Shown: positions 1 through 64,000 of the stretch, piece by piece | Position numbering within the stretch: the first letter of the stretch is position 1 | How the letters are laid out: the number at the start of each line of letters is the position of its first letter | Assembly (NCBI GenBank): GCA_007449985.2 | Contig: VIIQ02000208.1 | Span: 62,001-126,000 of the forward strand | Length of the DNA: 64,000 nt | DNA from: Desmodesmus armatus | Taxonomy: Eukaryota; Chlorophyta; Chlorophyceae; Sphaeropleales; Scenedesmaceae | Direction of reading: 5' to 3' | Position numbers and translations under genes: made by a program | The notes under the pieces: model-generated | The model's input: the letters and a program-made list of their open reading frames with translations, nothing else | Databases searched by the model: none | What the model was told of the DNA's origin: nothing

Positions 1-103
1 CCATCACAGAGGTGATGTGAAGGACTGTCAAGGGCTGGAACGTTGCAAGTCAGGTTGTGCGCAAGGGGCAGGGGGGGGGGGGGGGGGCGTGAGCACCCTG
101 TTC

Positions 104-157
104 CTGCAGGGGCCTTTTGGTGCGGCTGCCGGATGGCATCAGCTTCAGGGCTGCAGG
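104..157 (+). repeat. Decayed partial copy of INSIG first exon (gene 1)
   Basis: CTGTTCCTGCAGGGG through GGGCTGCAG|GTG matches the 3' part of the first exon of INSIG gene 2 at 3605-3674, including its donor. Several mismatches and small gaps are visible. It implies that the intact first exon of gene 1 lies upstream of the window. Confidence 0.6.
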
Positions 158-654
158 TGCGAATCACAATGCAAGTTGATGTGCAATACATAAAGTGATG
201 AGCCTCGCTGGCTCCCTGTGGTGTGCTCAAGCTTGGCCTGAACCATGTAACTGTAATAACAGTAGATTGTGTTGCACCACATGTCCATGGTTACAGACGC
301 TCGCATTTGTGGAAAAGTCAACGGCAATCGCTGGCACAGCGCTTTGCTGGGGGAGAGGGGGGGGGGTGCAGCAGTGTGTTTGCTGTGCTGCATAAAATAG
401 TGGTTGAGCGGCTGCCTGGCAGTTTTGTTCCTGTATCATACAGAGTCATACCAAGTTGGTCCCTCAGGACTTACTAGCTGGGCCCGCCCCGGGGCACTGC
501 GCCAGGCTGGATGGCACTCGGAGTGCCTGCAGGGTTCCCAGCACCCACCCAACCATCATAAAACACATTCCACACTGTCACACTAGCTCGCCGCCATGTT
601 CCTGACACTACCCCCCATCTGCGCATGTGCGTGCCGCCACTCACAACATCTTCA

Positions 655-960
655 GGTGTGTGACATAGCACCCTTGCACTTGGTCTCTCACTTCAGACGT
701 CCTGGCTTGTGCCACTGCTGATGGCAGCTTCAACCTGGTGATGTATCTAAGTATCTGACGCTGTTGCGCGCCTGCTTGCCCTTATGGGGGGAGTATGTTA
801 CATGGACATTTTCGCCAAACAATGCTTATGCTGCTGCCCACTGTTTCCCTTACCCATAGGTGTATGACATAACGTCTCTGCACTTGGGCTCCCTCAAAAC
901 GTCCTGGCTGGTGCCGCCCCTACTAGGCACGTTGTACCTCATACTGTTCCTGACATTGTC
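655..960 (+). repeat. Two upstream partial copies of INSIG second exon (gene 1)
   Basis: Two copies of the exon that starts at 1008, each with its own acceptor: one at 655-720 (VCDIAPLHL-like, decayed) and one at 860-930 (VYDITSLHLGSLKTSW..VPPLLGT). The second is followed by a copy of the intron (cttgcctgcctgtctgctgctgccc..ccatag). The copies stop within the exon and lack its downstream part, so they cannot replace the real exon. Confidence 0.75.
783..822 (-). mobile_element. LINE 3'-end footprint (about 40 bp)
   Basis: This 40-bp stretch is nearly identical to 18251-18289, the presumed 3' end of the LINE fragment in the intron of LRR gene C. The two differ by one G in a G run. It contains TGTAA on the minus strand. 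It looks like a severely 5'-truncated insertion of the same element, or a shared tail sequence. It lies between two INSIG exon copies. Confidence 0.45.
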
Positions 961-1007
961 GCTTGCCTGCCTGTCTGCTGCTGCCCACTGTTTCCCCTTG
1001 CCCATAG

Positions 1008-1555
1008 GTGTACGACATAGCGCCTCTGCACTTAGGCTCCCTCGAGACATCCTGGCTGGTGCCGCCCCTACTAGGCACCTTCTACCTGGTGCTCGGCCTG
1101 CTCACGATAGCTGCAGACAACAGCAGCCCCGGGCCCGCAACAGCAGCAGCACAAGCCCGCGCAAGCAATGAAGCCAGTGTTGGCTTCCTCGCCCTCAATT
1201 TCGGCGCCCTTGCAGCCGCACTAGCTCTCTCTGCATACATGTACGAGACGCAGCAGCCGCCTGGCGTTATTTTGGGTTTTTGGCAGCAGTAACGGCGCTC
1301 AACTGGGCGCTGTTTGACCGCACGAAGCAGGGTTTAGTGCTGGCGGCGGTGTGCGGTTTAGGGGCCCCTGCTGCGGAGGTTGTGCTGATGGCTGTGACAC
1401 ATTGCTGGCATTATCCTAGGGCGGATGTTGGCGGGGTTTTCGTGTCCTGGGTGCCGTGGTGTTATGCATTTTATACCCCGGCGGTTAGTAATCTTGCGAG
1501 GTACCTGTGGGTGACATGCAGGCCCCCCGCTGGCGAGGCCGAGGGCGGCTGGTGA
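1008..1555 (+). CDS. INSIG: INSIG-family membrane protein, copy 1 (3' part; 5' exon lies before the window)
   Basis: INSIG proteins are small ER membrane proteins that in animals and fungi bind sterols and hold SCAP or HMG-CoA reductase. The exon opens after an acceptor (cccatag) with VYDIAPLHLGSLETSW, then VPPLLGT, matching the WWVPPCCGT motif of animal INSIG. It continues through hydrophobic segments to LNWALFDRTKQGL (INSIG: WWTFDRSRSG) and the C-terminal block SWVPWCYAFYT..VSNLARYL (INSIG: SWLPCIFF..GNIGRQL). The frame breaks near 1270-1280: relative to copy 2 one base is missing, and the second half is read in another frame. Coding probably ends or splices at the donor after ARYL, near 1505. 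The cognate first exon is not in the window; only a decayed partial copy of it is seen near 104-157. Family assignment rests on motif order by eye. Whether the gene is functional is unknown. Confidence 0.6.
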
Positions 1556-1960
1556 AGTCTTCAACCTTTGCTTGTGGCCCCTGTTTTTGATTGGTGGTGG
1601 GGCTGAGTTGTACACCCCGGTGGTTAGTAATCTTGCGAGGTATCTGTGCGTTACTTGCAGGCCGCCTTCTAGTGAAGCCTATGGAGGCTGGTGAAGGCCA
1701 ATTGTTGCTGGTGGCTCCTGCCTGAGCAACTTTGTCGCTTGGCGGTTCAACAGTTTTGCTGACTGAGGGTTCGCCTGCATGCCCCCTTGGGTCGCACACA
1801 AGCATACTGCTGGTGAAGCTGAGGGAGGCTGGTGAAGTCATTAATCATTGTTGGTGGCCTCTGCTTTGGCAGCTTCAAGCTGTCCTTGGGCAATTTGGCT
1901 GTCTGAGCGCCCTCTTGCATGCCCCTTTGGGTCACATGCAGGCCTCATGTTTAGGGCTAA
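1556..1960 (+). repeat. Minisatellite and exon-end copy downstream of INSIG copy 1
   Basis: Units of roughly 120-135 bp carry GAGGCTGGTGAAG, a TTGGTGGC..TTGGCAGC core, and a CTTGCATGCCCC..GGGTCACATGCAG end. A copy of the INSIG exon end (GGTTAGTAATCTTGCGAGG followed by a donor-like GTGCGT) lies at 1614-1660. Related units recur at 5780-6430 after INSIG copy 2. Confidence 0.6.
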
Positions 1961-3112
1961 CGCACAAGCATGCTAGGTGTTGTTGCTGCTGATGTGTTTT
2001 GACATCTGTCCACCTGATTAGGTTCTTCATCAAGAATGTGTTGAGGCCCTGATGCACCGTGGTGTAGGCATGGGTATGAGCGCACTTCTGCTCTGAACTC
2101 AGACTACGGAAAGGCAATTGCCATGAGAGTCTCATACAAGCGCGTGTCAACGGTAGTGGCAGCAGATGTGGTGTCGATTCAAACCAGCTGTGCGCATTGG
2201 CGGCATCACATGATACACAATTGACAGCAGCTGAAGTGAGGGACAAGCAGTGGACAGCATTTGCCAGCTGCGTTGTGACCAACAGGCTGTGTTACCCTCA
2301 ACAGCTGCTCAAGCGCTTAGTCCCTTGCTCAGTGCATCACCACTCACCAACCGAACATTTTGAAACATATAAACAAGCAAGCCTCACAACAATAAGTTGT
2401 TGGACCCTGCACCCTGAAACCTTGGACAGCTTCTTAAGTCGGTACATTCGCTCGATTGTTGGTCTGCAGACTACCATGAGGAAGCAACTGACAAGTATTG
2501 GTTGTCGCGCGCGGCACTTCTCAGCTGCATGTTGCTGTAGTGGTTGGCGCGCCATTCCAACACGAATGCAGGGGGCTGAAGCCAGAGGTAAGGAAGCCCC
2601 AGAGGAACACATGTCGATACGAGTTTGGTTACCATTTTTCGTAGCTGTTTTGCTTGAGCACCTGGCAGGAGCGCTAATTTTGTTTTGCCATACATTGCCA
2701 TATGGCACCTCTGACCCTGTCCGATTTGGGCTTGCCGGCTGTCCTGTCGCAGCTTCTACCTGCGAAACCCAGTCTCAAAATTTACATGATACAGCTGGTA
2801 AGCATGTCAAGTCTCAGGTAGGCTTGCAGGAGCAGCAGCAGGGTAAGTCAGCCCCCAGCAGCAGCAGCAGCAACAGCAGCAGGGGTGGTACAGTTGCCAG
2901 TGGTTCGAGGTGACACTGCTGTGCTCTGGTTCACGCTGGTGGGCGCTGAAACTCAGGCCACTAGCTACAGACCGACAGCAGTCAGCAGGCATCAAGGGCA
3001 GCAGGCGAGGCGTGGGTGTGATACTGTTGTGTCCTGGATCACATCAGCGCTGATGACGGAACGAGGCAAGGGCGATGGAGCAAACAAAACAGCGAGAAAG
3101 TAAAGTAGATAG

Positions 3113-3120
3113 GTATAAAA
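3113..3120 (+). promoter_or_regulatory. TATA box candidate for INSIG gene 2
   Basis: TATAAAAG sits about 165 bp upstream of the first ATG of the gene-2 reading frame, at the junction between the left duplication and gene 2. No other promoter element was recognised. Confidence 0.4.
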
Positions 3121-3284
3121 GAAAGAAGCGATGCTCTGCTAACGAAACCACCCAGTCCAAGCCGAGTACGTGACAAGGATCAGTGTGAGGGTGTGATTAT
3201 GTTGAGTTTGTCTCAGCTGAAGAGAAACAGGATTCCCCCAGGTATTCCTGAGATATTTGCTCACACAATTCCATCTACGCCATC

Positions 3285-3933
3285 ATGCCGTGCATCTACA
3301 CAATGATTGGCCACGGTCAGACTGCCAGGTTGGCCTGCAAGCTGCAGCAAAGCCAGTTGCCCTGTGTTGCTGCCCGAGCAGCTCGCGAGCACTTTGCTAG
3401 ACCTCATGATGTGTCGATATTCCTTGAAGACAGTAGCAGCAGCTACAACCGCCGCACCAGTAGCCAGCATAACAGCAGAAGCACCATGCTGTGCCGCGCC
3501 ACCCAACAAGAAAGAGATCAACAGCAGCAGCAGCAGCAGCAGCAGCAAGGTATCACGTTGCAGTCGGCTTTCAAGGACCCCCCTGTGTGGTTGTTGTTTG
3601 GTGGAACCCTGTTCCAGCAGGGGGCGCTGCTGGGGCCGCTGTTGGACGGGATCCACTCAAGGACAGGGCTGCAGGTGGGTTGGTGTTGTCTTGCCCCTGA
3701 GACTGGGATCAGCCGCTTTGTCAGTTGTGCTAGTCATGTACAGGGGTGGTCTGTAACCAACTGGGAGCAAGGGGTGCTGCTGGGGCCGCTGCTTGGCGGC
3801 ATCCACTCCAGGACAGGGCTGCAGCTGGGTGTTGCGTGAACTGCATGGAGCGGCTTGCACCTTTGGTTACCAGTAGGTGGTGTGAGGGGCTGTCAAGGGC
3901 TGTAATGCCGTAGGTTTGAGTGTGTCAAAAACG

Positions 3934-3969
<36 letters not shown>

Positions 3970-4138
3970 CTGTTCCAGCAGGGGGCGCTGCCGGAGCCGC
4001 TGTTGGACGGGATCCGCTCCAAGGCATTGCTCAGGTGGGTGTTATGGGAATTGCATGCAGCGTTATTTTGCAAGCAGGTGGTGGGAAGGCTTGTCAAGGG
4101 GTGGAACGTTGCAGGTTCCAGTGTCTGTGCACGGGGGC

Positions 4139-4177
<39 letters not shown>

Positions 4178-5760
4178 TGATGTTCCAGCAGCGCCCCGCT
4201 GGATGATCGGCATCCACTCCTGGACATTGCTGCAAGTGCGAATTAACTTTGACATCGCACCTATCGCACATGAGTTGCGTCGCAATACATATCCAGGGGT
4301 TACATTACACTGGCCAAGAGAGACTCTTTGTGTACTAGAGAAGAGAATGGCTTTGCACAGTGCAGGGGGAGGGGGGAGCCTGCTGAACAGTGATTTTCTG
4401 TACTGCTAGTACTGCTAGTACTGCTAGTACTGCTAGAACTGCTAGTACTGCTAGTACTGCTGCCTGCGGTGTCTGGCTGCTGCTGCTGCCCACTCTTACC
4501 TTACCCACAGGCGAAAGACTACTTTTTGTTGTTGTTTTGCATTTAAACAACCCACTACTTGAGTTCTCCCCAACCATCCTGGCTGCCGCCGCCCAGGCCA
4601 CTGCTCTGGGCTGGATCCAACCTGCTGTAATTCCGGATCACAGAATACCCACCCAGCCCCCTCGCATGAGGCTTCTCACTCATGCTGCTTTGTCACACTA
4701 GCTCGTCCGTTGTCTTCCTGACGCTGTTGCGCATCTGCGGATGTCTTCTGTCATCACTCGCTCCTCCGTCATGCTGTTCAGGTGTACGACATAGCGCCTG
4801 TGCACTTGGGCTCCCTCGAGACATCCTGGCTGGTCCCACCCCTGCTTGGCACCTCCTTTCTCAAGCTGTTGAGTCTCTAACGCTGTTGCTTACCTGCGTC
4901 GTCTTTTTGTCTGCTGCTACCCATTTCCTCCTTTCCGTAGGTGTACGACATACTGTATGACATAGCGCCCCTGCATTTCAACTCCCTCGAGACATCCTGG
5001 CTGGTGCCGCCCCTGCTAGGCACATTCTACCTGGTGCTATCTGCTACTGACACTGTCCATCCTTGTGTGTCTGTCTGCTACCCACTTTCGCCATCTGCAT
5101 AGGTGTATGACATAGCGCCCCTGCACTGGGGTCCCTTGAGACATCCTGGCTGGTGCCGCCCCTGCTGGGCACGTTCTACCTGGTGCTATCTGCTACTGAC
5201 ACTGTCCATGCTTGTGTGTCTGTCTGCTACCCACTTTTGCCATCTGCATAGGTGTATGACATAGCGCCCCTGCACTTGGGGTCCCTTGAGACATCCTGGC
5301 TGGTGCCGCCCTGCTGGGCATTTTCTACTTGCGTCTCGGCCTCCTCACGATAGCTGCAGACCAGAGCAACCCAGGGCCCGCAACAGCAGCAGCACAAGCC
5401 CGCGCAAGCAATGAAGCCAGTGTTGGCTTCCTAGCCCTCAACTTTGGCGCCCTTGCAGCCGCGCTCGCCCTATCTGCATACATGTATGAGTCACAGCAGC
5501 CAGCTGGCGTCATTTTCGGGGTGTTGGCAGCAGTAACGGCGCTAAACTGGGCGCTGTTTGACCGCACGAAGCAGGGTTTAGTGCTGGCGGCGGTGTGCGG
5601 TTTAGGGGCCCCTGCTGCGGAGGTTGTGCTGATGGCTGTGACACATTGCTGGCATTATCCTAGGGCGGATGTTGGCGGGGTTTTCGTGTCGTGGGTGCCG
5701 TGGTGTTATGCATTTTATACCCTGGCGGTTAGTAATTTGGCGAGGTACCTGTGGGTGACA
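3285..5760 (+). CDS. INSIG: INSIG-family membrane protein, copy 2
   Basis: Exon 1 (3285-3674) codes for a Ser/Gln-rich N-terminus with a ten-Gln run, then a first hydrophobic segment WLLFGGTLFQQGALLGPLL and LLDGIHSRTGLQ. It ends at CTGCAG|GTGGGT in phase 0. The continuing exon starts at 5252 (VYDIAPLHLGSLETSW) and carries VPPLLGT, ALFDRTKQGL and SWVPWCYAFYTLAVSNLARYL. Its likely donor is CT|GTGGGT near 5750. Motif order and spacing match INSIG, about 200-220 residues in animals. One base is missing in the C run at 5308-5311 (CCGCCCTG against CCGCCCCTG in the other copies), breaking VPPLLG. Any last short exon is not identified. ATG 3285 is tentative; ATG 3487 is an alternative. A sterol role is family knowledge, not shown here. 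Confidence 0.65.
3768..4236 (+). repeat. Three downstream partial copies of INSIG exon 1
   Basis: Copies of the 3' part of exon 1 lie at 3775-3830 (GVLLGPLLGGIHSRTGLQ), 3969-4036 (LFQQGALPEPLLDGIRS, ending at a GTGGGTG donor) and 4186-4236 (decayed). Long G runs (3936-3969, 4139-4176) lie between them. Each copy keeps the exon 3' end but lacks the exon start. Confidence 0.75.
4401..4461 (+). repeat. 9-bp tandem repeat (TACTGCTAG)n
   Basis: About seven head-to-tail copies of TACTGCTAG, one with an A for T change. It lies in the presumed intron between INSIG exon 1 and exon 2. Confidence 0.9.
4782..5200 (+). repeat. Three upstream partial copies of INSIG exon 2 (gene 2)
   Basis: Copies begin at 4782, 4941 and 5103, each directly after a pyrimidine-rich acceptor (ttcag, cgtag, catag). 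Each codes VYDIAP..HLGS..ETSWLVPPLLGT and then runs into intron-like sequence. The two nearest the real exon share their whole repeat unit, including ATCTGCTACTGACACTGTCCAT, with a spacing of about 150 bp. They are therefore the youngest. Confidence 0.85.
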
Positions 5761-7505
5761 TGCAGGCCCCCGCTGGTGAGGCCAAGGGAGGCTGGTGACG
5801 TCATCAAGTGTTGCTGGTGGCCTTTGACTGAGGGCCCCGCTTGCATGCCCATCTTGGGTCACATGCAGGCCTTCTGTTTGGTCAGTGCCCTGAAAGACTG
5901 GGGTACGACAGCCCTTTGCGGCAACGCCATGGGCCCTGGCTGGCTGGCTAGTGCTGAGGTTTGGGATCCCCTCTGACATTTACGTATCTTCTGGATATAC
6001 TATATCCTAGTAGGCTGGTGAGGCTCGGGGAGGCTGGTGAAGTCACCAGTTGCTGCTTGTGGCCTCTGCTTTGGCAGCTTTGTCGCTGGGCGATTTGGCA
6101 CAATGAGAGTCTGCTTGCATGGCCTCTTAGGCCGCATGCATGCCTGCCGCTCGTGAGGCTGAGGGAGGCTGGTGAAGGCACCGAATGTTGCTGGTGGCTC
6201 GTGCCTAAGCAACTTTGTCGCTTGGCAGTTCAACAGTTTTGCTGACTGAGGGTCCGCTTGCATGCCCTTGGGTCGCACGCAAGCATACTGCTGGTGAGTC
6301 TGAGGCAGGCTGGTGAAGGCACCAGTCATTGTTGGTGGCTTGTGACTTGGAAGCTTTGTCCCTGGGCGGTTTGGCTGAATGAGGGCCTGCTTGCATGCCC
6401 CCTTTGGTCACATGCGGGCCTCATGTTTAGGGCTACCGCACCAGCGTGCTAGGTGTTGTTGCTGCTGATGTGTTCTGACATCTGTCCACTTGAAGCATGG
6501 AGTGAGGCCGTAATGTACCGTGATGTAGGTGTGGGTATGAGCACACTTCTGCTCTGAACTTAGACTACGGAAAGGCAGTTTCCATGGGAGTGTCATACAA
6601 GCGCGTGTCAACGGCAGTGACAGCAGATGTGGTATCAATTTAAACCAGCTACGCATATTGGGGGGATCACGTGATACACATTTGACAGCAGCTGAAGTGA
6701 AGGACACGCAGTGAACAGCATTCGCCAGCTGCGCTGTTACCAGCAGGCTGTGCCCCCCTCAACAGCTGCTGAAGCGCTGAGACCCTAGTGCATCACCACT
6801 CAAAAATTGAATAGTTTGAAACACAGAAATAAGCAAGCCGCAAACACACAATGTATGGTATAAACCCTGCACCCTGAAACCTCCAAGGCTTGGACAACTC
6901 TGCTAGTCGGTACTTATGTTCCAGAGTCTTGGTCTGCGGACTGTGATGAGGAATACCCTGACCTAAATAGTTTGTCGCGCGCGTTAATGTTAGGCTCTCC
7001 GCACAGTTTTTTGCTGGATTGGCGCTCCTTTCCAGCAGGACTTCAGGGGGAGGAACCCAGAGGCAAGTTGGCTCCAGAAGGATGAATTCAATTACAAAAA
7101 TGGCATCCAGGTATGTAGCTGTTGTTCGCTTGAGCACCTGGCGGAGCGCTGCATGTGTTTTGTGCGATGGCACCTCTGCTTCTCTCCGATTTGGGCTTGC
7201 CGGCTGCCCTGTCGCAGGCACTTCCTGCGAAAACCAGCATTTTCTCGATGCAGCAGGTGAGCATGTCAAGCCTCAGGTCAGCTTCCAGGAGCAGCACAGC
7301 AGGGTGAGCCCCCAGCAGCAGTAGCAGCAACAGCAGCAGGGGTGGTACATGTGCCAGTGGTTGAAGGTGACACTGCTGTGCTCTGGGTCACGCTGGTGGG
7401 CGCTGAAAGTCAGGCCACTAGCTACAGACCGCCAGCAGTCAGCGGCATGGAGGGCAGCAAGCAGCAGTCGAGGTGTGGGTGTGATACTGTTGTGTCCTGG
7501 GTCAC
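5252..7505 (+). repeat. Segmental duplication, right copy
   Basis: Right partner of 1008-3045 (see that entry). It carries INSIG copy 2, the GGCTGGTGAAG minisatellite (5780-6430) and the shared flank up to GTGATACTGTTGTGTCCTGG. Confidence 0.75.
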
Positions 7506-7830
7506 GCTGACATGCATATGTGATCTTCAAGCCATCGTCAGCTACCGACACAACAGTCAGCAGTAGCAGCAACATCGACAGGGCATCAAAGATAGTAACA
7601 CCAGCAGCAGCAGCAGCAGCAGCACTGACAGCAACAGCAGCAGCACGTTGAGTTGTGCGAGTGTGATACTGTTGTGCTCTGGATCAGGCTGATATGCATA
7701 TGTGATCTTCAAGCCATCATCAGCTACAGACACAACCGTCAGCGGCAGCAGCAGCTAGCCGCAGCAGCAGTCAGCTACGGTAGCAATCAGCAACAACAGT
7801 CAGCTGTAGGTATGGCAGCAAGATGAGGGG
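7498..7830 (+). repeat. Internal tandem repeat and CAG-rich DNA after INSIG copy 2
   Basis: A block with GCTGACATGCATATGTGATC at about 7506 recurs as GCTGATATGCATATGTGATC at about 7689. Each is followed by TTCAAGCCATC.TCAGCTAC and then CAG-rich sequence. From 7831 to 8550 I see G runs (7828-7847, 8261-8271) and one dispersed repeat, but no gene. Confidence 0.6.
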
Positions 7831-7992
7831 GGGGGGGGGGGGGGGGGACTTCATAGCCAGCCTGAGAGCCCGGCGTGGGGCCATAGTGCTTGGCAAGCAT
7901 TTACCAAACACTATGGTGGTACAGGTTCAACCCCTGACTATCTCTACACTGCGCCCTATGCACAAATGTGTCACATGCCTGCAGTTCTTTCC

Positions 7993-8107
7993 CACCAAGG
8001 GCAGACACACCCTAATGCACTGTCGTGTGAGTCACTGCCACAAGCACTTGCGCAATCAGGCTGACAGACAGCTGTAGTCACAATATGAACAGCTGCTAGC
8101 ATGTGAT
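7993..8107 (+). repeat. Dispersed repeat, copy 1
   Basis: Shares AAGGGCAGACACAC.CTAATGCA, CTGCCACAAGC, CACTTGCGCAATCAG and CAGCTGCTA..ATGTG in the same order with 14591-14714. No coding content was recognised. It could be a remnant of a mobile element. Confidence 0.5.
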
Positions 8108-8696
8108 TTTGCCAACATGAAGGTGCGGCACACCTGTCAACTGATGTGGCAGCCACGATGTGGCCTTTGTCTTGACAAAAGCACATGAATCTCAATTGTA
8201 CTGTCGAAACCAATATCAGCAGGCCCACAACCAAATCACTTGCTGTTGTCACTACTGGTCGGGGGGGGGGGGCAAGCCTGTTATTCCTACCGAGACTCAG
8301 GTACCTGAGGTCCCACCTGAACTACTGGGACCTATACCCCAACAGAGTCGGACGTTTTCACCAGAACCCCAGATTGGCATACCACAATAACTTTAATTTG
8401 CATGTATCGTCCGTGGTTGTATCGAAAGTTGACAGTGGCTCTGCCCTTCTCGTCTCATCAATATCGTTCAGCATCGTGTGGCAGAATCAGCTTTTGCAGT
8501 TGTGCGGCTTTGACGTTGCTGACCTCTCACCTTCGTTGACGCCCCAAAATCATCACAGTGATTGAAACTCCGCTCTCAAAGTACGGCAATGCCTGCTGTG
8601 CTGGGCCAAGATGGACACAGTGAAAGTGGAAGGCCCACTCACCACACAACAATGCCTGACACCTGTCTGTGGCCCCCTTGGTTCTGCTGTTGCAGG

Positions 8697-10461
8697 ATGA
8701 GCTTCTCGCCTCAAACAGCTCCCAACCTGCTGCAGCTGCCAGAAGCCTGTCTGCAGCATGTGCTGCAGTACTGTGCTGATGACCTCTGCAGCCTGTTCAG
8801 CGCCGCGCGCACCAACAGCAGGCTGCACCAGGCAGCCGTGGTGGCATTCAGCCGCGTCAGGGTGGTGCTGACCGAGCGTAAGCAGGTCAAGGGTGTGCTG
8901 CAGTACCTCAGCAACCACGGCAAGGATGTGAGCAGCATCGATCTGAGCAGCAGCACAAAGGGCGCAGTCAGCTTTCGTCGGCTGCCTCACGACAAGCTGC
9001 AGGGGCTATCCAGCCTTAGCTTCAGCAAGGTGAAACTGCAGCTGAATCCACACAAGGGGGTGACAGTGTGCTGGGCAGTGGGGCATGTCTCAAGCAGCTG
9101 CAGCTCCACTATTGCGAGCTGCTTGAGAAAGGAAAGGGGTTGGCAAAAGCGCTGGCTGCAGCACTGTCAGCGCGGCCTGAGCTGCAGCACCTGAGCATCA
9201 TCATGAAGCCCAGTGCTACGTGCTTCAAAAGCAGTGTGCTGCTGGGGCTGCAGCAGCTGACGTATCTTGAGTTGGCGGGCATCGGGTTGTCCAGCCGCGA
9301 CGCCATGCGGCACATGCACGCGCTGACGCGCCTGCAGGAGCTGCGGCTGGAACGTTTCCATGGGTCAGCGGTTGTTCAGGCTATTGTGCTGACAGGTTTG
9401 CAGCGATTGAGTGTCCTCAAGCTTGGGCGCTCTTGCGACGGCAGGTTTGGGCAAGGTGTCTTGGCTGGCAGGCCAAGGCTGCAGCGCCTTGAGGTGTTGT
9501 TTGACACCGATCGCCTTGGTTGGGCAACAGGAATTGCAGAGTTCATGTCCCACCTGCAGCACCTGCAGCAGCTGACGTACTTAGACTTGAGTGGCCGCCT
9601 ACACCATACTACTCCCAGGGATCCATGCCCTCCAGTGGCCTACTCAGCGCTGACAGCCAGCAGCAAGTTGCAGCACCTCAACATCAGCGATTGCAAGCTG
9701 CCAGCAGGTGTGTGGCAGCACATCTTCCGTGCTGGCGAGCAGCTGCCGCACCTGCAGACACTGCTTATCAACCATGTGCGCCACTTTGACCTTGACCCGG
9801 TGAAGGCTGCAGCAGCTCCTGAAGCCAGCTGCCTTGTGAGCTGTCGCCCAGGGCTCCGCTCCCTAAGTATGGAGTATTTGGTGTGCAGAGCGGGGCTGCT
9901 GGCCCCTCTCACGGGACTCAGCAGCTTGCAGCAGCTGACCCTGTGCCCTGCTGACAGCTCAGCAGAGGTGATGGAGGTGGTGTGTCAGTTGACAGGGCTG
10001 AGGCAGCTCAACTTGCGCAACGCTGGCCATGACGACAGGCTGTTGCTGCAGCTCACTCAGCTGAAGCAGCTGGCACACCTGTGCTACTCTTCTGGCTATC
10101 ACGACAAACGTACCTATAATGTTGTGAGTTATGACATGCACAGCTGCACACCATTAGTGATAATTGCGCACCTACACAGGCTGCGGGCTTGCACGATTGT
10201 GGTCCAAGTTTGCCTGGCTGACCCACCATGCACTTGCCATGTACTGACTCCCCATGGTTGATCAGCGTGGCAGACCCGTGTTTTGACATACTGCAGATTT
10301 GAGCTGTTTCAAAAACGTGCCTTGCAATAATGCAATTGCTGTCATGTATTGTTGTGTAGGCCCACGGAGGTGCGCCCGTGTGGCGCCAGGTGCTGAGGCG
10401 CCTTCTCAACCATGACGAATCTGAATTGGCACAGCTGGCGGCTGCAGCCCTTGCAGAATAA
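8697..10461 (+). CDS. F-box-like/leucine-rich-repeat protein A
   Basis: The N-terminus LLQLPEACLQHVLQYCADD then SLFSAARTNSRLHQAAV has the LP..L..VL form of an F-box. It is followed by repeats such as LQQLTYLELAGIGL and LQRLEVLFDTDRL. Such proteins usually serve as substrate receptors of SCF ubiquitin ligases. Exon 1 runs from ATG 8697, just after a CAG acceptor-like site in the 5' leader, to 10123 (donor GTGAGT). Exon 2, 10360-10461, codes AHGGAPVWRQVLRRLLNH to the stop, in phase. The frame is broken at the G run 9056-9060: one added G restores HKGGDSVLGSG, matching GGFHGVLGAQ and RGGFQGVLGAG in the sister genes. The repaired length is about 509 residues. The substrate is unknown. Confidence 0.7.
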
Positions 10462-10611
10462 CAGTTCTTACGCGTCACATGGGTAACAGCCATGTGGCTT
10501 TGACGGTGAGTGGCATGTGTTATCTTAGGAGTGTTGGCTTTTGGTGTGTGCGTGTGTGTAGATGGAAGTGACTTGGCTCCACTCCAGGCCCTGTCATGTA
10601 CAACATCATAA

Positions 10612-10616
10612 TGTAA
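10612..10616 (+). terminator. Possible polyadenylation signal of gene A
   Basis: TGTAA, the usual green-algal poly(A) signal, lies about 150 bp after the stop codon of gene A. It is a short motif and could be chance. Confidence 0.3.
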
Positions 10617-11583
10617 GGCCGCAAAGCATGTTGGCTTACACCACCCCAATTTCTCATCTTGTTGTGCGACCCACGTGTCTGCATGCTGTGTTGTTGTGCT
10701 GTATTCTGCTGTGTAGGGCATGACCGCGCACCCCTGCAGGATACCAAGCCAGCCACATGCACAATACTTGTTGCATGCAAGCCATCCTAGCTGGTTGGTA
10801 TCAGATGATTTGTGGGGCAGGCTGCTTGGCGACCTGTCTATTGCCATGCCGTATGCGGTGTCACTTGTTCACACGCGGCTTGCACAATGGCATTGCTACT
10901 GTGCAGGTGCCTCTCGCACGTGCACGTGCTGAGCGTCACGGCTGCGGTTTTTCGTTGTGTTGTGATAGACATGGTTGGCTCGACTGCAGCTTTCTAGTAT
11001 TGTCTATAGTGGCGTGCCTTTGCCACACTTAATGCTGCTACGACGGGATTGCAGTGTTGCTTCCGCATGTGGCCGTAGGTGGTTCTCCAGCTGGCTGCCA
11101 CAATTAGCTGATGCATCAACACAAACACACGATGTTGGACTCAGGCCGCATGACTTGCAAATGGCCTCTTTTTGGTGGCTGTGCCGTGCTGTTTGTACTA
11201 TGACTTCCATTGTTGCAGGGTAAAAGTACAGCACACAGAGCGCCCTTGAGCTTCAAGTTGAAAAGGTTCAACCTTGAACCCCTATCGCATACTACATACC
11301 AAGCGCAACTCGTCACACAACATGACTCGCATCGCACAAGTGCGCATTTGTGTGCACCTGTGCACTTGTGCTACAAGCAGCTGTCAGAGTGACCATAATG
11401 ACGTCCAGATTCAGGCTGGCCCCCAGCAGCCGCCACCACGCACAAAACCACATGTTGCCAGACCAAGCTGAATAATCCCATCCACTACCCCAAACAACAC
11501 CAGAGTGAGCCCGAACAACGCACCAGCCAACCACTATCAACATGATGCACACTGCTACATAAATTAAATTCAATCAAATCTAC
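10617..11583. other. Gene-free interval
   Basis: Scattered short frames only. I see no conserved motif, RNA gene or clear repeat between the likely 3' end of gene A (+) and the terminal exon remnant of gene B (-). Confidence 0.4.
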
Positions 11584-13700
11584 CTACACACCCCTTGGAG
11601 TAGTTGCGCTATGGAATTTCTTCCATTGCACACTGCTGCATGGCGAAGCTGATGCAAGTTTCACTCTGCCGACACTCCAGTCTTTCTGGTGTGCCGGTCC
11701 CAGGTTGTTGTGGCCCAGGTAGCATTGCAATACTTGGCGCCATACAGGCTCATTGCTAGCAGCATGCACAACAATGTCAACAATTGTTGGAGTCAGCGGC
11801 TGCACTCCACTCAGTAATGCAGTGCAGTTACCAGTGCTGCCCGCCCCTTTTGAAAATGGGTATGCCATTGCGCAACTAAAGCTCAACAAGTGTGCCCTCA
11901 TTCTCATTTGGGAGCTCCCAAGGGGGAGCCAAAAACCCTCAAAAATCTCTGCTCGCGCTGGTCAGGAGGGTGCTGTGTCTCACATGACACTGGCTGGTGT
12001 GTTGAGCTCAGCTACTATACTACAGTTTTGCAATACATGACATACAAGCCTATGGTGGACAAAGCGTGGTTGTGGATACGCCGGCCAATGGGGATTGGAG
12101 AGGTACATAACAATGCATGTTGGCCTACAAAGCTATCAATGCAGCGCCCATGACGCTCACCTCACAGATGAACCGCAACATGAACGTCTTCAAGATCGTC
12201 GATGTCTGCTTGGGGTAGCACAACGGCCTGCCGACGCGGGCAGGTTCGTCATCAAACGCGAGGCATGTCAGCTGCTGCAGCTTCGTCAGCTGTAGTGGAA
12301 ACCCTTCTGCTTTACAATACCTTGTCAAGCTCCCCAAGTCCAGCCGCCTCAGCCCTGTCAGCCGACAGACTGCCTCCAATCCCCAAGTCCCGCCCCGCCA
12401 TGACGGCTCCAGCTTCAGCTCTTCCAAGGTGCCCAGCCCTGTTAGTGAGGCCAGCAGCTCTGCACTGGACTGCCGTACTGGCATGCTCAGTGACCGCAGC
12501 CCAGGACAGCAACTGACAAGGGTGCCGCCTCCAAGGGTGCTGCCTTCAAAAGCATCTGGGTAATCTAGTGGAAAGTGTAGTGCTGTCAGGTGTGGCAGCT
12601 GCCTGCCAGCAGGGAGAATGTACTGCCAAGAACCTGGCCGCAGGTACATGCTGTGGATGTCGAGGTGCTGCAGCTTTGTGCTTGCTATCAACGCTGAGTA
12701 GGCTTCTAATGGGGCCTCGTGCAGGCTCCCGCTGAAGGCCAAATAGGTCACTTGCAGCAGGGACGCAAGGTGTGACAGCAGCTCCGCAGTTCCATCTTGC
12801 ATGAACCTGATCTGCCCAGTGACTATCCTCTGATAGTGGGATACCTCAAGATGCTGCAGCTGGGTCATGCGTCCCAAGGCCTCTGCCTGCAAGATGGTCT
12901 TCATGTTACAGGGGTAGCTGGGCATTATGTAATTGGCCTTCAGGCAGGTCAGCTGCGACATGCCTGACAGCATGCGGGCTCGGACCACGGGCACAGCGTT
13001 GCTATCAAACTGGAGGTTCTGCAGGCGTGTCAGACCCTGCAGGTACTGCCGGCATAGGATGGCCTCTGGTTCCCTCAGCCTATTGACTCGGAGCTCCAGG
13101 TGTGTCAGCTCAGCAGGCTGCAGCCCCTGCAGGACGCTACTGGAGAAGCTGAAGGCGTCACGGGCACCATGGTTGCCAGGAGGCTGCAATTGTGGATGAA
13201 CTTCAGGTGCTGCAGCTTGGGCAGCTGCGCCAGGGCTGATGCGAGGGCGTCTGATCCACCTTGAAGTGTGCAGCGCTCAAGCTCTAGCCGCTTGAGAGGC
13301 ATTTGCGCCCCCAGCACACCATGGAACCCACCTCCTGGCTGCAGCTGCAAGGCCACTTTGTTGAACTTCAGGCTGGTGAGCCCTTGCAGCATCTTGTGGG
13401 GCAGCGAGTGAAGGGCCGGTTTGACCTCCCAATTAGTTGCTTCGAGGTCAAGGCTGCCCACATGCTTGCCATCAGTGCTCAGGTACTGCACGATACTGTC
13501 CGCTTGCTGCTGCTTCGGCACCACAGCCCTGATGCTGATGTCTGCCACCTGCACGGCTGCCTGGTGCAGCCTGCTGTGGGTCCGAGCAGCGCTGAACAGG
13601 CTGCGGTGGTCGTCAGCACAGCAGCGCAGCACTGCCAGCAGGCAGGCCTCGGGAAGGTCCACCAAGCTGACTGCCTCCAAGCTGCCTGCCTGCAACCCAT
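11584..13700 (-). CDS. F-box-like/leucine-rich-repeat protein B
   Basis: Read on the minus strand. The F-box-like start VDLPEACLLAVLRCCADD and SLFSAARTHSRLHQAAV is followed by LRRs (MLQGLTSLKFNKVALQL, LQPAELTHLELRVNRL, STKLQHLDIHS and others). The main exon ends at 12161 with FICE|GTGAGC. The frame breaks once between 13190 and 13155: one base is missing, between FIHNCSLLA and FSFSSSVLQGL. The true start is unclear. ATG 13700 would need one more base; otherwise the exon starts after an acceptor-like gttgcag. A terminal-exon remnant at 11757-11584 contains EPVWRQVLQCYLGHNN but diverges after about 20 residues and has only a weak acceptor. Either a working gene with assembly gaps or an early pseudogene. 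Confidence 0.6.
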
Positions 13701-16382
13701 CTGACCTGGGGCGACAGAGGAAAGGACGAGCACATGATGAAATTAGTATTGTGAAGGCATGCGGTTCCGATGCGTCTTATGGCGCTGGTAATCCGTGAGC
13801 GTCAATACAGGGCCTCAGGGAAAAAATGCAGGGCCTCAGGACCCCACACAGTGTTCAGGGACAATCTGAACACCGCAACAGTAGACACACACCCTTGTGC
13901 AAGCTGCACATACAGCAAAAGCACAGCAAAGCACCATAGCGGGCCTGCACGGATGGCTCACCTGCAAGATGCGCTAGCATCATCACAAAGGGAAAGCTGC
14001 TCCAGCTTTCCAGCCAGGGGACAGTGCATGCTGGAGGTGCACGAGCAGCTGTGTGGGGGGATGTAGAATGCGTTGGAACGTAACGTGTATGTGCAGATAG
14101 ATAATTGAAGATGTCTGCTGCTTTATATTATAGGATAACAACGGTGTTCGCCATGCATTCCTTTGCGTTCAGTCGGCCTTTCGGAAAGCTAGCAGAAGGT
14201 CTGTGGTGGAAGGCCAGCAGCAGAACGCCTCCTGACGCTCGCCTTTCACTCCCTAGTCAATAGATTCTTTGTTTGTTTGGGTGCGTAATGACATTCCCGG
14301 CTCGAACGCGCGTGACGAGAGATAACGTAAATCGGCATCCAGAAGCGGCGCTGATGCCGAATCAGCCTCCTTCCTTACTAAGCAACCTGTAGCAACAAGC
14401 AAAACATTTGCAAGAACATGCAGCCGCCTGCTTTTTTTTTGCTGTGTGTCCTGCCGCCTTGCCTTCATGTCACCATTCTGATTGGACTTCTGATGCTGTT
14501 TCCATCATGTCTCTGTCACCAGTGCCACCTCTACCACCCTCCTTCTCCTCCTAGCCCGCGTTGGTTGAAATTCACGCATGTGCACACACCTCACCACCAA
14601 GGGCAGACACACTCTAATGCACCACAAGTCACTTCCATGACTGCCACAAGCCTTGCTGAGCACTTGCGCAATCAGACAGCTGAATTCTCAACATGACCAG
14701 CTGCTAAAATGTGCACACCATGGGTAACGGTTAGTTTCAGCCCCTGGTGCCGATCTCACTAGGAGCGCTTCACAAAGCATATCTGCACGCAAGCACACCA
14801 GCCGCTGCTCAGGAACAACCACCTGGCAAGGGGCAACTGGCCCCGGTTTGGTTTTAACCAGTACCGTACTGACACATGCATGTGCTGCCAGCACAATGTG
14901 CCACACTGAGTGCTGCACTTCATTGCCCCAGCCGGTGTCACACGGCCAAACTGGCTAGCTGCACACCTTTCAGCCACTAGTACTACTGAGTAGGGTTGTT
15001 TTCTGGCTTCACACAAAGTTCCACATGGACCGTCTATACAGTACTCAGACGAAACAAAATCAAGGCATGCATTTTGACTAATCAAGTACATAGAACGTCT
15101 AACGCCCGGCTGGCGTCAGTACTGCAACGACCTCGGCTTTTTATGGGTATGTGGCACACCTGTACCGTGGCTGTGCAAAACTCCTTGTGCCATACCATGA
15201 CAAGCACAGTATGTTGAAGCTGACTTTGGCACTGTTGTAGCAATTCTGCACAGGCATGCCGCGCAACTGCAGCAATTTGCACTCACACCAAGCATGCTGC
15301 TGCATGGGCAATAGTGGTCTGTAGGCAGGCTGCCGCATGCTGCCTACGCTGGCTGTGTTGCATCAATGCGGCACTGATGCAAGGTGTCTAAGTTGCAGCT
15401 GCCGGGTCGTCTGGCTTCCTTAGGAGCAGATGACCTCTCCTGATGCAATGATCGCGGTGACATGCGGGGCTAGCTGTTGTCACGTAAACGTCTAGGTGAC
15501 ATTAAGCGGGGCTGTAGCATGGGTAACATGCATGAGACACGCATCCGACAGCAATATGCCACTGTTGATTCAATGCTTGGGATTAAGCGTTTGCAGCTAC
15601 TGGTACCTGCAGGTTAGTCACCTGGTTCGGGGACCAGCAACTGTCGCTGCCCCCATGTACAAGAGCACACACGCAAATGTTACCAATGCCTTCCGCCCAT
15701 AGCTACACACCTTATCGAGTCGCCCCATGACGAAACAGACAGTGGCTGCAGAGATATATCGGTGTTTCTATATAAACGCAACTAGCCCCGCTCAGGTTTC
15801 ACGGAGAGCTGAAACAAGATAAAGGACAAACACTATCGCTGAATGTAACATTGATTGGCGTTTGCCCCTCGGAGCTGCTGGGTTCAAGTTCAATCTAGCG
15901 CTGCAAGCCACGCAGCCGTAATAGCAAAGCGTTTTGATGTTTGTCAACACATCAACGCTGGCATGAACCACAGCTGGCCTGCTAACGGCCGTTTCCTACC
16001 CCGTATTGACCTGCCCCTCCCCCCCTGCGGGGGGGAGGGGGGAGCCTATACGCCTCCTAAGCAACTTCCTCTAACGAGGTCGTTGCAATATGTCAGTACT
16101 GTACACATGACAGATCCCAGACCTACCCAGTGCACCACACTGACTTCATCAAGGATCCTGAGCAGCAAACAACGGCAGCATTACAAGCATAAAGACGTCA
16201 TTGCCACGCACAAAACCAGAAGGATGCGACTGCACAGGAGGCCCTCCTGCATCGGATGCATTCGTCCAACAACAATCAGCCCCAAGACGCTCAACATCGA
16301 TCTCTCAATGCAATAGCAGGTACGCCACCAGCCATTCCAAACCTCCTCATCCCTGACAACTCCGCAAGACAGGTGTCCACAG
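13701..16382. other. Gene-free interval with a TATA-like site and a dispersed repeat
   Basis: Between genes B and C (both minus strand) I recognise no gene. A plus-strand CTATATAAACGC at 15768-15779 resembles a core promoter. It precedes a 153-codon frame (15855-16316) rich in Thr/Arg/Pro that has no recognisable domain and includes a C/G-rich inverted repeat at 16015-16040. The dispersed repeat of 7993-8107 recurs at 14591-14714. Confidence 0.35.
14591..14714 (+). repeat. Dispersed repeat, copy 2
   Basis: Partner of 7993-8107. The blocks are in the same order with small insertions, so both copies are old. Confidence 0.5.
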
Positions 16383-19300
16383 CTAGCCTTTTGCCAGAGA
16401 GGTTTTCACCACTGCTGGCATGGGCAACCCTAAGCGAGCTGCCCACTGCTGAGCAGTCTCAACATCACGTTGCAGCCCAGGGCGACTGCGAGGCAGCACG
16501 AGGCAAACCCTGGGCACTGCCGCCAACGCAACCAGCAGCATGCGGATGGATCCAGCAGTGAAGCTCGTTGTAATAGCAAAGGACTTGGTGCTGCTCACGT
16601 GCACAACCAACTCCTCCAAACCACGCACGCTGTGCAGCTGCATCAGAGCGTACACAGGGAAATCCCCATGTAGGTGCAGGGACCTTAGCTTTGGGGTCTT
16701 CAAAGCTGTTGCAGCACTAGTAAACGCCACCAGATCAGCATCGGTGGAGGGCGCAAACTCGAGGTATGTCAGATGCTGCATCTGTGCCAGCGAGTCAAAC
16801 ACTGCAACACGATCAGGATCATCCACAACCCGGTGGGCCACCTCCGCTGCAACGGCAGCAGGTGCAGTCGTCAAAGCTAGCCTCTGCAAGCCAGTGCAGA
16901 AGCGGCTGAGCTGTTTGAGCTGCTTGACTGACTGCGCACCAAAAGTGACAGAAACAAGATTTGGAAAGGCCTGAAAGGGGACGTCTCCGGCGTCTCCCAC
17001 TTCCCTAATGTGTGGACAGACCCATCTGTGTGCATCCGCCCCGGCACGCTCTCCCCAGAAACCATATACGGCTGTCAAGTGCGTGAAGCTCTGCAGCATT
17101 GGTAGAAAACTAGCCCCCCAGATGTGAGCGCCCACTCGACGCAGCCCCGACAACTGCTTGAGCACACCATGAAATGCACCATCCTCACTAACACCAGAAA
17201 AGTCTGTATGGAGGTGCAGGCGCGTCAGACATGACAGCTGCGCAAGCGCGCTCCACTCCCCTGCACGCCACCTCGCTGGGCTCTTGCGTGGGGATCCGCA
17301 CACCGCCCGAAGCGCAAGGTCGCACAGGTTGGAGCATCCACTGATGCTGCTGATGTCAAACATGACCTGAGACGGCAGCAGCAGCTTGGTAAGAGACGTC
17401 AAACGTCCGGGGAAACGCTGCATAGGTAGCTGCAGAGTAGGTTCGCTATCAGCTGCTTGAAGCTCTACAAACAAAGAGCCTGGCGCCGTGACAGTGAGGG
17501 ACTCCAGCTTGGAAAGGCCAGTGAGGAAATGCAGGTGGCGCTGAGTGCATGGGTAGGTAACCTGCAGGACGCGTCAGCACAGTAGCACGAGTCGGCACAA
17601 GTGTCAACACACGTGGCATAAGATGTCTTGGTTTTGATGATGCAATTGACCCATGCATGCTGACAACTCATCGCTGTACTATCAATTGCAGCACATGAAA
17701 GCTTTACCAAAGCTCAACAGTGATTGTCAAAGCATTCACAAGCTGCTCTGGGATGATGCTGTGCGCTGGGTAAGTTGAGTGAAGCTGGGAAGTGGGAAGT
17801 GGGAAGTGGGGATCTTTCATGTTCATTTCTGCTGGTTTGCGTGTGTTGGTTACAGCCCTTCAGCACGCATGCCCCCCTCCAAGCATGGTGTGCGCACGTC
17901 ACGGTTCACGCACCTTCGTGCTGAATGCAAGCTCAAGCCTTGTGAGCTCGGCCATTTCGCCAAGTGACGTCCAGAAGCTGTCGCCCCAGCTTGTGTCCAG
18001 CTGTAAGCACAGGCAGCTCAGGCCTGTGTGGGCCTCAGAGTGCAGCTGGGACAGCAGGCGCATGCCAACACTGTGGGCTGTGCCATCCAGCTGAATGCTG
18101 AGGGTCTTGAGGTCAGGAAGCCTGCAAATGTGTGTGTGGGGGGGTGGGGGGGGGGGGGTGAATGTGAGGAAGGGTTCAGAGGACGCATGAGGTTATAAAC
18201 CAATGTGTTCTTCAACAAAATTCAAGCACATAACTGCACCAGCAAACTCATATGGGGGAGTATGTTACATGGACATTTTCGCCAAACAACAATGGCATTG
18301 CCCACCAGGATCGAGCCAGGTGAACCTCATAAGTTGTCTCCCCTGCGGTGGTTTGCACCACCTACACCGGGTTGACCAAAGAAGGCAGAACCACCAGAAT
18401 TGCAGCAAGTGCCAGCCATGCTAGGAACCTATTGTGTGCAGAGATGAGGGCAGGCAACTATACCAGTGTGGACACAAGAAACAGAACAAAGTCAGTCAAA
18501 TACCCATAGTAAGGCCAAGCAAGCGTGCTCTGCGCACTTTCATTTTGTACAAAGTGTGTGCCAGGGCCGACTGTTCGGCATGTTGAAACACAGTAGCAAC
18601 ACAATCTTGGTCACCCAACTGGACTGAAGCCGGGTCAGCAAAGGCTGGGCAGGCGGTGCGCAGATCATCATACACGGGACATTCAAGAATGAAGTGCTTT
18701 AGATCTTCAACATTGTTGCTGGTGCCAGTACGGGCCAGCACAGCAGCGCGGTTGGCCAGCGAAGCGTCCTGACCAGAGCACAAACGACAGATGCGATCCG
18801 CCCTTGGGACAGACTCCCTACGCTTGCGACCCTGCTCAATTTCAAGATGTGCAGAGCCAACACGCAACTGCGCCAGGTTTTGTGCCAAGTTGAAAGACAA
18901 GCACAACTTCATATGCGGGGCTGCATGGTCTCTAGAGAAAGGATCAAAGCCAGGGTCAAGAGGGTATACCCATGCATGGTGTGTAAGCCTGTGAATGCCG
19001 GCAGACGGTGCAGTGCGAGGGCTGCCTTCTGTAAGACCCTGCCACCTATCACGGAACAGGCCAGCCAAGGCAGCCTGCACAGCTGACTCCTGCCACCGCT
19101 GCTGCAACACCCACTCCAAAGGCTGCTGCCGCCAGCTACTATCAAGGAGCTGCAAGCCAGACATAGTGTGCAACACACCATACGACCAGCAACGCTGACA
19201 GCCATCCAAGGCCAACATAACGTCCTCGCGCCACACACAACTGGCCAGTGACCTGGGCTCCTCATCACGCGAATCCGACAGCTTGGTCCACCACCGCGCA

Positions 19301-20138
19301 GCCAGGACTACCCAGTGGTACATGACGGGAATGCGGTGCAGGTCCCGGTATAATACATCCTTGGCAACCCCTTTGATGGATCCTGTCATGATCCTCAGGA
19401 ACGAGGTGTGCACACTCTCGGCTTGTGTGTCGTACGGTGCGGAGTGCAGGCGCTTCACAAACATTGCCGGGCCCCAGATATGCGACGCATATGACAACAC
19501 AGGCTCGACCAAAATATCAAACATTCTGCACTTGATGTCAAACTGGGTGAGGCAAGCCCGACGACAGCGCGTCAGCATGGCATGCATATGAGATTGCTGC
19601 TCCCAAAAGCAATGCTTACCTACCGTACATACAAGATATCATCCATATCACGCATGGCATTGCAGTTGCTGTCGCACAAGATGAGCGATATGCCAGATGA
19701 GCGCTGAGTGTGTGAAGGTGACAGTGATCTGTCCACAGATATACAGCTCAGCTGTTTTTCAGTGCAAACTCACTCTTGAAGCAGCGGGCTGATGTTGCTG
19801 AGGCTGTCATACACCAAGTTCAAGGATGTGCACTTCGGGAAGGCATCCACCAGCTGATAGGCTCGCTCTACGCTGTGGCAGGGGTTGTCAAGCTGCAGCG
19901 GCTTTTGCTTCAGGCGAGGGTTGACACCTTGCAGCTGATGCTTGGTCAGGTCTAGGTGTTGTACGCTGTCCTGGCACAGCGTGCGCAGCTGGCTGCAAGT
20001 CAGAGCCACTGCGCCTGCAGACCCCTGCTCCACTAGTTTGGGCAGAAAGTAGGTGGTGAACACTTCATCGTTCAGCTGTGAAAGGCAGCGCAGTAGGGCA
20101 GACAGAGACTCCCTGTCTGCTGCTGCTGGGGCCGGGGC
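16383..20138 (-). CDS. Leucine-rich-repeat protein C (interrupted by a LINE in intron)
   Basis: Three minus-strand exons join in phase: 20138-19774 (starts APAPAAADRESLSALLRCL), 18121-17914 and 17561-16383 (stop). The joins read LLQE-LPDLKTLSIQLDG and ELAFSTK-VTYPCTQRHLHFL. The product is 583 residues plus an unlocated first exon, because 20138 follows a CAG acceptor (ctcgcag). The N-terminal part (DEVFTTYFLPKLVEQG, CSQLRTLCQDSVQHLDL) is weakly F-box-like. LRR-type segments follow (LSCLTRLHLHTDFSG, MQHLTYLEFAPSTD, TPKLRSLHLHGDF). The sequence is clearly different from genes A, B, D and E. No frameshift is needed. Intron 1 (1652 bp) holds a LINE fragment on the same strand. The substrate is unknown; a ubiquitin-ligase role is inference. 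Confidence 0.7.
18251..19610 (-). mobile_element. 5'-truncated LINE (non-LTR retrotransposon), reverse-transcriptase C-terminal part
   Basis: A 363-codon minus-strand frame (19587-18496) has the thumb/C-terminal region of LINE reverse transcriptases: KCRMFDILVEPVLSYASHIWG, then WVVLAARWWTKL, CRLCSGQDASLAN and LKHFILECPVYDDLR (a histidine/cysteine cluster usual downstream of LINE RT). The polymerase palm with its YADD box is missing, so the copy is dead at the 5' end. The 3' untranslated tail probably ends near 18251 with TCCATGTAACATACTCCC. It lies in sense orientation inside intron 1 of LRR gene C. A 40-bp copy of the tail is at 783-822. Confidence 0.7.
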
Positions 20139-20445
20139 CTGCGAGGGGAACAAGCCACATCAGTGAGCGAGCGTCCCCAGATCCGTCTGTTTGTGCCATA
20201 TAGCTTTGGATGCCCAGGTTGTCACGTTATGCTGCTAGTTGTTGCGTGCCACGAGTGCAGCAGCTGCGATGTGAGTTTCAGATCAGCTACAAGCTTGTAG
20301 CCAAAATGCTGTCCTACAACACGACAGCAGAACAGGCTGTAGTCGGTGCCATCTATTGAAACTCACCTCCATAGGTTCTTTAGGTGGAGGACAGCGCAAT
20401 GGCTTCACAGGCGAGAATGCTGATCAGATCTGCCCGAGGTCGTGG

Positions 20446-20485
20446 CAGGGGTAATAATAGCGTAGCTACGCTATTATTACCCCTG
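20446..20485. repeat. Perfect 40-bp palindrome
   Basis: Arms CAGGGGTAATAATAGCGTAG and its exact reverse complement are joined with no spacer. It lies about 300 bp upstream of the known exons of gene C, on the opposite side from its body. Confidence 0.95.
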
Positions 20486-20948
20486 GGTCGTGGGAAGTCG
20501 CAAAGGGCCCGTAGACTGTGGTATAACAAAGCAGACTGTGGTCTTGTGAACAGCACCTGCGTTTCAAGGCTTGTTGGTGGAAGGGTTGCATGGACCCTGG
20601 GTTAGGGTACTGGCAGTACACGATGCTGATGGATGAAATTCAATCAATGAAAGCATCTGTGGGCAACTGCATACTCTGCCAGCTTAGTAGGCACATGAGG
20701 GTTGTGTTTACTTCTCAGATGCTTCCGGAGCTTGGGAGGTCGCTACAGCCCTCTCATTGCAGCTGAACACCCGCAGTCACCCTACAGGGCTGGGTCCCTG
20801 GGCAGGACACCCTGGCGCACTGAAGGCAGAAACTGCAGCAGCGCCAGTGTACGAAAACGTGCTTGTACCAGGCTATGTGCACCATGAAATTGGACCCTCT
20901 GGCGCTTTGAACTGCCATCTTCATGCCACCTGACCTGAAGGTGCTGGC

Positions 20949-21012
20949 AAGGATGTACATGTCACATGTACACCGGTAGATGTACATGTCACACGATGTA
21001 CATGTCACATGC
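20949..21012 (+). repeat. Tandem repeat GATGTACATGTCACA
   Basis: Three copies of GATGTACATGTCACA (the first separated from the others by about 12 bp). Each copy contains the short palindrome TGTACA. A CAGTTA hexamer repeat follows at 21204-21226. Otherwise 20500-21700 holds no recognised gene. Confidence 0.8.
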
Positions 21013-21733
21013 AAGGGTCACCTGATGTTAACCTTGCTGTAGTCTGTTCGTAGCGAAACGAGCCTCCCAGAGGTTGCAAGTGTCACACTCGCCTGGGGAG
21101 TGCATTGGCTGGGAGCATGTTGCAAGTGCTGGGGGGGGGGGGGCAACAGCAATACTGTATTACTCTGTTCTGCCTAGAGGCTCTTGCGTAAGGACACGGC
21201 TTTCAGTTACAGTTACAGTTACAGTAATTGGCTCAGCAAAAGCTGAGCAACCCACAAGGGAGCCAGAGGCTCATGGGGGAACAGAAACAAACCCATCACT
21301 CGCCAAAATGCGATCAAGAAGCTTTCACGACCAGCTCTTTAACCTTGCTGCCCTGACCATGCATTGATGCAGGGTGATATCGCATGCCCAGCTAGCTCTA
21401 TAGACCCTCTGCTGCAGCGCACCCTCTTTGTTTGTTGCACAGCACCAAAGCTCAAACACAGAAATAACATGGACCCTCGCATTACACCCATTACACACGG
21501 CCGGGCGCAAACCACAATGCCAACCGCCAAGCAGTGACAACTACACACAAGGTGTTGCAGCTGCCAACACACCCAACACAGCTACGTTGCTGCTTGCAGC
21601 ACATACACAGGTACTCTGAGTAGGCTACGCAGCCAGAGCAGCGCTACTTACTGCTGCTGCTTACACACATATGTGTGTGGTTTTAGCGTTTCAATTTCTT
21701 CATCATGCTGTTTGGGCTGATTGATTCAGGTGT

Positions 21734-21901
21734 CTACGCCCAGGGCTGCTGTCCTCTCGCTGCTGTTGAACCTGATGCACCACGCAGCCTGGCAGGCCAG
21801 TCATCATCATTTTCTGCCCAGGCTGCTGCCGCCACTTCTGGGTTGCTGTGGTGGAGGTGCTGCCGCAGGACTTGGCGCCATATGGGCTCATCACCGGGGC
21901 C
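21734..21901 (-). pseudogene. Orphan terminal exon of the F-box/LRR family
   Basis: After an acceptor (gttatgcag) the minus strand codes GPGDEPIWRQVLRQHLHHSNPEV, closely matching the terminal exons of genes A (APVWRQVLRRLLNH) and E (APGDEPVWRQVLRLHLNHSDPEV). No LRR body is found directly upstream; the next minus-strand LRR body, gene D, ends 4.9 kb away. It is either the last exon of gene D across a very long intron, or a leftover of a lost paralogue. Confidence 0.55.
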
Positions 21902-22008
21902 CTGCATAACATGACAGGTACATGACAGGTACACCATCCACGACTGACACTAGGCAGGCAACCCCCTTCACGCGAGAAGGGGTAAACCTTCGACCACGCA
22001 CTGAGAAG

Positions 22009-22033
22009 CCCTTCACGTGCCGCACGTGAAGGG
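22009..22033. repeat. 12-bp-arm hairpin in a CCCTTCAC/GTGAAGGG cluster
   Basis: CCCTTCACGTGC, one base, then GCACGTGAAGGG. Between 21960 and 22140 the motif GTGAAGGGG or its complement occurs about six times in both orientations. The same motif family is found again at 25200-25370. Confidence 0.85.
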
Positions 22034-22140
22034 GGCGGGCCAGCGTGAAGGGGGGCCCCTTAGCGACAGCGCGTGAAGGGGCTTCGCGATGCCGTCGTGA
22101 AGGGGTTAGCGTTGGTAGACGAAGGGCTTGGTTTTGAAGG

Positions 22141-25100
22141 GCTTTGTTCGGAGAATTGCTTTAAAAGCGGGCTGTACACCGTCGGCACAGCGATTTCAAC
22201 GTCTCATTGACACTAATATTGCCAATTGGTCAGTTTTCAGCTCATTCCTTCACGTCAAGTTCACTGCTTAGTCAATGCTCAGCAGCAGCTGGCCATATGG
22301 CTTGCATGGCACATGTATACACAGCTGATCATGCTGACCATACGCATGGTGATGCAGTGGGCCCAAGCAGGAGCCATGCATTGGCAGCACACACACAGCA
22401 GCGCTGCTGAATTTCACTTCCAGCATAGTGACCTCCCTTCTAATAACGGCCACAGAAGCTGTCGCTGATAAGTTGCACGCTGACAGCGTGGGGTCATGGC
22501 AGCATTTGCTGGGTGCCATATGGCAAAACACCTCCCACACACCAGTATGCATACCCTTGATTGCAGCTGCATTTTGTTTTTGTGCAGTGAAGCAGCAGCA
22601 TGCCAACAATGACAAACAAACTCGACTGCAAGAATGAGGCAACAGCCTCCTGCCTCACCTCACCCACCCACCAGCCATGACAACACAAGCATGGTGTGCT
22701 CTTTGCTCCTGACCAGAGCTCTTAGCTACTGACCACAACATACAAACGAGTTGTCAATGGATGCACAGCTCAAACAAGAAAATGTACAGTGCGATGGTCT
22801 GCTGCCTCTTCGGATGCAGCAGCATGTCAGCACTGACTGATGCACCAAAACACCTGACCACACTCTTTTGTCCCACCCATCAATCCATGCATATGTACTT
22901 ATGCACCTATCGCATGTGATTGGCAGTCACAACAGGCCATGCATCACGTCAATGTGCTGGCACCACAGATATAATCCTGATGCAGCATGCCAACCAGAAT
23001 ATTATATCCATGGAGGCTGTCCCTGATTCCAACCAGTCGGCACAGTAATGAGCGCAATCCTAAGCTGCATGCCAATCAAGATTTGATCAGACGCAAAGCA
23101 GCTGGCCTAAGCGGTGACAACGTCATTGACTTGGGCTCAGTGTGCGCGTATCTGCAATCCAAACATGGTGGCAGACCTTGCAAGGGCCACGCCTGTCACT
23201 GGGCAACATGTGGATGGACTCCAGTGACGGTCACTGCTCATCAGCTTGTAGCCTCCCAGCTTGCTGAAGCCTGGACGTGTCTGCACTACTTGCGCTGATT
23301 GGGTCCTGGTCCTCAAGCAGCTTGCCCAGCCTCCTACGAGACGACTCGTCCTGTCATGTGACACCACAGCAAACAGAGGCTGTATGTGATGCATGTACAG
23401 GACTGGTCCTGACAAGGTGTAGTCAATGTCAGCCGTGTCTGTCACTGCTCGAGATGATCTGCACACTGGGGAGGCACACGGTACTGGCTGCACCTGGCTG
23501 GTCAGCATGCTTCTGCTGAGAGTGACTGTTGAAAAAAAGCCTGCCAGCCTTTCTCAGCCAAGTGCTGGCCGTGCAAACTGCTTGACATGCAGCCATGGCC
23601 TCAACATCATAGCTTTCTGCTCACCTTGATGCTGCTGCCCTTGTCAGGCCTCTGATACTGCCAGAGGCACAGCAGGAAACAGGTTTGATCTTGAACTTCC
23701 CTGTGCCCATTGTCTTGGACCACATGCCTTGGAGTGACCGCCAAACCCTGCGCAAGAGAGGGGGGGGGGCGTGCAGTACATAGGTTGTTTGTGTGTGTAA
23801 AGCTACTGCCTGTAAGTTGGTGTGGCTTGCTGCTGCTGCCGCTACCGCTGCCACTTCTGCCAGAGGAGTGATCTGCTGTTGGACCCCTGAGGTATGCAGT
23901 AACCACTTAGGCTGCCAGGTATCCATACTAACAGCGACACGTACGTTGTGGCCCACCATGCTGCTGCTGCATCTGCCTGGGCGTACAGCCTTGTTTTGTG
24001 TATGGCATGCCTTGCCCACATCATTGAAGTGAGAGGCGATCTTGATGTCCACCCTGTAGGCTTGAATGGGTCAGTCACCATGGGCTACAGCAGTTCTGCA
24101 TGCGCAAGCACAGTACAGGGCAAGTCTGAGCGTGAGTTGACTGTGCCTTGGTCAGCGTCTGGCAGGCAGCACAACACAAATACAGCTGCAGGTGAATGTG
24201 TCTGCTTGTTGGAAGTTTCATTTTGACATTCTTCACATCGCTATGTTACTGCAGGCTGCTGCTGGTGCTCCCAATCCAGTATGCAATAACAATGCTGCTG
24301 ATGTTGATGAGGCCACTTCTGCTGCCACCTCACCGGTTGCACGCCTGATGACATCGTTGTCACTGATGGTCATCACGTTGTCCATCACGTTGGACTCTCC
24401 GGCTCAAGCTGTTCAGTCCTCGCTTGCTGCCCAGTTCAGAAACATTTCTCAGTTGGGCAGCCACATCTGCTCTAGCAGATGGTCTTGCCCTAGAGGTCTT
24501 CTGCTGGCACCGTCTGCTGTCTCCAAGGGATGATTGGGATGGCAACAATGCATCCTTGGCTCTTTGCACACCAGCGAGCACTGCAGAACTGCAGATGCCC
24601 GACTTTGTTGTGCTGTGTGCACATGTGCTGCTGTTGAGCAGAGATCGCGCTTGCAGAGGCGGAAGAGGTCGTGTGAATGCTGTGATAGAGACTCATAACT
24701 GCCAAGAAGCTTGATCGTTGTGCGTGCGTGTCCTGGAGGGCCTACACAAGTCTGAGTGATTGCGTTGATGTTGCCCTGCTGCTTCGCAAATAGTGACTGA
24801 CTGCATCACTGTCACAAGAAATGTAAACAATAGTACTTTTAAGCGTACAGGAAAGTATTGCAGCCCTATCTGTCCTTGTCATGCAGCCATACACCGCACT
24901 GACAAGTGAACCGCGCCATGTGGTTGACTGATAGTGCATAAGGCCTTCATGCGCGTGCTGCTGGTCAACGTCGCCCAAGAAGCTTTCAAATTGTCTTTTT
25001 CAGCTTCCTCTGGGACGCATACAGGACAGGAAAGTCTTCAAAGCCATTGTTGACAGGTGCTTGACCAAAACACCCCTGTGAATGGACACATATGCCATGC

Positions 25101-25190
25101 GACACTTAAGCAGGAACATATTTGGATAATTTCGGCCAATAATAGGCTCTGGAGCAATCCAAAGCCATCATGGGGGCTCCTAGGGCTCAA
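22141..25190. other. Interval without recognised genes; one unexplained minus-strand frame
   Basis: Only one stretch stands out: a minus-strand frame at 24052-23621 (143 codons) including FNDVGKACHTQNKAVRPG and VAVSMDTWQPKWLLHTSG. It looks more protein-like than its surroundings and could be a remnant of a transposase or other domesticated sequence. I cannot name its family. No splice partner was found. Confidence 0.25.
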
Positions 25191-25230
25191 ATTTGAGGGT
25201 GAAGGGGGAGGCTTCACACCAAGGGTGACC

Positions 25231-25281
25231 CCCTTCACAGGTGAAGGGTGTGGGGTGTGAAGGGGCTGACCCCTTCACACC
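25231..25281. repeat. Two adjacent hairpins in a second GTGAAGGGG cluster
   Basis: CCCTTCAC-AG-GTGAAGGG (25231-25248) is followed by GGTGTGAAGGGG-CTGA-CCCCTTCACACC (25254-25281). More copies of the motif run from 25195 to 25370. The core motif is shared with 21960-22140, while the flanks differ. Confidence 0.85.
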
Positions 25282-25379
25282 CCCCTTCACCACCCCCTTC
25301 AAGGCTGTGTCGCCACAGTGTGAAGGGTGGGGGCTTAGTGGTGAAGGGGGGTTGCCCGCCTAGTGTGAGGGGTTGTCAT

Positions 25380-26677
25380 GCAGCGTCAGCACTGCTCTGA
25401 GAGGGCAATGCAAGTGCCAGCAAGCCAGCTGCATTTACCCTTGACGAAGCAGTACGTGTGAACTTGCATTAGCAATCAGCACTGGCAGTAGCATGAGCAA
25501 TCGCCAAAACAAACCCTTAACCCATAACTGGGCCTCCGGGTAATATATTACCAAGTGCCCTGTCATGCACAGTTCTCCAAAGTGCTGGGCACTCCTACAC
25601 CACAGCACCCCATAGAAGGTTGGCCTGGTTCATACTGCTGCGCTTCAGCTGGGCGGTACCCCTAGCCGCACCGTACAACCCTGCCTGTGGCCCTGTTTGA
25701 GAGCAGGGTTCTGCGGGTCGGCTGGCTTATGCTGGCAGCAGTGCCAAAAGCGTGCATGTGCGGTAATGCAATGGCTCAGCAGCCTCAACATTGATGTATG
25801 ATGTATCATTATGCTGTTCTATGCCTGCTCCGGCTGACTTGGCCGGGCACAGGCAGCAAGTGCCAGCAGGAGCCATCAAGATTGACAGTGACTGTACTTC
25901 TCCGGCCTTGGCTGTGAAGCACGCACTGCTGTCCCGAAAGTGTACCATATGGTTGCTATTGACAGTATTAGGGTTTGAGTCAAGTCTGATCGCTTTGGGG
26001 AGCGGGTTGTGAACGATCGAGACAGGGGTCCTGAGTGACGTGACTCTGTTTCAGGCTCACAGTAGACGATATGCTATGAAACTTTTACATGAAATATTTC
26101 ATCATCTGCAAAAGGGACCACAAAGCGATAAGGCGCACTTCGGCAGCTTGTCCATCTTGCTGCTGATCGCAAGTGCTGTTGCTGCATACCGCACATGCAA
26201 CGCTTGCTGATTGACCGAAGACAATGTAAGGTTCATGAACAACATGCCTCTAACGCCTGTGGTGCTTGAGTGCCGAGCAAGCATGCTATAACAGGCTGTA
26301 CTGGGGATGGTCAAAGGCGCCTTGTGGGTTCAGGGCCTCTGGCCGTAGGGCCTCAGTAGGGTTTACTGGGATTTGACTGTTTGTCATGATGCACTACCTC
26401 AAGGACTGCAGCACTGCAGGGTGGCACCAGTGGTCCCACCCCATTGAGCAGTACAACAGGGCCAGCTCCTGCTTTCAAGGCCATTTTGTGCAAACCAGGC
26501 GGTGTTTCAAGCAAAATAGCTAAACCCTGGTCAATTTTTTACCACAGTTGACCGCACAGGCAGGTAGCTTGTGGTCCTGGCTTTCCAACGGACCAACCCC
26601 CAGCAGCATTGGGGGCCCCAAGCATAAGTTGTGGCATTACAAAGCCAAGGGGTGCTTTTGCCTAGCCCAGTTATGGG
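25380..26677. other. Gene-free interval
   Basis: I see only short unrelated frames and no repeats shared with other parts of the window. It may include 3' untranslated sequence or intron of gene D on the minus strand. Confidence 0.35.
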
Positions 26678-26830
26678 TTAAAAACAAAACCTTGAGGGTA
26701 CACATTTTGAGACCTCAAGCACAAAACTCAAGGCTTTTGAAACTCCCAAGAAAAGCGTATGCCAACACCACCAGCGCCTGCGCAGAAGGAGTCGACACAA
26801 CACAAATCCCCAACACACAAAGCCCCCCAC

Positions 26831-28246
26831 CTGCACTTTGAATGCCAAAAACGTGAACATACTGTCCACATGACCCAGAAATGCCAGTTGCGTCAGCTGG
26901 CGCAGTTGTGTCAGTTGTAGCAGCAGCCCGTCTGGCTCTCCAGAGTCCCTCAGGTAAAGCTGCCGCAGCCCTGTCAGCTGACACACCACCTCCAACCCCT
27001 CTGACCACCTGTCGCCTGGGCACAAGGTGAGGTGGTGCAAGTCGCTCAGCCCTGTCAGTGGGGCCAGCAGCTCTTGGCTATACCGCAGCTCCTGCAGATT
27101 TAGGGACTGTAGCCCAGGGCAGCAGCTGACGAGGCGGCTACCTTCAGGGGCTGCTGCTGCTGCCCATGCTGAAGGGGCGCGGGCGTACGCAAAGTCTAGC
27201 ACTCGTAGGTGTGGCAGCCGCCGGCCTGTAGGGAACACATGCTGCCACACCCCTGCTGGCAGGATGGCACTTGAGAGGTCCAGATGCTGCAGCTTGCTGC
27301 TGGCTGTCAGTGCTGAGTACGCTGTTGCTTGGACGCCAAACTGCAAACTGTCGCACAAGTCTAAGAATGTCAGCTGCTGCAAAAGATTTAATAGGGACAG
27401 CAACTCAGTGACCCCTGCTGCGCCACCTGATATGATGCAAGCCCTCAGCTCGAGGTGCTGCAGCACCGTCCGGCCTGCAAGGACGACAGGCTCGAAAAGA
27501 ATGCACATTGCAACCTCCTCACCCGCACCGCAGAGCTCCAATCGCGTCAGCTGCTGTGAGCCTGACAGTATGCTGCTGTTGATAGTGGCTGCAGTGCAGC
27601 ATTGCAGCCGCAGGTCCCGCATGCGCGCCAGCCCCTGCAGGTGCCGCAGCCCGTCAGGCTCGCGCATCCCGAACAACATCAGCTCCAAGTACGTCAGCTG
27701 CTGCAGCTCTTGCAGCGTATTGATGGGGAAGTCATACACGCACTCGACAAATATCAAACTGAGGTGTTGCAGCCCTGGCACTGCTGACAGGGCAGCACTC
27801 AGCTCCTGGCCCCTATCAAGCAGCAGGCACCTGTGGAGCACCAGTTTCTGCAGGGGCATCCCTGCCCCCAGCTCGCTGCGAACACCATGTTCTGGCTGCA
27901 GCTGCAGGACGAACCCACTGAACGTTAGGCCAGACAGCCCGTGCAAATTGTTGAGGGGCAGCTGACGAAGGGTGCATGTGCCCCAATCAATCTTTTCGAG
28001 TTCGATGCTGCTGACGTGCTGGCCATGGTTGGTGAGGTGCAGAAGCACACTGTCCAACTGCTGCTGCTGTTTCATCACAACAGCAATGCTGGTGGCTGCC
28101 AGCACGGCCGCCTGGTGCAGCCTGCTGTGGGTGCGAGCAGCGCTGAACAGGGTGCGGGGGTCGTCAGCACAGCAGCGCAGCACGGCCTGCAGGCAGGCAT
28201 CTGGCAGCTGCAGCAGCTGAGGTTCTGGCTGACCCCTGCTGAACAT
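26831..28246 (-). CDS. F-box-like/leucine-rich-repeat protein D
   Basis: The only uninterrupted main exon of the family: 472 codons from ATG 28246 (after a CGCAGG acceptor-like leader) to AFKVQ|GTGGGG at 26831. F-box-like LLQLPDACLQAVLRCCADD and TLFSAARTHSRLHQAAV are followed by about ten LRR-like segments (LQQLTYLELMLFGM, SKLQHLDLSSAIL, LPHLRVLDFAYAR, LTGLRQLYLRDSGE, LRQLTQLAFLGHV). It is very similar to gene E and less so to A and B. The terminal WRQVL exon seen in sister genes is not found nearby. The nearest copy on this strand is at 21901, which would need a 4.9-kb intron. Probable SCF substrate receptor by family; substrate unknown. Confidence 0.7.
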
Positions 28247-29506
28247 CCTGCGCGGGACAACAGTACAAAACACCAACCGTGTTAGGCATTACCTCAACAT
28301 GCGTATGCTGTACAAGTACAGTACAGTACAGCATTGCTGTAACAGCAATGCTGAGCAACCTGCTCTTGTGCGCAATGTCTTACCTCCGCTCTATAAATGT
28401 GTTGAAAATTCAGCAATTATCAAGTACTTATCAGGCTGGATGCGATTGCAGCACTCTTGAGAGATTGCTCGCGTTTCATGAGAGAGCTCTCATAAACGCA
28501 AATTTAGCACAGGTGGAAAAGCGACTTCGACTAAACAGGGATCCGATAACGAAAATACGCTTTCATAGCGCTTGTCTTGCTCCCTGTCATACTGCTAACG
28601 ACCCTTGCCGGTTTGAAATGTCAGCAGGTCAGGCTGGCCCATGGACAAGGACCATGCAGCCTATGACCGCCTGTATAGATGCTCAATGACCTTATTATGT
28701 TTGATTGTATGCTGTACTGGGACGTCTGGGCTGTTGGCAGGTATTTCAGCAGGGGGTCATGAGCATGCAGTGTTGCCTACAATCCAGCTGGCCCATCAGG
28801 GCCATGCACAGCTCACACAAACTAATCAAATAGGTTACACTTAGCCAGCAGGCTCAATGTGCATGTCTTTTGCTGCAGTATCAGTGTCACTGAGTGGCCT
28901 GTGGTTTGGGTCACTGTACACTCCAAGACTCGACAGCGTGCAATGCCTATGCGTATTTAATCAACATATGAGGGAGAATGTGTGCTCATGTTCCATTGCT
29001 GTCAGTTATGACATGCCCTGGGACACGAGCGCGTCGCAAGGTGGCAATGCTAGGCATGGGAAGGTCGCTCAATGACTTCAAGGGAATTGCAGGGCAGGTC
29101 CTGCCGATGCAACTTGCCAAACATAGGTTGCAAAATTTCCCACACACTGCTCACATGGCTGCAAATAAACCCCCTGGGGGTCTAGTGGCACTCGCGCTCC
29201 ACCTCACTCCCCTCATATGTCCCGATGGGGTGCAAACAAGGCTCTGGCAGCACAAACAAGAAATCACATCTCAATCATCTTGGGATCAACAGCTGCAGAT
29301 ACGTATGATTCCGAGGTGAGGCTCAACACACACTGGCTGGATGCACTCCCTGTGTCTACACACACAAACAAAACCACAGCAACCATCAGCCGCTCACTGC
29401 AGCAAACCCTCAGCACGCGAGCAACCCATCTGCAGAGAGCAACACACCATGACACCTGCTGTCGCCAACATCACAACATGGGAGCAATGCTACTGCTGCA
29501 GCTGCA
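28247..29506. other. Interval between genes D and E
   Basis: This contains the upstream region of gene D (minus) and the 3' flank of gene E. A plus-strand CTATAAATG at 28390 is TATA-like but points away from gene D. A short inverted repeat GTACAGTACAG..CATTGCTGTAACAGCAATG lies near 28316-28350. No gene recognised. Confidence 0.35.
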
Positions 29507-31346
29507 CTACTGGCTGCCGCACTCCTGCAGGGCTGCAGCTGCCTGCTGTGCCACCTCAGGGTCGCTGTGGTTGAGGTGCAGCCGCAGCACCTGGCGCCAC
29601 ACAGGCTCATCGCCAGGGGCCTGCACAGCAGAACAAGAGCAGCACCAGCAGCCTGCAGCCTGTGACAACCATTGTGCACCAAAAAAATCGTGCAGCGCTG
29701 CCAAGGGTCAGGGTGTCGTTTGTAAGTGCAATGAAGCCGCAACTATGCAACCACATTGACAGCAAGGTGCACATGTGAAGCTGCAGTTCCAATCCAAAGT
29801 GATAAGAATTAGAATAGTGACCAAAGCAGATGCTTGACGATAGACAGCTTTATTTTCATGTGCAAGATTTTGCAACGTCAAAAGTGACCACCAGCACAGC
29901 TACAGCTGCTAGAGCCCATCACAAAGCGGAGCCAGCTACATTCAGCCACCCACCTGCACGTTGCAATGCACATATCGGTTTTTATCGTCCACGTACCCCT
30001 CAAACCACAGTTGCGTCAACTGCCGCAGCTGTGTCAGCTGCAGCAGCAGCCCCTCTGGCCTGCTCAAGTCCCTGATGTACAGCCGCTCCAACCATGTCAG
30101 CTGGAACAAGACTTCCAACCCCTCTGGGGCCCATCAGCAGGACTCACAAAGAGCTCACGCAAGCCTACCAACCCCGACAGCGGGGCCAAGACCTCAGTGC
30201 TGCACTGCACGTGCAACATCTGTAGTGATCTCAGCTCGGGGCAGCAGCTGACGAGGCGGCTGCCTTCCGGACCGGTAGGGGTTCGAACATGCCCGATGTT
30301 GAGCACCCGCAGGTGCGGCAGACGCCTGCCTGCAGGGAACATGTGCTGCCACACCCCTGCTGGCAACTGGCAGACCTGAGGTCAAGGTTTTGCAGCTTGC
30401 TGCTGGCTGTCAGGGCTGAGTAGGCTGCTGCTGGGGCTGTGACCTTCAAGCTGAAGTACAAGTCAAGATGGGTCAGCTCCTGCAGGGCCTGCAGGTGGGA
30501 CATCAGCTCTGTGACACCTGCTGAGCCCCCGGCTATGCTGCACCCCCCCAGATCAAGGTGTTGCAGCACTGTCCTGCCTGCCAGGACAGTAGGATGGACA
30601 AGCGGGCACACGCTCGTCTCATCACTGGCATCCCAAAGCTCGAGGCGTGTCAGCTGCTGTGAGCCCGATAGCATGCTGCTGTCGATAGTTGCGGCAGTAC
30701 AGCACTCAAGCCGCAGATCCTGCAGGTGTGTCAGCCCCTGCAGGTGCCGCAGGCCGTCAGGATCCTGCATACCAAAGCTTTTCAGTCCCAGGTATGTCAG
30801 CTGCTGCAGATGCTGAAGGACATCACTGGGGAAGTCGTACACGGCATCAGCAAAGCATATGCTGAGGTGCTGCAGTGCTGACAGTGCTGCTAGTGCTGCA
30901 CGCAGCACCTCCTCGCACTCAGTAAGCGGGCAAATGTCGATCACCAGCTGCTGCAGAGGCATCCCTGCCCCCAGCACACCCTGGAACCCACCCCTTGGCT
31001 GCAGCTGCAAGACCAACCCGCTGATTGTCAGGCTAGACAGCCCCTGCAGCTTGGCATGGGGCAGCTGCTGAAGGGTGATATCCACGTTGTCAGCCTCGAA
31101 ATTGATGCTGCTGACGTGCTGGCCGTGGTTGGCAAGGTACTGAAGTACACTGTCCAACTGCTGCTGCTGTTTCACCACAGCCCTGATACTGCTGGCTGCC
31201 TGCACGGCTGCCTGGTGCAGCCTGCTGTGGGTGCGGGCAGCGCTGAATAGGCTGCGGGGGTCGTCAGCGCAGCACTGCAGCACTGCCAACAGGCAGGCAT
31301 CAGGCAGCTGCAGCAGCTGAGAAACTGACTGACTCTTGCTGTCCAT
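29507..31346 (-). CDS. F-box-like/leucine-rich-repeat protein E
   Basis: Minus strand. ATG 31346 follows a TCGCAGG acceptor-like leader. F-box-like LLQLPDACLLAVLQCCADD and SLFSAARTHSRLHQAAV are followed by LRRs (LQQLTYLGLKSFGM, LTHLQDLRLECCTA, LQELTHLDLYFSLK). The main exon runs to 29954 (CNVQ|GTGGGT). The terminal exon 29620-29507 codes APGDEPVWRQVLRLHLNHSDPEV to the stop, with acceptor gtgcag. Two single-base deletions break the frame. At about 30365, AS[L]PAGVWQHMFPAGRRL needs one more T. At about 30126-30129, one more C in a C run joins SPADGP to EGLEVLFQLTWL. Both repairs recover sequence aligned to gene D. Most likely an intact gene with assembly errors. Confidence 0.65.
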
Positions 31347-32163
31347 CCTGCGAGCAGCAGAAGCACACACCAACAGAGTTAGGCATGGCGCCAGTTCCCG
31401 TTGCAAACGGCACTGCTGAGCATGGTCCATGTTTATTCCAGTTGCTTACATGTTGCAGGATGGTGCCACTAGTACTGCTGCTGCTGCCTTGAATGCGGAG
31501 CTCTCCACATGCAACAGCTGCACAGCGAGGACGAAACATGAACTACTCTGTGTGCTAGGCTGTCAGCAGTTCATTTGGGGCCAAGAGGAAAGCAGCTGCA
31601 CCTGAAGGGGCTGAAAGGGTCAGTTCGGGGGGTGCCAGGGCGTCAGCAGACCCTTGGTTCTGTCCAAGCCTGGGGGTGGTGCCAGCTCAGCCTGACGAGG
31701 TGGGAGGCTGTGTGTGCCTCATTCTCGCTCACACGCTTCAAAGTATGATCCTGAAGATTTAAGTCGTGGGTAAGTATCGCTGCAACGAGGAGCTCAGGTG
31801 ACCAGGGGGACCGACAGCAATCTGGCGCTTCTAGATCATTCGAGTGGAGACCAGAGAGAACCACAGACAACCACCAACGTCTAGCAGAACGCAATTATTT
31901 GGGTACAAACAATCTATTCACACCGCAAGCGCACTGATAAGTACCTCTCGGTGTGATTTGATTCAAAGCTTCGTCCATTACCACGTGAATGGTGTGCTTA
32001 TGCTTCGACTTGTGACGAAGGCACCCTTGATTTGTCAATCAGCTGGTGCGGTCCTCCATTCAAGCAATTATTTGACAACAGTAGTGCTTCCCGTGTGGTC
32101 CGAGCAGCAACCAGCTTTCCTGGCAGTCGCGATCATCAGAAACAGTTCCGTGCAGACGATACC
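31347..32163. other. Divergent intergenic region between gene E (-) and ClpB (+)
   Basis: The leader of gene E and the promoter of ClpB must share this stretch. No TATA box is obvious. The only site I can propose is the heat-shock-element-like sequence at 31829-31844. Confidence 0.4.
31829..31844 (+). promoter_or_regulatory. Candidate heat-shock element
   Basis: TTCtaGATcaTTCgaG fits alternating TTC/GAA units (TTCnnGAAnnTTCnnG) with one mismatch, about 320 bp upstream of the ClpB start codon. ClpB genes are usually heat-induced through such elements. A single imperfect site found by eye is weak evidence. Confidence 0.3.
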
Positions 32164-35100
32164 ATGCAGCTTCAAAGGCAGGCAGGCCACCTGACTGGCC
32201 AAACTCGGCCAAGTCAGCATCGAGTCGTGCCGGTGGCATCGCTGGGAGCTCTGCAGGCGCAGCCATGCAGGGGAACAGCAGCAGGTGCATCCCCTGCGTC
32301 AGCTTCGTGGGGCAGCAGCATGGTCAGGCCTTCTTTTGCGGCCTCTCCCCTGCAGCACAGGTATGGTGTGGCAGTAGACATTGCATTGCAGAGGCCAGGG
32401 CACGCCTGGCAGCCAGCAGCTGAGCCAGCTTGTTGCTGTGAATAGGCTTATGCACGGATCAGACATTGCATGCATGCAAGAAGGGTCTAGATCGTTTTGA
32501 GTGCTTTCTTGTGGTGCTGGGCAGCAGCAGCAGTGCGCTTGTGGGGATTGCATGTGACAAATGCAGTGTGGACCTCAAGTGCCTGTGGACACCATATACC
32601 TCACCACATGCTGTTCATGGATGCACCCTTGCACAGCACCTCTAGTCGAGCCGATAGCCTGCCTGCCTGCATGCTGCTATCTGAAAGCGCGTGCATGCAC
32701 CCACAACCATGCCACACTGGCCTCATCCATTCTGCAACATCACCCTCGATAAGCACTGTGTAATGTAACACACCCTTCAACAGTCACATCACAGCCCCTA
32801 GCTCTCACACTTTTGTTCATACGAAGCCATAAGCTTTGACATAATCCCTCCTGTGCCACCCCCCTCTTCTCCCCCCCTTCTCACTGCCATCACCCACCAC
32901 AAACACACAGCGGCCCAGGTTTCAGCCTCCCAGCCTGTGGTAGTCTGGCAGGGCGGGCGCTCTTGTTCCACCATGTGCCCTCTATACCTCTCAATCGTAC
33001 ACACAAATCCAGCACCCCCCCCCCCCCCGCCTCCTTTCACCCCCTTGCTCTGCATAGCAGCTTTGCAGCCCGTGTGCAGTCTGGCAGCAGCAATTGCAAG
33101 CGCATCACCGTGCGCTCTCTGCATCTCTCAACCTCACGCTCTTGAGCTCAGTGACTCACATGCGCACCCCCCCCCCCCCTCCCCCTTCCATCGCCCCCTA
33201 ACATCACCCCTTTATTCTCCACAGCAGCTGCGCCAGGCGCAACTTTGCAGTACACGCACAGCCCCGCGGCAGCGGCAATCATGCACACCACACAGGCTCC
33301 TGTTTCTCACGCTCCTGTGGTCACCCTTCCCTGACTTAAATCCCCACCCCTCCTCTGTTTTTCTCCTGTCACTCCCCCCCCCCCCCCCCCCCCCCCGTCT
33401 GCACAAACACGCAGCGGCCCCAGACGCAGCTTTGCAGCCCGTGCACAGTCCGGCAGCAGCGGCGGCAAGCGCATCACCCAGGCCGAATTCACCGACAAGG
33501 CCTGGCAGGCGATTGTGGCAGCACCCGAGATCGCCTCGGAATATTCCCAGCAGATTGTGGAGACAGAGCATCTTTTGAAGGCGCTGTTGGAGCAGCCCAA
33601 CGGTTTGGCTAGGCGGGTGATCAACAAGGCCGGCAGCGATGCTACGAGGCTGCTGGATAAGACGGATGCGTTCATCAGGAGGCAGCCGCGCGTGTCCGGC
33701 GACACCGCACAGCAGGTGTGTCTGTGTGGAGGTATAACTTGGGTGTAGTGTGTCTGCAGAATGAGGGGCGGGGGGGTGTAGACATGGTGGTGGGAAGGGG
33801 TGCGTATGCAGGGGAGGTTGGGTTGGCGCTGGGCCGATGTAGGCAGGACGAGTGTTGGGTGTGTTGGGGTCCGGGGGCCAGTCCTCTGTAGCTGGGAGGA
33901 AGGGGGTGCAGAAGGGTGTTGGGCCGGCAGCGATGTTACGCGGCTGCTGGATAAGACTGACGCGTTCATCAGGAGGCACTGCACAGCAGGTGCGTGGGGT
34001 GGAGGAGGGGGGGGGGGTGGTTTTGAGTGATGGGTGTGGTGCCTTTTGGTTATGCACTGGCTTGCGAAAGTGCGGCAGAGGTGATAGGATGTGACTTCGG
34101 GCAGATGTTGACCCCTTTCGGTGGGCAGAAGGGGGCCGGAAGCAGAGCGTCTGAGGACTCTGGAAAGTGGGCATTGCATTAGTGGGTGGGTTGAACATAC
34201 ACAGCAGCACCACATGGAAGCAAAGCAGGCAGTGCATCGAAAGGTAACGGCTGAGAACAGCAGGGCATTAGGCGTGTGCACACAGGGCAGTGTCAAACAG
34301 AAGAGTCCTGAGTCCACTCTCACCTTCTTGCAACTCATCACTGCTGCTGCTTTCTGCTTCTTGCTTCTGCCTTTTGCTGTGTGCCGTCCAATTGCATGAT
34401 TCTGATTCGGTCGACAGGTGCTGGGCCGCAACCTGGAGGGTGTAGTCAACTCAGCCATGGAGTTGAAGAAGAAGTGGAGCGACCAGTTCTGCTCCGTTGA
34501 GCACCTGGTGCAGGCCCTGGCCGCTGATGTGCGGTTTGGTGAGGCCCTGTTCAAGCAGGAGGGACTCACAAAGGCAAAGCTGGAGGAAGCCATCAAGGAG
34601 GTGAGAGGGGGGGGGGGTGTTTTCCGCACAGGTGTGCCTGAGCAGTTTGTGGGTGGTGTTGGATCTAGATGGGTGCAACAAGCAGCAACGGGGGGGGGGG
34701 GGGGGGAGTGTTTGGGCAAGGTGCTCGTTCCGCTGAGCACCTGGTGCAGGCCCTGGCCGCTGATGTGCGGTTTGGTGAGGCCCTGTTCAAGCAGGAGGGA
34801 CTCACAAAGGCTAAGCTGGAGGAGGCCATCAAGGAGGTGAGAGGGGGGGGGGGGGGTGTTTCCGCACAGGTGTGCCTGAGCAGTTTGTGGGTGGTGTTGG
34901 ATCTAGATGGGTGCAACAAGCAGCAACGGGGAGGGGGGGGGGTGTTTGGGCAAGGTGCTCGTTCCGCTGAGCACCTGGTGCAGGCCCTGGCCGCTGATGT
35001 GCGGTTTGGTGAGGCCCTGTTCAAGCAGGAGGGACTCACAAAGGCTAAGCTGGAGGAGGCAATCAAGGAGGTGAGAGATAGAGGGGCTGGGGTGTTTTTT

Positions 35101-38100
35101 TTGGGGGGGGGGGGGGGATCGTTCAGGAGTTTGCACAGCATTGCAGAAGAGCGGGGGCTGGAAGGGGGGGGGGGGGAGCAGGAGGGGTGCACAAAGCACA
35201 GGAAGGGCTGCAGGAGGGGGTGGGGTGGGGGGGGGGGGGGGGGGCTGGGGCTGTGAGGCCCTGTCAAGGCAGGAAGAGCTGACCAAGGCGATGAAGGGGT
35301 GCCAGGGCGGGCGCCCAGGGGGGGGGGGGGGGGAGGAGCGATCCAGGGGTTTTTTGGGGTGGGGGGTTGGGGGTGGGGGGGTGGGGGGAGACAACGTCGG
35401 CGTTCCAGAAGGGGGTGGGGGGGTAGGGGGCGAGTAGGAAGTGCCGTATTGTTGCATGGGACAGCAGCAAGGTGGTTGGCTAGGATTCACAGGGGAAGTA
35501 CAATGGCTAGGATTCACAGGGGAAGTACGAGCATAACGCTGTGCTGTGCTGCCCCATGCTCTGCTGTGCTGTGCAGAACCGTGGCAGCAACAAGGTGGTT
35601 GACCAGGACCCAGAGGGAAATATTAGGCGATGTCAAATTACCGCGTTCCATAACGCTGTGCTGTGCTGCCCCTGCTGTGCTGTGCTGTGCTGTGCTGTGC
35701 TGTGCCGTGCTGTGCAGATTCGTGGCAGCAACAAGGTGGTTGACCAGGACCCAGAGGGGAAGTACGAGGCCCTGTCAAAATATGCACGGGATCTTACAGC
35801 AGCAGCACGGGACGGGAAGCTGGACCCAGTGATTGGGCGCGACGATGAGATTCGGCGCGCTATCCAGATCCTGAGTAGGCGCACCAAGAACAACCCCGTG
35901 TTGATTGGAGAGCCAGGTGGGTGGCTTGGGATGTGTTGTGATGGAACGTTAGTGTTTGAAGGGGGCAGGGGGTCCCGGGGGGGAGGGGTTGGCAGGGGGG
36001 TATTGTGTGTGTTGGATAGGGTGTGTGTTGGATAGGGTGTGTGTTGGATAGGGTGTGGTGAACTACGCCGGGACCTCACAGCAGCAGCACGTGATGGGAA
36101 GCTGGACCTTGTGATTGGGCGCGACGATGAGATCCGCCTTTCAAGATCCTGAGTAGGTGCACTAAGCACAACCATGGCATGGTCTGATTGGAGAGCCAGG
36201 TGGGTCGGACAACGTCTCTGGTTTGGTGAACCACAGACGTTGTCCGAGGTTTGGTGAAGGGGATAAGCGTCGTGGGGTGAATTCCCCCCGGCTGGGACTT
36301 ACGTAGGTGGGGGTGGTGTGTATGGTACATGTGGGCAACACTGCTGTTGCTGAGGGGCTTGCCCAGCACAGTCTGCTTAGACTGTCATGTGCTCATGTTG
36401 CTTACCTGCAACATATCTATCATCAACATCACAGCACTCCCACTGTTTTCGCTGTTGCATCTGTTGCTGTGTGCAGGTGTGGGCAAGACAGCTGTTGCTG
36501 AGGGCCTTGCCCAGCGCATTGTTGCTGGTGATGTGCCAGAGGCGCTGCAGGGCCGCACACTGATGGCGTTGGACATGGGGTCACTAATTGCTGTGCCAAG
36601 TACAGGGGAGAGTTTGAGGACAGGCTCAAGGTGTGGGTGTGTGTGTGTGGGGGGGGGGGGGGGGGAGCACAGGTGGGGGGCACCTTGAAGGATAGGCGGG
36701 GGGGCAAGTGTGTGTCGACAGAGGGAGTACTTGGATACATGCAAGCTCACTAAGGCTGTCCTACTAGATAGGCAAGCGACAGTGTGTGTGTCGGGGGGTA
36801 TCTTTGGTGCAAATTGCAAATTGCAGATCTTGGCAGGCCTCTGGGCGTCACAACCATCGACCCTCTGGAGTGGCTTCCTGTGTGCCACATGCCAGTGTGC
36901 GCCTGTGCTGAAGCTACTGCTGCGTCTGCTTCTGCTGCTGCTGCTGTCCGACCTATAGGCTGTGTTGAAGGAGGTGTCTGACAGCAACGGCAAGATTGTG
37001 TTGTTCATCGATGAGATCCACACGGTAGTGGGGGCTGGAGCAACAGGGGGGGCAATGGATGCAGGTGAGTAGGGTAGTGTGGGTAGTAGGGTTGTGTAGG
37101 TGGTACCGGGGGGGGGGGGGGGGTCAGCTGTCTTGTGGGGGCATGGGCATAGGCATTTTCAGCCTGGGGGGGGGACAACAGGGGAGCCACAGGGGGCGCT
37201 GTTGTGTTTGGAAAGGGGGAGTTGCAGCAGTAGAGGGAACTAGCTTGTCCGGCCAAACTTCACAGTTACTCTCACACACATCAGCTGCTGGTCGTTATAT
37301 TGAGCTGAAGTATGCTGTTACTTTTCGTCCTGGCTGATGCTGACTTGCGTGATGTGTACTGATTCTGGTGTGCGCGTCTGCTGGCGCTGCTGCCAGCAGG
37401 ATTGTGTGATGCGCATGAATTATGTACTGGCAGCTACTAGTAAGTAATAGTATTACTTCCAATGTATGTGCCGACCCCTGGCACACACTGCGTGTGGTGC
37501 AGGCAACCTGTTGAAGCCCCAGCTTGCTCGTGGTGAGCTGCGCTGCATTGGTGCCACAACACTCGACGAGTACAGGAAGTACATTGAGAAGGACCCAGCA
37601 CTGGAGAGACGCTTCCAGCAGGTGGGCTGATGTTGGGGGGTTACACAGGGGCTTTGCCAGGGTTTTTGGGTGGGGGGTGGGGGGGGGGGGGAACAAGTCA
37701 CTGCCTTTTCTGCTGGGCGCTGCATGCAAGGCAGCTGTTGGTTCTTTGAAGTAGATTTGCAATCATCTAGTCGCTTGATGAACGACGGTTGAACAGGAAG
37801 TACATTGAGAAGGACCCAGCACTGGAGAGACGCTTCCAGCAGGTGAGGGATTACTGGTGCCGCTGTTGCAACTGCCTGTACATGAAGTACATCGTCTGCG
37901 TGTGCAGGGAGTACATCGTGAAAGTTACAAGCGTGATGCATGTGTACTTTCTTCATGTTGCTGTTGGGTTGGCGAAGACGCTGTTCTCAGGCTGTCTCGA
38001 CAGGCTCTCTCGACTACCCGTGCCGTCGCAGTTGCTCATCAGGTGTGGTTGCGTACTGTGCTGTGATGTGATGTGTCGTGTGCAGGTGTATGTCGACCAG

Positions 38101-41100
38101 CCCACTGTTGCTCAGACGGTGTCTATCCTGCGTGGCCTCAAGGAGCGCTATGAGGTGCACCACGGTGTGCGCATCAGCGACAATGCACTGGTAGAAGCTG
38201 CAGTCCTCAGTGACAGATACCTGGCGGACAGGTGGGCGTCTGCTTCTGTTTGGCTCGCGTGCGTCCCGGGGGAGGGGGGGGGGGGTGCAGAGGGAGTGCA
38301 GGTTGGTGTGGCTATGTGGGGCGGGTTTATTCCGTAGGGAGTTGCATGGCTGATCGGGGGGGGGGGGGGGGGGGGGGCATGCTTATCAAAGAAGGGGCAC
38401 ATGGCAATCGAGCTGCACTGCAAATGGGTTACAAACACTGCTTTGTTGCATCTATCTCTCATTTATCTCCCATGATTTCCCTGCAGGTTCCTCCCTGACA
38501 AGGCGATTGATCTGGTTGATGAGGCTGCTGCCAAGCTGAAGATGGAGATCACCAGCAAGCCTGAAGCATTAGATGAAATCGACAGAAAGGTGCTGCAGCT
38601 GGAGATGGAGCGACTCAGCCTGCAGAAGGTGAGTTGGCTTTGGCTTGAAGTGGTTTTTCTGGTGTTGTGCCAGTGTACCTGGCTGCGCTGTGCGTCATGA
38701 ACAGATTGTTGAGCGAAAATTGTCCCCGTCTCTCGTGTTGTGCTATGCTGCAATGCTGGTTGCACAACCTGCCGTGGGGAGCTGCTCTGCTTCTTGGGCC
38801 ACCACCAGTGGCGGCCTCATGCTGTGCTGTGCTGTGCTGCGGCCCTGCATTCCTTTTCCTCAGGCTGCCACCAGTGACCGTGCTGCTAAGGCGCTCCCAG
38901 CTGCCACCAGTAACCACCATCACTGACTATATTTGTGCCGTGCTGTGCTGTGCTGTGCTGTGCTGCTGCCCTGCCTGGCCGATTTTTCAGGCTGCCACCA
39001 GTGACCGCGCTGCCAAGGCACGGCTGGGCAACCTTGATGCGGAGCTGCAGAAACTCAAGGACGAGCAGCGGTCCATCGGTGAGCACAAAACTGAAGGCTT
39101 GTTGTAGTGTATAGTATGTGGATTGGATGATTGGATTGCATGGTAGCTGTTGATGCTCGTATCATGGCTTGGGAACACTACAGCTCACATGTGCATGCGC
39201 TTCCGTATTGTTCACGTGCCTGTGACAGTGGCAAACGGTTTTTTTCCTTGGCACCCCAATGCGGTTGACAGGAGTTGAACGTGTGACCTGTTGTGGTGAA
39301 TTTTGCAGGTGCTCGCTGGCGTGAGGAGAAGGATGACATGAACAAGCTGCAGTACTACAAGGAGGAGATTGAGAGGGTCAACCTGGAGGTGCAGCAGGCA
39401 GAGAGGGACTACGACCTAAACAGGTGTGTGCATGTGTGTGTGTGTGTGGGTGGGGGGGGGGGGGGGGGGTGTTTTGGCAATGGGCCATAGGCAGCGGGAA
39501 AGAAGTGAACTGGGCGTGTGAGAGCAGTGTGGGGTAAAACAGGGAATGCAGCAGGCACAGCGGGACACATAAATATGAGGGCTGCCAAGAAGCAAAACGA
39601 CTAATCATATTTTGCAAAACCAACATAACTCACACAAGTTCGTGCCTGCACACCTGCATGCCTCTGCAGGGCTGCTGAGTTGAAGTACGGCACCCTGATG
39701 GGCCTGCAGCAGCAGCTGAAGGATGCTGAGTCAGCTCTGGCGGCCAAGGCTGACGGCAGCAGGCTGCTGAAAGAGGAGGTCACTGAGGATGACATCGCTG
39801 AGATCATCAGCAAGTGGACAGGTAGGGCATGGGTAGGGATGTGGTGCGGTATGTGCACACTGGAGGGGGGGAGGTACAAGAGGTTGCTGTCGCTGTCACT
39901 GTTACTTCAGGCGTCCCAGTAGCTTTGTCTGCATACCACACCCGCTGATCCTGAAGCTGTCAGGGAATGCTATCACTGTATCTGCAACTGCAGGCATCCC
40001 AGTGTCTAAGCTGGTAGCCAGTGAGCGTGAGAAGCTGCTGCACCTATCTGATGAGCTGCACAAGAGGGTGGTGGGGCAGGACGACGCCGTGGAAGCAGTG
40101 GCAGACGCTATCCAGCGCAGCAGGTGGGTCTGGGGTGCTTTGACTATCCGTGCTTGCCCTTTTCTAGAGTTTTTTGCTTGTTTTGGTGGCCTTTGGCGGC
40201 AACGCAAGACAGTGTGTCTTACCCAGGCAGAGGCGTCTTTGTTTTGAGTAGAATGTGGGAGATGGAACACAGTGGTACTGTTGAGGCGGACTGTAGAGGG
40301 TGGTGGGCCAGGATGATACGTCGAAGGCAGTGGCAGACGCTATCCAGCGCAGCAGGTGGGGTTTGGGACAACTTTTCCACAGGATGAAAGGGTGACATAT
40401 CAGCGCTGAGCTTGCAGCAGCTTCGAGTGACGCAGCTATCCAGGCCATCAGCTGCCGCAGCATGGTCGTGTAACATGCTTTTGGTGTGTTGCACACTTGC
40501 TGTGTGATGCTGCAGGGCTGGCTGTGGTGATAGCCTGTATTGCTATGCATTTCTGCGTGGTCTTTCTGACATGCTTCTGGTGTGTTGTGTGTCATGCATG
40601 GTGGTTTGTGATGCTGCAGGGCTGGTCTGTCGGACCCCCAACGCCCCATTGCCAGCTTCATGTTCCTGGGGCCCACTGGTGTGGGTAAAACTGAGCTTGC
40701 AAAGGCCCTGGCCACAACCTCTTCAACACAGAGGACGCAATGGTGAGAGGGGATGGTAGGTTGGTGTGCGCGTCTGGGGTTGGGGGGGGGGGGCACTCTG
40801 CAATGTAAGCAACAATTGCAACGTATGCAACAGTGGAAGACGAGGATGGGTTCAAAGATCCACACAGGGTAATGGTTGGGTGTGTGTGGGGTCATGGAGT
40901 TGGCAAAGGCACTGGCCAACAACCTGTTCAACACAGAGGACGCAATGGTGAGAGGGGGTGGTGGGGTGTGCCCGGCGGGGGGGGGGGGGGGGGTGTCCAT
41001 CGAGGTCCGCATTGACATGTCTGAGTACATGAAGAAGCACAGGATTTTTTTCATTTGATGACTACAGGCTGGCATGACATCCACACCCTCACTAACTCAC

Positions 41101-43185
41101 ACATACTTTATGTATTGCTTGTGCAGGTGCGCATTGACATGTCTGAGTACATGGAGAAGCACAGGATTTTTTTATGTGATGGCTACAGGCTGGCATGACA
41201 TCCACACCCTCACTAATTCGTACATACCTCACTTATGTATTTCTTGTGCAGGTGCGCATCGACATGTCTGAGTACATGGAGAAGCACAGTGTCAGCAGGC
41301 TGATTGGTGCCCCACCAGGCTACGTGGGCTACGAGGAGGAGGGCAGCTCACAGAGGCGGTCAGGCGGCGGCCGTATGCAGTGATCTTGTTTGACGAAGTG
41401 GAGAAGGCCCACGCAGACGTGTTCAATGTGCTGCTGCAGGTATGTGTGTGTGTCGACAGAGGGAGAACTTGGATACATGCAAGCTCACTAAGGCTGTCCT
41501 ACTAGATAGGCAAGCAACAGTGACGTAATCCCTCAGTATCGAACAGTGCGTCGGTGGCAGGTGGAGACGGTGTGGGTGTGTGGTGTGTGTGTGGGGGGGG
41601 GTGTCAGGGGATGTGAGATAGGACTGAACAAGCGCTTTCAAAGTGCGCTGCGGCTGTTTGACTTTGGGGGGTGGGTGGGGGGGGAGGGCGGGTGGGGGGA
41701 GGGGGGGCGTAGGGGATGACATGGCGGGGGGGGGGGGGTATGCTGTGATCTTGTTTGGCGAAGTGTAGAAGGCACACACAGACGTGTTCAGCATGCTGCT
41801 GCAGGTATGTGTGCACAATTGACTCTTCCGGGGGGGGGGGGGGGGGGGGGGGGCTTGGTGGCTGTCGGCATGTTTTGATGGATGCGAGGGCTGGGTGGCT
41901 GTCGGCATATTCTGATGGATTGCGACTTGCTGGCAGCCACCTTGGGTGATGTTGAAGGAACCACATGACACACAGCAACCGCTCTTGCAATCCAGACTGT
42001 TGCTGAAGCGTTTGGTTGTTGCTGTTCATTGGCTGCCTTGCGTTGTGTCGTTGCAGATCCTGGATGATGGGCGTGTGACTGACAGCCAGGGTCGTGTGGT
42101 GTCGTTCAAGAACACCATCATTATCATGACCAGCAACTTGGGCAGTGCAGCAGTGCTGGAGGTGTATGGAGACAAGCAGCAGGTGGGTGCAGGCACAAAT
42201 ACGGTTCCGACTGGGTCAGTGGTCTGTGGGTGGGGATGAGGAGAGGGTTTGGGGTGAGTGCATGAAAGGAACCAGGCAAGGTGAATGGGCAGCCCTATAC
42301 CCGTGTATAGGGTGTAGAGGGAGTGGGCGGCATGCGAGACTGATAGCTGCTTGTGCTGGGACCAGCAGTGGTTGTGCCAGGAGCCCTGTTCAAGAGCGTG
42401 CACGATTTTCAGGATACCCACTTGTCACCTCATGGGCTTCAACTGTGTGATGTCCGCAGACCAATTTACCAGTTGTATTTGTATAGTAAATTGACAAGGC
42501 CGTGCTGTTTGTTGTGCTGCAGGCGCGTGAGATGGTGATGATGGCAGTGCGCAGCCACTTCAGACCTGAGTTCATCAACCGTATCGATGAGTTCATCATG
42601 TTTGACCCGCTGGAGCAGGAGCAGATCAAGTCCATCGTGCGGCTGCAGGTACGAGTTGGTAGTTTATGTTTTGACCAGTCTGCCTGGTTGAAGTTGGTAA
42701 AATTCATCGCCATATCGCCCTCTAGCTGCACTAGCCAGTAGCTACAGATGCACCAACAAGCGCAGCGTGCAGGATTATATGCTGTGCGCATGTGTGGTGG
42801 GAATGTGTAAGCAGGAACTCTCTCAAGACACGTCTCCTGTTACTCTCCTCCTGACTGCTACCGCTGCTGCTCTGCCGCCCTGCCCTCAGGTCAAGCGTGT
42901 CGCTGAGCGGCTCTCAGACAAAAAGATGAAGCTGGAGCTAAGAGAGCCAGCTGTCGATTACCTGGCTCGTGAGGGCTACGATCCAATCTACGGAGCACGT
43001 CCGGTCAAACGTGCCGTCCAACGGGAGCTTGAGACCGGGCTTGCAAAGTCTATGCTCAAGGGGGAGTTGAGGAGGAAGACACAGTGGTGGTTGATGCAGG
43101 GGAAAGTGGTTTGGTCTTCAGCCGGGGCCCTAAGGTGGATATGGGTGTGTTTGCCGGTGACGGGGCGTTTGCGGCGGCGCGGTAG
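32164..43185 (+). CDS. CLPB3: Chloroplast ClpB (Hsp100) disaggregase
   Basis: AAA+ chaperone that, with Hsp70, pulls proteins out of aggregates. Eighteen exons: 32164-32360, 33415-33715, 34418-34600, 35718-35916, 36477-36630, 36959-37064, 37503-37621, 38086-38231, 38487-38628, 38991-39078, 39309-39423, 39670-39821, 39994-40123, 40620-40742, 41252-41439, 42057-42182, 42523-42648, 42890-43185. Phases all match; total 964 codons, close to plant ClpB3. Exon 1 is basic, Ser/Ala-rich and free of acidic residues, like a transit peptide. Then come the Clp N domain ([16 protein letters not shown]), Walker A GEP|GVGKT split by an intron, Walker [12 protein letters not shown], the middle coiled coil, NBD2 GPTGVGKT and [10 protein letters not shown], and sensor motifs ([23 protein letters not shown]). 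Four single bases are missing (36593, 40714, 41339, 43068); adding them restores [30 protein letters not shown] and KGEFEEEDTV. Confidence 0.92.
32898..33286 (+). repeat. Upstream partial copies of ClpB exon 2 (in intron 1)
   Basis: Three truncated copies of the exon-2 start with acceptors: 32898-32935 (acacacagCGGCCCAGG), 33055-33107 (CTTTGCAGCCCGTG.GCAGTC.GGCAGCAGC, on to AAGCGCATCACC) and 33221-33286 (decayed). Runs of C (33017-33028, 33168-33180, 33374-33396) precede the copies. Confidence 0.75.
33923..33990 (+). repeat. Downstream partial copy of ClpB exon 2
   Basis: GCCGGCAGCGATGTTACG through TTCATCAGGAGGCA, then GCACAGCAG|GTGCGT, repeats the 3' end of exon 2 and its donor. A 27-bp segment of the exon is missing. 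Confidence 0.8.
34490..35290 (+). repeat. Triplicated 3' half of ClpB exon 3 with its donor
   Basis: The coding stretch [18 protein letters not shown] then [23 protein letters not shown] occurs at 34498-34600, 34734-34836 and 34968-35070. Unit lengths are about 236 and 234 bp, and copies 2 and 3 are almost identical even in the intron (GTGTTTCCGCACAGGTGTGC). A decayed fourth piece is at 35255-35290. Only the first copy has the exon's 5' half and acceptor. Confidence 0.9.
35460..35717 (+). repeat. Partial copy of ClpB exon 4 and GCTGT microsatellites
   Basis: A 27-bp direct repeat (GGCTAGGATTCACAGGGGAA, 35478 and 35505) is followed by GCTGT tracts (35540-35576 and 35648-35717), each ending in gtgcag. 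After the first tract lies a truncated exon-4 copy (35577-35620: CGTGGCAGCAACAAGGTGG). The real exon 4 follows the second tract. Confidence 0.85.
36064..36371 (+). repeat. Partial copies of ClpB exon 4 (3' part) and exon 5 (5' part)
   Basis: 36064-36211 repeats the end of exon 4 (CTCACAGCAGCAGCACG.GATGGGAAGCTGGAC through GAGAGCCAG|GTGGGT) with a deletion and several changes. 36331-36371 repeats the Walker A start of exon 5 (GTGGGCAACACTGCTGTTGC). Both lie in intron 4: one just downstream of its parent exon, the other upstream of its own. Confidence 0.8.
36711..36784 (+). repeat. 70-bp intron repeat, copy 1
   Basis: TCGACAGAGGGAGTACTTGG through CTACTAGATAGGCAAGC recurs at 41453-41523 with two or three differences. 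Both copies are in ClpB introns and follow a GT-rich run. It is not an exon copy. Confidence 0.9.
37794..37842 (+). repeat. Downstream partial copy of ClpB exon 7
   Basis: CAGGAAGTACATTGAGAAGG through CGCTTCCAGCAG|GTGAGG is an exact repeat of the last 46 bases of exon 7 followed by a different but valid donor. Confidence 0.9.
38820..38990 (+). repeat. Partial copy of ClpB exon 10 with GCTGT tracts
   Basis: 38864-38897 repeats the exon-10 start (GCTGCCACCAGTGACCG.GCTGC) after its own acceptor ttcctcag. GCTGT tracts (38820-38840, 38938-38966) precede both the copy and the real exon at 38991. Confidence 0.85.
40295..40355 (+). repeat. Downstream partial copy of ClpB exon 13
   Basis: GGGTGGTGGGCCAGGATGA through TATCCAGCGCAGCAG|GTGGGG repeats the 3' end of exon 13 with its donor and a few changes. 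Confidence 0.85.
40897..41163 (+). repeat. Partial copies of ClpB exon 14 (3' part) and exon 15 (5' part)
   Basis: 40897-40947 repeats the end of exon 14 (GCACTGGCCAACAACCTGTT through GACGCAATG|GTGAGAG). It keeps the A that is missing in the exon itself at 40714. 41005-41042 and 41127-41163 repeat the start of exon 15 (CGCATTGACATGTCTGAGTA). The two share GATTTTTTT..GGCTACAGGCTGGCATGACA downstream, so they are one tandem unit of about 120 bp. Confidence 0.9.
41453..41523 (+). repeat. 70-bp intron repeat, copy 2
   Basis: Partner of 36711-36784, in intron 15 of ClpB. Confidence 0.9.
41739..41804 (+). repeat. Downstream partial copy of ClpB exon 15
   Basis: TATGCTGTGATCTTGTTTGG through CATGCTGCTGCAG|GTATGTG repeats the 3' end of exon 15. 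It has a stop codon (GTGTAG) and changes the Walker B aspartate codon GAC to GGC, so it is not a usable exon. Confidence 0.85.
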
Positions 43186-43915
43186 GGTGATGATATGGTG
43201 ATGGTGCGTTTTGCAGGGCACCAACAACTGCAGTCGGGGGGTGGGTGGGTGTATGGTGGGGAAAATGAGGGTGACTGGTGCGCGGGGGGGGGGGGGGGTG
43301 TCAAAATGCGGATGCGGTTGTTGTACAGAGCTGTATCAAAGTGGTTGATGGGTTGTCCTGGTTTGCTCAGGCCCTGCTGCGGCAGGCGTTCACATGCAGC
43401 CTGCATGGTGGCAAGATTCACACTGCACGGTCCCCTCGCATGCTTTCAATTGGACTGTGTAGGGTTGTGCTGGAGCGGTGGATGTTGTGCCGCGCCATGG
43501 CTGCTTTGCACTCCGCTGAGAGGGATTGGCTGAACTTTTGGTGGTGGATCGGACCTGCGGCTCTGTATGCTACACCTTTTTGTGGTTGTTGCAGCTTGGT
43601 ATGCGGGTGTTCTCTCTATGTCAGAGTTGGTCACACGATGCTGTTCAATCACAATGACAGTGCATGTGCACTCATGGAGTCTTCTTACTCACTGCACCCT
43701 CTATGTCAGCGTGTCAGCATGTCGAAATGGATGTCAGCATGGCTCTTCATGTGTGTCTTTCCACAGCTGCTATGCAGCAGAAGGTTGTTGCAATGGTTCT
43801 GGGCAGGGAAAGGGCTGTTCTCATGTGGCAGCAGTCGTGCATACAAGCCTTGCGCAAGCCTTGCCTGCGTGATTGTACTGTCAGGCATGTGAGATCGTGC
43901 ATGGATTGTTATTCA

Positions 43916-43928
43916 TGTAAATGTGTAA
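43916..43928 (+). terminator. Possible polyadenylation signals of ClpB
   Basis: Two TGTAA motifs (43916-43920 and 43924-43928) lie about 730 bp after the ClpB stop. The 43186-43915 stretch would then be a long 3' untranslated region. It includes a G run at 43285-43297 and no other gene. Confidence 0.35.
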
Positions 43929-44699
43929 GCTGACCTTTACAGACCAGTGGCATTTGCACATCAAGAATTACCGCAGTGCTTCAGCCTGCTGTCATGCGCG
44001 GTGTGCGGCAGTAAAGTCATAATATTGCCACAAGCTGCCGTGGATTGAATCCAGCTATCATTGATGCAAGCCTCCATCATCCTGCAATCATCCTGCAAGT
44101 GCAGCTCATTGTTGTACTCAGACGCGCCGACCACATGGATAGAACATGTCACGTACAGTACTAGTAGGTATTTGAAGATGGCACGAGCCTGAGAAGCTAC
44201 TCAAGAACAGCAGCTCCCTGTCACCGTGCCAGTACATGTACATATCTACGTACACAATGTGTGCTGCTGATTGCATAAACGAACCGACTTGAGTGAATTA
44301 TGGCATGTAAAGGGCCCTACAACAAGGACATCATATGGCATCATCATATGCATATGGTTTCCATGCATGCAAACCTTGGACTGAGCCTGCCATGACATCA
44401 TGTCACATGCCTCACCTCCCACGTGACACGGAAGATTCTGAAACTGAACTGCACAGTTGATCAACACGCACCTTGGAGCCCTTGAGCTGAATCGGCGGAT
44501 TTTGAATTCAACCCTAGTGCACATCAGCGCACCAGGCTAGCAATGACACGTATCAGTCTCGACAGGGGATCAGTGATTTCATGTTGCTTTCGAAGCACCG
44601 TCCAGCCTGACATGCTCTCCTGCTCAGCAGTGCTGCTGTAAACTGTCGGGCCAGCTCTCGTGACATGGCTAGATAAACACAGTGATGGTCGCTTGAATC
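43929..44699. other. Intergenic region between ClpB and SOS1
   Basis: A/T-richer than its surroundings, with repeated CATATG/CATGCATG-like short palindromes near 44335-44365. No gene or repeat recognised. It must contain the SOS1 promoter. Confidence 0.4.
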
Positions 44700-44707
44700 T
44701 ATAAATA
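44700..44707 (+). promoter_or_regulatory. TATA box candidate for SOS1
   Basis: TATAAATA lies 25 bp before ATG 44725. If used, transcription would start almost at the start codon, giving a very short leader; or translation starts at a later ATG. Confidence 0.4.
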
Positions 44708-44724
44708 CCCCTACGTCAGTTGAC

Positions 44725-47700
44725 ATGGGCTCATGGAGCTGCTGGTGGCGGGGCCCAGCATGCTGTGTTCTGTTGCTGTTGCTGCTGGAGGGGCCTGGGT
44801 TGGCAGTGGGCGCCTCGGCCCCTGCCCCTTCCAGCTCCGACGATGTATGTGATGGAGCCTCTTACACCAACAGAATCGACAACAAAGGTATACCACTCCG
44901 CCAGGGGCTGGACTGGCATATGCAGGGGTTGTAGCAGTTGCAGCACCGACAAAGTTGAGGCACCATCATGTACAGTCATGTGTAGAAGCACTCTATACCA
45001 GCACTGCGGCCTCTACTGGAAGGCAGAAAGTCCATTAGCTGATTCACCCTTACAGATAGCTCTGCTTGGGAACATGTACCCAACTGTGCATCCTGTTGCT
45101 GCGAGTTCTTCTGGCGACACTGCCGGCGTGTCTGTGCTGCTGCATCCCGCAGGATACTACAACTGGTGTCTTGTAAAGGGGACCTCGTATGATGTGGTGC
45201 TGTTTGGGGGCTTGGCGGTGGTGCTGGCATGCTTGCTGCAGGGCAAACTCAATACACTCATGGTCTTGGCAGCAGGTGGGTGCATCCAGTAGTGCCCGTG
45301 TGTCTCGCATGGGGGCCTCAAAAGCAGAAGCAGCTGGATAGCTGCGCAGCTGGGTAGTGCCCGTGTGTCTCGCATGGGCCTCACAAGCAGAATCAGGTGG
45401 ATAGCTGTGGAACCCAGCAGAAGAGCTGTTGCACAAATTGGTGCCAGCGTCACAAAGCCACGTCCTGCAGCTGGGATACCTGACGCTTTGGTCTGAGAAA
45501 CCAGGTCGCCTAGTCACACAGCCGCAGACGAGATCCCCCCCCCCCCTCTCCCCGCGGGCAATGTTGCCGCCATAGCCTACTGCAGCCGCCAGCAGCACTG
45601 GCAGCAGGGTGAGGCCTACTGAGCACGGCAGCTGCCACACAGCCAGAACACACTTTTCGTACCAGTACTTGGGCTGGAAAGAGAGCAAGAAAGCTACGCC
45701 CCTGTATCAACGGGTGCGCTATGCTGTACGGGGGGGGGGGGGGGGACCTTGGCACTCTGCCACAGGATAGGATAAGCTTGACACGGCTGTGCTTCAACTT
45801 GTGAAAGCAGATGGAGCGTTCCTAACCCCTGCATGTCTCTGCGCTTCTGCTCATTCCACAGGTGCCATCCTCATGGCGATTGCCTGGCCAGTGAACCTGG
45901 GAGCGCTGGGCAACAGCTTGGCGATATGGCTTGGGATTTCCCCTTGGCAGCTGTTCTTCTATGTCTTCCTGCCGCCATTGCTGCTGGACGCAGCCGTGCG
46001 CATTGATTGGTACCTTTTCAAAAAGGTGAGAGATGGGTGGAGAATGGACGCAGCATGTGAGGCGAAGGATGGGTGCCAGCGCTGCTGATGTGAGTGGAGG
46101 ACTTACAGACAGACTGTTAGAGCATCATTCGCTAGTCAGACATTGCATCTGGGAACGTCGAGTGAAGTCCAGGCAGCTGTGCGAGCAGTCTGCTGCACCA
46201 CCAAGGTGCCAGCATTAGTGCATGCAAGGAACATTTTGGGTGAATCAAGTGATGGGCCTTTGGGGCACCCCCTGAACCCGTTGGTTGGCTGGCTAGTGCC
46301 TGGGACCTTGTCACCCATGCATGCACTGTACTGTACTTCACAAGTGGTGTACTGCTTTGAAAATATCACACTGGTTTCAACGAGGACTCACATGCAGCTG
46401 CCTTGCCTGCCTGGCATTGTTCTTGCTGCTCTCCCTGCCCTTTCTCCCCGCTCCTGCAGAGTTTTGTGCAGTTTCACACGGGCATCCTGGTTGTGGGTGC
46501 CACTTGTATCATAGCATGCAACATTACTTGTGCTTCAGCTCCTAGGCAGCTGTCGTCTCTGCCTGACATTGTTCTTGCTGCTCGCCCTGCCTCCTCCCTG
46601 CAGAGTTTTGTGCAGGTGTTCACGCTGGCGTTCCTGGTTGTGGGAGCCACCTGCATAGCCATGGTTCCCATCATGCTCTATATGCTGGACCTTCGGAAGT
46701 ACGGGTGGGAGTGGATCCACGCCTGCATGTTTGGAGCCATGATCGCATCTACGGACGCAGTTGCCATCGTGTCTATCATGAAGAGCAGTGAGTGCCGTGC
46801 TTGACAGCATGCAGCCGCGGCAGCATGGGTGTGGGTCTTTTGCTGAGCGCAGTACGACAGGTGCAACGCTGAATGCAGCAGGCACAATGCTGAGCGCAGC
46901 AAGGTCTTATCGGCTCATAGTTGTTTGATCAGCATATGTGTGGTAGGACGGCGTGGCATGCAGCAGAGGCCGCTGCTGCCTGAAGACAACAGTGGTCCGT
47001 TCCATTGACTAAATCCTGTATACTTATGGTATGTGTCTTCGTGTGGCATTGGCTGCTCACACTGTCAGCACAGGGACCAACACGCAGCCATCAAACTGGC
47101 GTTCTTGCACAGCTGCGACATGCAAGTATGTAACCGTTTGTGCTCTTTGTGTCCCTACTCAACGCAGGTGGCGGTCCAAAGCGCCTGCGTGTGCTGCTGG
47201 AGGGCGAGTCCCTGCTGAACGATGCTTCAGGCCTGACGCTGTTTGAGGTGTTCTTCCACATTGTAAGTCCCAAGTCGCACCAGTTGCAAGTCACACACCT
47301 CTGCCTGCCGCGAGCACCCTGCCTGTCTCTGCGTACAGCAGTGTAGCCTGCTAGACTCCTTGCAACATGTTGGGTTTTGCTGTCGTCACCCCAACACCGC
47401 CGCTGAGCGCATGCGCATCGCTGTAGGAAAGCATACCTTTGGTCCAGTCCATGCAGGTGCCATGCATCACGCAGCTCCTGATGTGGTCTTGTCAACGTTG
47501 CTGTCATGGCTGATTGCAACAGCGCACTCATGCTGTCGTCTCCATGTTGTCTTCCTGCTGCAGCTGCAAGAGCAGTTTGCCCACCCAGAGCACAAGGAGC
47601 CTGTCGCAGTCATCGTTGGGCACGTTTTTCTCGCTGTGGTTCAGCTGAGTTTGAGTGAGTAGATTGGCTTTTTGCTTGATTGCTAGCCCAGTAATGCTTC

Positions 47701-50700
47701 CTCTGGGAGCCACCTCGAGTACTGTGTGCACGAGCGTGTTGTGTACCACAGCGTTGCGACATACACTGCTGTAGTGCTCTGGTCAAGCGTTTTCTGCATC
47801 CTTCGTCGCGTTTTCCTGTGTCATTGTGTGTGCAAGTGTGTAGGACTGGTCAGCCAAGGTATGCGCATGCGTCTGAATGCTGCACACAATTTTGACATCG
47901 CTGACAGCTGGCGCTGTGGTGTGTCGTGCTGCCCCTTGCTGCTGTGCCCTGTTGTGCAGTTGGGTTTGTCATGGGCATCGTGTTTGGTGTGCTGACACGC
48001 CTCTTCCTGCGCTACATGAGGTGTGTCGATGCATATGTTGCACGACAAGCATTTCTGCCAAAACCATATGAACTCAACACCATGGCACAGTTAAAGCACG
48101 TGAGCTGCATGCCTGTTGGTAGCTGTGCAGTGTTGGCAGCACATTCATGTCTGCAGCTGTCACTTTTAACTCGTGTCGCCGGGGGGAGTTGTACCGAGAA
48201 CCTCACCGCCTCACGTAGGGACCATGCTTTGCCCCGCTTGGACGGCCGTGCAGACAGGCTGGTTGGGGTTGCTGGTGGCAACGTGCTGCAACCTCCTGCT
48301 GCCCTACTAGGCCGTCCCTGTTCGTAGGGTACCCGTGAAGCCATTGTCGTGTCGCCCAGGCTGTTCACCAAGTGTGTTATTGCATCGACCTGCCGGGTTT
48401 GTGTGCAGGTATGCTGGAGCAGGTCATGATCAGGAGGTGGCCCTCACTTTGGGCATGGCTTACTTGGCCTACTGGGTCACAGGCATACCCTGCAAGGGCT
48501 CAGGTGAGCTGTTGGGTGTGGGCAGGAGTGGTGTATGTGGAGATTACACAGGATGGGGATGGTGGTAGTCTAGCATGCTAGACATGCACACCCCTGTGCG
48601 CCTGAAATTACATTTTTTGCCAGTGGTTCTCCATGGGCGTAGTGACCTAATCACTCAGGAGAGAGCTCAGGAGATATTCGGTGGGAGGTGGCCAAGTTCA
48701 GGTGCATACATCGCTAGCTAATTTGAGTGGTGGCACTGTGCAGCTCTCCAGGCACCTTACACACCAACCCCTTTTGAGTCGTCAGTGCGTCACGTGGCAT
48801 GTGTGTTCTGCCCCTGTGTTGATGTACAGGTGTGGTGGCTGTCGCCATCATGGGGCTGTATGGTGCCTCGACCAACTGCTGGGACATGAGCACGGCGGCT
48901 CACCACACCTTTGACGGCTTCTGGGAGACGCTGGCCTTTGCGGTGAATGCACTAGTGTTCATGTGGTCTGGCGCCCACGTGGTCAACTTCTTCATCAGGT
49001 GTGCAGCAGTGGTGCACAGCTGTTTTGAGCCGCTTCAATGTGTTGGATATGTGGTGCTAGGCCACCTGCTGGGTGCTCTCACTGCATTGCACTGGGGATG
49101 TTTTCCAGGGCTGCTTATCTTCCAGCAATTCACTATCGGCAAGTTGAGCAGCAAAAAATCCACATACGCGATTCCGCGCGAACATACTGCCATGTTGCTG
49201 CTCGCAGGGCTTCTGAGGAGTTGCAAGCTCTGGGGCTGGAAAACGACCTGTCGACCACGCTGTGGATGACGCCCATCATATACATCATCCTCATGCTGTT
49301 GCGTTACGCCTTGACAGCAGCGTTTCGCCCCCTGTTCATTTTGATCAGGGGCGATATCAACGCGAAGGAGTGTATCTTTGTGACGTTCGCTGGGTTGAGG
49401 GGCAGTGCGAGCTTGATCATGGGCTCCGCGGTCGTCACGCAGCAGTTTGCGATGTACGCGGGGACCCCTGAGACGTTTCCGGTAAGAGCTGTGACTCTCG
49501 CGATGTACGTTGCCATGAAACCACAGCAGCGGCAGCAGCAGCTGCCGCTGGTTTGCCTACGCATGTTGCCATCAGCAGCTCGTGCTGCACACACTGCTGA
49601 CTTTGTGGTCAACACGCTTGGCCGATGGCCGATGGCGGCGGCACCATCAGCGGCGTCCATGAGCAGTGTCGAGGTTGCTTGGGAGCTGCTTGTTCAACCA
49701 TATGTTGCCAGTCATATCATAGCGCCTTGATGCAGTGCTGAGGTCATTGTCTTGCTGTGGTGCACTCCCTCCCCCTGTCCTGCAGGTGGTCAAGTCAATG
49801 ATGGTGTTCTGGACTGCCGGCTTTGTGCTGATGACATTGGGCATCAACGCACCCATGCTGCCCTTCATCCTGCGCATCACAGGCCTCTCAAAGGTAAGAC
49901 ATACAGCCCCTGCTGTTGCTGCTGATGCTGGCATGCAGTCAGGCTCTCCCTTTTTCGTGTACCTCTCGCCACAGCTTCTCACGTGGGGGACAGGAGGGGT
50001 GACAGCAAGCACACATGGAACATGCTGCTGCTGCTGCTGCTCTCCCCCGGTTATGCGTCTCTGGCCACTTCTAGAGCAGGTTATATGTGCCGCTCAAAGA
50101 GAGGTAGCAAGCACAAATCCCACGTGTGGCTTTCTACTGGTGTTTCTTGCGTGGCCATAGGCGCTAACAGAACTGCGTGCATGTGCAGGCGTGTTTGCGC
50201 CAAATGCACATGCGCAATGATTCATCCGTGCGGCGCACTTGCTTGTTCTTCAACTCTTGCTGATCTTCACATCAACCCGGCAATATGCGCGGTGTGTTGT
50301 TTGCCAGAAAAGCAGCTGGGGCGGTCATTGAGCTAGTCGTGGTTTGTGCTATGTATCATCTGTGCTATGTGCCGTGTGTTGATCACAGGTACCAGAGAAG
50401 CAGTTGGAGCGGCGGCGGCGCGCTGTGGACGCCCTGGCTGACCATAGCCGCGTGGTGCTGGAGCAGCTGAGGGACGCTGAGGACGAACTGCTGGCAGGTG
50501 AGCGGATACAGTGGCGGCAGGTCTGGTTATGTAATCTCGGGGCTTATCGGGTACCGGAATTGACGTACTTGTGCGGGTGATCTCAATCGCCCACTCGAAT
50601 GCGAAGAGGAAGGGTGCTAATATATGTGAAAGCCCCCATGAGCAGATCTGCTCGCTGGCCAGTGCCGGGGAAGAGGGTTAACCTCCTGCAATATTGGTAT

Positions 50701-52268
50701 TGGTATTGGTAATCCAAAAGCGCCGCAGCATCTTGGTGCCACTGTGCTGCCATTTCCCCTGTTCTGGGGACTTCGATGTGTTGGTGGTGGTCTTTCAGCC
50801 GAGTTGTTTGGGTGAAGCACGCTGATCGGAGTAAAGACGCTCTAGCACAGGGCGGTCAGAGATACGGTGGCAGTCTGCCACACAGCATGCTCAGCTGGCT
50901 TGATCAGCCGGCATATGTCGACAATGTGGTGGTTGAAGTTGCCGAGGTACGATGCAATGCAGGGTGTCTCAGTGCAGGTCTTTGTGCCTTTCACAAGTGA
51001 CGCGTGTACTTCTGACATGCAGGTGTTGACTGGGGCCAAGTGGCAGCCTTCGTAGACCACGGCAGGAAGTACAGCGCATTCACTGGCGTCACCACACCTG
51101 CAGGCCCCATAAAGCGCCTCATGCTGCGCCTCTGGGCCTGCGCATGCTGCTGCTGCCCATGCCTACTACCATGGATCACCGGCAGTAGCGCTGCTGCCGC
51201 CACTGCTGCCGCCGCACAGCAGCAGCAGCAGCTTGAGCTGGCTGGCAAAGGGGACATTTCAAAGGACCCTGATCAAGGCCCTGGGCACGATCCTTCCAGC
51301 AATGGCCACAGCAATGGTAAGGGCCATGGGCGTAGGCACAAGCATAGGAGCCGCAGGCCCCATGGCAGTGCAGCAGACGGCATGCAGCAGGGGTTGAAGG
51401 CGGGGCCGCCAGTAGTCGTTGCTGCTGCTGCTGGTGACGGTGTGGCAGCTGCGGCACTGCCGCAGCTGCTGATGTCATCCTGTAGTGAGGGGGATGGGGC
51501 ACGTTCTAATGGTGATGCTGCTGTCTCAGCGACGGGAGCAGCAGCCACTGTGGGTGCAACAGCAATGCCGAACGGCAGCATGTCTGGAGGAAGCAGTGGG
51601 CGTCCGGCCAGGGGGACGGCAGCAGCGCGGCTTACTGGGGACTCCCAGGGGCAGCTGTGGGGCTCTGGGAAGGAGGACAACACGGAAGCAGAGCAGGCCG
51701 GGAGCAGCAGCAGCAGCAGCAGCAGTGACGCCGACGAGGTGCTGCCTGGCGTGCAGCAGCAGCAGCAGCAGTGGGTGCCACAGCAGCAATTACGTGGCAG
51801 GAGTCGGCTTGGCAATGGTGGCAGCTCATTCAGGCATCAGTGCTTGCGCAGGCGGGAGGCACAGATGCGGCACGTGAGTGGCACTGTCAGCGACTCGGAA
51901 GGCAGTAGCAGCAGCAGCAGCGGCAGCAGCGATGACGACGCCAGCAGCACCAGTGGGCATAGCATGGTCAGCAGGTATGACAGCAACCTTATCAATGACG
52001 TGCTGCCGTTCCTGCAAGCGCACGAGGTGGATGTCATGCAGCAGGAGTGCCCCTTCCTGCTAGATTCAGCCATGCAGCAGCAGCAGCGGGTGGCTGCTGC
52101 TGCTGCAGGCACGGCAGCAGCTGCGAACAGCAGCGGATGGCCCCAGCAGCAGCAGCAGCAGCAGCAGCCAGCTGGTGGGCAGCACGTGCTGCCTGTGGCG
52201 CACCAACTGCCGCAGCAGCAGCAGTACAAAGGCGTCAGGGGCCTCTACGAAAGGTGGATGAAGCCCCA

Positions 52269-52313
<45 letters not shown>

Positions 52314-55300
52314 TGCCCTGGGCGACAGCAGCTTGGCTGGTAGTGCAGCTGGGGTGGAGCTGCAGCGGGCCAGCAACAGTGCCAGTGCCAGCAACAGGCT
52401 TCAGCAGCAGCAGCAGGGCACGTCAAGAGGCTCTCCAACACAATCAGCAGCAGCAGCAGTTCCCCCGCAGGTTACATTTGACAACAGGTCGGGTTCCAAC
52501 TTGGCGCAGCCATCGCTGTCTGCGTATGCAGCTGCCTCAGCCTCCCGCAGCAACAATTTAGCCCCGGATCTCTCAGCAGCCGGCAGCAGCGGCAGGCCCA
52601 TGGTGCCAAGCCGAGGCACGAGCCGCAGCCTGGCAAGCCGCAGCGCTGCTCCTGCCTTGATATACGGCGGGATGGGCAGCTACTCTGGGGCAGCGGGGGC
52701 AGCAGCAGCAGCAGCAGGCAGCGCAGCTGGGTCTGGGTTTGACCCCATAGCAGCAGCGGGGTCACCGCAGCCTGGGCACCGCCGCAAAGGGTCTGAGGGG
52801 GCTGGTTTGGGGTCGCTGCAGGAGCAGGGGCAGGTTGCTCAGCAGCAGCAGCCGCCACGGCCGCTGTCGGTGACAGCAGCAGGCGCTGGGGCAGCGGCAG
52901 CAGCGCCGACGAGCGCAGGGTCGTGGGGTCTTGCAGGCAGCTGGGTGGCGACACAGCAGCAGGAGCCTGCGTCGGCCGTAGCAGCAGCAGCTGCTGTCGG
53001 GTCTTTGCGCAGCAGCTCTGCAGTGGGACCGGCGGCCGGGGGTCTGGCTGGTGGGGCGCGGGGGCTGCAGACGGGGACGGAGAAGGCGCTTGGGCGGCGG
53101 TCGGGTATGTATGGCCAGGGCCGGAGTCTGGGCACACGGTCGACCACTCTTGCCGACAGGTGGGTAGGAGCGGGAGGCAACTTGGGTTTGAACCTGGCGG
53201 GAGATTGGGAACCCTTTGAATAGCTCTGCAGCGGGGCGGCGGCTGGGGGTAATGCTGGTGGGGCGCGGGGGCTGCAGACGGGGACGGAGAAAGCGCTCGG
53301 GCGGCGGTCGGGTATGTATGGCCAGGGTCGGAACCTTGGGACGCGGTCGACCACTCTGGCAGACAGGTGGGTAGGGGCGGGAGGCAACTTGGGTTCGAAC
53401 CTGGCGGGAGATTGGGAACCCTTTGAATAGCTCTGCAGCGGGGCCGGGGGCTGGGGGTCCTGCTGGCGGGGCGCGGGGGCTGCAGACGGGGACGGAGAAG
53501 GCGCTTGGGGGGCGATCGGGTTGATGTATGGCCAGGGTCGGAGTCTGGGCACACGGTCGACCACTCTGGCAGACAGGTGGGTAGGGGCGGGTGGTTATCA
53601 TTCTTGATGCTGGCGAATGGTTGCACCCCCTGGATGCCTCTGTTGGTGCCCAAGTGTTGCAGCAGCCACAAGCACCCACTCGGATGCCTGATATATTATG
53701 TGCAGCTGCATGGGGGTGCTTCTTCACTGCATGCTTTTGTAAATGTAATGTTGCCTTTCAATTATGCATGCTCCCTGAGGTGGTGACTGTCAAGTTGAGG
53801 GGTGCCACGCACATGGGATGCCATGACTCATTATTAGGGAACGCAGTCTGATCAGCCAGTGTGCTGCATCTGTGCTGCAGGTATGGCGGCAGTCTGTCTA
53901 GCTGTATGGGGGTGCTTCTCCACTACAAGCTTCATGTACACAACTACTAGCCTTTGACTTGTGCATGTGCCCCGTGGCAGGCCTGACGGTACCTTCGCAC
54001 CTGGAACTTGTGTGTGTACAAGTAGAGACGCGTCAGTGTGATGTCTGATCAGCCAATGTGCTGCATCTGTGCTGCAGGTATGGTGGCAACAGCACTGAGC
54101 TGTTCACTCCCTTCCAGCCATAATAACTGCCGTTCCTCTCCTCACCAATCGTTCCACCTGCCGTTCAGCAACCGCTCCACCTGCCGTGCACTCCCTTCAA
54201 GTCATTCCACCTTCCAATGTGCTGCATCTGCGCTGCAGGTATGGCGGCAGCAGCACTGAGCCGTTCACTCCCTTCCAGCCATTCCACCTGCCAGAGGCTG
54301 AAGTGGCTGAAGGTGCACCACTGACGCGGCACAGCAGGGGCATCGCCGCTCAGCCAGATGCACAGGTAAACAGGCGGCGTGCGTATATGTATGTATGTTG
54401 TTAACCTGTTTCTATGCTGATGAGAAGTAGCATGCGTGTGTTATGTGTTTTTGGAAGGGGGTACGGTTTAGGGTTTGGCCAGGGGGTATAAGCCTGCTGA
54501 CACAACCATCAGCATTTGGTGCTGCGCCGCTTTTGCTGTTCATCCGTGCATGTGTTGTTCGTGGATACACAACGCATGGCATGCACATCAGCAAGTGCAT
54601 TCTGGCCTGAAGTTAGCATCGCTCTGCTTTCTCTTCCTTTTTTTCTGATCTCACAGGGTGCAGGCAGGTCGTTGCGCAGGGCAAGCAGCGAAAGCGAGCG
54701 CCGCCCCGATCGCGCCGAAAGCTGGGACGCAGCCGCCGTAGCTGTCGACATGGTCTCCCTCGAGCGCAACACCAGCAGCAAGACGCTGGGCGCCGCGACC
54801 TCCTCCCTCGCCGGTTCCGCAGCTGCCGCCGGCACCAGCGCTGCCCCCGGGTTCCCTACGCGCCCCGGTTCTGGCCACAACAGAGCGGGGTCTAGGGGTC
54901 TTGCCTCCCGTAGTGTTGGTCTCTCAGGGGCGTACGCACCCCCACCTGGGGGTATGGATATTCCCGGGGGCTCACAGCTTCCAGAGAGGCAAAGCTACCG
55001 TCCACAGGGCCACAGGTCCAGTATGGACGGCAGGAGCCTGGCCACCCGCAGCAACAACCCACACCTGCCCGCAGTCGTGGCCATCGCTCCCAGCCTCTCT
55101 ACGATCTCTACTGGCCTGGCCGCGTATAATAAGGGTAGTACAACAGCAGGGGGTGCAGATGGCAGCTTCAGGCAGCCGCCGGGTTTGCCCTGGGGCAATG
55201 CCGGAAAGGCGGAGCGCAGCCTAGCGGCGTCATCCGTCCCTGTGGCGGGGATAGTTGCGGCGGCTGCGGCAGCGGCAGCGACGGCTGTGGCAGCACCGCG

Positions 55301-58300
55301 CAGCGTCACTGCTGCCAGCGCTGACGGCAGCGCCGGCGGCGGCGGCAGCACTGGGAACCTCCTGAGCATGCTGAGGTCGTCTGTGGGTATGGGGGTGGCG
55401 CGTTCGAGCACCAAGGCTGGGGGGCCCTTTGGGCGGGCGTTTACGGATGATGATGAGGGCTACTCGGATGTTGACGGGATGTCGGACCCTTCTAAGCTGA
55501 TGCAGATGAATGATGCTGACCTGGCAGATGCACGCAGCTGGCTGGTGACCGGTGAGTGCAGCAGGGCACGTTCATCACCACAGTGAAGTGTGGTGGTACT
55601 GCCTGAGTAGTCAGGTGTTTTTATCATGGTTGCTTGGAGATAGCAAGCCTGGCTGGTTTGGTTGTCCTTGACTCGTCCCTTCCTCCTATGCAAAGTGCAC
55701 CATATGGTGACAAGGGCACATGATTCCATTCTGCCAGTTGTTTGCATTCTTCTTGCCTCACATCGATCTCGGTGTGGCCCGTGCATCTGTCCAATCTACC
55801 CTGCCGTTCACCCTCCCCCCCCTCCCCACCACACACCACAGGCCTCAAGCGTTACTTCCACGCCAAGCGCATGGAGGGCCTGCTGTCAGCGCGGGGCTTG
55901 CGCATCCTGGACAACGGCTGTGAGGTGCTGCTGGAGGTGCCGGAGAAGCCCATACACCTCTGGCACATCATCAGGGGGTGAGTGCATGTATTTGACCTGA
56001 GAGACTTGAGGTACCACAAGTTGGAAGGCCCTGTGGGCGCCCTCATGAGCTTTTGGCTCGCTGGCTAGTGCCGAGGTCGGGACTCTGTACCCCTCTTGCT
56101 GTGCTGTACTGTATAGGACAGCTGTGATTAGGAGGTGGTGCCTGGACATGTTGGGTCCTTGATGCAACCAAAGTATGGCGTGGAGGTGCCTGGGTGTCTT
56201 GCCCGCTTCCTGTGAATCGACTTGTACTTTGAGCACAGTGTGCACATGCGCACTGTGAGGGGCGTGATGCCTGTCGTGCACGGCAGCAGTGTAGGTCACA
56301 TCGTCTCAGCCCTGCAAAACGCTCTTAAGACATTGTGTGCTTGCAGGTCGCTCTGTAGTGGTGAATTTATGCTGTGCTGAACTGCGCTGCGGTCTTTATA
56401 TATGCGCGCTGCTTGTGAATCCTGCTTGTGGCAGGGACTGCGCCAATGGCACGCTGGTGCGTCTGATCACCTACCTGCTGTTTGGTTGCCGCCAAGCGTC
56501 AGTTGGCATGATGACCTGGGGCTGGGTCGGCCGCTGGCTGGCGTGGCCGCTCAAGGTTGCCGCCAGCATGCTGCAGCGTCCTCTAAACAAGGTGGGTCTT
56601 TCCTTTTGCCAGCATTTCATACAGTGTTCGACGGCAATACTGCTGTTCTTTTCAGTCACATGCAGCTAGGCCGTGTCACTTCCTGCCATTGTTTGGACCA
56701 TCTGTTGCCTGCAGCTCTGTTGACACAGTATGATCAGGCACTGATAAGATCAGTGAGTTTCCTTTGCTTCTCTCCTCGGTTGCCAACTTGTCGAGCCAGC
56801 TGGAGATACAGCAATCTATGCAGCCTCTTCTGTGGCCAGCCGGCTTGATGTTTGTCTCTGGCTGGGCAGGGCCTTACCCTTTGCCAGGGTCAGGAATCAG
56901 GGTCGGGGGCAGGGGCATAGCCCTGGGGCAACTGCTGAGACTACTGCTACTGAGACAAGGCGCCCGGTTGTTTTGCAGGTGCTGCTGATTTCTGTTGAGG
57001 TTGCCATGGAGTACCTGATGGGCCTCACCACCAGCCCACACGTGGAGCAGCTGCAGGTGAACGAGACAGAGGGGGCAGTCAGCACTGCATACCAGCCCTG
57101 TGGCAGGCGTCCAGCAGGCACAACATGAACTGCAGCAGCTGAGCAGCCGGGGCAGTCAGCACTGTTCTCCAGCCCTTGGGCAGGCGTTGAGCAGGCATTT
57201 TACAAGCTGCAGCAGTTGAGCAACTGGGCGGCGAGTTCAGCAGCTCTGGTGGTGCTGCAGGTGACGTGCCAACATGTTGACACCCTGCACAGTCTGCACA
57301 AAAAAGACATGGCTTCCACATAATCATGAACAGTGGTTGCGTCTGGGGCCAAACATCGCATTCATGGCGTGCAACCCACTTGTTGCTGTGTCGACGATTG
57401 CCTGTTGCTGCAGGAGAATGAGGCGTGGGCTGCTCTGCTTGCAGAGATCAGTGCTGAGGCTGGTCAGGTTGCGCAGTTCCTCATAGACAGGGAAATTGAG
57501 GCGCCCGAGCGCTACAGCGCAGTGCAGAGCTACCGTGTGGCCATGGCCGTCCTCCGACAGCAGCGCCTGTTTGTGGAGGTAAGGGCCGTGATGATACTTG
57601 AAGCATACTCAAATGCACGGCAGGACGGTTGCTGTGATACATGTGATCTGCATCTGTCCATGTGGCACCACGTCTACCTCTGGGGTATGCTGTGCACCAG
57701 GTGCATGATTTTCAATATGCCGCTGCATGCAGCGCTAGTTTCTATTTGAAGGAAGTTGTGAGTCATACCAGCTCATATGTGCCTTGTGGTCTGGCTGCTG
57801 CAGACGCTGTTTGAGTCAGGCATGCTGGACGCTGACCTTGTACAAGGCTTTCAGCATCCTATCGATGTACGGCCGTGCATGCAGTGCCTCCCTCTATCAG
57901 AAACCCATCAACCTTACTGGCCTGTGTGTTTGCATCGCACTGCCTTTTCCCATAGACGCTGTTCGAGTCTGGCATGCTGGAGGCTTCCGAGACGAGCGCG
58001 CTGTCACACCCCATCGAGTCTGCTGAACGGCGGTTGGAGCTGTTGGGTCCTGTGTGGCGGGCCCCCAGTGTGATGGAGGTGATGCGGCAGCTGCCTTTCC
58101 TGCGCGGCCAGCCCCAGTCCATGCTGGACTTCTTCCTCAGGTTGGTTGTGGCCATGCTGGCGATGCACGCTGCAGTGCCATCGAGCCTGTCAGTATACAC
58201 GCTGGCTGCCTGTGCAGTTGCAGCTGAGGTGCATGTGTGCATTGTATTGATGGTTTCCTTCCTGCGCGCGGCCAGCCCCAGTCCATGCTGGACGTCTTCC

Positions 58301-61300
58301 TCAGGTTGGTTGTGGCCATGCTGGCGATGCTTTTTGTCACTGAGATTGTCACCTGCATTGGTGGGACGCACAGAGCGAGATAGGGTGGGTGGTTATCCTA
58401 TCCCCCTAGTGCAGTGAAGGAAAAGAGCTGTGCTGATAGGATCGGGGTTAGAGGGGTGGTGTCCACTTGCAGATGCTTGCTGCTGCAAGCAGCAGCAAGA
58501 TAGAGTTGAGCCATCAGTCCTGGTCTGCTGTGACCCTCATACACACATGTGCACTAAGTTTGCAGAGCGGCTCACCCTGTCCTGTTCTACCTTTTCGTGG
58601 TGCAGGCATGGCCAGCTGGTGATGCTGGGTAAGGGCAACAACCTGCAGCTGGGCAAGGTGCTGTACGTGGTGCAGTCAGGCATTGTCAAGGTATGTCGCA
58701 CGCCCCACAACTTGCATGGCAGTTTCTGTTTGTGTGCTCTGCAGTACACCACATCACTGCTAGCCTAGGGCCACCAGACTCCCTCTGCAGAGCTGTGGTG
58801 CCCCCCTCCCCTCCATCTGTACCCCCCCCCCCCCTTTGCTGCGATGCACACCTGCCTTCCTTGAAAATGCTGCACGGCACAACCTGTCTTCGGGTCTGAT
58901 GCAGAGCGTGCATGTGTCATTATTGTCATGCATCAATCAGAGCGGTCTTTTTGGTATGCGTGTGTCAACAGAGGCAAAGTCTGAGGCATCGCACTAGCAC
59001 TGCTGTGCCTGTCAAGACGTGGTATTCCACACCACAATGACTTACTACTTGTGTTGGTGCTGTGCTGCAGGTGACGTACAGCCCCGACCTTGGTGATGTT
59101 CAGGAGTACTTCCTGGGCTCTGGCGGGCTGATCAACCTGTACGGCAGCCTCACCGGCGAGAGCATGCCTGGACTGACAGATGCCGTGGCACAGGTGATTA
59201 TGTGTCATTGGCTTTATGGGGGTGTGATGGGGTGCGTTTTGTTTGACTTGGGCTCTGGCGGGCTGATCAACCTGTACGGCAGCCTCACCGGCGAGAGCAT
59301 GCCTGGACTGACAGACGCCGTGGCACAGGTGATTATGTGTCATTGGCTTTATGGGGGTGTGATGGGGTGCGTTTTGTTTGACTTGGGCTCTGGCGGGCTG
59401 ATCAACCTGTACGGCAGCCTCACCGGCGAGAGCATGCCTGGACTGACAGACGCCGTGGCACAGGTGATTATGTGTTTGACTTTGGGTTGTGATGGGGTGC
59501 GTTTTGGTGGGCTGGTCAACCTGTATGGCAGCCTCACCGGCGAGAGCATGCCTGGACTGACAGACGCTGTGGCACAGGTGATTATGTGTTTGACTTTATG
59601 GGGGTATGATGGGGTGCGTTTTGTTTGACTTGAGCTCTGGCGGGCTGATCAACCTGTACGGCAGCCTCACCGGCGAGAGCATGCCTGGACTCACAGATGC
59701 CGTGGCACAGGTGATTATGTATTTGATCGATCGATCTGGGGGGGGGGGGGGGGGGGGTTGCTCTGACTTCGAGAGGAGGGAGGGATGTGACTGGGAGCTT
59801 GTCGTGGTGTTGGTGGTGGTGGTGCTGGCTCAGCACTGTGCACAAGTCACTGCAAATCTCCATGCTGGGAATGTCAGTTGCTTGGCGGTTGGAGGGCTCG
59901 GGGGTGGGCAGTTCGTCATGTCATGCACCCATGTATGTGTCTGCATGTATGCGTCTGTCGCAAGCAAGGCAGTGGCCATGCGTCACCGACACCGACAGGA
60001 ACATGCTTTGGAAAGTGCGATGTGACATGCAATATGTGCAGGGTGATGCCTTGGCAAGGGCCCAGTCATGTTCCGCTGCATCAACAGGATTATTCATGAT
60101 GCTACCAGTGATGTTATGAGACCGCCGACCCACAGCCAACAACATGGTGTGGCTGAATTTGTTGTACCAACTGACCCATGGCAATCAACACACATGACCC
60201 AATGTTTATTTGGGGGGGGGAGGTTGTTACAAGTGGATACTTTCACCGCTGAGTTAAGTTAACCCTAAACCTAACCCTTTGTGCACGCACTGTGCAGGGC
60301 AATGCACTGGGCAAGGGCCCTGTGCTGTTTTGCCTTGGTGCCAAGGGCCTCAGGAGGCTGGCGGCAGCAGCTGCTGCTGGGGACCCCGCCTTCCAGCAGC
60401 TGGAGCTGGACATGTACAGGCTGGCAGGTACGTGTATGGTTGTGTAGAGACTTGACTGAACAGTGGTGAACATTGAACAGCCTCTGACTTGCGAATGCAG
60501 CCGACACGCATGGCATGTATATGATGCACTTGCAGCTACGTCGCTCAAACATGTTTGCTGTACAGCTGATTGGGGGGGGGGGTGCACTTGGATACTTTCA
60601 TCGCTGGGCTGATGCGTCATTGACTGACTTGTTCTGTCGTCACACATTACTTTTCACCAACTGCAGGTATGTTCCTGATCGAGCGACTGAAGCCCCAGCT
60701 TGATAGGGAAGCCAGCCAAGCCCTCGCCCGCCTGGCACCCCTCACCACAGCAACTGCTCGTCCCTCCTTTTTTTTGTCTTTCGCCTCACTTTTCATCACT
60801 TTTTGCTGTTGTTCTCACTCAAATTTGGTTTATATAATGGCCCGAGGCCCCTGCCTCTGTCTTACGCTCTCTCAGGACTCTTTGTCCTCTTGGCACACCC
60901 CTCTTTGTACTGACTTGCAGGTCTATTCCTGATTGAGCGGCTGAAACCTCAGCTGGACATGGAAGCCAGCCAAGCCCTGGCCCGCCTGGCACCCCTTACC
61001 ACAGCAGGGGCAGGGGGCCACCGCGACAAGCGCAGCTCACGAGCGCAGCGGGCCGCATGGGTGCGGCAGAAGCTGGCGGCGATGCGTGCCTCTCTGAAGG
61101 CTCAGCTGTTGCTGGGGGAACTGCTGGTGCTGTCTGAGGGGCGTCGGTGGTGCAGGATAGCCACGTCATGCTGATGAAGGGCACTATCCAGGTGTGTTTG
61201 GCATAGGGGATACATATGTAGCTACCGTATAGTGGAACATGCAAGCTACATGCAAGGACCTTTAGGAAGAACACACATCCCATGAGGCGTGTGTGTGTTT

Positions 61301-63317
61301 GTGTTTGACAGGAGGGGGCTGGATGTCGCAGATGCTACAGATCAATGCAGGTGCTGCTACATATCACACTCTCAATCGCTCCCCACCCATGTTAAGACCA
61401 AGTTGGCCCGCTTCCTGCAGGTCAAGATTGCTGATGAGGCCATCATGTGGCTCCCGCCTTGCTCCTTTGGCAGTCTTTCATGATCCATCTCCCCCCCCCC
61501 CCCCCCTTTTGGATCTCCGAAGCTTCAACTTTTTGTTCATGTCTGCAGGTCAAGGTTGCTGACGAGGCTATCATGGCATAGCAGGTGCTGGCCACAATAT
61601 GCATGGCTGCTGCTGATGCCTTCACCTCACTGCCTGCCATTTCCGAAAGGTGGCACTTGATTCCAGCTTTGATAAATCATCGCCATGTTTGCTTGCTGCC
61701 TGCAGGTCAAGGTTGCTGACGAGGCCATCATGGCACAGCCTGGAACTGCTGACATTGCGCGCTGGATGGCCAACGCGGGGCGGCACCAGCACCAGTCCAT
61801 CCTGCCTTGGTTCTGGGACCTGATGAGCGAGGATGACTTGCAGAGGGCACCAGGTATGCATATGGCTGGTGCTGCCAGCGTGTCCTGCCTTCATGCTGGG
61901 CTTTGTGAGTATAGGATCCTCAGGGGTTGACAGTTGGCACATGAAACGGTTGAACTGGCTGTGTAGAGGGAGCTTCTGGCTTGACACGGTCAGTGGCGTA
62001 GTCTGAAGTGAAGATGTCCACGTTGGACGGGGGCTGATGTTGGTCCCTGCAAGGTTTGGCAGCACAATCGGTACGCCTACAGTCTCATGCATGCCAAAGT
62101 TGCACACCGCTCAACACAGATAGACTGGCGCTGCCTTCTGTATGGTTGGACCATGCGGTTTCGTGTTCGCTTTCAATAGTAGACTGATCATGCGCCCTTG
62201 TGCCACCCTGCATGTGCTGTGCCCTCCCTCTGCAGCCGGCACCCCCCAGCAGCCGCTGCCAGTCACCATCTCTGCAGGAGACGAAGGCGCCACCCTGCTG
62301 GTTTGCCCCTCACGCTTCCAGGACGCAGCACAGCACGGCACAGCGGGAGAGCAGCACCCACCAGCCGGCGGCTCCCTACTGCTGCCACCTGGCCGTGTGT
62401 CTGGCCAGGGGCCCGCCCTTCTGAGCCCTTCCCAGGGCGTGGGAGGGCCTCAGGGCGCCCCTGGGGGCTTGCAGCCTCCCGGGGTGCACTTCGCCCCCCA
62501 CAGCCCCGGCAGTAACCTGGCACGCATCAGCCCTGTGGTTGGTGGGCGTGTTGGGGCCCAGAAGGGGCTGACAGGTGGTGTGGGGAGCCCGGTTGGGCGG
62601 CCAGGGGCGAACAGATCGGCGCAGAACACCTACAGCCGCCGCAGCATGGCGGCGGCGGTGGCGGCTGCAGATGCTCTGATGGACCCTCTGCCTGGGTGCT
62701 CAGCGGCAGCGCCTCGCTCAGCGGCAGCAGGAGGTGCTGGTGGCGTAGGAGGGGGGCTGGGCCGCCTGAGTCCTGTGCCAGTGGTGTCGAGGGTTAGTCC
62801 CTCTGCAGGGTCTCTCACAGCAGCAGGGGGGCTGCGGGGCGTTCCAATCACGCATCAGCAGGGTCAGGCAACACGTTCAGCGGCCGGTGGAAGCGGGGGT
62901 GGGACAGATGGGCTGCCGAGCCTGCAGCGCACCAGTTCAAACGCCCCACTTGCAGGGGCGCAGGTTGATACTGCGGTGTCCCTTGGGGTGGACATGAGGG
63001 CGGGACCGGTGGGCTCTCTGGGGCTGCAGACAGACCTTGGATCCGCTGCTGCTGCTCAGGTTGGGGTGGGGTGTGTACATGCGGCGGGCGGCGGCAGTGC
63101 TGCAGCAGCAGTGGGCAATGATGCAGATCTGCCATTATCACTTGCAACAGTAGGTGGTGTGTCAGCAGCAGCAGCTGGGGAGGGTGCTGAGGGGGCGGCT
63201 AGGAGGCAGCAGCTGCGAAGGTCTCGGTCGCAGCGGCCGCTGAAAGCGACCGGCGGCGCACAGGGTGGGGAGCGGCACGTGGGCGGCAGCAGGGGTAGTG
63301 CGGGGCAGCGTGGCTAA
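44725..63317 (+). CDS. SOS1: SOS1/NHX7-type Na+/H+ antiporter, very long
   Basis: Plasma-membrane Na+ extrusion by H+ exchange. Twenty-six in-phase exons: 44725-44887, 45153-45275, 45862-46025, 46604-46787, 47168-47262, 47564-47654, 47960-48020, 48409-48503, 48830-48998, 49208-49481, 49786-49893, 50389-50497, 51023-53159, 54239-54365, 54657-55551, 55842-55977, 56435-56591, 56979-57056, 57414-57578, 57956-58140, 58606-58690, 59071-59193, 60298-60427, 60921-61191, 61706-61853, 62236-63317; 2451 codons. A signal-peptide-like start (CCVLLLLLLEGPGLAVGAS) is followed by the exchanger domain to about residue 510: FFYVFLPPLLLDAAVRID, ASTDAVAIV, LLEGESLLNDASG. A low-complexity Gln/Ala/Ser/Gly insert of about 1100 residues follows. 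SOS1-like segments (YSAVQSYRVAMAVLRQQR), a cyclic-nucleotide-binding-like fold (LVMLGKGNN, LYGSLTGE) and an Ala/Gly/Pro-rich tail end the protein. One G is missing near 61140. The role is inferred from the family. Confidence 0.85.
46460..46507 (+). repeat. Upstream partial copy of SOS1 exon 4
   Basis: AGTTTTGTGCAGTTTCACAC through CTGGTTGTGGGTGCCAC repeats the exon-4 start after its own tcctgcag acceptor. The intron before it (GCCTG.CATTGTTCTTGCTGCT) is duplicated too. The copy is frameshifted relative to the exon. Confidence 0.85.
50307..50330 (+). repeat. Short upstream copy of SOS1 exon 12 start
   Basis: CCAGAAAAGCAGCTGGGGCGG resembles the exon-12 start CCAGAGAAGCAGTTGGAGCGG. It is short and diverged. 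A (TATTGG)n run lies downstream at 50693-50713 in intron 12. Confidence 0.4.
53014..53595 (+). repeat. Three 207-bp tandem copies of the SOS1 exon 13 end and intron 13 start
   Basis: Units start at about 53014, 53222 and 53429. Each holds GGGGCGCGGGGGCTGCAGAC, the coding stretch GTEKALGRRSGMYGQGR and LADR|GTGGGTAGG. The first two also keep the intron end reading NLAGDWEPFE. Only the first copy is joined to the long upstream exon. Similarity is very high, so the array is young. Confidence 0.9.
53881..54121 (+). repeat. Two upstream partial copies of SOS1 exon 14
   Basis: 53881-53905 (GTATGGCGGCAGTCTGTC) and 54078-54121 (GTATGGTGGCAACAGCACTG through CCCTTCCAGCC), each after GTGCTGCATCTGTGCTGCAG. 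The real exon starts at 54239 after the same acceptor sequence. Confidence 0.85.
57804..57836 (+). repeat. Upstream partial copy of SOS1 exon 20
   Basis: ACGCTGTTTGAGTCAGGCAT then GCTGGACGCT repeats the exon-20 start after the acceptor gctgcag. Confidence 0.85.
58258..58330 (+). repeat. Downstream partial copy of SOS1 exon 20
   Basis: TTTCCTTCCTGCGCG then GCCAGCCCCAGTCCATGCTG, to TTCCTCAG|GTTGGTTGTGGCC, repeats the exon-20 end together with the first 25 bases or so of the intron. Exon 20 thus has copies on both sides. Confidence 0.9.
59113..59725 (+). repeat. Five-copy array of the SOS1 exon 22 end
   Basis: The stretch GSGGLINLYGSLTGESMPGL then TDAVAQ|GTGATTATGT occurs five times; copies end at 59193, 59328, 59463, 59577 and 59710. 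Spacings are 135, 135, 114 and 133 bp. Because 135 and 114 are multiples of three, an open frame runs from exon 22 through four copies including the intron parts. Copies are nearly identical. A CGAT-CGAT-C and a G run (59738-59756) follow. Confidence 0.95.
60261..60276 (+). repeat. Interstitial telomere-like motif
   Basis: AACCCTAAACCTAACCC, two imperfect units of the plant/algal telomere repeat CCCTAAA, lies in SOS1 intron 22 shortly before exon 23. A second short match (GTTTAGGGTTTGG) is at about 54467 in intron 14. Either may be chance. Confidence 0.4.
60667..60757 (+). repeat. Upstream partial copy of SOS1 exon 24
   Basis: GTATGTTCCTGATCGAGCG through GCACCCCTCACCACAGCA repeats the first 90 bases of exon 24 (60921 on). 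It codes MFLIERLKPQLDREASQALA against LFLIERLKPQLDMEASQALA. The acceptor (actgcag) is intact, but there is no donor after it. Confidence 0.9.
61421..61578 (+). repeat. Two upstream partial copies of SOS1 exon 25
   Basis: 61421-61447 and 61549-61578 both code VKxADEAIM after a CTGCAG acceptor. The second ends in a stop (GCATAG). The real exon starts at 61706 with the same residues and continues AQPGTADIARWM. Confidence 0.9.
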
Positions 63318-64000
63318 GCACGTGTGGGTGCAGCTATTATGCAGGCTCGAGTTTTGCTGATAGGGTGTGGAGAATGCAGGTAGCTGTCGCTAGCAGCACA
63401 TTCTTGTGCTGCAGTGGGGTGTACTGTTCTGCTTCGTGTTTTGTGTTCCGCAAAGTTGATTGTGTCTACAAGTACGCGTATAAAGGGCGTATCTTGGTGT
63501 TGCACGGCAGCCCGAGCTGCTGCTGATGAAGTGCAATGAAGGAGCTTGAGCCCAGGATTTTGCAGATATCACAGCTGGCTCAAGCTGCTTTGTCCTAATT
63601 TATAGCCCATACTATTCCTGTTACTGTCACATGGTTCAGGCTGTGCCTGAACACCCAGTGGGGAGCCGACAAGGCTCGTCAAAGAACGCACCAGAGTAAA
63701 CTATACATCAGCAATACATCAGGGCAGCTGGTGTTGTCAGTAGGCACTCCCTGGTGCTGGCTTAGTGTGTTCATACCACTTCCTTCAGTGTGGTGTTTGC
63801 TTCAGTGTGGTCTTCGCTCTGCACACACTCCTAGGAGCGAGGCGGGGTGCATGATCCTGCACTGTGCTCTTGATCGCACACGCCAAGGAATTCACAACTT
63901 GTGCACTGCTTGTGACCGTGGCAACGCCATTTGTGCATCTGGTGAGGTGGGAGGGTGTTGAAAGGTGTGCGTTGCCAGTCCACTAGTTGCCAGTACACTA
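63318..64000. other. 3' flank of SOS1
   Basis: No gene recognised. A TATA-like GTATAAAGG lies at about 63479 on the plus strand. I did not find a TGTAA signal in this stretch, so the SOS1 3' end is unplaced. Confidence 0.4.

Follow-up and report, generated by a model that had tools for sequence, protein, structure and literature searches.

Truncated exon copies obey a side rule in introns of ClpB and SOS1 genes of Desmodesmus armatus

Local copies of exons are familiar from tandem exon duplication and from mutually exclusive exons. Small tandem duplications are formed at staggered breaks by CST/Pol alpha-primase fill-in and end joining, in the part of that account used here (PMC8355091), and the exon copies that we describe resemble them, as far as that part goes, in being local, direct, short and without a mobile element. 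They also resemble intron gain by tandem duplication in the potato RdRp gene, where, in the portion of the report drawn on here (PMC4974935), a segment spanning an intron-exon junction was duplicated locally together with its splice signals. Similarly, excerpts on stwintron donor duplication in Lipomyces (PMC7138796) describe duplicated donor elements near the original, and excerpts on introners (PMC9860276) describe insertions that change gene structure.

Our copies lie in a window of 64,000 nucleotides from Desmodesmus armatus (contig VIIQ02000208.1, positions 62,001 to 126,000), part of a genome of 115.8 Mb in 831 contigs. The ClpB exon boundaries were placed using splice signals and tblastn with a Tetradesmus obliquus homologue, and this species also provides the closest named sequence for the ClpB protein among the matches listed (88% identity). 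For SOS1 we used homologues, tblastn and splice signals, and boundaries were guided by a home-made ab initio gene-finding model; the closest named sequence among the matches listed is from Scenedesmus sp. PABB004 (67% over 34% of the query). The ab initio model, which also supplied the exon marks in alignments of control loci, proved too loose. The SOS1 exon at 54239-54366, and the end and donor of the long exon at 53159, lack homologue support and were placed by eye, and 4 of the 29 copies reported below derive from these exon ends.

We compared 16 ClpB and 24 SOS1 introns with exons of their own gene, masking simple repeats and requiring a score of at least 34. Three low-complexity SOS1 exons were trimmed to 150 bases at the junction and excluded from the non-adjacent comparisons. 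This unbiased test identified 29 significant copies, all in direct orientation and all from the adjacent exon; a first-pass annotation had counted more than 25 partial copies in the introns of these genes. Copies of 3' parts of exons lie downstream of the parent (16) and copies of 5' parts lie upstream (13). The strict side rule proposed in that annotation thus holds for all 29, with no exception found among them. None of 725 comparisons of introns with non-adjacent exons, and none of 805 with reverse-complemented exons, exceeded the score. The copies belong to 19 of the 80 tested exon ends, 15 of the 40 introns and 16 of the 42 exons (9 of 17 in ClpB and 7 of 25 in SOS1), so the earlier statement that they flank most exons was too strong. 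Weaker matches to adjacent exons (scores 22-33, low-complexity exons omitted) numbered 18, against about 8 expected, and therefore few older copies are still detectable.

The copies reach the splice junction to within 8 bases in 26 of 29 cases. Downstream, the last exon base is reached in 14 of 16; one of the other two ends 31 bases short in the local alignment but, beyond a deletion of 20 bases, picks up again at the junction, and one ends 25 bases short. Upstream, 12 of 13 begin no more than 8 bases from the first exon base and one begins 21 bases in. One sub-threshold copy begins 28 bases inside the exon. All 20 copy sites named beforehand were recovered at or near their positions (59328 is the end of the copy at 59249-59328), two of them with amendments: at 33055 there is a copy, but the shared tract starts 11 bases inside the exon, and at 36331 there is a copy that has lost its acceptor AG. 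Coordinates of the genes and copies are collected in the table.

Table. Genes and exon copies in the window (positions are those of the window).
Feature	Coordinates	Strand	Remarks
ClpB gene, chloroplast-type ClpB/Hsp100	33415..43185	+	17 coding exons, hand-modelled
SOS1/NHX-type Na+/H+ exchanger gene	45152..63317	+	25 exons modelled
INSIG-like gene 1, acceptor-side unit	829..1087	+	two units including parent
INSIG-like gene 2, acceptor-side unit	4780..5331	+	four units including parent
Copy of ClpB exon 1 5' part (33426-33478)	33057..33109	+	upstream; outside tested introns
Copy of ClpB exon 1 3' part with donor	33922..33989	+	internal deletion of 20 bases
Two further copies of ClpB exon 2 3' part (34493-34600) with donor	34729..35070	+	236-base array
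Two copies of ClpB exon 3 5' part	35462..35640	+	upstream; acceptor of the second at 35576
Degenerate copy of ClpB exon 3 3' part	36069..36199	+	donor intact
Copy of ClpB exon 4 5' part	36330..36392	+	acceptor AG lost
Copy of ClpB exon 6 3' end plus GTG	37793..37845	+	53 bases, 100% identical to 37572-37624
Copy of ClpB exon 9 acceptor region and 5' part	38820..38892	+	
Copy of ClpB exon 12 3' part with donor	40295..40360	+	
Copy of ClpB exon 13 3' part with donor	40897..40993	+	about 46 intron bases
Two copies of ClpB exon 14 5' part	41005..41164	+	upstream; inner spacer repeated, outer flank not
Degenerate copy of ClpB exon 14 3' part	41723..41813	+	donor intact
Copy of SOS1 exon 3 acceptor region and 5' part	46394..46515	+	
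Two copies of long SOS1 exon 3' part (53014-53159) with donor	53222..53576	+	
Two copies of acceptor and 5' part of SOS1 exon 54239-54366	53846..54131	+	upstream
Copy of SOS1 exon 57956-58140 5' part with acceptor	57804..57865	+	upstream
Copy of SOS1 exon 57956-58140 3' end with donor	58259..58330	+	26 intron bases
Four further copies of SOS1 exon 59071-59193 3' part with donor	59249..59710	+	array, about 121-135 bases
Copy of SOS1 exon 60921-61191 5' part with acceptor	60667..60752	+	
Two copies of SOS1 exon 61706-61853 5' part with acceptor	61421..61582	+	

Comparison of the window with itself, which the first-pass annotation had called for, identified 47 direct repeat pairs less than 1 kb apart and no inverted pair that close (BLAST, E of at most 1e-4). 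A more sensitive intron-internal comparison gave an inverted score above threshold in 3 of 40 introns. In the self-BLAST, no local direct pair (less than 1 kb apart) was found between 7753 and 33057. The window also contains a tandem pair of INSIG-like genes (831-3042 and 5075-7505; longest aligned blocks about 79-88% identical), named from a weak Pfam match only (E 0.0009, 19.3 bits, cut-off 28). These obey the side rule, as had been claimed: one gene has two acceptor-side units and the other has four. At 8679-13670 and 26821-31386, on both strands, lie related genes that are leucine-rich-repeat-like in the one frame examined, below the curated cut-off. Runs of at least 8 G or C occur at 1.75-3 per kb in 32001-44000 (ClpB), versus 0-0.75 per kb elsewhere in the window; in ClpB introns the long runs are mostly of G on the coding strand. 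A short stretch inside an SOS1 intron (60260-60278) is presumably telomere-like.

The trait is patchy and is not confined to the window. Local direct repeats (E of at most 0.001) were identified in 14 of 60 kinase/kinesin loci, 3 of 10 LHC loci, 2 of 5 random 10-kb stretches and 5 of 7 other Clp-family loci (two overlapping), counting any local direct repeat, only part of which were identified as exon copies. For example, among the best 6 of 24 pairs in one random stretch (L073), most are a simple repeat shifted by three. The high density is therefore not general. We drew alignments for 11 of the 25 loci with local direct repeats. By eye, L004, L024, L026, L076 and L082 clearly contain junction-spanning copies that obey the rule, and L083, where the parent exon is not modelled, likely does; the remaining 5 of the 11 are ambiguous because exon models or gene strand are uncertain. 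The LHC family is highly expressed. High expression was considered as a cause of the patchiness and rejected, given local direct repeats at 3 of 10 LHC loci.

The first-pass annotation attributed the copies to repeated small tandem duplications whose two ends fall on opposite sides of an exon-intron boundary. Such an event converts X-J to X-J-X-J, and a full-length match to the spacer J is then required of whatever follows the final exon copy. We examined this at 28 exon ends, 22 in the window (19 with significant copies, one with an older copy at 60042, and two INSIG-like units) and six elsewhere (L004, L026 (two), L076, L082 and L083, where some junctions are possibly a few bases off). At the outermost copy, homology on the intron side spans a mean of 0.29 of the spacer. 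Duplications that straddle the boundary remain supported, but a repeat of the whole spacer is in most cases not. Coverage of at least 0.7 was identified in 3 of 28 cases (SOS1 exon 3, one INSIG-like gene and, with a weak score, SOS1 exon 21), and in 16 of 28 the intron-side match is no longer than 90% of those at unrelated junction pairs. The distribution of coverage departs from uniform trimming (Kolmogorov-Smirnov p 5e-5).

That all of the copies are plain, complete small tandem duplications whose intron halves have merely decayed is unlikely. Their direct, local, junction-spanning character and the side rule are as this explanation expects, and there is collinear homology of the intron half in some cases. 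In a collinear test with dinucleotide shuffles and the splice-signal zone skipped (22 comparisons), z was at least 2 in four (SOS1 exon 3, and ClpB exons 3 on the acceptor side, 9 and 13) and below 0.5 in 11, although for ClpB exon 9 the value is no better than its own displaced control. SOS1 exon 3 is the clearest full-unit tandem duplication. The mean collinear z was 0.82 (standard error 0.46) versus 0.14 for displaced sequence; a first mean of 1.1 for the similarity of spacer and outer flank fell to this value with dinucleotide shuffles. The middle of one 197-base unit also shows weak similarity (z 2.1, rank 8 of 400). Within arrays, inner copies, spacers included, are 82-97% identical, and the near copies of five arrays retain intron and exon sides about equally. 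Yet in six arrays inner copies match over 88-261 bases, whereas the flank outside the array matches over 2-56. Identity does not predict how much of the intron half is retained (Spearman 0.22, p 0.53, 10 donor-side events). The most alike pair of all, at ClpB exon 6, has identity that stops three bases past the donor; its spacer (37622-37792) is unrelated to the outer flank, and the flanks give z -0.97 despite a 100% identical copy at 37793.

Many pairs would thus be spaced direct duplications (copy, unrelated spacer, copy). Trimming, insertion of a copy by template switching, or filler at a break could each yield such pairs. We considered spacers as mobile inserts, and this was unsupported in the three searched in the genome: 37625-37792, 58167-58258 and 40135-40290 each matched only themselves in a search that omits very common words, and so no mobile insert is seen there. 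Separately, one spacer contains a dispersed short element. A 77-base dispersed repeat was identified in two ClpB introns (36708-36784 and 41446-41522), with 40 places scored of 395 candidates in the genome, on both strands and at 93-100% identity; it is probably a short mobile element.

On balance, we favour with modest confidence junction-spanning local duplications made by error-prone repair or template switching, with survivorship giving the side rule. Short tracts spanning a junction would be duplicated repeatedly and in direct orientation in some genes. Their exon part is about a dozen to 146 bases, the intron part of the outermost copy is 2-67 bases, and the nearest copy lies about 120-400 bases away, inside the adjacent intron. 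We infer that the duplications arise when staggered breaks undergo error-prone repair or when replication switches template backwards. The intron half of the unit would often be left incomplete, with some pairs arising as full tandem duplications and some being amplified into arrays by slippage or unequal exchange. A duplication that stays within an exon, or that takes in the exon as a whole, will tend to disrupt the gene and be eliminated. Events internal to an exon would thus disappear, and those that cross a junction would strand the extra copy in the intron on that side. For events that straddle the junction, and with gene-breaking events lost, the side rule would follow from geometry and survivorship, and no special mechanism would be needed. 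This explanation is supported by the direct orientation, adjacent-exon origin and junction reach of the copies, by the identities within arrays, by the full-unit homology in 4 of 22 comparisons, by INSIG-like copy numbers of 2 versus 4, by the three spacers that match only themselves and by the same geometry at other loci. It gives no reason for the shared tract to stop near the splice signal, and it leaves the rarity of intron-only duplications and the repeat-free majority of control loci unaccounted for.

The focus on junctions suggests a further reading, in which duplications are targeted to splice junctions by a splicing-linked mutational process that seeds introns with working decoys. We regard this as rather improbable. 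It rests on tract ends near the splice signal, on the rarity of interior-exon copies and on the near absence of intron-only spaced copies. With copies masked and the same threshold, 18 intron-internal direct repeat pairs were identified, most of which belong to junction-spanning events as their intron portions. Another four (36005, 41858, 45290 and 57072) are clearly intron-only, and these are short and near-contiguous. A further pair, 40473/40569, sits right against an acceptor and could be read either way, and the offset of 53704/53900 is that of a junction event. By a rough estimate, intron-only copies are far fewer than intron length would predict. Random local template copying of any nearby sequence is disfavoured by the 26 of 29 copies that come within 8 bases of the junction.

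In its specific form, copying tied to splicing would use RNA or spliceosome-bound junction fragments as template, and copies would then end at splice signals; on the sequence evidence this is improbable. In 9 of 13 donor-side events the intron-side end does fall 3-26 bases beyond the donor, and the 26 of 29 copies that come so near the junction and the small number of intron-only duplications point the same way. However, intron tracts have equal medians on the donor and acceptor sides (23 and 24 bases) though acceptor signals are longer, and strict ending at junctions is contradicted by two of the 29 copies, whose ends lie 21 and 25 bases from the junction, as by the sub-threshold copy described above. 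Arrays contain plain intron sequence, and no precedent was found among the top results of a literature search. Should the same focus on junctions be seen across the genome, a mutational process linked to splicing would be indicated, for example one templated by RNA or the spliceosome.

We doubt strongly that the local duplications are assembly artefacts of noisy reads or of merged haplotypes. One-base frame breaks are present in conserved exons (near 36593, 40717, 41338 and 43065 in ClpB, and near 61140 in SOS1), and are likely long-read consensus errors; about four one-base deletions in ClpB exons and at least one SOS1 frame break are typical of such errors, and the spaced structure looks like that of joined haplotypes. 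Consensus errors, however, cannot create copies that are several percent apart and vary in number between paralogues. The copies differ by up to about 25% including gaps, 3 of 26 contain in-frame stops, arrays reach five, several contigs contain copies of this sort, and the three spacers searched match only themselves.

Many copies carry splice sites. Decoy donors average 9.2 bits versus 9.5 for their parents (15 copies), a level reached by 0.5% of 1323 other intronic GT, and decoy acceptors are weaker than their parents (6.9 versus 9.0 bits, 13 copies). The donor GT is intact at 10 of 10 exon ends and the acceptor AG at 9 of 10. Conservation of splice sites appeared strong at a uniform 10% divergence but was not significant with event-specific divergence (donor zone, 4 mismatches versus 7.7 expected, p 0.10; GT, p 0.16). 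Selection at the protein level, suggested by 61 synonymous and 44 nonsynonymous differences in 26 copies, weakened once mutation spectrum and repeated copies were allowed for: synonymous differences make up 56% versus 45% expected (p 0.02), or p 0.10 without the copy at 60667, which alone has 9 synonymous versus 2 nonsynonymous differences. The offset between parent and copy is divisible by three in only 4 of 20, so there is no preference for in-frame isoforms. It is thus very improbable that selection keeps the copies for useful decoy sites (e.g., to slow splicing or yield unproductive transcripts), despite the near-parental donors, the intact GT and AG and the slight synonymous excess. The copies look young and mostly neutral, and near-parental donor strength fits this; the decoy sites would be intact because the copies are young. 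That duplication is ongoing, as the first-pass annotation suggested, is plausible from identities of up to 100% and from the differing INSIG-like copy numbers.

Introns with many recent, strong-looking decoys of their own exons constitute a natural test of how the spliceosome chooses sites. The process also supplies material from which introns and exons can change, and such changes have mostly been described case by case.

Compared with known systems, several differences are apparent. None of the 29 copies is a complete in-frame exon duplicate with both splice sites; unlike mutually exclusive or cassette exons, these copies are truncated, lack one parental splice site and show no frame preference. 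No new intron with ends from a duplicated AG-GT was found, and the copies are inside introns bounded by modelled exons. In the part of the potato RdRp report considered (PMC4974935), a single event is described; here the parent exon is in place, the copy is within an existing intron, and there are many events in two genes. The stwintron duplications, in the excerpts used (PMC7138796), are of 4-7 nucleotides, adjacent and functional, whereas ours span tens to more than 100 bases and include exon sequence. Introners, as portrayed in part of PMC9860276, are multi-copy elements, unlike the three spacers searched here. Among the top literature results we found no published report of such a density or of the side rule. 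Duplications at staggered breaks, as far as the portion of PMC8355091 goes, differ in that the pairs here mostly have an unrelated spacer and a shared tract that lies across splice junctions. We conclude that the copies and their side rule hold, and that the first-pass reading of their origin is right in part.
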